Assembly: GCA_001275005.1 (NCBI GenBank)
Contig: JWZX01002409.1
Coordinates: 1-30,745 of the forward strand
Source: Chrysochromulina tobinii
Lineage: Eukaryota; Haptophyta; Prymnesiales; Chrysochromulinaceae
DNA: 30,745 nucleotides
Direction: 5' to 3'
In this document: in pieces, positions 1-30,745 of the stretch
How positions within the stretch are numbered: position 1 is the first letter of the stretch
Layout of the letters: each line of letters begins with the position of its first letter
Notes under the pieces: model-generated
Told to the model about the DNA's origin: nothing
Seen by the model: the letters and a program-made list of their open reading frames with translations, nothing else
Database searches by the model: none
Program-made: the position numbers and the translations under genes

Positions 1-2977
1 GTGCGCCGGCGCCGTCGTGGGCGCGCGCCCGAGAGCGAGGGCGAGGACGAGATTTCGTCAGACGCGAAGCTGTGGAAGGGGGCGCATGCCGACGGCTGGC
101 GCGTGCATGCCAAGAACATGTCGCACTATGTCTACGTCGCACCGACAGGCGAGCAGCTTGATTGCATGCTGATTGCCTTTGATTGCAAGCTGATTGCACT
201 ATAGACTATATCGTACCTACGGACTATATCTACGTCGCACCGGCAGGCGAGCGCTTCCACAACAAGGGGGCGGCCTTTCTGGCGGCTGGGCGGGAAGCCC
301 CTGCGACCAAGCCGCCTGACCCCAAGCCGCCCAAGACGGCGCTCGACCCCAAGCTGCCCGAGCCCGCGCCGCCCCGGGCGCCCAAGACGGCGCTCGACCA
401 TAGGTTGCCAAATAAGGGAGGAGCCGGGTCGAATGACAACGTCGGAGCGGCGGAGGCCAAAGCGGAGGCCAAGGCGGCAGCAAAGGCGGCGGCCAAGGCG
501 GCGGCAAAGGCGGCGGCCAAGGCGGCGGCAAAGGCGGCGGCCAGGGAGGCGGCGGTTGCGGCGCGTCGTGCCGAGCGCCCATGTGGCGAGCGCCAGTCCG
601 CGCGGGAGGCTGCCCGGCGGGCGAGCGGGATCCTCGGTAGTTACGAAGAGCCTGATTGCATGCTGATTGCATGCTGATTGCATGCCGATTGCGAGCGGGA
701 TCCTCGGTAGTTACATGGAGCCTGATTGCATGCTGATTGCCTCCCTCATCAGGTACTTACGTGGAGCCTGATTGCATGCTGATTGCCTCCCTCATCAGGT
801 ACTTACGTGGAGCCTGATTCAGATGATGACATTGATGAGAGCTGCCTGCTGCCAATCAAACGGCCGCGGCCGCCGTCGCCGTCGCCCGAGCCGGTAGAGC
901 CGACCGGGCTGGCGAAGCTGCATGAGCACCCGCTGAGCAAACGGCCTTTGCCGCTGAATCAGTGCGACGTATGCGACGACGTGTGGACGACGTGGCGGTA
1001 CGCGCGTCTGATTGCGTCTGATTGCGTCTGATTGCGTCTGATTGCGACGCGTGGACGACGTGGCGGTACGCGCGCCGAGATGAGCGTCGTGATGAGCGTC
1101 GTGAAGCGATCTGCACCTTTGAGTCCATCCCCCTCATTGCATGCTGAATGCGACCCCTTCATTGCATGCAGGTGCTCCGAGTGCGACTTCTGATTGCGTC
1201 TGATTGCGTCTGATTGCATCTGATTGCATGCAGGTGCTCCGAGTGCGACTTCGACGTGTGCGCGCGCTGCTACGCGATGGCCGCCGGATGGGTGGCGCCC
1301 GAGACGGCGCGCGCCCCCTCGGATGGCGCCGTATCGGGCGCTCAAGACGGCGCTACGACCGAGGGGGGCGCCGCTGCACCTGCCGCGGAGCGCTCGCGTA
1401 GTGACGGCTGCACGAGCGCCGTCTTGAGCGCCACGGAGCGGTCCGCCGAGCCGGCGCCGCCGCCGCCGCACCCGACGAGGGCGCCGTGCCGGGCGCCAGT
1501 GGCGCCGTGCCGGGCGCCACTGGGGGTGCGCACCTCTGGGCGCGTCGTCGTGCCGCCATCGTATGCGGAGCCCAAGTGGTTCGGCGACGAGGGGGAGGAA
1601 GAGTGTCGGCAGCGCCGAGGGGCGCCCACGACGGCGCGGGGTAAGGCGGCGGGCAGCACGGCACGCGGCCCCAAGGGCGGCAAGCAGCGTCGAGGGACCA
1701 AGCAGCGTCGCTCAGGTTCGTCAACGGCCTCATCCTCTGATTGCGTCTGATTGCGTCTGATGGCCTCCCTCATCGGATGGCCTCCCTCATCAGGCTATTC
1801 GAAGCTGGACGAGCTGCCTACTATGGACACGGACGAGCAGTGCGAAGCATGCGACCTTGCAACGTGGGTGGACGGCAACGAGCTGCTGCTCTGAGTGCAT
1901 GCTGATGGCAGGCTGATGGCATGCTGATTGCCTCCCTCATTGCATGCAGGTGGGTGGACGGCAACGAGCTGCTGCTCTGCGACGGATGTCCCCGCGCCTA
2001 CCACCTCCGCTGCCTCGACCCTCCGCTCGAGAGCGTACCGGTAGACGACTGGATCTGCCCGAGCTGCAAGGAGAAGTGCGAGGCGTGCGGTGTGGAGACG
2101 TGGGCCGAAGGGAACGAGCTCCTCCTCTGTGATGGGTGCGCCTGATTGCTTCCCTCTTTGCATGCAGGTGCCCACGCGCGCCTTCCACATACGCATAGGC
2201 AGTGCCTCTCTGAGTACGTCCCTGATGGCCTCCCTGATTGCATGCAGGTGCCCACGCGCCTTCCACATACGCTGCCTCGATCCCCCACTTGCATGCGTGC
2301 CCGAGGGCGACTGGTACTGCCTCCTCTGCGTGCCGGGCGCCGGGGCGGGCGCCGGGTCGAGCGCCGTGACGGGCGCCGTGTCGGGCGAGGCGTTGGTGGG
2401 CGGACGGATAGAGATCCTCTGGCCGCTCGATGAGGCGTGGTATGAGGCGCTGGTGAGCGCTTACGACGACGCGACGAAGCGGCACGAGGTGCGCTACCGG
2501 CTACCGGCTACCGGCTGTCGCGACTCCCTCGATCCGGAGGGCCTCTGATTGCATGCTGATTGCCCCCTTCATTGCATGCAGGTGCGCTACGTGGACGATG
2601 ACGTGGTCGAGTCCCTCGATCTGCAGAAGGAGGTTTGGCGTCCCCATGGGCGGCTCGCGAGCGCCGTGCCGAGCGCCGTGCCGAGCGCCGCGCCGAGCGC
2701 CGCGCCGAGCGCCGCGCCTAGCGCGGGTGGGGCGGCCATCGCTCGGACGACGGAGGTACAGGCAAAGGCAGAGGCACCGGCGGAGCAGTTGACGGAGCAG
2801 TTGAAGCTGGAGCGCGAGGTAGCTCGAGCGCATGACGAGAGCATGTCCATATTATTAGGCAGCTCGCATGACGAGAGCATGCCCCGCATCGTTGATGGTC
2901 GGCTCATCGAAGAGCCGACGGCCTTTCCAACGGTGACGCTCAAGTTTGAAGGCGAGACGCATCGGCATGGGCGCTGA
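1..2977 (+). CDS. Chromatin reader: MBD-like, DC1/ZZ-like, two PHD fingers, Tudor-like domain (5' partial)
   Basis: Eight exons: 1-148, 247-636, 799-997, 1234-1715, 1794-1863, 1950-2135, 2248-2488, 2582-2977. They sum to 2112 nt with every phase matching, giving 703 residues plus stop; the true start is probably outside the window. Seen: an MBD-like stretch (GW...YVYVAP.GERFHNK, about residues 32-65); a Pro/Ala/Lys-rich linker; a DC1/ZZ-like zinc module (HEHPL...CDVC...[14 protein letters not shown], about 222-262); PHD1 (CEAC...[17 protein letters not shown]...WICPSC, about 420-469); PHD2 (CEAC...[17 protein letters not shown]...WYCLLC, about 473-519); and a Tudor-like module ([16 protein letters not shown]...[14 protein letters not shown], about 542-592). 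Known: PHD and Tudor modules bind histone tails and MBD-like folds bind DNA, so a nuclear chromatin reader is inferred. No catalytic domain is visible. Six of the seven introns carry copies of neighbouring exon sequence. The exon model is mine and needs cDNA. Confidence 0.82.
149..246 (+). other. GC-AG intron between duplicated exon segments
   Basis: The donor is GC (CACCGACAG|GCGAGC) and the acceptor GGCAG. The 30 bp at 125-154 recur at 223-252 with two mismatches, so each copy spans a splice junction. Between them lie TGATTGC units at 159-198 and a further partial copy of the exon near 200-220. Splicing restores one uninterrupted copy in frame ([12 protein letters not shown]). Confidence 0.7.
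637..798 (+). other. Intron with nested exon-segment duplications and CTGATTGC cassettes
   Basis: Spliced as ATCCTCG|GTAGTTAC...CCTCATCAG|GTACTTACG. The 24 bp at 621-644 recur exactly at 691-714. A 46-bp unit at 753-798 (exon start plus cassette ending CCCTCATCAG) precedes the real exon start at 799, which again begins GTACTTACGTGGAGCC. At least three rounds of duplication are visible, each bringing its own acceptor. Confidence 0.75.
998..1233 (+). other. Composite intron holding two duplicated exon segments
   Basis: Chosen because GTGGCG|GTACGC...TTGCATGCAG|GTGCTCC joins in frame into a compact zinc module. Inside it the exon stretch at 983-1006 recurs at 1051-1074 after four TCTGATTGCG units, and the first bases of the next exon (1234-1252) are copied at 1172-1190. 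A donor at 1006 with an acceptor at 1079 is an alternative for the first part, keeping a longer reading frame. Confidence 0.55.
1716..1793 (+). other. Intron with TGATTGCGTC units and two CCTCCCTCATC acceptor modules
   Basis: Spliced as CGCTCAG|GTTCGTC...CCCTCATCAG|GCTATTCG, preserving phase ([10 protein letters not shown]). The acceptor module GATGGCCTCCCTCATC is doubled; the first copy ends in GG and the second in AG. No clear flanking exon duplication is left, so this may be an older member of the class. Confidence 0.7.
1864..1949 (+). other. Introner-like intron with a perfect 30-bp exon duplication
   Basis: The 30 bp at 1864-1893 are identical to 1950-1979, the start of the next exon inside PHD1. 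The first copy begins with the GT donor (GCAAC|GTGGGTGG). Between the copies lie TGATGGCA and TGATTGCC units ending in CATTGCATGCAG. Removing 86 nt restores the PHD reading frame ([16 protein letters not shown]). Confidence 0.88.
2136..2247 (+). other. Intron in PHD2 with a frameshifted copy of the downstream exon start
   Basis: Spliced as CTCTGTGATGG|GTGCGCC...TTGCATGCAG|GTGCCCACG. A copy of the next exon start at 2168-2194 has two extra bases (CGCGCGCC against CGCGCC at 2248). That copy would break the PHD frame, so the second acceptor is preferred. TGATTGC-type cassettes precede both acceptors. Confidence 0.82.
2489..2581 (+). other. Intron whose 5' half is a diverged copy of the downstream exon
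   Basis: The donor side reads GTGCGCTAC...GACTCCCTCGATCCGGAGG; the next exon reads GTGCGCTAC...GAGTCCCTCGATCTGCAGAAGGAGG. So about 50 bp of the exon start is present on both sides, diverged inside the intron. The cassette CTGATTGCATGCTGATTGC then ends in CATTGCATGCAG. Splicing gives KRHE|VRYVDDD in the Tudor-like module. Confidence 0.82.
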
Positions 2978-3172
2978 TGATGGTTTTGTACGCTTGGCTC
3001 GGGTTGACAGAAGCGTAATTTAAAGCGGTATAGAGCCGAGCCGTCTAGCAAAAAGCTCACATTTCTCACCGACACACGCGACTCTCGACACAGGACACGG
3101 AACTTACGGTGACTTCACAGATTTCCATGCAGATTTCATGACATCATTCGATTAAGCCGTGTGAACTACCGA

Positions 3173-3856
3173 TCAATCGGCGAAATCTGATGCCAAACTT
3201 GTAATGCCAGCCACGGTGCTTGGCGATGTAACGCATGCATCCACTGTTGCTAGGACCGTTGTGATAAAGAACCGCCGGTCGTCATAACTAGTGTGATTAG
3301 AGATGATCTTGAGCTGCGGGTTGTCCTTCAGCTTTGCTTCCACATCCGTTTTGTGTGATAGTGACGGATCATTAACCCCTTGCGTGTTCGTGCGGACGAT
3401 CTCCACCGTCCGCGCACTGGCCGTGCGCGGTGGAGTGAGAAGGCCTTCGCTCGGCAGCTGGTAGTATTCGAGCTCACGCTTGAGCTCGTTGGCGGCCTGC
3501 TCCGAACGCGGCTGGTCAACAAAGCCCGTGCGCAGGAAGTTGAGGATGGCTCGAAAGTGTGTGCCATCACGATCGATGAAGACATACCCTTCATCATCGG
3601 GTGGTACCTCGTGTCGGCCAGAGAACATCGCACCGAGCATTGAGTCCGGGTACCTGGTGAGCGTGCTCAACGTGGTCTCAAATTTGCTTCCACCGACATT
3701 CAACTTGACACGTTGCTTGAAGCGGGCCAGGTTTGCATCGACGACTGCTTTCATGCTCTGCAGCTCTGCGCGCTCGCGCCGCACGCTCTCTTGCTGCGAG
3801 CGCAAGCCATCAACAGCGCGCTGCAAGGCGTCAAGGTCGAGCGCGGCGTCCGACAT
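3173..3856 (-). CDS. BTB/T1 (KCTD-like) domain protein
   Basis: 227 residues from the ATG at 3856; upstream in-frame codons look like 5' leader. Residues 10-45 are a short charged helix. Residues 49-145 form a potassium-channel-tetramerisation type BTB: VKLNVGGSKFETTLSTL, PDSMLGAMFSGR, and FIDRDGTHFRAILNFLRTG. The remaining 80 or so residues match nothing I recognise. Known: stand-alone T1/BTB proteins of the KCTD type oligomerise and often bring substrates to cullin-3 ligases. That role is an inference here. No membrane segments are present, so it is not a channel. Confidence 0.85.
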   Translation of the reverse strand: MSDAALDLDALQRAVDGLRSQQESVRRERAELQSMKAVVDANLARFKQRVKLNVGGSKFETTLSTLTRYPDSMLGAMFSGRHEVPPDDEGYVFIDRDGTHFRAILNFLRTGFVDQPRSEQAANELKRELEYYQLPSEGLLTPPRTASARTVEIVRTNTQGVNDPSLSHKTDVEAKLKDNPQLKIISNHTSYDDRRFFITTVLATVDACVTSPSTVAGITSLASDFAD

Positions 3857-4081
3857 CAACACCAGGCCTTCTCTGTTTCCCCGCGCGTGCCCGTAGCGAC
3901 GCGCAACGCGCGCGGGGAAGGCGCCCTTTGATGAGGGATGTAATTTGGACTTTCTTGTGAACAGTGAAACGAGACACAGGGGGAGCGAACAACCTTCGTG
4001 GAACGAGACACAGGGGTGCACAAGCTTCTTCAGAGTTTCACGAAGTTCCACACGTTACAGAGAGTTACCGTGAACAGGGAG

Positions 4082-5786
4082 TCACGAAACTGTACCATCG
4101 ACGTCCACCTTGGCCCTCGCCTTCGTCTTCCTCGAGCCGCGCGCCCGCACCTCGTCTGTCTCTACAGTCACGGTCAGGGTTTCAGCTCCTGTGGTGGGGC
4201 CGGTGCATGGGCCGGTGACGACCGAGCTCGAGGCGGCGCCCGGGGCGGCGGCGCCCACGCTCGGTCCCCGCCTCGGCCTGCCAGTCTCGCTCGCCATCGG
4301 CGCCGTGGTGGGCGCTTGCATGCTCGGCCTGCCAGGCTCGCTCGCCATAGGCGCCGTGGTGGGCGCTTGCATGCTCGGCCTGCCAGGCTCGCTCGCCATC
4401 GGCGCCGTGGTGGGCGCTTGCATGCTCGGCCTGCCAGGCTCGCTCGCCGTCGGCGCCGGCCGCTTGCGAGCACCGCCGCGCGGCGCCGTGTTGGGCGCTT
4501 GCATGCTCGGCGCCCCTGCCGTGCCTCCGCTCGGCGCAGCGCCCAACACGGCGCCCCGAGTGGCATGCGCAAACGGGCCGTTGGCCACCCGCCGCCCCGT
4601 GGCCGATCGGGTCCAGCCGGTGGTGGGGCGATTCGCCTCGCACCAGCCGCGTACCTGTGAAGACGAGGGGCGCCGTACTGAGCACTTGCATGCAGGGCTC
4701 GAGGACCGCGGCGCCGTACTGAGCACTTGCATGCAGGGCTCGAGTCGGGCGGCGCGCCCGCCCCCCCCAACGGCGGCGTACCCGTCGAATGACCGTTTCG
4801 TCAAGAGCGCCGGTTAGGTCCACCGGCACTTCGTGGGTGAGGTGCGTGCCCGACTCGCTCACGACGGCGCGCAGCGCGCGGAAGGTGACGCCCGCCGCGG
4901 CCGCGCGCGCCGCCGCCGCCGCAAACGTGGGGTCGTGAAACGCCGACGGTCGGACCCCATGAACCACGTCGTCGCGCTGGACGACGAAGATGACGGAGCA
5001 GCGGTGGCCTGCGGAGACGAGCGCCGCGAGGGCGTCGCAGTGGCGTGCCGCACGCTCGCTCACCGAGTCGGGGAAGTAGGCCCACCTGATGAGGGACGCA
5101 ATCAGAGGTAATCAGAGGCCATCAGAGGTCATCAGAGGTCATCAGGGGAAGTAGGCCCACCCGTCCTCGTACACCAGGTGGCAGTTCTTGACCTCCACGT
5201 AGTGCTCGTGCTCGGTCGCCATACCGGTAGCCTCGCTGCTGCTGCTGCCGCCGCCGCCGCCGCCGCTGCACGTCGTGAGCTTGAAGTCGGCCCGCCCGCT
5301 GTGCACTGCACCGCTACCGTCGCTCGTGCATACCCTAATTTGGAACTTGGGCTCCGGCTTCAGGTGCGTCCACGCATCGAGGCCTGCAAGGCAGCGTGCC
5401 TCGAGGGCCGCACGCACCAGCGCATTCGGCCTCTGGGTGTTCGTACCGCACATGATAGGTCGTCCATCGCCAGCGCGCTCGTCCCGACGCTCGATGGCTT
5501 CCCACGTGTATCGGAGCTTGCGCGCTCTGCCGGCCGCCGTGTCGGGCGCCGGAAGCAGCCACACGGAGGCACCTGCGTCCACGAAGGCCTCCATGCGCCC
5601 AGGATTCACGCAGTGCGCCTCGACGTCGCCGGTCGGTAGACGGACACTGGCGATGAAGCGATCGCGCCGGTCGAGTAAGGTGCCACGCTGCAGCTCCGCC
5701 TCGTACGGCACGAAGATGGGCGCGGGCAAGATCGGGGTCGCGACGGCGAGCATCGGCGCGACCTTCAAAGCAGCGCCAGCCCGCAT
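4082..5786 (-). CDS. sfsA-like: SfsA-family protein with a repetitive C-terminal extension
   Basis: Three exons: 5786-5161, 5085-4782, 4654-4082 (500 residues, phases consistent). SfsA landmarks in order: VPYEAELQRGTLLDRRDRF, HCVNPGRMEAF, RYTWEAIERR, GTNTQRPNALVRAALEA, RADFKL, YVEVKNCHLVYEDGWAYFPD, then SERAARHCDAL, IFVVQRDD and the final GVTFRALRA..VPVDL. Known: SfsA has a PD-(D/E)XK-type nuclease-like core, with the D and ExK visible here as RADF and EVK; the cellular role is poorly defined. Bacterial SfsA is about 230-240 residues. The tail after about residue 305 is extra and includes a 17-residue repeat (ASEPGRPSMQAPTTAPM) encoded by a 51-bp minisatellite. A Gly/Ser run interrupts the domain before EVKN. 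Exon 3 is open in several frames, so the tail's frame rests only on splice phase. Confidence 0.85.
4266..4450. repeat. 51-bp minisatellite in the SfsA tail
   Basis: Units begin near 4290, 4341, 4392 and 4443 (last partial), almost identical. Each contains GGCGCCGTGGTGGGCGC and the palindromic GCATGC. 51 is a multiple of three, so the array keeps the frame. A related GCATGCAAGCGCTCACCACGG stretch sits in an intron at 19313-19336. Confidence 0.85.
4655..4781 (-). other. SfsA intron 2, with an internal 41-bp tandem repeat
   Basis: Spliced as TTCGACGG|GTACGCCGCC...GTCTTCACAG|GTACGCGGC, phase 0. The start of the intron and the start of the next exon share GTACGCnGC. Inside, a unit of about 41 bp containing TGCATGCAAGTGCTCAGTAC is present twice (4670-4703 and 4711-4744). 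Both acceptor frames downstream are open, so this junction is the weakest of the gene. Confidence 0.6.
5086..5160 (-). other. SfsA intron 1: 17-bp exon duplication around five CTGAT units
   Basis: On the minus strand the intron starts GTGGGCCTACTTCCCC and the next exon starts with the same bases (5145-5161 and 5070-5086 identical). Between them lie five units of the form CTGATnrCC followed by GTCCCTCATCAG. Splicing gives YEDG|WAYFPD, the conserved SfsA EVKN...FPD region, so the junction is well fixed. Confidence 0.9.
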
Positions 5787-5983
5787 CCAAGTTCGACCTC
5801 GCGACGTCCTCGAATCTGATCGGGATGCTCAAACAAGTAGCGGGCGAGGATGCGCGACGCCTTCCAGAGGTTGGCACCCGTCAGACCGTCGCTGTACATA
5901 CCGTTGCAGATACGCAGCACCAGCTCGCGTTCGAACTCGATGGTCGTGATGGGCGGAGTGCCATGCTTTCCGCTCGATCGCAT
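5765..5983 (-). pseudogene. Truncated class I methyltransferase N-terminus (METTL/FAM86-like)
   Basis: 72 codons from the ATG at 5983. Seen: NLWKASRILARYLFEHPDQ then REVELGCGLALL and a stop. Known: LW.(A/S)...LA.YL followed by (V/L)ELGCG is the entry to the SAM-binding motif I of lysine methyltransferase-like (METTL21/FAM86-type) proteins. The fold stops exactly after motif I, so it cannot be a complete enzyme. The stop overlaps the SfsA start codon by 22 nt in another frame. It may be a gene remnant, or a first exon whose partner was replaced by SfsA. Confidence 0.5.
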
Positions 5984-6306
5984 GCCGTCGGCGAGGAAGA
6001 ATCGGCTGGCTATGAATACACAAACATTCACACTAACTTCACAGCCGACTGGGCCAGACTGAGCGGGCGATCTCGGTCTATTTCACGATGCTGACTCATG
6101 CTCTTGCTGTCGTCCTGCGTCCTGCACATGATCTTGGTAACGTCGGCCGGCAGACACCTCGCGTTTCCTTATTTAACACTTTCATCAAGAATTGCAGATG
6201 CTGTGGTAGGTGCCCGGCACGCCCATAGTATAGAGGACGAGACTTGGGATCGCGGCACGGCAGGGCTGTCCCACGCAGGCATGCGGGGATGCGGCGCCAT
6301 CAAGCA

Positions 6307-7683
6307 TCAACGAAGGAGGCTCCCATCCCAGTCATAACTCCCTGCGCCGCCACGCGAGGACGCCACGCGCACGCGCACGAGCGGGGGTGAGTCGGCAGCG
6401 CGAGCTCGCCACGCCGGCGGGCGGCACGCGCGCGCTGCAGGGCGGCGGCCGCAGCCCGCCTCGCCAGGCGGAGGGGGGCGGAGGCGGAGGGCGCGCGCGG
6501 CGAGGGTCAACCTGGGTTCGATTCTCGGCGGGGGCTTACCGTTATTCCAATGATGTGAATCAGAACGAAAACCAGCCGCCCGGCCCTCTTGGAAGGTGAA
6601 GCCGGCCTGCATGCACTCCCTCGGATTGAACCCGGCCTGCTTCGCCTCAGCGCACGTGTAGCCCCCCTGCTTCGCCTCAGCGCACGTGTAGCCCGCCGCC
6701 TTGAGGCCCTCGACGTAGCCCGCCTGCTTCGCCTCAGCGCACGTGTAGCCCGCCGCCTTGAGGCCCTGCACCATACCCATCGCCTTCACCTCGGCGCACG
6801 AGAAGCCGAACTGCTTCATCGGCACGGTACCGCTGAGTTTCGCGCCCCCCCACCGGCCCTTGGCAGGGGGCGTGGCGTCAGTCAGCGTGCAGTCCCGCAA
6901 GCTCGCGTGGCTCAGATCGCAGTCGGAAAGGTCGGCGTGGGAAAAGTTGACGCCGACGAGCGTGGCGTGTCTGAATGATGCGCCTTTGAAGATGCACCCC
7001 GAAAAATGGCACGCCTTGTCGAGTACCATGCGACTAAAGTCCTCGCCCGTGAAGTCGAGGCCCGAAAAGTTGGACCGCCCTGCGCCGTACTGGTCCATAA
7101 AGTCGCGCGACGTCATGCCCTTGGAGCTAATGTACCCCGCCGCGCGCAGCTCGTCCGTTCCCCACGCGACCTTCGCCTCGGACAGCGTATAGCCCACCAC
7201 GCGCGCCTCCGCGCACGTGTAGCCCGCCGACTTGGCCATGCCGCAGTCCACGTGTGCCGCCTTGATCTTCGCGAGCGCATCACGACGCTGGATCAGCTCT
7301 TCGAGCGTCGCCGGCCGCGAGGCACCGCTCGCGCTCCTCGGTAGCTCGAGCTCCGCATTGAGGCGCGCCGCGAGAGCCTGGTTGTGTGCGCGGACCTCCT
7401 GCAGCTGCGTCGACATGGTCGCCCGCTCTTCCTCGAGACGAGCCCGCAGGGCTTGATTCTCATGGCGCAGCTCTGTCATCTGGGTCTGCAAGGATTGCAA
7501 GAGCTGCATCGCGGCGCTCTGCTTGGCCTCGGATTCAGCCGCAGCCTTGACATGCTTCGCGTCCTGTTCCGCCGCGGCCTTGACCTGCCTCGCGTCCAGC
7601 TCGTTCACCGCCTTCTCCAAGATGTCCACCTGCACCAGCATATGGCCGCACACCAGCTCGGGGGAGAGGGCGGTCGACGCCAT
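6307..7683 (-). CDS. Coiled-coil, pentapeptide and decapeptide-repeat protein, copy A
   Basis: Two exons, 7683-6540 and 6341-6307, giving 392 residues. The start MAST(A)LSPELVCGH is shared with copy B; upstream codons lack ATG. N-terminal third: amphipathic Ala/Gln/Glu/Arg coiled coil. Middle: pentapeptide repeats (NFSGLDFTGEDF..., FKGASFRHATLVGVNFSHADLSDCDL). C-terminal: degenerate AGYTCAEAKQ decapeptides. Known: pentapeptide repeats fold into a right-handed quadrilateral beta-helix, usually a protein-binding scaffold. No enzymatic motif is seen. The last exon adds only SYDWDGSLLR; its match with copy B (TRDWDGQDLR) supports the splice. Function unknown. Confidence 0.8.
   Translation of the reverse strand: MASTALSPELVCGHMLVQVDILEKAVNELDARQVKAAAEQDAKHVKAAAESEAKQSAAMQLLQSLQTQMTELRHENQALRARLEEERATMSTQLQEVRAHNQALAARLNAELELPRSASGASRPATLEELIQRRDALAKIKAAHVDCGMAKSAGYTCAEARVVGYTLSEAKVAWGTDELRAAGYISSKGMTSRDFMDQYGAGRSNFSGLDFTGEDFSRMVLDKACHFSGCIFKGASFRHATLVGVNFSHADLSDCDLSHASLRDCTLTDATPPAKGRWGGAKLSGTVPMKQFGFSCAEVKAMGMVQGLKAAGYTCAEAKQAGYVEGLKAAGYTCAEAKQGGYTCAEAKQAGFNPRECMQAGFTFQEGRAAGFRSDSHHWNNGKPPPRIEPRLTLAARALRLRPPPPGEAGCGRRPAARACRPPAWRARAADSPPLVRVRVASSRGGAGSYDWDGSLLR
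6342..6539 (-). other. Intron of pentapeptide gene A
   Basis: Donor AATAACG|GTAAGCCC, acceptor GGCGGCGCAG|GGAGTTATGAC, 198 nt. The length is a multiple of three and has no stop, so retention would still give an open protein. This is a conventional GTAAG intron without the TGATTGC cassette. Confidence 0.75.
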
Positions 7684-8092
7684 TCTGACGAAGTCGAGCA
7701 CCCAAGTTTGGGCTCAGTACGACGCTTCCCTCCTCAATTAGTGTGAGCGTCTGAAGGGCGTCGTTGCGAACGTATAGCCCGTCGGCGAGGTAGCATTTCA
7801 TTATGAATTCACACTTACTTCACAGCAGGCCGATACACATACGTACAAAGGCGTGCGTGTCGACGTCCTATGGTCCCTGTACAGCGGGCGATCTCGGTCT
7901 CTTTCACGATGCTGACTCATGCTCTTGCTGTCGTCCTGCACCTTCTTGGTAGTATCTTGGCAGTATCTAGGGCCGTAGGCGACCGCCATCTCGCGTAACG
8001 CAGATGCTGCATGGAAGGTGCCCGGCACGCCCACAATAGAGGACGTGGGATTGTAGCACCACAGGGCTGTCCCACGCGGGCATGGAACGCCA
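7684..8092. other. Intergenic stretch between the two pentapeptide genes
   Basis: It holds the 3' flank of copy B and the 5' leader of copy A. An open frame continues past the copy B stop only if the intron is not removed. The block at 7880-7945 is near-identical to the flank at 6055-6125, part of the segmental duplication. No separate gene is seen. Confidence 0.6.
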
Positions 8093-9729
8093 TCAACGAA
8101 GGTCTTGCCCATCCCAGTCACGAGTCCCTGCGCCGCCACGCGAGGACGCCACGCGCACGAGAGGGCGTGAGTCGGCAGCGCGAGCTCACCACGCCGGCGG
8201 CCGGGCCGCACGCAGGGCGCGCGGGCCGCACGCGCGGCCTCACGGCGGCGGCCGCGGCCCGCCTTGCCGGGCGGAGGGGGGCGGAGGCGGAGGGCGCGCG
8301 CGGCGAGGGTCAACCTGGGTTCGATTCTCGATGGGGCTTCACCGTTATCCCAATAATATTTGGAAGACCCGTAAAAATCAGGATAACCAGCCTCCTTGCC
8401 CTCTTGGTGGGTGAAGCCGGCCTGTATACACTCCCTTGGATTGAACCCGGCCTGCTTTGCCTCAGCGCACGTGTAGCCCCCCTGCTTCATCTCAGCGAGC
8501 GTGTAGCCCGCCTTCTTCGCCTCAGCGCACATGTAGCCCCCCTGCTTCATCTCAGCGCACGTGTAGCACCCCTGCTTCGCCTCAGCGCATGTGTACCCCC
8601 CCTGCTTCGCCTCAGCGCACGTGTAGCCCGCCTGCTTCGCCTCAGCGCATGTGTACCCCCCCTGCTTCGCCTCAGCGCACGTGTAGCCCGCCTGCTTCGC
8701 CTCAGCGCACGTGTAGCCCGCCGCCTTGAGGCCCTGCACCATACCCATCGCCTTCACCTCGGCGCACGAGAAGCCGAGCTGCTTTATCGGCGCGGTACCG
8801 AAGTTTCCGCTGAGCTTCGCGCGCTTCGCGCCCCCCCACCGGCCCTTGGCAGGGAGCGTGGCGTCAGTTAGCGTGCAGCCCTGCAAGTTCGCGGACGTCA
8901 GATTGCCGTTCGCGAGCTGAGCGCCGGTCAGAGTGCAGTCCCGCAAGCTCGCGTGGCTCAGATCGCAGTCGGAAAGGTCGGCGTGGGAAAAGTTGACGCC
9001 GACGAGCGTGGCGCTCCTGAATGACGCGCCTTTGAAGATGCACCCCGAAAAGGTGCACGCCTTATCGAGTACCATGCCTTCGAAATCCTCGCCCGTGAAG
9101 TCGAGGCCCGAAAAGTTGGGCCGCCCTGCGCCGTACTGGTCCATAAAGTCGCGCGATGTCATGCCCTTGGAGCTAATGTACCCCGCCGCGCGCAGCTCGT
9201 CCGTCGCCCACGCGACCTTCGCCTCGGACAGCGTATAGCCCACCACGCGCGCCTCCGCGCACGTGTAGCCCGCCGACTTGGCCATGCCGCAGTCCACGCC
9301 GTCAGCCTTGATTTCCGCGAGAGCAGCACGACGCTGCTTCACCTCGGCCAGCGTCGCCGGCCGTGAGGCACCGCTCGCGCTTCTATGCAGCTCGAGCTCC
9401 GCATTGAGGCGCGCCGCGAGAGACTGGTTGTGTGCGCGGACCTCCTGCAGCTGCGTCGACATGGTCGCCCGCTCTTCCTCGAGACGAGCCCGCAGGGCTT
9501 GATTCTCATGGCGCAGCTCTGTCATCTGGGTCTGCAAGGATTGCAAGAGCTGCATCGCGGCGCTCTGCTTGGCCTCGGATTCAGCCACAGCCTTGATATG
9601 CTTCGCGTCCTGTTCCGCCACGGCCTTGACCTGCCTTGCGTCCAGCTCGTTCACCGCCTTCTCCAAGATGTCCACCTGCACCAGCATATGGCCGCACACC
9701 AGCTCGGGGGAGAGGACGGTCGACGCCAT
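8093..9729 (-). CDS. Coiled-coil, pentapeptide and decapeptide-repeat protein, copy B
   Basis: Two exons, 9729-8343 and 8127-8093, 473 residues. Same order as copy A: coiled coil (about 20-115), pentapeptide solenoid (about 205-292), then a longer run of AGYTCAEAKQ decapeptides (about 320-445). It carries an extra pentapeptide stretch (GAQLANGNLTSANLQGC) absent from copy A. The decapeptide array has about nine full units, clearly more than copy A. The array is encoded by a 30-bp tandem repeat, visible from 8440 to 8720. Without splicing the frame would run on to 7801 with low-complexity sequence; the short last exon ending DWDGQDLR is preferred because both copies conserve it. Confidence 0.8.
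8128..8342 (-). other. Intron of pentapeptide gene B
   Basis: Donor GATAACG|GTGAAGCC, acceptor GGCGGCGCAG|GGACTCGTGAC, matching the intron of copy A in position. The donor differs from copy A (GTGAAG against GTAAGC). Reading through the intron shifts the frame, so removal is required for the conserved C-terminus. Confidence 0.7.
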
Positions 9730-10371
9730 TCTGACGAAGTCGAGCACACCCAAGTTGATCACAGTACGACGCTTAGTTTCCAAATTTAGTCGTTCGGAGC
9801 GTCTGTATGAGATTGCGGCCGTGTCAACTCATCCGAACTCGCGTGGGGAGACCTGGTCGCGCCGGGGCCGAAGCAATGGTCAATGCAGATCTCGAGTGTG
9901 GGGGGCCAAACGGCAAACCAATCAAACGCAATGGGTAGTTACCACTTGTCGGGGGAGAGGGCGGTCGACGCCATTCTGAAGTCGCACCAATGGGCTCAAT
10001 ACGACGCGTTTTTCGAGTTGGAAGATGGTATGGCGCTTCCGTTTTTGAGGTGACCCTGGACCGCGCCCGAGCGTCACGAAGTGATCCACCCATCTTTGCC
10101 ACGCATGTGGATCCACCTCTTGGTGAGATATCCAGCCTTTCGATTCACCCACCTGTGCGACTTTCTGGTTTTGGCCTGATAGCCTCCGTTACGACTGCTA
10201 CGGCGCGGTGATCAGAAGCGGCAAGGGGCGCCACGCTACACGCACGCTCGCATAAATGGTGAACTAATTGCGTGTACAACGGCCTCCTCAATTTACAACA
10301 GGGGCACACTGGGAGCACTAGCATCGCAACATGATCTCAAAGTTAAACTCGATCCGAGCGCGGCCGATGCC
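9730..10371. other. Intergenic region with a vestigial third pentapeptide-gene start
   Basis: Bases 9949-10007 match the 5' end of the pentapeptide genes (GGTCGACGCCATTCTGA, the MAST start on the minus strand, and the TACGACGC leader). They carry a deletion right after the start and are followed by unrelated sequence, so this is a broken copy. The rest shows only short ORFs with no convincing coding signal. Confidence 0.6.
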
Positions 10372-10701
10372 TCACAGTCCCTCGACACGCACCAACTCCC
10401 TGCGGACCGGAAAGTAGGCGTCGGCGAGGTCGTACGGCATGTAGTGGCGCATCAGCTCATAGACCTGCAGGTCGTCCGCCTTCATGAGGACGCGAGGGTC
10501 GTACACGCTGTGTACCTCGTGCTGCGCTCCGACCAGGTCACCCCGCTGTGGCCAGCCGCCGAGCAGCCTCTGGCGTCGGTGATCCAGAAGCTTGAGCGTC
10601 ACCTGGGTGTCGGTGCCTTCGATGGTGCCAACCATGCACCCGAACGAGATGTTATTGCTCTGCACGCGCACCAACGTGAGCTCGCGTGTTCGCGGCTCCA
10701 T
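10372..10701 (-). CDS. Unknown 109-residue protein
   Basis: ATG at 10701, stop at 10372. The protein is acidic to neutral, with a beta-rich first half (LTLVRVQSNNISFGCMVGTI, TQVTLKLLDH) and a second half with RVLMKADDLQVYELMRHYMP. I do not recognise a family. It lies divergently to the plastid-protein gene at 10998, about 300 bp away. An upstream exon cannot be excluded. Confidence 0.5.
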   Translation of the reverse strand: MEPRTRELTLVRVQSNNISFGCMVGTIEGTDTQVTLKLLDHRRQRLLGGWPQRGDLVGAQHEVHSVYDPRVLMKADDLQVYELMRHYMPYDLADAYFPVRRELVRVEGL

Positions 10702-10997
10702 CGCCGCTTCCTGCTAGCTCCACCAGCCGGCTGGACGACCGCGTAAGCCGGGACAACCGTCCGACGCTTTTTCCCGACGACGGACGGACGGACGATTACA
10801 AGATCGCGCGTGAAGTTCTGTGAATTTTTTTTCAAAGAGGCACAGCATTCCACCTTTTCCGAAACCTGGTACGGGACGCCTGGTATCTTTTCACAGTCTT
10901 GTTCCCGGGAAAAGCTCATATAAGCTACAATGATGGCGCCAGCCACCGACGCGCCTGCGGAGGGTTCGGGCGATAGGCCGTCGTGATCATCGTGTCG
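10702..10997. promoter_or_regulatory. Divergent intergenic region, candidate bidirectional promoter
   Basis: The two flanking genes point away from each other. A TATA-like CATATAAG at 10917-10924 lies about 75 bp before the ATG at 10998. The region is less GC-rich than its neighbours, with a run of T at 10825-10832. Promoter function is inferred from position only. Confidence 0.3.
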
Positions 10998-11636
10998 ATG
11001 CGGCGCGGACTCCGGCCGCTGTCGTCTCTCCTGGTGCTGGCGCTGCTTAGCGCGTCTCTAGCACTGGCCTTCCCCGAACGCCTGCACGTCCGCAAGACAG
11101 CCAACGCCCGTGTGGTGGGAGTACAACCACGTGGCAACGCCATCCTGCGCTCCGCGCGCTCTTCGCCCGGCGCACCGCGCCGGCTTGCCTCACCAGAGGA
11201 GACGACGCGCCTTCGAGAGGAGGCGATGGAGCACTTGGGCCTGAATCTGAACAACTATTGGACGCTGCGGAGCGGCATGATCGCGGACTCGATCCCCACT
11301 CCTGAGCTCAGCGACGAGGCGCAGGGAGAGCGGGCGAGCCGAGAGGCGGCCGCCGAGCGGGCTGAGCAGAGGCTGCAAAAGGCGGAGCGGCGCTTGCTCG
11401 AGCGTGTGCGCTCCCCGGAGAGTGCCCCGCGGCTGTGCGCTGCTCTGCACGAGGCGCGCCGCCTCGGCTGTCGCGACGCCAAATTGATAGCCAAGGCCGC
11501 CGCGCTGTTGAGCATCCTCGAGCGGGCAGCCAGAGCCGCCGACGATGCCACGCGTGTCGCCGACCCGGAGGACGCTCGGCGAGAAGCGCTCGTGCACCAA
11601 CTAGCGCTCGCCATAGAAGGTGACGCAGACATCTAA
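10998..11636 (+). CDS. Predicted plastid-targeted protein, function unknown
   Basis: 212 residues from the ATG at 10998. Residues 1-24 form a signal peptide (RR, then LSSLLVLALLSASLALA) cut just before Phe25 (A|FPERL). This is followed by a basic, Ser/Arg-rich, acid-poor stretch to about residue 60. Known: signal peptide plus Phe at +1 and a basic transit peptide is the bipartite import signal of plastids of secondary red origin. The mature part is a charged alpha-helical Ala/Arg/Glu-rich domain (SREAAAERAEQRLQKAERRL and later LIAKAAALLSILERAARAAD). No catalytic motif seen. The targeting call is stronger than any functional one. Confidence 0.7.
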   Translation: MRRGLRPLSSLLVLALLSASLALAFPERLHVRKTANARVVGVQPRGNAILRSARSSPGAPRRLASPEETTRLREEAMEHLGLNLNNYWTLRSGMIADSIPTPELSDEAQGERASREAAAERAEQRLQKAERRLLERVRSPESAPRLCAALHEARRLGCRDAKLIAKAAALLSILERAARAADDATRVADPEDARREALVHQLALAIEGDADI

Positions 11637-11838
11637 CGAAAATCGAATGTGCCCGCTTTATGTTTATCGTTCGTATCGCCCCTCCGCGAGGCCGACCGCG
11701 TGAGGCGACCAAAAATCCTTCGTTTTCGCGCGCGGCGTTCATCCACGTCGAAGATCGAGACGGAAACCTGTTCCAACATCCTAGCGCAGCGCTCCTACCG
11801 TAGTGCATCCAAACTAAGGCCAAACTTTATAGCGAAAG

Positions 11839-13842
11839 TCATTCGTCTGGTGTGAGGAGCACGCCCGTGCGCGACAGACGCCTCTCGGGTAGGTCAGGCA
11901 GCACTGTGAGACTCCAGCTCACCCTGACCGTCACGATCTTGAGCTTGCGCCCCTCCACATAGTACGGCAGCTGAGCCTCCACCACCTCCGGCCTCCCGCC
12001 AGGTCCCTCGACCAGTCGCAAGTCGGCAGTTGAGATGGGCTTCCTGTGAGGTGGCTTTGGGGGTGCAGCCGCAGGCTCCATGCCTGAGGCTCCACCGCCG
12101 TCTCTAATGCCCTCGAGGAGGTTGCCGCTGCTGCTGCTGCTGCCCGCTGCCGGCGCCGTACCCGCTGCCGGCGAGCCGTCCTTGCCGGGCGCTGTGCCGG
12201 GCGTGTACGGCAGGCTGACGCTCTTCCCTTCCAAAGTGCCCGATACGGCGCTCGACGGCAGCGAGGCACCAGCTTGGCGCGGTCCCTTGCGCTCGCCGCT
12301 CCTAGCGCCGTCTTGGGTGCCTTGGCCCTTGCGCTCCCCGCTCTTCGCACCGCCCTTCCGAGGCGCCGTCTTGGGCACCGGCGGCTTGAGCCACGGAGGC
12401 TCAAAGTCCTCAGGTTCGTTACTGTCGAACAATTGGACTTGGAGCAAAGCAGGCCGGCGCGAGCCCTTTGGAAGGAAGAGCTCGAGCCCAAGCGTCGTCG
12501 TGAGCGGCGCCGTCTGCACCATCTGCACCATGTCCGAGCCCACCTCGAGCAACGCGAAGCGCACATATGGACCGGTAAGCCTCGGCGCCGCGTCGAGCGC
12601 ACGCGTCGTCGCGAGCACCTTGGATGAGGCGGTCGACGCGGCGTACCCCCGTTGCTCGTACGCGGGCTTGGGCTTCACGCGCGGGACGAAATTGAGGATC
12701 TCGATCGCGCGCAGCGTCAGAATCGCCGCGGGCGGCGGAAGGTACGGCACGAGCTCCCAGCAGAAGGAGAGCGTGCTCGCGGGCTGGCTCGCAAACTTTC
12801 CCAGACCCCCCATCGGCGCCTGCGCCACCGTGCCAGTGCGATCGGCGCCCAGCTGCAGCGTCGCCGTCGCAAGCTCCTCGTCCGCCTCACTCTCAATGTC
12901 ACGATCAAACAGGCGCACGAGCACGTCGACGACGGGCTGCTCGAGCAAGGCCTGCTCTGACGTCGTCAGCCGCCGGCGCACCTTTTCCCAAAAGGAGGTC
13001 TGGTTGTGGTACGTCGGGTAGAGGTCGGGGTCTTGGTAGATCTTCGAGGCCGCATGCAACGAGGCGGCCGCTCCGTGCGGGATCCACAGCTTGATCGGAG
13101 TACTCCAGGTCGGGTTCTTCGAGTTGCGCACGGGCGCGGTGCAAGCATCCAGCTGCCAGCGGTACAGATCGGAGTACTCACCATCGGCACGTAAGACCGA
13201 GAAGCCCAAATAAGGGTCGGAGCTACCGGTCATTGTGACCTCGGTGTCCGCATCGGGCACGCCCTGCGCGCGCAGCTCCGTCAAGATCAGCTCATACTCC
13301 GCCTTGCGCACCACGTCGACGGCCTTTCGTACCCTGATCTCGAGCTTGTCGGACAGGTTGGGCTTCTCGCGCTTGGGCGGCGGCTGCGCGGGCGCTTCCG
13401 GAAAGAGCAGCTCCTTGGCCAGGATCAGCTCCGCGTACGGGAACAGGTTTGTGCCCAGGCTGGAGCTCGGCGTGCCGCTCATCAAATGGCGATTGAGCAT
13501 CACGGGGAGCTTCTCGAGCTGCTCGTAGGCGGCCTTCGGATGCGCGGGCGCGTGGACAAAGTCAGGCGGCGGTGGGGTCTCAGTGGGGCGTCGGTATTCG
13601 CGGTAAGCTGTCTGGATCGTGCGCGATGCCTCATCCTCCACAATGCACCGAACCAGCAACGAGCTCGCGAGCGCCTGCTTAGCCAGCGACGTCTGCGATG
13701 GCGGTGGCCGTTCCGGCAACGGCGGCGGCGGCAATTTGTAGCTGGTGGACGCCAATTGCTGCGCAGTGAGGACTTGCTGCTGTGCCTGCGGGGAAGTCGG
13801 ACGAAGAGCAGGCGCGCTCTTGATCTCGGCTCTGATCGGCAT
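11839..13842 (-). CDS. IQ motif and tandem C2 domain protein
   Basis: 667 residues in one exon, ATG at 13842. Residues about 72-86 form one IQ motif (SRTIQTAYREYRR). C2-like domain 1 spans about 167-365: LEIRVRKAVDV, GSSDPYLGFSV, NSKNPTWSTPI, VDVLVRLFDRDI. C2-like domain 2 starts near 373: AILTLRAIEIL, GPYVRFALLEV, PALLQVQLFDSNEPEDF. A disordered Pro/Gly/Ser/Lys linker follows (about 490-600), then a beta-rich end. Known: C2 domains often bind phospholipids, with Ca2+ held by loop Asp residues; DP and DRD are visible in domain 1, fewer in domain 2. A membrane- or calmodulin-linked role is inferred. The linker is rich in the GCGCCGTCTTGGG-type motif at DNA level. Confidence 0.75.
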   Translation of the reverse strand: MPIRAEIKSAPALRPTSPQAQQQVLTAQQLASTSYKLPPPPLPERPPPSQTSLAKQALASSLLVRCIVEDEASRTIQTAYREYRRPTETPPPPDFVHAPAHPKAAYEQLEKLPVMLNRHLMSGTPSSSLGTNLFPYAELILAKELLFPEAPAQPPPKREKPNLSDKLEIRVRKAVDVVRKAEYELILTELRAQGVPDADTEVTMTGSSDPYLGFSVLRADGEYSDLYRWQLDACTAPVRNSKNPTWSTPIKLWIPHGAAASLHAASKIYQDPDLYPTYHNQTSFWEKVRRRLTTSEQALLEQPVVDVLVRLFDRDIESEADEELATATLQLGADRTGTVAQAPMGGLGKFASQPASTLSFCWELVPYLPPPAAILTLRAIEILNFVPRVKPKPAYEQRGYAASTASSKVLATTRALDAAPRLTGPYVRFALLEVGSDMVQMVQTAPLTTTLGLELFLPKGSRRPALLQVQLFDSNEPEDFEPPWLKPPVPKTAPRKGGAKSGERKGQGTQDGARSGERKGPRQAGASLPSSAVSGTLEGKSVSLPYTPGTAPGKDGSPAAGTAPAAGSSSSSGNLLEGIRDGGGASGMEPAAAPPKPPHRKPISTADLRLVEGPGGRPEVVEAQLPYYVEGRKLKIVTVRVSWSLTVLPDLPERRLSRTGVLLTPDE

Positions 13843-14198
13843 GAAGCCGACAAAAGGCCTTTTGGGGACGAGCCTATAGCCAGAGTTCTCAAGTTTGTAG
13901 TTTCAGAAGTTCCAACGAGTTTCGCTCTGGAGTAGTACAAAAGTTCCTGAATAAGCCGCGTTCACGTTGAAAGCACGGACTGAGGGTCTCCAAAGATTAC
14001 TTAACATGCGGGTTTCCCGTCCGTTAGCCCTCTAATGAGGTGACACATAAATACACACCACGATTTCGCGAGAGCTGCCTGTTGAGCTCGAGCGGGCGCC
14101 TAGAGAAAGCAGTTAGCACAGGACGGGACCACATCTCACAAGGGACACAACGCATCAGAGAGGTTCAGCTCACGCGCGTGCTCGGGACGACGCCCGCC
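13843..14198. other. Intergenic region with no gene seen
   Basis: It lies between the C2-protein start and the NAP-gene stop, both on the minus strand. It is of lower GC than its neighbours and has only short non-conserved ORFs. It probably holds the C2-gene promoter and the NAP-gene 3' UTR. Confidence 0.5.
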
Positions 14199-16030
14199 TC
14201 AGTCACGGTATCCGCCCGACCTGCCACCGCCACCGCCGCGCCCACCGCCCTTGCCATATCCGCCGCCGTCGTAGAATCCGCCGCCCTTGCCGCCGCCTTT
14301 GCCAAAGCCGCCCTTGCCGCCGCCCTTGCCGCCACCTTTGCCAAAGCCGCCGCCTTTGCCGCCTCCTTTGCCGCTGCCGCCGCCGCGGCCGCCGCCGTAG
14401 CTGCGGCCGTAATCATCCTCATCCTCAAAGTCATCGAGATCGTCAAAGTCGTCCACGCGGCCGCCACCTTTGCCCTTTCCGCCGCCTCCCTTGCCGCCGC
14501 CGCCCTTGCCGAAGCTGCCGCCCTTGCCACCGCCGCCGCCACGGCCACCGCCATAGCCGCGCCCAAGATCGTCGTCATCGCGGAAGACCGGTACTTGATC
14601 ATCGAGATCGTCAAAGTCATCCACGCGGCCGCCACCCTTACCCTTGCCACCGCCCCCCTTGCCAAAGCCGCCGCCCTTGCCGCCAAAGCCGTCGCCCTTG
14701 CCGCCGAAGCCGCCGCCCTTGCCGAAGCTGCCGCCCTTGCCGCCACCCTTGCCCTTGCCGCCATCAATCTCGCCGTCCAGATCGTACTCATCCTCATCGA
14801 GATCATCAAAGTCGTCCACGCGGCCGCCACCTTTGCCCTTGCCTCCACCGCCCTTGCCAAACCCGCCGCCCTTGCCAAACCCGCCGCCCTTGCCAACCCC
14901 ACCGTCCTTGGCAACCCCAGCGCCCTTGCCGCCGCCCTGGCCAAGCCCAGGACCAGTGCTTGCACTGACCGTCAGCTCATCCTCATCCTCATCCTCCTCA
15001 TCCGGATAGTAATCGAAGTCGTCCTCCTCGTCGTCTGCGCCGAGCACCTGATGAAGGACGCAATCAGAGAGGTCCTCAGAGGTCCTCCGAGGCCATCAGA
15101 TGGCGCAATCAAAGTCCTCCTCGTCCTCCTCATCATCTGATGGCACTCAGATCGTAATCAGATGGCGCGCAATCAAAGTCCTCCCCCTCCTCATCGTCAG
15201 CGAGGCAACGGGCAACGGGCTCCGGGCTCCGGGCTCTCCCTCACCTGCGAGATCGAGTTGTGCAGCAGCACCTCCTCGATGAGCGCCAGCAGCTCCTTGG
15301 TCACCGCCGCCTTCTCCTCCGCCTGCTGCGCGAAGTCGCCCACCTTTGCGAACATGTCGAAGAAGGAGAGGCTGCCCTCGATCGTGGGCGCCTTGCCATC
15401 ACGCCACTTGATCTCGAGGCCGCTCGTGCTCTTGAGCTGCCCCTTGACCCGATCAAACGCGCACTCGAGCGTCTCGAATCCGGGCTCGAGGAACTCATTC
15501 GGGCGGAAGACGAGCACCAGGTGCACCGTGTCGCGCTCGTCGAGCGCGTCGTCCGTGTGCGTCTTGACGGCCAGTTGGATGTCGGCGAGGTGCGCGAGGA
15601 TGCGAAGGTCCAGCTCATTCGGCACGTTCTCCGACTGCAGCGCTTCCACGTCGTGCAGCAGGACGCCTTGCATGATCGCCTTCTGCCAGTAGAGCTTCAG
15701 GTCGTCTTCGAGTTCGGTAGGCACGGGTGTCTCGTCTGAGACGACCGCGGGAGCTGCCGCCTCCTCCTCAGTGAGAGCGGCGCCTGCGAGGATCGCCGCC
15801 CGTCGCTCGCGCAGCTGCTGCGTGCGCTCCACGATGGTACGCTTGAGCTTGAGGACTTCCGTCGCCTCGAGCTCGTCCATCTTGCCCTCGAGCAGAGAGA
15901 GCGCCGCAAGACGCTGCGGCACCGACGGCGGCGGCAGAGTGCTCAGCAGCCGGCGAGCCTGCAACCTGCGTCGCAGCGCTGCCAGCGTGGGCGTTCGCTG
16001 AGGCGCAGCGCGCTGCAGCGCGGCCCGCAT
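14199..16030 (-). CDS. NAP-family histone chaperone-like protein with presequence and Gly/Lys-Asp repeat tail
   Basis: Two exons, 16030-15245 and 15047-14199, phase 0, 544 residues. NAP features in order: long helix MDELEATEVLKLKRTIVER and RRAAILAG; LKLYWQKAIM; HLADIQLAV; VHLVLVFRPNEFLEP; GLEIKWRDGKAPT; LSFFDMFAKV; then LIEEVLLHNSISQ. These align in order with NAP1 (FW..A; F.PNPYF; I.W..GK; SFFNFF; final helix). After the intron comes the acidic tail typical of NAPs (ADDEEDDFDYYPDEEDEDEDE), then an unusual Gly/Lys-rich region with three GGGRVDDFDDLD repeats. Residues 1-35 (MRAALQRAAP...RRRLQARRLLSTLPPP) look like a mitochondrial presequence, unexpected for a nucleosome chaperone. The family call is from motifs I can see; localisation is an inference. 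Confidence 0.72.
15048..15244 (-). other. NAP intron with degenerate copies of the acidic-exon start
   Basis: Spliced as ATCTCGCAG|GTGAGGGAG...CCTTCATCAG|GTGCTCGGC, 197 nt, phase 0. Inside, GATGAGGAGG...GAGGACTTTGATTGC occurs twice. It resembles the next exon's GACGACGAGGAGGACGACTT followed by CGATTAC, so the intron seems to contain worn copies of that exon fused to GATTGC units. Acceptor: CTCTGATTGCGTCCTTCATCAG. Confidence 0.8.
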
Positions 16031-16379
16031 CGCTCGCGGTTGCAGGCATGAAAAGCGGCCTCGTCGCTCGCTCGGTGCCAAAAAAGTCACGGATTTCACC
16101 GTTGACAGTTCCGCCCGTGATGCAGTGAATGAGTTAGAATGAGGGAAGCCTCCAGCATGCACTCATAGTGGAGGGGGGAAGGGGGGAAGGGGGGAATTTT
16201 TGGGAAGGTGCGGGAAGGTGCTCAGCACACTCGCTCACGCTCTCTTTAAGCTCTACTCACGGTCTCACGCTCTAACACTCTCACTCTCAGTCAATCAGTC
16301 TCACGCTTAGTTGGGCCACACAACGAGGCACACGGCGAGCGGGACCGCCAGCTGGGTAAAACCAGCGATCAGCGTTGGT

Positions 16380-16980
16380 GGCCAAACTGATCGCCGCCCT
16401 GACCGTGGGGCCAGAGCGCCCCTTCCAGAGCGCGAGTTCGGCTGGCAAAGGCTCGTTTGCCCAAGAAATGGATAAAGTCATAAAAAGTCATCCGGCCCCA
16501 TGGGCAGCACCAGGGCCTTGCCTTCGGTCTCCGAGCTGCTGACACCGTTCTTGCTGTCTTCGAGTATATCGCTCGGCGTGCGCTCCATCTGCTCCGTGCG
16601 AGAGATCAGACTCCGCACCTCACTTGCCTGCCACTGATCGCCGCCCTGACCGTGGGGCCAGAGCGCCCCTCCAGAGCGCAAGGTCGGCTGGCAAAGGCTC
16701 GTTTGCCCAAGAAATGGATAAAGTCATCCGGCCCCATGGGCAGCACCAGGGCCTTGCCTTCGGCCTCCGAGCTGCTGCCACCGTTCCTGCTGTGGGGCGT
16801 GCGCTCCATCTGCTCCGTGCGAGAGATCAGACTCCGCACCTCACTTGCCTGCGCACGCACAGCGGAGAGCAGCGTCGCGTCGTCGCCAGCGTTGGCGCGC
16901 ACGTCAAGGCACACAACAGAGTCAAACCAATGACAGCTCGACGACGCCGAGTCTAACCATTGCACATATGGTCTAACCAA
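16380..16980 (-). pseudogene. Tandemly duplicated gene fragment, possible tail-anchored protein
   Basis: A segment of about 220-247 bp occurs twice (16388-16630 and 16635-16851). On the minus strand both copies read ASEVRSLISRTEQMERTP and EGKALVLPMGPDDF, and both start after a CAG (CAG|GCAAGTGAGG). The copy nearer 16980 continues DFIHFLGKRAFASR; the other gains an extra TTTTTATGA and stops. A hydrophobic stretch (TQLAVPLAVCLVVW) lies further downstream in one frame. I do not recognise the family. It may be a live gene with a duplicated exon, or a decaying one. Confidence 0.4.
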
Positions 16981-17143
16981 TGCCGAGCCAACAAAATGCG
17001 CAGCGGCGCGGCAACACTCCAGTGGTGACCATCACGCGATTGCTCTCACACTGCGATATTGCAATCTTGCACGAAGCTGCACGAGTGCTCAGATAGCTGC
17101 AGGAGCCTCATCGATACAATCAGCCGCACGAGTCACTCTTCCT

Positions 17144-17326
17144 TCATGCGGCCAATGCATGCGGCTTGCTTACGGCTTGCTGCACGCGCGTGAAGCTTTC
17201 CCTTGCAGTGTTCGCCAAAGAGCCCACGGCCTCATCTGCCGCCGTGCGATTGACGCTGCGCCCAGCCCGCTCGAGCTTTATTGAGACTGCATGCCCGGAG
17301 CTCATTCGGCGTGTGCTCGCGCGCAT
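17144..17326 (-). CDS. Possible small protein or last exon
   Basis: A 60-codon ORF with a coding-like alternation: SIKLERAGRSVNRTAADEAV, then GSLANTARESFTRVQQAV. It could be the last exon of an upstream gene. No family recognised. Confidence 0.25.
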   Translation of the reverse strand: MRASTRRMSSGHAVSIKLERAGRSVNRTAADEAVGSLANTARESFTRVQQAVSKPHALAA

Positions 17327-18321
17327 GCGCGCACAGGCACCATTAATTCATAGTTGTAGCGCTCGTACTGTAGTTTTGTTTCTAATAGTTGTGTCGTGTT
17401 TCCTTACTATAAAGACGCAGGGTCCCCTCTTTTCGTCGGTTTTGGAAGCCGCCACCGGAGAGTTTCCACGAGGCCATGGCGATTTCGCTGTCAGCTCGAG
17501 CGCGCGATGCTCAAGCGGCCGGTTGAGGCGCGCGTTGGCGGCGAAGGGCGAACGACCCTCCAGCGTCAGCCGATCATCTGGACGATGATGAGTGGCACGC
17601 GGCGCAGGACATGTGGCTGGTCAAGTGGAGCGGCAGCGTGCTCTTCGACGGCCTTCTTCAGTACGGATGCTCCGTGCTCGGCAGTGCTGCATTCTGTCAT
17701 GATAACGTGCATTTTTTTCATCTCTGACTCTGTGCCCTCTGAGTCTGACTCTCTCCTCGAGCGTTGGTATCAAGCTGAGCACACCCGGTCGACGAACGTG
17801 AGATCGCCGACCGTCACCGTGTCGGTGCTGCGGTGACGTGCGCTCTGCGGTCGGTGGCGTCGTGTATCTCGTGACTCCAGTGTGCGCCGCGGTTTAACTT
17901 GAAGTTTAAAACTTGTAATCCCGCGGAAAATAGGCGAGCGTGTCCGTGTGCGTTACCGATCGGGTAACTATGATCTATTTCGTATGTGTGTCTCCTGTAA
18001 GATAAGGTGCTGTCATTGGACGGATTGGTATATCGCGGTTTGTGTTTGAAACCGCGATAGAGATGAAGCTCAAGCTGCGGGTTGTTCACGGTCATTCAGG
18101 ATTCAGCGTTTCAACTCCGCTTCCCTGCCTGGCGCGCTTTCGCGTGGTATGAGCGCTGTGGCCTGTGGCTGTGCAGTGTGCACGATCTTCCCCTATCTTG
18201 AACCCGTCGCCACATGCTGCCATACATATGCGCATGCCCACGCCCACCGCTCAGTGATGCGGCTGCTCGCCCCTTTCAGCCCTCACCCGGCACCGAGGCC
18301 GGGCCGCGCGCGCGCGCTCTC
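17327..18321. other. Long stretch without a confident gene
   Basis: Mixed composition with AT-rich islands (17345-17410, 17890-18060). Several ORFs of 90-146 codons exist on both strands, but they are Ser/Arg-rich shadows without recognisable domains. It is probably intergenic sequence with UTRs. Confidence 0.5.
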
Positions 18322-20571
18322 TCAGTCATCAAAGTCATCCGAGTCGCCACCGTCGACGAGACCGACGTACGACGAGGCTCGCGACGCGCGCTGTCCCGGG
18401 CGCATAGGCGTCGTCCCGGGCGGCGTCGTCCCGGGCGTCCGGCCGTTGCCCACGCCCGCGCCCAGGGAGCCCTGTGAATAGGAGCCCTGTGAATAGGGGG
18501 CGAGCGCCGGCCCACGAGCCGAGGGCGGCGCACCCGCGCCGTGTTGGGCGCCCGGCGGTTTCTCGTCGCCGATGAGCATCGCCTGTTGATGCGTGGCGCG
18601 CGCTGTGAGTGTGAACTCGTAGACCGACCCCATCTTCTCACGGCACTGTACGATGCGACGGTCGAGGCTCTCGAGGAACCAGCTCTGCAGCTGCAGCATG
18701 CGCATGTACAGGTCGGCATCCGCGCGGTTGATGTGAAGCGTCTTTCGCTGGAACTCGCGCATCAGTTCGGTCACGCGCTCCGAGAAGCGGTCGCATACCT
18801 CGGACGCGCCCGCCGCCGCGGCGGAGACGCCCTCGCCGTATGCGGAGTGCGCGCGCAGGTCGACCTCGGCGAGTTCGGCGAGCAGCGCCTCGTTCTGCTG
18901 CTTCTGCTGGCGCAGCTGAGTGTCGATCGCCGCCGCCGATTCGATCGAAGACTCGAGAAGCCTCTCCTCGGTGTCGTTGAGCTTGCGCCTGCCCGTGTTG
19001 AACGCGTTCCGCATCTCGCGCAGCTCGCGCCGCAGCCGCTCCACCTCCGACGACTGCAGCACCTGATGGAGGAGGCACCCAAGCGTCCTCATACGGTGTC
19101 GTCAGGGTTCGTCAGGGTTCGTCGGGGAGCACTCAAGCGTCCTCAGCGGCCCATCCGAAGCGATCAGAGCAGTGGTGTCGTCAGGGTTCGTCAGGGTTCG
19201 TCAGGGAGCACTGCAGCACACCTCCTCATAGGGCACTTGGGCGGCGCACCGACGGCGCAGCTCGTTGATCTTCTTGAGGGCCTTTGCCTGTTGGCGCTCG
19301 AGCCGCTCGGTGGGGCGCCGTGGTGAGCGCTTGCATGCAAGGCAGATCATCAGTGGCAATCAACGAACCTGTTGACGCTCGAGTCGTTTCGCCTCGCGAG
19401 CACGCCATACCCGATTGAGGCGGAGCAGCAACTCCGCGAAGATCTCCATCGGCATCTGGGCCATGTGCTGCCGTCGGAAGTCGTTGGCGAGCGCGTACGC
19501 GTCCGAGGGCACCCAATGCTCCATCTCGGCGCTCGAGCCGCGCACCGTTCGCTCCTTTTTGGGATGGAGCATGCCGGCTTCGGCCGCAAACTCGGTGTCG
19601 CGCATCGAGGGCGGCGGTGGCACGTAGTTGGGCGGTGGCACGTACGTGATGCCGCCACTGTCTTCGGAGTAGGCCACAAACTCCTTTAGGGGCACGGGAG
19701 CGGGGGGGGGGGTCGAGCGACGTAGCGAGCGTCAGTGGCGAGGTTTGGCACTCCGTAGCTCTCAGGCGCACGCGCGCACCTTATACTCCTCGGTGGACGA
19801 GAGCAGCTTGACGAGGCGCGCGTTGTCGAGCTGTAGCTGGTGCAGCAGCGCCTGCACCTGCGCCTCGGAGCGACGGTTGAGGTGAAGGTACCTGACTTGC
19901 TCCTTGGCGCCCATGAGCTGCCGGCCGAGCTCGCCGCTGGATCGCTCGAGCTCCGCGATGCGCGCCTGGGCGGACTCGACCGCGGCGGAGCTCGAGGTGT
20001 GCGCATCAATCGAGCGGCGCAGCTCCTCCGCCGTACTCGCCAGCTTCTGCTCCTGCAGGTGCATCGTGAACTCCTTATTGGAGACGGCCTGCTCTAGCCG
20101 GCGTTGCTCCTGGTGCAGCTGCTCCACCAGCGCCTGCTTCTCATGGTGGACGCGCTCGAGCATCGCCTGCAGCTCCGAGATGACGGGCGACTGCTGCTGC
20201 GTATGCGCCTGGAGGCCCGCGAGCTGGCCCTGCGCGTCGCTCAGCGACTGCCGCAGCTCCTGGCAGCTCGCCGCTAGCTTCCCATTCTCCTCACGCGCCC
20301 CCGCGAGCTGCAGCTCGGTGAAGCGGCACTTGTCGCGCAGCTCCACGGTGAGCGCCTGCAGCTGCTGCATCGCCTTGTCCTTCTCACCACCGGCGCTCAC
20401 GTAACCGTCGCGCCGCTGCAGCTCCATCTGTGCCATCGCGAGCTCCGACTTGGTCTTTTGCCACATCTCATGGATGCGGATCATCTCACGCTGGTGCTGC
20501 GCCTCCAAGGCGGGCGGAGAGGTGCTGGCCATAGGCGTCTCATAGTACGACTGGCCGTATGGGTAGCTCAT
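18322..20571 (-). CDS. Four-exon coiled-coil protein (centrosome/basal-body type suspected)
   Basis: Exons 20571-19780, 19683-19369, 19287-19222, 19062-18322; all junctions are phase 0; 637 residues. Residues 1-30 are Tyr/Pro/Ser-rich. A long heptad coiled coil runs from about 25 to 265 (EMIRIHEMWQKTKSELAMAQ, VQALLHQLQLDNARLVKLL). A central non-coil part follows: STEEYK|EFVAYSEDSGG, WVPSDAYALANDFRRQHMAQ, EIFAELLLRLNRVWRAREAK. A second coiled coil follows (SSEVERLRRELREMRNAF, LMREFQRKTLHINRADADL). The end is a disordered Pro/Gly/Ser tail ending DDFDD. Known: coil, central LN.(I/V)WR.RE motif and coil recalls CCDC77-like centriolar proteins; I hold this only as a suggestion. The three introns were inferred from frame and from exon duplications at their edges. 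Confidence 0.72.
19063..19221 (-). other. Intron with near-copies of the exon start and TGACGAACC repeats
   Basis: Spliced as TATGAGGAG|GTGTGCTGCAGTGC...CCTCCATCAG|GTGCTGCAGTCG. The intron start and exon start share GTG(TG)CTGCAGT. Inside, CCTGACGAACCCTGACGACACC-like blocks occur at both ends, showing that the intron itself was duplicated. CTGAC and CTGAT here both fit branch-site consensus. Confidence 0.7.
19288..19368 (-). other. Reverse-polarity introner: the duplicated exon end supplies the acceptor
   Basis: The exon ends CGACTCGAGCGTCAACAG (19386-19369). The intron ends CGGCTCGAGCGCCAACAG (19305-19288), 16 of 18 bases equal, and then the coding frame resumes (LERQQ|AKALKK). Here the copied exon end provides the AG, and the donor GTTCGTTGATTGCC begins the cassette. 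The middle carries TTGCATGCAAGCGCTCACCACGGCGCC. Confidence 0.75.
19684..19779 (-). other. Short intron without the CTGATTGC cassette
   Basis: Spliced as GAGTATAAG|GTGCGCGCG...TGCCCCTAAAG|GAGTTTGTG, 96 nt, phase 0, joining STEEYK to EFVAYSE. A C-run serves as the polypyrimidine tract. No flanking duplication is visible, so this one looks conventional. Confidence 0.7.
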
Positions 20572-21224
20572 CGATCGGGACTCGGCTGGCGCACGTTAAG
20601 TCAGTTTGCGCGTGTCAATTGAGGCTCACGCATTCGCTTCGGTTCGCCGGGTGAGAGCCGAGGCGGCGAGCGCCGTGCTGGGCGTGCCGGCGTTGCCCAG
20701 GCAGGCGCAGCCGCGCGCAGCCGCCGCACGGCGTTTCTGGCTGCGCAAGTTCGAGACGATTCCTATCCCTACCCCACGGGTCCACACACAGAGACCATGC
20801 AACACTCTGCAACACTTGTGGCCTTATACTTGTAATCGCCTTCTCAAGTCCCAAGTCCGAAATCGGAACGGTCCGCATCCGGCGCCGGGGGTCGCTGCGC
20901 TCGGTCTCGGCACACGCAGTCCGCAGTGCATCTCTGCGACCCCGCCATGCCGACCCAGCATGCGGCGGCGCGTTTGACACATCCGGCAAGGCATCCCACA
21001 CACCCGCCCACGCGCTACCCCCTCGAGCCCCGCTCATTCCCAGGCATCTGTGGGCACGTTTCCCCCGTACCCGAGAGTCCCCCCACACGACACATCACAC
21101 GACCCCGAGTGTGTGTCTCCTGTACGTGAAGTCATCAATGGCGCATCGTCGGACGCAACCACCGACGGAAAGGCGGTGCTCGGCACGGCGCAATTGGACG
21201 TGCCTTCTTTGCATGGATGCATTT
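20572..21224. other. Intergenic region with no gene seen
   Basis: Between two minus-strand genes. It is GC-rich with scattered AT-rich patches and only shadow ORFs. One GAGCGCCGTGCTGGGCG motif of the dispersed family lies at 20668-20684. Confidence 0.5.
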
Positions 21225-22055
21225 CTATGCATCAGGCGTCTCTGGCGAAGGGGATGCATCGGGTGACGGCGCTGCATCCTGATCGTCGCCACCCGTGCTG
21301 CCCGGCCAGTGCACAAGGATGCACGTGGCGGTATCGCAGCCGCACTTGTAGCCACCCTCCTTCTGGTTCTCGCACTCGCCGTCTGGCAGGCACTTGCAAC
21401 CCTCGATCTCGGCATCCGCGGCGTTCAGGGCCTTCGTCTTCACATGAGCTTTGCCCGCGTTGCCATTGCCCGGCCAGTGGATGTTGTGGCCCTGGTCACC
21501 GCCGCCGCAGTCCTTCTCGCAGCCGCAGTGCTGGATCTTGCCGTGGTACAGGCCGTTCTCGCAATCGGACGACGCGAGGCACTTGCAGTCTGCCGCAGCC
21601 ACATGGTGCTGGTGGCCACCTGGGCTGCCCGGCCAGTGCTCGATCTCTCCTTTTGAGCACGAGTTGGTGTCGCAGCCGCACTTGTACTGGCCGTGCTTGC
21701 CCAGATTGCCGTCGCAGTACTCCTTGCGGCTGTCTGCGGTGAGGCAGTGGCAGTCCTCGGCAGCAACGAGCGCGCTGTTGCCATGAGCTGCGTTGTAGCG
21801 CCGGAGCGCGTCGTGCTCGTCAAGCCGGGTGCCCTCGTTGCCGTTGCCCGGCCAGTGAATGTTGTGGCCCTGGTCACCGCCGCCGCAGTCCTTCTCGCAG
21901 CCGCAGTGCTGGATCTTGCCGTGGTACAGGCCGTTCTCGCAATCGGACGACGCGAGGCACTTGCAGTCTGCCGCAGCCACGGCGTGACCGTGACCAGGGT
22001 TGAGTAGGGAGGTCGGCATTCCAAAGGTCATGAGCGCCAATGCGAAGCCTGCCAT
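21225..22055 (-). CDS. Secreted Cys-rich protein with four CKC..CGC..HWPG repeats
   Basis: 276 residues, ATG at 22055. The N-terminus (MAGFALALMTFGMPTSLL...AVAAA) is hydrophobic and fits a signal peptide. Four repeats follow, each of the form (D/G)C(K/H)CL, a Cys about 5-8 residues on, GK or GG then (H/K)CGC, another Cys 3 residues later, and a closing HWPG. Each has about six Cys, an even number that suits disulfides. Repeats 1 and 3 are almost identical in DNA over about 110 bp (21493-21602 and 21871-21981), a recent duplication or conversion. The C-terminus is an acidic Asp/Pro/Ser tail. I do not recognise this repeat. An extracellular or cell-covering role is an inference. Confidence 0.75.
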   Translation of the reverse strand: MAGFALALMTFGMPTSLLNPGHGHAVAAADCKCLASSDCENGLYHGKIQHCGCEKDCGGGDQGHNIHWPGNGNEGTRLDEHDALRRYNAAHGNSALVAAEDCHCLTADSRKEYCDGNLGKHGQYKCGCDTNSCSKGEIEHWPGSPGGHQHHVAAADCKCLASSDCENGLYHGKIQHCGCEKDCGGGDQGHNIHWPGNGNAGKAHVKTKALNAADAEIEGCKCLPDGECENQKEGGYKCGCDTATCILVHWPGSTGGDDQDAAPSPDASPSPETPDA

Positions 22056-22417
22056 TGTTGGTGCTGAATAGCCCTTTTTTAGGATCGCCCTTTTTCAGCC
22101 CAAATTTGGTCCGAGCTGTCGCCGAGGGTAGCCGACTAAAAAGATGCTCGAGTCAGATTTCTTTGAAGACGGTCCTCGAACCTCGTCTCCTGCTCTGCCG
22201 CCCCACCCGTGGTGGTGAGTGCTGGTGGTGGCATGTTCCATCCGCCTGGTGAGCCTATGACTGATGCCACCGCCACCGAGGGCCGACGGCGCACGGCGCA
22301 CCATCCGTGCGCTATCCGTGCGCCATCGCCGTCTCGAACGCGCCGCAAGCGCGGAAGACGGCCGGCGGCATATGCAGTGGCCGGAGGTTTTGAGATATGC
22401 ATATGTTTTGAGGCGGC
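22056..22417. other. Upstream region of the Cys-rich gene; no gene seen
   Basis: Short overlapping ORFs on both strands without domain signal. It probably holds the promoter of the Cys-rich gene. Confidence 0.4.
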
Positions 22418-22806
22418 GTGGGCGGCCTCTGTGGGGTGGCAAAACCTGTCCAAGGAACCCGTCAGCCTTACGTCAGCCCGCTTCGTGCGGCTGGCGGTCG
22501 AGGCCTGCGCGCGCGCCCCATTGGAGACGAATGGACGTTTGAAGAGATCGACGCCCTCCTCGACGACGAGCGGGTGCCCCTGGAGCTCAAGGCCCTACTT
22601 CGCATCTCCGATGCGATGCTCGTCGAGTCGCCGAGCGCGCTGAGGCGGAGATATTTTCGACCGGCAAGATGCCCAACCTGCGACGAGGTCGTTGCCTACG
22701 AGTCACAAACCATCGCGGCTTGGACCCCACTGTGATAGTTGCCACCGCAAGGTGATGAATTGGAGGATGTCAATCGTGCAGTTGGCTCGGCTGCAGGACG
22801 TCATAT
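22418..22806 (+). pseudogene. Possible zinc-ribbon protein broken by a frameshift
   Basis: One frame gives DEWTFEEIDALLDDERVPLE, LKALLRISDAML and RCPTCDEVVAYE, ending at 22735. The next frame continues HCDSCHRKVMNWRMSIVQLA and RLQDVILLR. The two CxxC pairs belong together as a four-Cys zinc site, so a one-base shift near 22715-22735, or an undetected intron, separates them. Homology unknown; start uncertain. Confidence 0.4.
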
Positions 22807-23067
22807 TACTGCGCTAAGTGCCGATCCCGTCCGAACGGGCGGTGAGCCGCTCATGCCGGAGATGGACCAGCTCCGCCGTGCTGAGCGCGCGTTGCAACAA
22901 GCGTTGCAGCAGGGAGCGCCTGAGCAAGCGTGAAACGGCTGCTGCGCAACACGGCGATCCTGCGCACGCCTTAATGGCCGAAGCCATTTGGCTGGCAGTG
23001 CGCCTCGGTACTGCCCATGCTCCGCAACCCGGAAAAGCCTGGCGCGTTTGCCCAAGGTGATTCCCAG

Positions 23068-23403
23068 CTACATGCTCTGCATCAGCTCGTGGAGGATGGC
23101 TCGAGCCGCGCCATCTTGCATGCCGGCCCCACAGTAGACGGATGTAGCGATGTACTCGCCGTTCTCGTCGGTGACGCGAGCCAACTCCGCGATCGTGCGC
23201 GTTGCCAAGAAGGGGCGTACTTCGTGTGTGAACTTACAACTTACGTTCAACCTCAACCTCGAACCTGAACCTGTAGTTGGCAATAATAAAGTACGCCACC
23301 GGCCCACACATCTGGCCCACACATCTCTCTCGATTGCCTCGGCGATCAGCTCCAAAGACCAAACCGCGTGTGCCGCCGACGTGCGCGCGCACCAAGCGAG
23401 CAT
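23068..23403 (-). CDS. Possible C-terminal exon of an unknown protein
   Basis: The 3' half reads RPFLATRTIAELARVTDENG, EYIATSVYCGAGMQDGAARA and ILHELMQSM, which looks coding. The only in-frame ATG (23403) lies inside the 105-bp direct repeat, so the 5' part is doubtful and an upstream exon may have been lost at the repeat. Confidence 0.3.
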   Translation of the reverse strand: MLAWCARTSAAHAVWSLELIAEAIERDVWARCVGRWRTLLLPTTGSGSRLRLNVSCKFTHEVRPFLATRTIAELARVTDENGEYIATSVYCGAGMQDGAARAILHELMQSM

Positions 23404-23504
23404 CCCTCCACGCACCTGCGCCGGGGGTGGGAGGCATCCCCCTCCCCCCGTCCCCCCCTTTCCGTCGCTGCATGCTCGACAGCGCCGTCCTGAGCTTAGT
23501 TTAT
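23400..23504. repeat. 105-bp direct repeat, left copy
   Basis: Near-identical to 25391-25494, differing by about one indel and one substitution. It starts GCATCCCTCCACGCACCTGC, contains C-runs, and ends GCGCCGTCCTGAGCTTAGTTTAT. The sequences flanking the two copies differ. Together the copies bracket a block of about 1.9 kb. Confidence 0.85.
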
Positions 23505-23536
23505 CCTGAGTCTTCTACCCGGAGTTCGCCAACGAC

Positions 23537-23592
23537 GCGTAACCACACGATCCAGGGTCCCTGAGCGTAACCACACGATCCAGGGTCCCTGA
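23537..23592. repeat. 28-bp tandem repeat, two perfect copies
   Basis: A unit starting GCGTAACCACACGATCCAGG occurs at 23537-23564 and 23565-23592, followed by a partial GCG. It lies just inside the left 105-bp repeat. Confidence 0.85.
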
Positions 23593-23740
23593 GCGACCCC
23601 GATAATTGCGTGACGAAACCATTCATTCAAATTCATTAAATCCTCATGAATCCTGCATAGGACCTTCCTAAAGTGTGCCCAACTATGAAAGGGACATAAT
23701 TGGAAACAAGAAACGCGTCTCCGCGTGCAGATTCCCAGGA

Positions 23741-24697
23741 ATGGAAAATCAAGTCCTCGTACCATCGAGCCAAGAAGGCATGGAAGCCCTCGCCTCGCAC
23801 GTTCACGAGAAAGATACGAACTGGCATACATGCCCGTGCGCGACAGGAGATCCGTGCACTTCATGCGACGAAGAACACACTGCTGCAGCGATGGCTGCCG
23901 ACGGCGACGCGATGAACACATTCTCTGAACTGCTCTCAGCACTCGGGGCACTCCACGCAAAGGAAGGATCACGACACTCAGAGACCATGAGGTCGCTGGG
24001 CAACAACTACTCACTCCGGGATGATATCAACCTAATCGCGCAGCACTGGGAGCGCCTCGCTTCCGAGAAGCCTAAACCGTCCAAGCTGACAAACAGCGAA
24101 AACTGCAGAATGAAACGCTTGCGCAGAGAGCTAAGCCCGAAGCTTGCAGCCAGAGTCCTGCCAAACCTGGTGTCCACGAGCGAACGCGAGGTTATGCTCG
24201 CAAGCGTGAAGATCTTCACAAGCCGCTCCGCGCTGGATGCGCGCATCCGCGACCGTGAACTCGGTCGAAACCAACCGGAGCTCGAAGATATCGTGATGGA
24301 TGCTTCAACACGCATCGGCGGCAGTACGATACCACATATGGTGTGGAAGGAGGTTGCCCATCTGGAGCGCAGGAGTCGCGGCATGGAAAGGATGTGGCTA
24401 TTCCATGAGGATATCGAGCTCCTTCAATCGCTGCGCGAACAAGTGGAGCGCGTCTGCAGAGGAGACAGCAGGAAATGCATGCCAATCGAGATCTCCGGTC
24501 GAAGCGCTGAAGCTGTCAAACTACGCATCCGTACTCTTCGTCAACATCTCAAGAGTGACGTTCTCGTCCTCGACGCTGCCTACCTGCGTGACCAGACCAT
24601 CTACAAGAACGCAGCCAAGACCGCCAACAAGACTCTGTGGAGCGTCGTCCCGAACTCTCGCATGCCTCGTCCCGAACTCACCGTTACAATCGTTTGA
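23741..24697 (+). CDS. Unknown 318-residue protein in the lower-GC block
   Basis: ATG at 23741; upstream in-frame codons start only with GTG. There is a Cys cluster near the N-terminus (HTCPCATGDPCTSCDEEH, possibly metal-binding). Helical charged regions follow: RDDINLIAQHWERLASEKPK, CRMKRLRRELSPKLAARVLP, EVAHLERRSRGMERMWLFHE. The end is basic. No introns and none of the local GC-rich motifs. I counted 62 G/C in 120 bases at 24001-24120, lower than the flanking genes look. I do not recognise it; a protein of an acquired or mobile element is one possibility. Confidence 0.6.
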   Translation: MENQVLVPSSQEGMEALASHVHEKDTNWHTCPCATGDPCTSCDEEHTAAAMAADGDAMNTFSELLSALGALHAKEGSRHSETMRSLGNNYSLRDDINLIAQHWERLASEKPKPSKLTNSENCRMKRLRRELSPKLAARVLPNLVSTSEREVMLASVKIFTSRSALDARIRDRELGRNQPELEDIVMDASTRIGGSTIPHMVWKEVAHLERRSRGMERMWLFHEDIELLQSLREQVERVCRGDSRKCMPIEISGRSAEAVKLRIRTLRQHLKSDVLVLDAAYLRDQTIYKNAAKTANKTLWSVVPNSRMPRPELTVTIV

Positions 24698-24788
24698 GAG
24701 TGCATGCTTTCGTCGTTTTTTGTTTTGTTCAGCAATTTCTGTCGTGACGACGTTCCAAAATCCGTTCCCTGGGGGCTGAGCAGGCCGG

Positions 24789-25118
24789 ATGCCGCCCGCT
24801 CGACAGCTCCGTTCGAATTCGGTGTCCTTGGACGAGTACAGAGTTCAAGACCCGCCCAGCAACACGCCAGTATATCTCCGCAGGACGGACGACGTGAGCA
24901 AGGGCCGCACGGTCTACAGAGTGATCTTCCCTGAATTGCTCCAAGCAGCACTGGCCGAAGATGCAACACCCCTGTATCTTCTGGCCAAGTGGGTGTTGGA
25001 GGGCGACCAGATCTTCGTTTTCGAGGAGGAGGACGTCATACACGTTGCTGAGGACGAAGAGGACGTCTATATTCAACTGGGCTGCTGGCTGGACGAACTC
25101 CTCGCAAGAAAAGCCTAG
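24789..25118 (+). CDS. Unknown 109-residue acidic protein
   Basis: ATG at 24789. Seen: VYRVIFPELLQAALAEDATP, LYLLAKWVLEGDQIFVFEEE, DVYIQLGCWLDELLARKA. The second half is strongly acidic. It sits 90 bp after the 318-residue ORF and 45 bp before the AP2 ORF on the same strand. Family unknown. Confidence 0.5.
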   Translation: MPPARQLRSNSVSLDEYRVQDPPSNTPVYLRRTDDVSKGRTVYRVIFPELLQAALAEDATPLYLLAKWVLEGDQIFVFEEEDVIHVAEDEEDVYIQLGCWLDELLARKA

Positions 25119-25162
25119 CACAAGATCTCGCCCAGCTTCCTGGGTCGGGGGCGGCCGAGGAT

Positions 25163-25390
25163 ATGCTTTCGCCCCAGCAAATCAAGGAACACTACGAGTC
25201 GGAGTCTCTCATGCTTGTCAAGTCCACGATGGCAAATTCGGGATTCAAAAATGTCTACTTGATCAAAAAGGGCGTCCATTCAGGCAAGTACATAGCGTGC
25301 GCCGTTAACCAAGTGGACGACAGCACCTACGAGAGCCTCGGCATCTTCGAGTCCAGAGAGCAGGCGGCCTTGCAGTACGCAAGGCACATT
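25163..25390 (+). CDS. AP2-domain protein, 3' end cut by the direct repeat
   Basis: ATG at 25163. About residues 24-76 form an AP2/ERF-type DNA-binding domain: SGFKNVYLIKKGVHSGKYIA, then ESLGIFESREQAALQYARHI. Known: AP2 domains occur in plant and algal transcription factors and also in homing endonucleases and integrases of mobile elements. Just after the domain the frame enters the 105-bp repeat and continues as Pro-rich sequence, so the natural end is probably lost. No nuclease motif is visible. Confidence 0.65.
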
Positions 25391-25494
25391 GCATCCCTCC
25401 ACGCACCTGCGCCGGGGGTGGGAGGCATCCCCCTCCCCCCGTCCCCCCCTTCCCGTCGCTGCATGCTCGACAGCGCCGTCCTGAGCTTAGTTTA
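25391..25494. repeat. 105-bp direct repeat, right copy
   Basis: Partner of 23400-23504. It joins the AP2 ORF on its left to the MAP kinase upstream region on its right. Confidence 0.85.
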
Positions 25495-25586
25495 TTGGCA
25501 CAACGCACTCTCTCGATTGCCTTGGGATTCTCAGTCGCGGCAGCCTTCGCCGCGTCGAAGTCCCCATCCGCAGGGTGCTCATTCGA
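25391..25586 (+). promoter_or_regulatory. Upstream region of the MAP kinase
   Basis: Only 92 bp separate the right direct repeat from the MAPK ATG. A TCTCTCGATTGCCT block at 25508-25521 also occurs at 23326-23339, near the left repeat, so homology around the two repeats may extend beyond 105 bp. Promoter role inferred from position. Confidence 0.25.
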
Positions 25587-26877
25587 ATGGCTGCCAAGGC
25601 TGAGCTGGATAAGAAGTACCTGAAGGAGGAGGAGCACGAGAAGCTGCCCGATGGCAACAAGCGCTATACGATCTGTGGCATGCGCTTTGAAACCACGCCA
25701 GAATATGCGGTGCGCAAGGCAGTCGGTCAGGGTGCGTACGGCCTTGTTTGCTCGGGACGCAATGTGGAAACCAACAAACTTGTGGCCATCAAGAAGATTT
25801 CCAAGGCCTTCGAGGACACCGTGGATTGCAAGCGGCTGCTGCGAGAGATCAAGATCCTGCAGCACTTCAAGCATGACAACGTGCTGGGGCTGCTCGACAT
25901 CCTGCCGCCTGGGAAGGATGGGTCCAAGGAGTGGAAAGATGTGTACATTGTCTCGGAGCTCATGGACACCGACCTGCACTACATCATCCACTCCAAGCAG
26001 CAGTTGACCGACGAGCACTTCAAGTACTTCCTCTACCAGATCCTTAGGGGCGTGCACGCGATCCACACGGCCCACGTGCTGCACCGCGACCTCAAGCCCG
26101 GCAACCTGCTCGTGAACAAGAATTGCGACCTGAAGATCTGCGACTTCGGCCTCGCGCGTGGCATCGATCCCTCCGAGGAGAAGAAGGATATCGGCCTCAC
26201 CGAGTACGTGGTCACGCGTTGGTACCGTGCCCCCGAGCTCCTCGTCGAGAATCAGAGCTACACGACGGCCATTGACGTGTGGGCCGTTGGGTGCATCTTC
26301 GCGGAGATGCTCGGGCGCAAGGCGCTCTTCCCCGGGCGCGACTACCTGCACCAGCTGCGCCTCATCATCGACCACCTCGGCACCCCGAGCGAAGCCGATC
26401 TTGCATGCATCACCAACCGTCAGGCGGTGCAGTTCCTGCGCACGCTGCCGGTCAAGCCACGCAAGCCCTGGGCGGACGTCTTCCCGTCGGCCTCGACGGG
26501 AGCGCTGGATCTGCTCAACGAGATGCTCGTCTTCGACCCAGCCAAGCGGTGCACCATGGTCGATGCGCTGAATTCGGAATACATGGCGGCGCTGCACCAG
26601 GGCCGCACCCTCCCGCAGGAGGAGGAGCACTTTTCGTTTGGGTTCGAGAAGCCGGACATCACGCAGGAAGAGCTGCGCGACCTCATCTGGGAAGGTGCGT
26701 GCTGCGGGAGTGGCTGCGGATTGCCGCGGATTGCCGCAGATTGCCGCGGATTGCCGCGGATTGCCGCTGATGACCGCTGATTGCCGCTGATGACCGCTGA
26801 TGACGTCATCTGCCACGTCACCACGTTCCACAGAGATGGCCAGATTCCATCCCGAGCTCGCCAAGAAGGGCAAATGA
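25587..26877 (+). CDS. TEY-type mitogen-activated protein kinase
   Basis: Exons 25587-26694 and 26834-26877, 383 residues. ATG at 25587 chosen; the codon at 25575 is GTG. Kinase landmarks: VGQGAYGLVCSG (P-loop, about 47-57), catalytic Lys69 in VAIKK, LHRDLKPGN (HRD 166-168), DFG 186-188, activation loop TEYVVTRWYRAPE (TEY 205-207), and DVWAVGCIFAEM. Known: dual phosphorylation of Thr and Tyr in TEY by a MAPK kinase switches the enzyme on; it then phosphorylates Ser/Thr-Pro sites in cytosol and nucleus. All catalytic residues are present. The short second exon supplies EMARFHPELAKKGK, normal for the C-terminal helix. It starts just after the right direct repeat, so its promoter may include that repeat. 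Confidence 0.93.
26695..26833 (+). other. MAPK intron built of GATTGCCGC and TGATGACCGC repeats
   Basis: Spliced as TGGGAAG|GTGCGTGC...GTTCCACAG|AGATGGCC, restoring LIWE|EMARFHPEL. From 26716 a unit of about 9-10 bp, GATTGCCGC or TGATGACCGC, repeats about nine times; each CTGAT fits a branch site. The acceptor end differs from the other cassettes. Confidence 0.9.
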
Positions 26878-27433
26878 TGAGCGACCATCTCCCCCCCATC
26901 TCTCTCGACCGTCCCCCCCGAGCTCCCCTCCCGAGCTCAGTATCTGAAGGGAAGGCGCCTCGCTCCGAATCTCGTCGGATCTCGTCGGATCTCGTCGGAT
27001 CTCGTCGGAGTTTGACTCTGTGAGTAAATCCCTCCACCTGGCTACGGGCGAGCGAGGCCACCGGGACTGTGCTTGCCGTCGGTTGGTTGTCGGAGGGGTG
27101 TTGCAATCATGGGGAGTCGGCGGGGGGGGGGCGAGGGGGGGTTGGGGGCGGCTGGGGGGAAAGGCCGTCGCGAGCCGCTGTGCGAGCGATGGGGCGCTGC
27201 GCGCTGACCCCGCGCCCGCCCCAGGACAACGGTCGTTTCGCCACATTGACAGGGATCTTCAGTGAAACCGGTGTGTCCCGAGGTGTGAGCGGAGGCGACT
27301 GAGGACTGACGGTGCGCCGGACGTCGAACGAATTTATCGTACGACGAATAGGCAATAGCATGAAAAAAATCCCGGGGATGGGATCGGGTATATTTTTCGA
27401 GACGATCAAACCCAAGGGCACTCAGCGGTCCCG
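26878..27433. other. Convergent intergenic region
   Basis: Between the 3' ends of the MAPK and the IQ/OmpA gene. It contains an 11-bp tandem repeat (GGATCTCGTC type, about four copies, 26968-27009) and G-runs at 27121-27140. No gene seen. Confidence 0.5.
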
Positions 27434-29769
27434 TCACGTCGCCCCCCTGAGCCGGATTTGCACCTCGGCCCGCCGGTTGTGTCGCCTCCCTTGCGCCGTC
27501 AGGTTGGAGGCGACGGGGTAGGCGGCGCCGCACGGCAGCACGCCTAGGGCGCACGTCACCCCCTGAGCGACGAGCCACTTCCTGATCGCGACGGCGCGCG
27601 CCCGGCTCAACTCGATGGGATGGTCTTCCCGAGCGTCGGCGTGCCCCTCGAGCATCAGCTCGAGCTCCGGGTTGTCCTGGAGCATGCGTGCCACCTGATA
27701 ATGACGGGGGCCATCAGTGGTCATCAGGGCGCCATCATGGGCATTCAGCGTCCGCCGTGTCGCTCAAAGGCACTCAGCGACCATCGTGGCAATCACCTCT
27801 CAAAGGCACTCAGCGACCATCGTCGCAATCACCTTGAGTAGCATGGGCTCGGCCTTGGAGGGCACGGCCGCCGTGCCGCTCTCGAACGCAAGCCGCTTGG
27901 CGAACAGGAGCGACTGCACGACTGTGAAGCGAACCGCACTCATCCCATGCTCTTGCAGCCCGTGGATCATCGCCGGTGGGCACGCCTCAGCGCGGCACTG
28001 CTGGCGCAGCACGCCGTGTGTATTGAGATGAGCGACCACTGCCTTGGAGCGCTGCAGCGCGACCGGCCCCGCCTCCGTGTGCACCGTGCATCCGAGGACA
28101 CGCACTTTGAGCTTCCGGTCCCGTTTGAGTGCCGTCGTCACGAAGGCGAGGTCGGCGCGCGCCTGTGATGGGGGGGCACTCCGAGCCACAATCAGACTTC
28201 CATCAGAGCCCAACCAGAGCACTGGCATGCACTCGCATGCACTCACATGCACTCGCATGCAATCGCATGCAATCACGTGCAATCGTCCCAACTTGGCCTG
28301 ATGATTGCACTCAATTAATCAAGTAAGAGGCAATCAATCGTCCCACCTTGGCCTGATGATTGCACTCAATTAATCAATTAAGAGGCAATCAATCGTCCCA
28401 CCTTGGCCTCGAGCTTGAGGGAGCCCATCGCAAACGGGATGACGACCTCCTCGAGCCTCTTAGGGTACCTGATGAGGAACGCAATCAGAGGCTCTCAGAG
28501 GAGCGCTTCCCAGGGTACCGGATGAGAGACGCAATCAAAGATCAATCAACGTGCAATTGGTTTGCCATCCCTGTCCCATCAGAGAGCCCCTCCGAAGGCA
28601 CTCGAAGGCTTGCTTGCCCACGAGCAGCCGGCATGTACGGGCAGTCGATGGGCAATCAATGGGCAATCAACGGGCAATTAGGGTAATTAGCGGGCGATGA
28701 GTACTCGAAGGCTTGCTTGCCCACGAGCAGCCGGCATGTACGGGCAGTCGATGGGCAATCAATGGGCAAGCAATGAGCAATCAACGGGCAATCAGGGCAA
28801 TTGGGGCAATTAGGGTAATTAGCGGGCGATGAGTACTCGAAGGCTTGCTTGCCCACGAGTAACGGGCACCGTTCCCTCTCGAGGTAACCTCGCACGTTCG
28901 CCTGGATTTGGACCGCGCACCTGATGAAGGAGGCAATCCATCGTCATCAGCTGATGAAGGAGGCAATCCATCGTCAGCAGCAGCAGCCAAACGCACTCAA
29001 AGCCGTTGGGCTGCTTGATACGCAATGCTCAATCCACTGAGTGCAATCATTGTGCAATCAGCTCGAAAGCCTTTGGATCGCGCACCGCTCCCGCCGCACG
29101 CGCCGCCGCTGCGACAGCACCTCGGCCCAACGGCTGTTGATCGTCGTCGCCGCCCGGAGGGCCCGCGCCCGGGCCCGCTGTGCGGCCTCTCGCTCTGACT
29201 GGCGTCGGTGCAGCTCGCGTCGTGCCAAGCGCTGCGCCCAGCGCCGGCGCATGGCGCGCGCGAGCCGATCTGCCGCGATCTGGCGCAGCTGCGCTCTCCA
29301 CGCACTTTCTCGCGCCTCGACCACCCGACGCTCACGACGGCGCTCGAGGAGGAACTTCGCGCGAGAGCTGATCACATTCACAGCGGAGAGGCGAAGCGCG
29401 TGCCACGCCCACGCGCTCTGGATGGCGCGCGCGCCGCGCCGCATCTGGCCCCAGCGCCGAAGAGCGATGCGCCGACGTGCCGCGGCCGCCAGGACTGAAG
29501 CCGCCGCGCTCCTCGCTGCGCTCTCCGCCGCGCGTCGCCGCCGGCGGTGCTTGCGCCAGGCGAGCTGCAAGAGCGCCGTCGCGGCGTCCCGCTGCCGCCG
29601 CCGCCGCTGATGCAGGTGCTCGCTACAACGCGCCGCGATGCACGCCGCCGCTTTGGCTTCTAATTGGCACTCACCTGATGAGGGAGGCAATCGATGGGTA
29701 GCTGATGAGGGAGGCAATCAAGGGAGTCCATCTTTGGCTTCTAATCGGCACTCACGACGGCGCTTCTCA

Positions 29770-29835
<66 letters not shown>

Positions 29836-30638
29836 GCTCGCAGCACCGCGGCGGCCGCTCGAGACTTGCGCCCGCGTAGGAGAGCTTGCAGCTTGCATGC
29901 GCACGCGACGGCGCTCGCCACCTTCGCTGCCGCGTCTGCTGCCGCCCTCGCCGCCGCAGCTGCCTCGAGCCGCGCCGCCTCCGCCATAGCTGCCGCGAGC
30001 TCCGCCGCCGCGGCCGCCTCCGCATCAAGCAGCCGCTGGCGCTCCCGCGCGGCGGCAGCCTCAGCCTCGACTTTGGCACGGGCGGCCGCCTCCGCCGCAG
30101 CGCGCTCCGCCGCCTCGGCGGCGGCCGCCTTGCGGATCGCCTCCTCATCGGCATACTTGGCGGCTGCGCGCTGCCTCGCCTCGCGGCCTTCGGCACTCTG
30201 CTCAAGGAGCCAAGTTTTTCGTGCAGCCGCCTCGGCCTCGCGCGCACGCTGCGCCTCGGCGGCCGCAGACGTGCGCGCCGTTGCCTCCTCTCGCTGCCTG
30301 CGCCTTGCCATCGCCTCCCGGCGCGCCAGCGACGTGCGCCACGAAATTTGAATTCGCTGCGCGCTCTGCACGGCGCTGGCAAGCTTGCTGGATGACTTGG
30401 GCCGCTTCTGCAGCGCGGCGCCCGCGTGGCCTTGCAGCAACAGCGTGGATGGTGTCCTCTGCAGTCGGAGCTCGCGCCGCTCTGGAGCCGGAGCTCGCGT
30501 CGCAACCGCCGTCTCCTTGGCAACCTGCTTGAACACTGACCGCACGCCGCCGTTGCCGACCTCGGGTCCACCCGTCGACTTGCCGTCGCGCCGCGAGAGC
30601 AGCTCGATGAAGGCCGCGTTGGCCAGCGCTGCCGCCAT
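27434..30638 (-). CDS. IQ-motif protein fused to two OmpA-like domains
   Basis: Six exons: 30638-29756, 29674-29086, 28920-28837, 28468-28402, 28162-27833, 27694-27434; 2214 nt, every phase consistent, 737 residues. Start: ATG at 30638. Order: IQ motif (AQRIQISWRTSLARRE, about 93-108); Ala/Glu/Arg coiled coil; a second IQ (ACKLQALLRGRKSRA, about 248-262); a poly-Ala run (266-288); then several IQ-like helices (ATALLQLAWRKHRRRRR, AVQIQANVRGYLERER). OmpA-like domain 1 starts near 525 (VVIPFAMGSLKLEAKARADL, KVRVLGCT, LQRSKAVVAHLNTHGV). OmpA-like domain 2 ends the protein (LAFESGTAAV, LELMLEGHADAREDHPIELS, RARAVAIRKWLVAQGV, RRAEVQI). Known: IQ motifs bind calmodulin; OmpA domains bind peptidoglycan in bacteria through Asp and Arg residues, present here in domain 2 (GHAD, LSRARA). 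I know no standard family with this order. Confidence 0.8.
27695..27832 (-). other. IQ/OmpA intron 5 with a duplicated 36-bp start
   Basis: Spliced as CTACTCAAG|GTGATTGCGACG...GTCATTATCAG|GTGGCACGC, phase 0 (MLLK|VARMLQ). The first 36 bp occur twice in tandem (GTGATTGCgACGATGGTCGC then GTGATTGCcACGATGGTCGC), so the donor itself is doubled. Confidence 0.85.
28163..28401 (-). other. IQ/OmpA intron 4 with tandem copies of the exon end plus cassette
   Basis: The exon ends GAGGCCAAG. The block GCCAAGGTGGGACGATTGAT...GCAATCATCAG of about 56 bp then recurs, ending each time in CATCAG|GCCAAG, and a third GCCAAGTTGGGACG follows. The real exon starts after CCATCACAG|GCGCGC. An array of 10-bp GCATGCAnTC units lies at 28226-28285. 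Several potential donors and acceptors are thus repeated. Confidence 0.8.
28469..28836 (-). other. IQ/OmpA intron 3, a large composite with repeated exon tails
   Basis: Spliced as GCCTTCGA|GTACTCATCG...CCTCATCAG|GTACCCTAAG, in frame (QAFE|YPKRLEE). The exon tail CTCGTGGGCAAGCAAGCCTT occurs three times: once in the exon and twice in the intron (near 28712-28731 and 28600-28619). Each is followed by TGATTGCCC-type units. GTACCCT is also copied just before the true acceptor. Confidence 0.75.
28921..29085 (-). other. IQ/OmpA intron 2 interrupting an IQ motif
   Basis: The intron starts GTGCGCGATCCAAAGGC; the next exon starts GTGCGCGGTCCAAATCC. Splicing gives RRER|CAVQIQANVRGY. The acceptor module GACGATGGATTGCCTCCTTCATCAG-like is present twice in tandem (with CTGATGACGATGG between), offering two AGs. 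Confidence 0.85.
29675..29755 (-). other. IQ/OmpA intron 1: 24-bp exon duplication
   Basis: The intron starts GTGAGTGCCGATTAGAAGCC; the next exon starts GTGAGTGCCAATTAGAAGCC. In all 23 of 24 bases match (29755-29732 and 29674-29651). Between them, two GATTGCCTCCCTCATCAG modules sit in tandem. Splicing gives KRRR|ECQLEAK. Confidence 0.9.
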
Positions 30639-30727
30639 CGCTCTCGCGGCAACTTCGAACAACGGCTCTTCTCACACTTCATTGTTAATTCACACAACAC
30701 GTACAGTCGATCGCATTCATTCTGAGA

Positions 30728-30745
30728 GGGGGGGGGGGGGGGGGG
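30728..30745. other. Terminal run of 18 G
   Basis: The window ends in an uninterrupted G-run directly after TTCATTCTGAGA. A homopolymer of this kind at a sequence end is usually where assembly stopped. It is not a TTAGGG-type telomere. Confidence 0.7.

Follow-up and report, generated by a model that had tools for sequence, protein, structure and literature searches.

How genomes come by large numbers of introns has long been a question. Introners provide an answer for some lineages by way of transposons; for tandem duplication, individual cases have been described. In introners, the duplicated target provides one of the splice sites and mRNA length stays the same in most families, as described by Gozashti et al. 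(2022; PMC9860276); the same survey gives target-site duplications of 3–9 bp, and its pipeline required similarity near both intron ends and had low-complexity families removed by hand. Direct repeats of 4–30 bp near both intron borders have been presented as traces of break repair (Rogers and Bendich, 2025; PMC11782384), and intron gains without introner-like conservation are reported for a chlorarachniophyte (PMC12730881). The genome of Chrysochromulina tobinii combines both features, namely long exon duplications and a shared branch-site repeat, and literature searches, mostly at the level of search results, returned no report of a long exon duplication together with a shared cassette.

The cassette and the duplicated exon

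The cassette consists of CTRAT-type units, mostly 10 nt apart, and often ends in CTCATCAG or GCATGCAG. Throughout the C. tobinii assembly, CTCCCTCATCAG occurs in 1,799 copies versus 6 for its reversed control, in keeping with the original prediction that this module is dispersed through the genome; CTCCCTCATCAGGT occurs in 1,208 (control 0), TTGCATGCAGGT in 254 (control 2), and pairs of cassette units with a 10-base period number 10,772 (control 3). GT directly follows the main acceptor motif at 1,208 places in the genome, or 67% of the CTCCCTCATCAG copies; it follows CAG at 5.3% of 7,392 sites, and CATCAG lacking the upstream unit at 7 of 207. In the window (the whole analyzed stretch of 30,745 nt), 30 copies of CTGATTGC were found where 1.5 are expected, a number reached in 0 of 100 shuffles, and at no more than one mismatch there are 12 copies of TCCCTCATCAG (0.6 expected) and 24 of TTGCATGCAG (3.2 expected). 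A similar 3' module does end introns of the PHD/chromatin gene on the plus strand and of SfsA and the so-called NAP and IQ/OmpA genes on the minus strand, as predicted, and it does carry CTRAY repeats that resemble branch sites in sequence, often with an AG acceptor. CTGAT is a putative branch point. The 20-base core CTGATTGCCTCCCTCATCAG begins with CTGAT and ends with ATCAG, and the complementarity of these five bases may simply reflect the presence of a CAG acceptor and a branch site; inspection by eye, as opposed to a systematic scan, revealed no long terminal inverted repeats in the cassettes. A cassette 20-mer had 0 matches in viral contigs, and an 18-mer had 6 in 257 Gb of prokaryote contigs, where about 7.5 are expected by chance, so that there is no sign of a prokaryotic source.

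A feature absent from the first reading is that the cassette is frequently flanked on both sides by copies of one host exon segment. In 72 clean events, retained out of 154 candidates and including 16 flagged as nested, the exon copies are 13–53 nt long (median 25), the insert between them has a median of 57.5 nt, and the copies are identical in 32 events, with a mean identity of 97%. Detection required a score of at least 13, so short target-site duplications would be missed. Around CTCATCAG sites in the window plus a further 200 kb (230 kb), the sequence that follows is duplicated upstream at 30 of 52 (score of at least 10), and at the control anchors CAG, AG, GAC, and CTG (1,500 sites each) an upstream copy was found at 4–6%. 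Such copies are rarer at GCATGCAG ends (5 of 33); within 260 bases none was found at 22 of the 52 CTCATCAG, 7 of 11 TTCATCAG, and 28 of the 33 GCATGCAG sites, and 68 of 158 unit clusters had no flanking match scoring at least 12. An unbiased search for duplication–insert–duplication structures yielded 80, of which 37 hold a cassette unit, versus 14% of random windows; among the remainder are coding repeats and inserts of other types, and thus duplication alone is not specific. A count made without anchoring was set aside: it gave no AG/GT excess, and many of its 1,840 pairs resemble coding tandem repeats.

Microhomology at the junctions is 1.29 on the 5' side (57 usable events) and 1.95 on the 3' side (53 usable events), versus 0.49 at each in a matched simulation—an excess reached at both ends in 0 of 5000 resamples and persisting without the AG-ending class. 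Inserts on the same contig share more 9-mers (0.083 versus 0.050; 8 of 3000 permutations, overlapping events left out). Copy and cassette are duplicated together in nested tandem arrays at L037, at L042, and at 706–819 of the window.

Splice sites, reading frames, and relatives

The splice sites of the 72 clean events come from different sources. AG at the end of the insert is combined with GT from the duplicated exon in 14 (class A); AG|GT lies inside the duplicated exon in 17 (class B), where the insert thus brings no splice site; and GT stands at the start of the insert in 3. An exact GT-AG solution is absent from 38 events, 10 of them with GC-AG, and these 38 may belong to non-genic DNA or to introns of greater age, or may be spliced at other sites. 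AG|GT at matching offsets occurs in 32 of 85 non-nested events versus 6.7 expected from tetranucleotide frequency, ranking first of 256 dinucleotide pairs by both count and enrichment; by raw counts in the 72-event set it is second (34), behind GG|TG (35). Its solutions are in sense orientation in 34 of the 72 events versus antisense in 8, and counts of open frames did not discriminate between the two orientations. GC-AG at matching offsets, with 11 of 85 versus 12.4 expected, is not above chance. Because the host exon is duplicated along with the insertion, a new intron is frame-neutral.

Table 1. Introns and related structures of the window; gene names marked with a dagger are labels of the original prediction, given from the sequence alone.
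Feature	Positions	Strand	Structure
PHD gene, proposed GC-AG intron	149–246	+	Exon copies 125–154 and 223–252 (30 nt, 2 mismatches); cassette 155–222; GC at 149, AG at 245–246
PHD gene, GT-AG intron	637–798	+	Nested GTASTTACRWRGAGCCTGATT duplications (with leading G at 636–657, 706–727, 752–773, 798–819) and CTGATTGC/CTCATCAG cassettes; spliced ORF continuous
PHD gene, GT-AG intron	998–1233	+	Duplications 977–1006/1045–1074 and 1161–1190/1223–1252; CTGATTGCGT arrays; spliced ORF continuous
PHD gene, GT-AG intron	1716–1793	+	End CTCCCTCATCAG, next exon GCTATTCG; ORF continuous; flanking duplication not found (best upstream match 3)
PHD gene, clean GT-AG intron	1864–1949	+	Copy 1 1864–1893, cassette 1894–1949, copy 2 1950–1979; 30-nt copies identical; within PHD finger
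PHD gene, GT-AG intron	2136–2247	+	Two consecutive cassettes ending TTGCATGCAG; second PHD finger restored
PHD gene, GT-AG intron	2489–2581	+	Cassette CTGATTGCATGCTGATTGCCCCCTTCATTGCATGCAG; both exon copies begin GTGCGCTAC; ORF continuous
SfsA, second intron	4655–4781	-	Insert of a different family (TGCATGCAAGTGCTCAGTACGGCGCC); end CTCGTCTTCACAG; following exon GTACGC
SfsA, intron	5086–5160	-	Copy 1 GTGGGCCTACTTCCCC, five CTGATNNC units, TCCCTCATCAG, copy 2
NAP† gene, intron	15048–15244	-	End TCCTTCATCAG, then GT; boundaries read by eye; frame 0 LLHNSISQ joins frame 2 VLGADDEEDDFDYY (by eye); internal copies of acidic exon-like segment
Coiled-coil† gene, related repeat/duplication	19075–19145	-	17-nt copies, 37-nt insert, CTGACGAAC units; no GT-AG solution found
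Composite stretch, several cassettes and duplications	28280–28961	-	For example 28280–28409, 28543–28679, 28921–28961; introns not delimited
IQ/OmpA† gene, intron	29675–29755	-	24-nt exon copies GTGAGTGCCRATTAGAAGCCAAAG and two YGATTGCCTCCCTCATCAG cassettes

Wherever splicing could be read, removal of copy 1 plus cassette restores a single-copy reading frame. The PHD gene has a single open frame through six spliced introns (Table 1), and the spliced stretch around 1864–1949 matches Pfam PHD with 77.9 bits (2 stretches). Joining across 149–246 would, to judge from the reading frames, restore the frame there as well. This proposed intron fits GC-AG, although GC-AG is not enriched overall. SfsA is open through its two spliced introns, its Pfam SfsA score being 96.5 bits when spliced across 5086–5160 versus 24.3 for the part before that intron, and splicing of 4655–4781 yields IRRVRGWCEANRPTTGWTRSATGRRVANGPFAH, which is similar to SfsA homologs. 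In an asparaginase gene elsewhere in the genome, the alignment with E. coli L-asparaginase 1 (PDB; E 2e-85) spans the junction, as does Pfam Asparaginase_C (94.2 bits). Pfam scans found no family in the L040 gene and, in the L016 gene, nothing but HEAT repeats, at a distance from the junction. As their removal restores a conserved protein, these would be spliceosomal introns.

Empty and filled sites in relatives were read from protein sequences. Three SfsA homologs of about 95% identity (P0121, P0122, P0125) read through the site with a single copy, and two of 98–99% identity (P0123, P0124) run to a stop in the intron. Of the relatives of the asparaginase, P0002 (80%) reads through, and the reading of P0001 (99%) continues into the intron. 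In a UGGT-like gene, one site is read through in P0241–P0245 and another in P0246 and P0247; at a third, P0247 has the duplication and an in-frame cassette, P0246 does not, and C. tobinii itself is likewise without the insertion. The single-copy read-through in SfsA, asparaginase, and the UGGT-like gene means that these introns were recently gained. Thus, presence and absence at the protein level show recent intron gain coupled to exon duplication, and single-copy read-through suggests, at that level, that introns are created de novo by insertion into exons. Because some cassette introns are missing from close relatives, intron birth is visible almost as it happens. Such relatives have both filled and empty sites, and intron birth becomes measurable by strain comparison.

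Origin of the introns

We consider it probable that these are newborn spliceosomal introns, formed when an exon duplication of 13–53 nt is coupled with cassette filler through break repair. An exon would be hit by a staggered break or by paired nicks, and fill-in of the overhangs would leave two exon copies. Cassette DNA, or its RNA or cDNA, would then be copied into the gap, either by template switching or by end joining guided by microhomology, with existing branch-site minisatellite cassettes as the presumable template. The insertion itself would be blind to splice sites; selection would retain those events whose GT falls within or downstream of copy 1 and whose AG occupies the corresponding position inside or just ahead of copy 2, and the spliceosome would excise the cassette together with the length of one copy, restoring the old mRNA. 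As filler and duplicated exon arrive together, each repair scar would come with a branch site and matched splice sites. The minisatellite could have expanded in part after insertion. A domain search of the genome did not find HTH_61, a domain of polymerase theta/HELQ, and did not identify POLQ; DNA_pol_A is present on two contigs. On the wider proposition—that a branch-site minisatellite is reused, on a genome scale and free of any transposase, as filler in the repair of staggered exon breaks, leaving thousands of spliceable scars that spread by neighborhood copying and still vary among close relatives—our judgment is evenly balanced.

Retroposition of the non-LTR (LINE/SINE-like) type seems unlikely. 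In that case a short RNA with a CTGATTGC array ending in CTCATCAG as its 3' part would be reverse-transcribed at a nick, giving target-site duplications of variable length, and copies would be short because they are 5' truncated. The duplications and the 5' ends are indeed variable, there is 5' microhomology, and the 3' end is often shared, being of CATCAG type in 11 of the 14 class A events; moreover, RVT_1 has 26 matches in the genome, 22 of them above the cut-off, so that retroposition is possible. However, the 3' ends of the inserts differ widely among the 17 class B events and are variable in class N too, a longer body was not seen in a search for inserts up to about 250–260 nt, the inserts listed have no A-tail, and 3' microhomology is at least equal to that at the 5' side.

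It is improbable that the introns are old ones in which the minisatellites expanded and the borders, along with the adjacent exon, underwent secondary duplication in the manner of the potato tandem duplication. The nested arrays of copy and cassette would fit such a history, and P0241–P0245 all appear to enter an intron after EPTVPRQ, which indicates that older introns exist; but where relatives read through a single copy, as in SfsA, asparaginase, and two UGGT-like sites, there was no intron to start from. A DNA-transposon-type introner with an unusually long target duplication is very doubtful: many similar inserts do lie at unrelated sites and one splice site does come from the duplicated target, as described for introners (PMC9860276), but the duplications far exceed the 3–9 nt given there, no long terminal inverted repeat was seen by eye, and insert length and both insert ends are variable. 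The self-sufficient portable acceptor of the original prediction, moving alone into introns, shares its ends and branch-like units with what was found and could explain the 22 of 52 CTCATCAG ends with no detectable duplication, but it is scarcely credible given the exon duplication at many sites and an acceptor that does not come from the insert in 17 plus 3 of the 34 GT-AG events.

Comparison with known systems

Newborn introns made by break repair, our preferred reading, have several partial counterparts. As in the account of Rogers and Bendich (2025; PMC11782384), direct repeats lie at the borders and are read as break repair, but that work treats 213 introns of several classes with a mean repeat of 11.4 bp, and its abstract mentions no shared cassette. 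Patch-mediated double-strand break repair in rice (Vaughn and Bennetzen, 2014, as cited in PMC7407515) likewise gives tandem-duplication insertions, some with ectopic or nearby donor pieces; the filler described there is miscellaneous, whereas here it comes largely from one branch-site repeat family. The introners of Amoebophrya are also repeated introns that are specific to strains and bordered by direct repeats, but are described with direct repeats of 3–5 nt and inverted repeats of 8–20 nt, unlike the present ones (PMC7789003).

The tandem exon duplication of the Rogers 1989 model, exemplified by potato RdRp (PMC4974935), takes GT and AG from the duplicated exon and leaves the protein unchanged, as here. 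AGGT in the duplicated exon supplies both sites in 17 of the 72 events, and not in the 14 with AG at the insert end. The introns do not consist of duplicated sequence only, given the median insert of 57.5 nt: the copies are separated by a dispersed cassette, on a genome-wide scale, and because this cassette brings branch-like sites and often AG, the target needs only GT. With introners, as characterized in PMC9860276, the present introns share the occurrence of similar sequences as introns at many unrelated, non-homologous sites, with a splice site from the target copy. In introners the whole intron is shared; here the duplicated segment is long and of variable length, resolved events have the host exon copy as the 5' part of the intron, and only the minisatellite-like insert is shared, so that similarity does not reach both intron ends. 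The Chrysochromulina introner in that survey has 4-bp target-site duplications and its own 5' site, in contrast to the copies of 13–53 nt here, found by a search that needed a score of at least 13. Given the filters of its pipeline, cassette-type introns would tend to be lost from such a survey, and our results therefore point to a class of introns that it would tend to discard as low complexity (PMC9860276).

Distribution of the cassette and its flanking duplications

The cassette motifs are both shared and dispersed, as the original prediction proposed; their counts lie far above chance in the window and far above reversed controls genome-wide. In the window, CTGATTGC occurs 30 times against 1.5 expected and, with at most one mismatch, TCCCTCATCAG occurs 12 times (0.6 expected) and TTGCATGCAG 24 times (3.2 expected). 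The assembly searched comprises 53.15 Mb in 2,253 contigs, the window being one entire contig (C1266), and it holds at least 1,799 copies of CTCCCTCATCAG (reversed control, 6), at least 1,208 of CTCCCTCATCAGGT (control, 0), at least 213 of CTCCCTCATCAG with A, C or T as the next base (control, 6) and at least 254 of TTGCATGCAGGT (control, 2). Paired CTGATKRC units number at least 10,772 at a 10-base period, 1,642 at 11 and 1,027 at 12 (controls, 2-3). With 1,208 CTCCCTCATCAGGT among 1,799 CTCCCTCATCAG, GT therefore directly follows 67% of copies, compared with 5.3% of 7,392 CAG sites; it follows 7 of 207 CATCAG sites lacking the upstream unit.

A feature absent from the original prediction is that host exon sequence is often directly duplicated on both sides of the cassette. 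Within the 230 kb formed by the window and 20 contig starts, 30 of 52 CTCATCAG sites, some nested, have an upstream copy of the sequence that follows, against 4-6% of control sites (CAG, AG, GAC and CTG); the rates are weaker at other ends, namely 4 of 11 for TTCATCAG and 5 of 33 for GCATGCAG. Scanning 53 sequences gave 154 candidate events, of which 72 were clean (insert of 20-130 nt, unit present in the insert and absent from the copy, overlaps and repeats removed), 16 of them retaining a nested flag. Exon copies are not of fixed length (13-53 nt, median 25, copies scoring below 13 being undetectable), the two copies are identical in 32 of the 72, and the median insert is 57.5 nt. In 200 kb of contig starts, 32 clean events were found, 12 of them in the initial GT-AG count, which scales to roughly 3,000 such introns in 53 Mb, a coarse estimate given that sampling covered the initial 10 kb of 20 contigs with low numbers. 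The units cluster strongly (variance/mean of 22.6 across twenty 10-kb regions), and 8 of these 20 regions contain a clean event.

Other repeats were also observed (see table). A second insert family likewise lies between exon-like duplications, and in L042, a locus beyond the window, such a duplication flanks a tandem unit unrelated to CTGAT, so the filler is not always of the CTGAT family. The GGCGCCGTG-type motif is reminiscent of HIP1-like overrepresented words.

Duplications, predicted introns and other repeats (window positions unless a locus is named)
Feature	Position	Strand	Description
PHD gene duplication	1864-1893 and 1950-1979		Identical 30-mer flanking cassette 1894-1949
PHD gene predicted introns	637-798, 998-1233, 1716-1793, 1864-1949, 2136-2247, 2489-2581		Single open frame once removed
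SfsA duplication			16-mer GTGGGCCTACTTCCCC either side of five CTGATNNC units plus TCCCTCATCAG
Second SfsA intron	4655-4781	-	Different insert type; predicted removal gives C-terminus resembling homologs
Second insert family	4655-4781 (-); L042 ~3480-3592; L043 ~4330-4437		TGCATGCAAGTGCTCA...CGGCGCC plus pyrimidine-rich CACAG end; ends second SfsA intron
Intron of kinase gene (MAPK-like by eye)	26695-26833	+	GCGGATTGCC repeats giving way to CTGATGACC units; this array, too, is branch-site-like and has a 10-base period
GGCGCCGTG-type short motif	2334-2388, 2658-2724, 4290-4740, 18400-18560		Often with TTGCATGC; scattered through coding and non-coding DNA
Two similar adjacent genes	~6550-7680 and 8380-9725	-	Short-repeat arrays (CTTCGCCTCAGCGCACGTGTAGCC) differing in copy number
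Imperfect tandem duplication	~16370-16860		Copies ~246 bases apart
Exon-like duplication	L042 2007-2092		Flanks CGAGATAACGGC-like tandem unit

Predicted splicing and probable recent gain

At the junctions checked, predicted removal of one copy together with the cassette restores the protein. The spliced frame of the PHD gene, a chromatin reader, spans from the last upstream stop, inside the first cassette, to the gene's own stop, and the hand-joined stretch matches two PHD fingers in Pfam (77.9 bits). The SfsA RE domain scores 96.5 bits when spliced versus 24.3 for the portion preceding the intron. Beyond the window, the junction of the asparaginase gene L005 falls within both an alignment with E. 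coli L-asparaginase 1 (2him, E 2e-85), which has a two-residue gap a few residues past the junction, and an Asparaginase_C match (94.2 bits); those of L023 and L038 lie inside matches to Exo_endo_phos (40.9 bits) and Thioredoxin_14 (57.5 bits), respectively.

Comparison with the proteins of relatives makes it very probable that introns have been gained recently at such sites. The SfsA homologs P0123 (99% identical) and P0124 (98%) terminate exactly at GWAYFP, the stop position of the intron, while P0121, P0122 and P0125 (95-96%) and the more distant P0126-P0129 and P0134 read through WAYFPDSVSER in single copy. P0121, P0122 and P0125 look like unspliced calls rather than gene models because they carry extra in-frame residues at the second SfsA intron position, where the near-identical P0121 and P0122 differ by a 24-residue duplication, so duplication within introns would also be recent. 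Of 120 listed SfsA homologs, the best eukaryote one bearing a legible organism name belongs to the haptophyte Scyphosphaera apsteinii (58%), in keeping with a haptophyte-like alga as the likely host. For asparaginase, P0001 (99%) runs into the intron and then a stop, and P0002 (80%) reads through, as do the remaining eight proteins retrieved, among which P0019 and P0028 are transcript-derived and uninformative on introns. In the L038 gene, presumably UGGT-like given its Thioredoxin_14 match, one intron site is read through in P0241-P0245 and another in P0246 and P0247; at a third, P0247 has a duplicated segment and an in-frame cassette translation (12 residues), both lacking in P0246 and the own gene. 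After EPTVPRQ, P0241-P0245 all run into an apparent cassette, so the intron there seems to be shared, and introns of older as well as newer date exist.

Splice-site origin and proposed mechanism

An exact GT-AG solution was sought in the 72 clean events, and none was found in 38. AG comes from the insert end and GT from the exon copy in 14 events, AG/GT lies within the exon copy in 17, and in 3 the sources are reversed, with GT in the insert and AG in the copy. Splice sites are thus drawn from insert or copy in differing combinations, and the proposed self-sufficient acceptor role does not apply to every cassette; our reading is that any combination able to splice is kept. AG/GT occurs at matching offsets in 32 of 85 non-nested events versus 6.7 expected from tetranucleotide frequency, and ranks first of 256 dinucleotide pairs in both count and enrichment; GC-AG shows no excess over chance in these events. 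In the 72-event set, AG/GT is second in raw count (34 versus 35 for GG/TG, the identical place shifted by one base), with 34 in sense versus 8 in antisense.

Comparing each insert junction with the same cassette words elsewhere revealed microhomology, in that cassette sequence runs on into the exon copy for 1.29 bases at the 5' junction (57 usable events) and for 1.95 at the 3' junction (53), against a simulated null of 0.49 with the same detection applied; none of 5,000 resamples reached the observed values, and the excess persists without the AG-ending class. Sharing of 9-mers between inserts is higher within a contig than under permutation of the labels (0.083 versus 0.050; 8 of 3,000; 71 inserts, 20 contigs), which fits nearby donors, and insert 3' ends are variable where both splice sites come from the exon copy. 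Together with clustering, these features favour, by a modest margin of confidence, formation through staggered-break repair: a staggered break in an exon would be repaired into two exon copies, cassette DNA would be laid in as templated filler during this repair, and selection would afterwards keep the events that can be spliced. The search for HTH_61, a domain known from HELQ and polymerase theta, gave no match, and DNA_pol_A was found on two contigs. Retroposition as the insertion route also fits, given the variable duplication lengths, the frequent common 3' end and the 26 reverse-transcriptase matches in the genome, 22 of them over the cut-off.

Relation to known systems

The literature searched, with most subscription papers outside its coverage, yielded no report combining exon duplication with a shared cassette. 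Direct repeats of 4-30 bp are reported near the borders of 213 introns (PMC11782384), those of Amoebophrya introners measure 3-5 nt (PMC7789003), and repair in rice is described as producing tandem duplications, part of which contain ectopic pieces (cited in PMC7407515). Introners have their outcome in common with this cassette system; the families having them show 3-9 bp TSDs and/or TIRs, and low-complexity families were taken out of that survey by hand (PMC9860276). The tandem-duplication model requires AGGT in the target and involves no foreign filler (PMC4974935), whereas the C. tobinii events carry a cassette between the copies.
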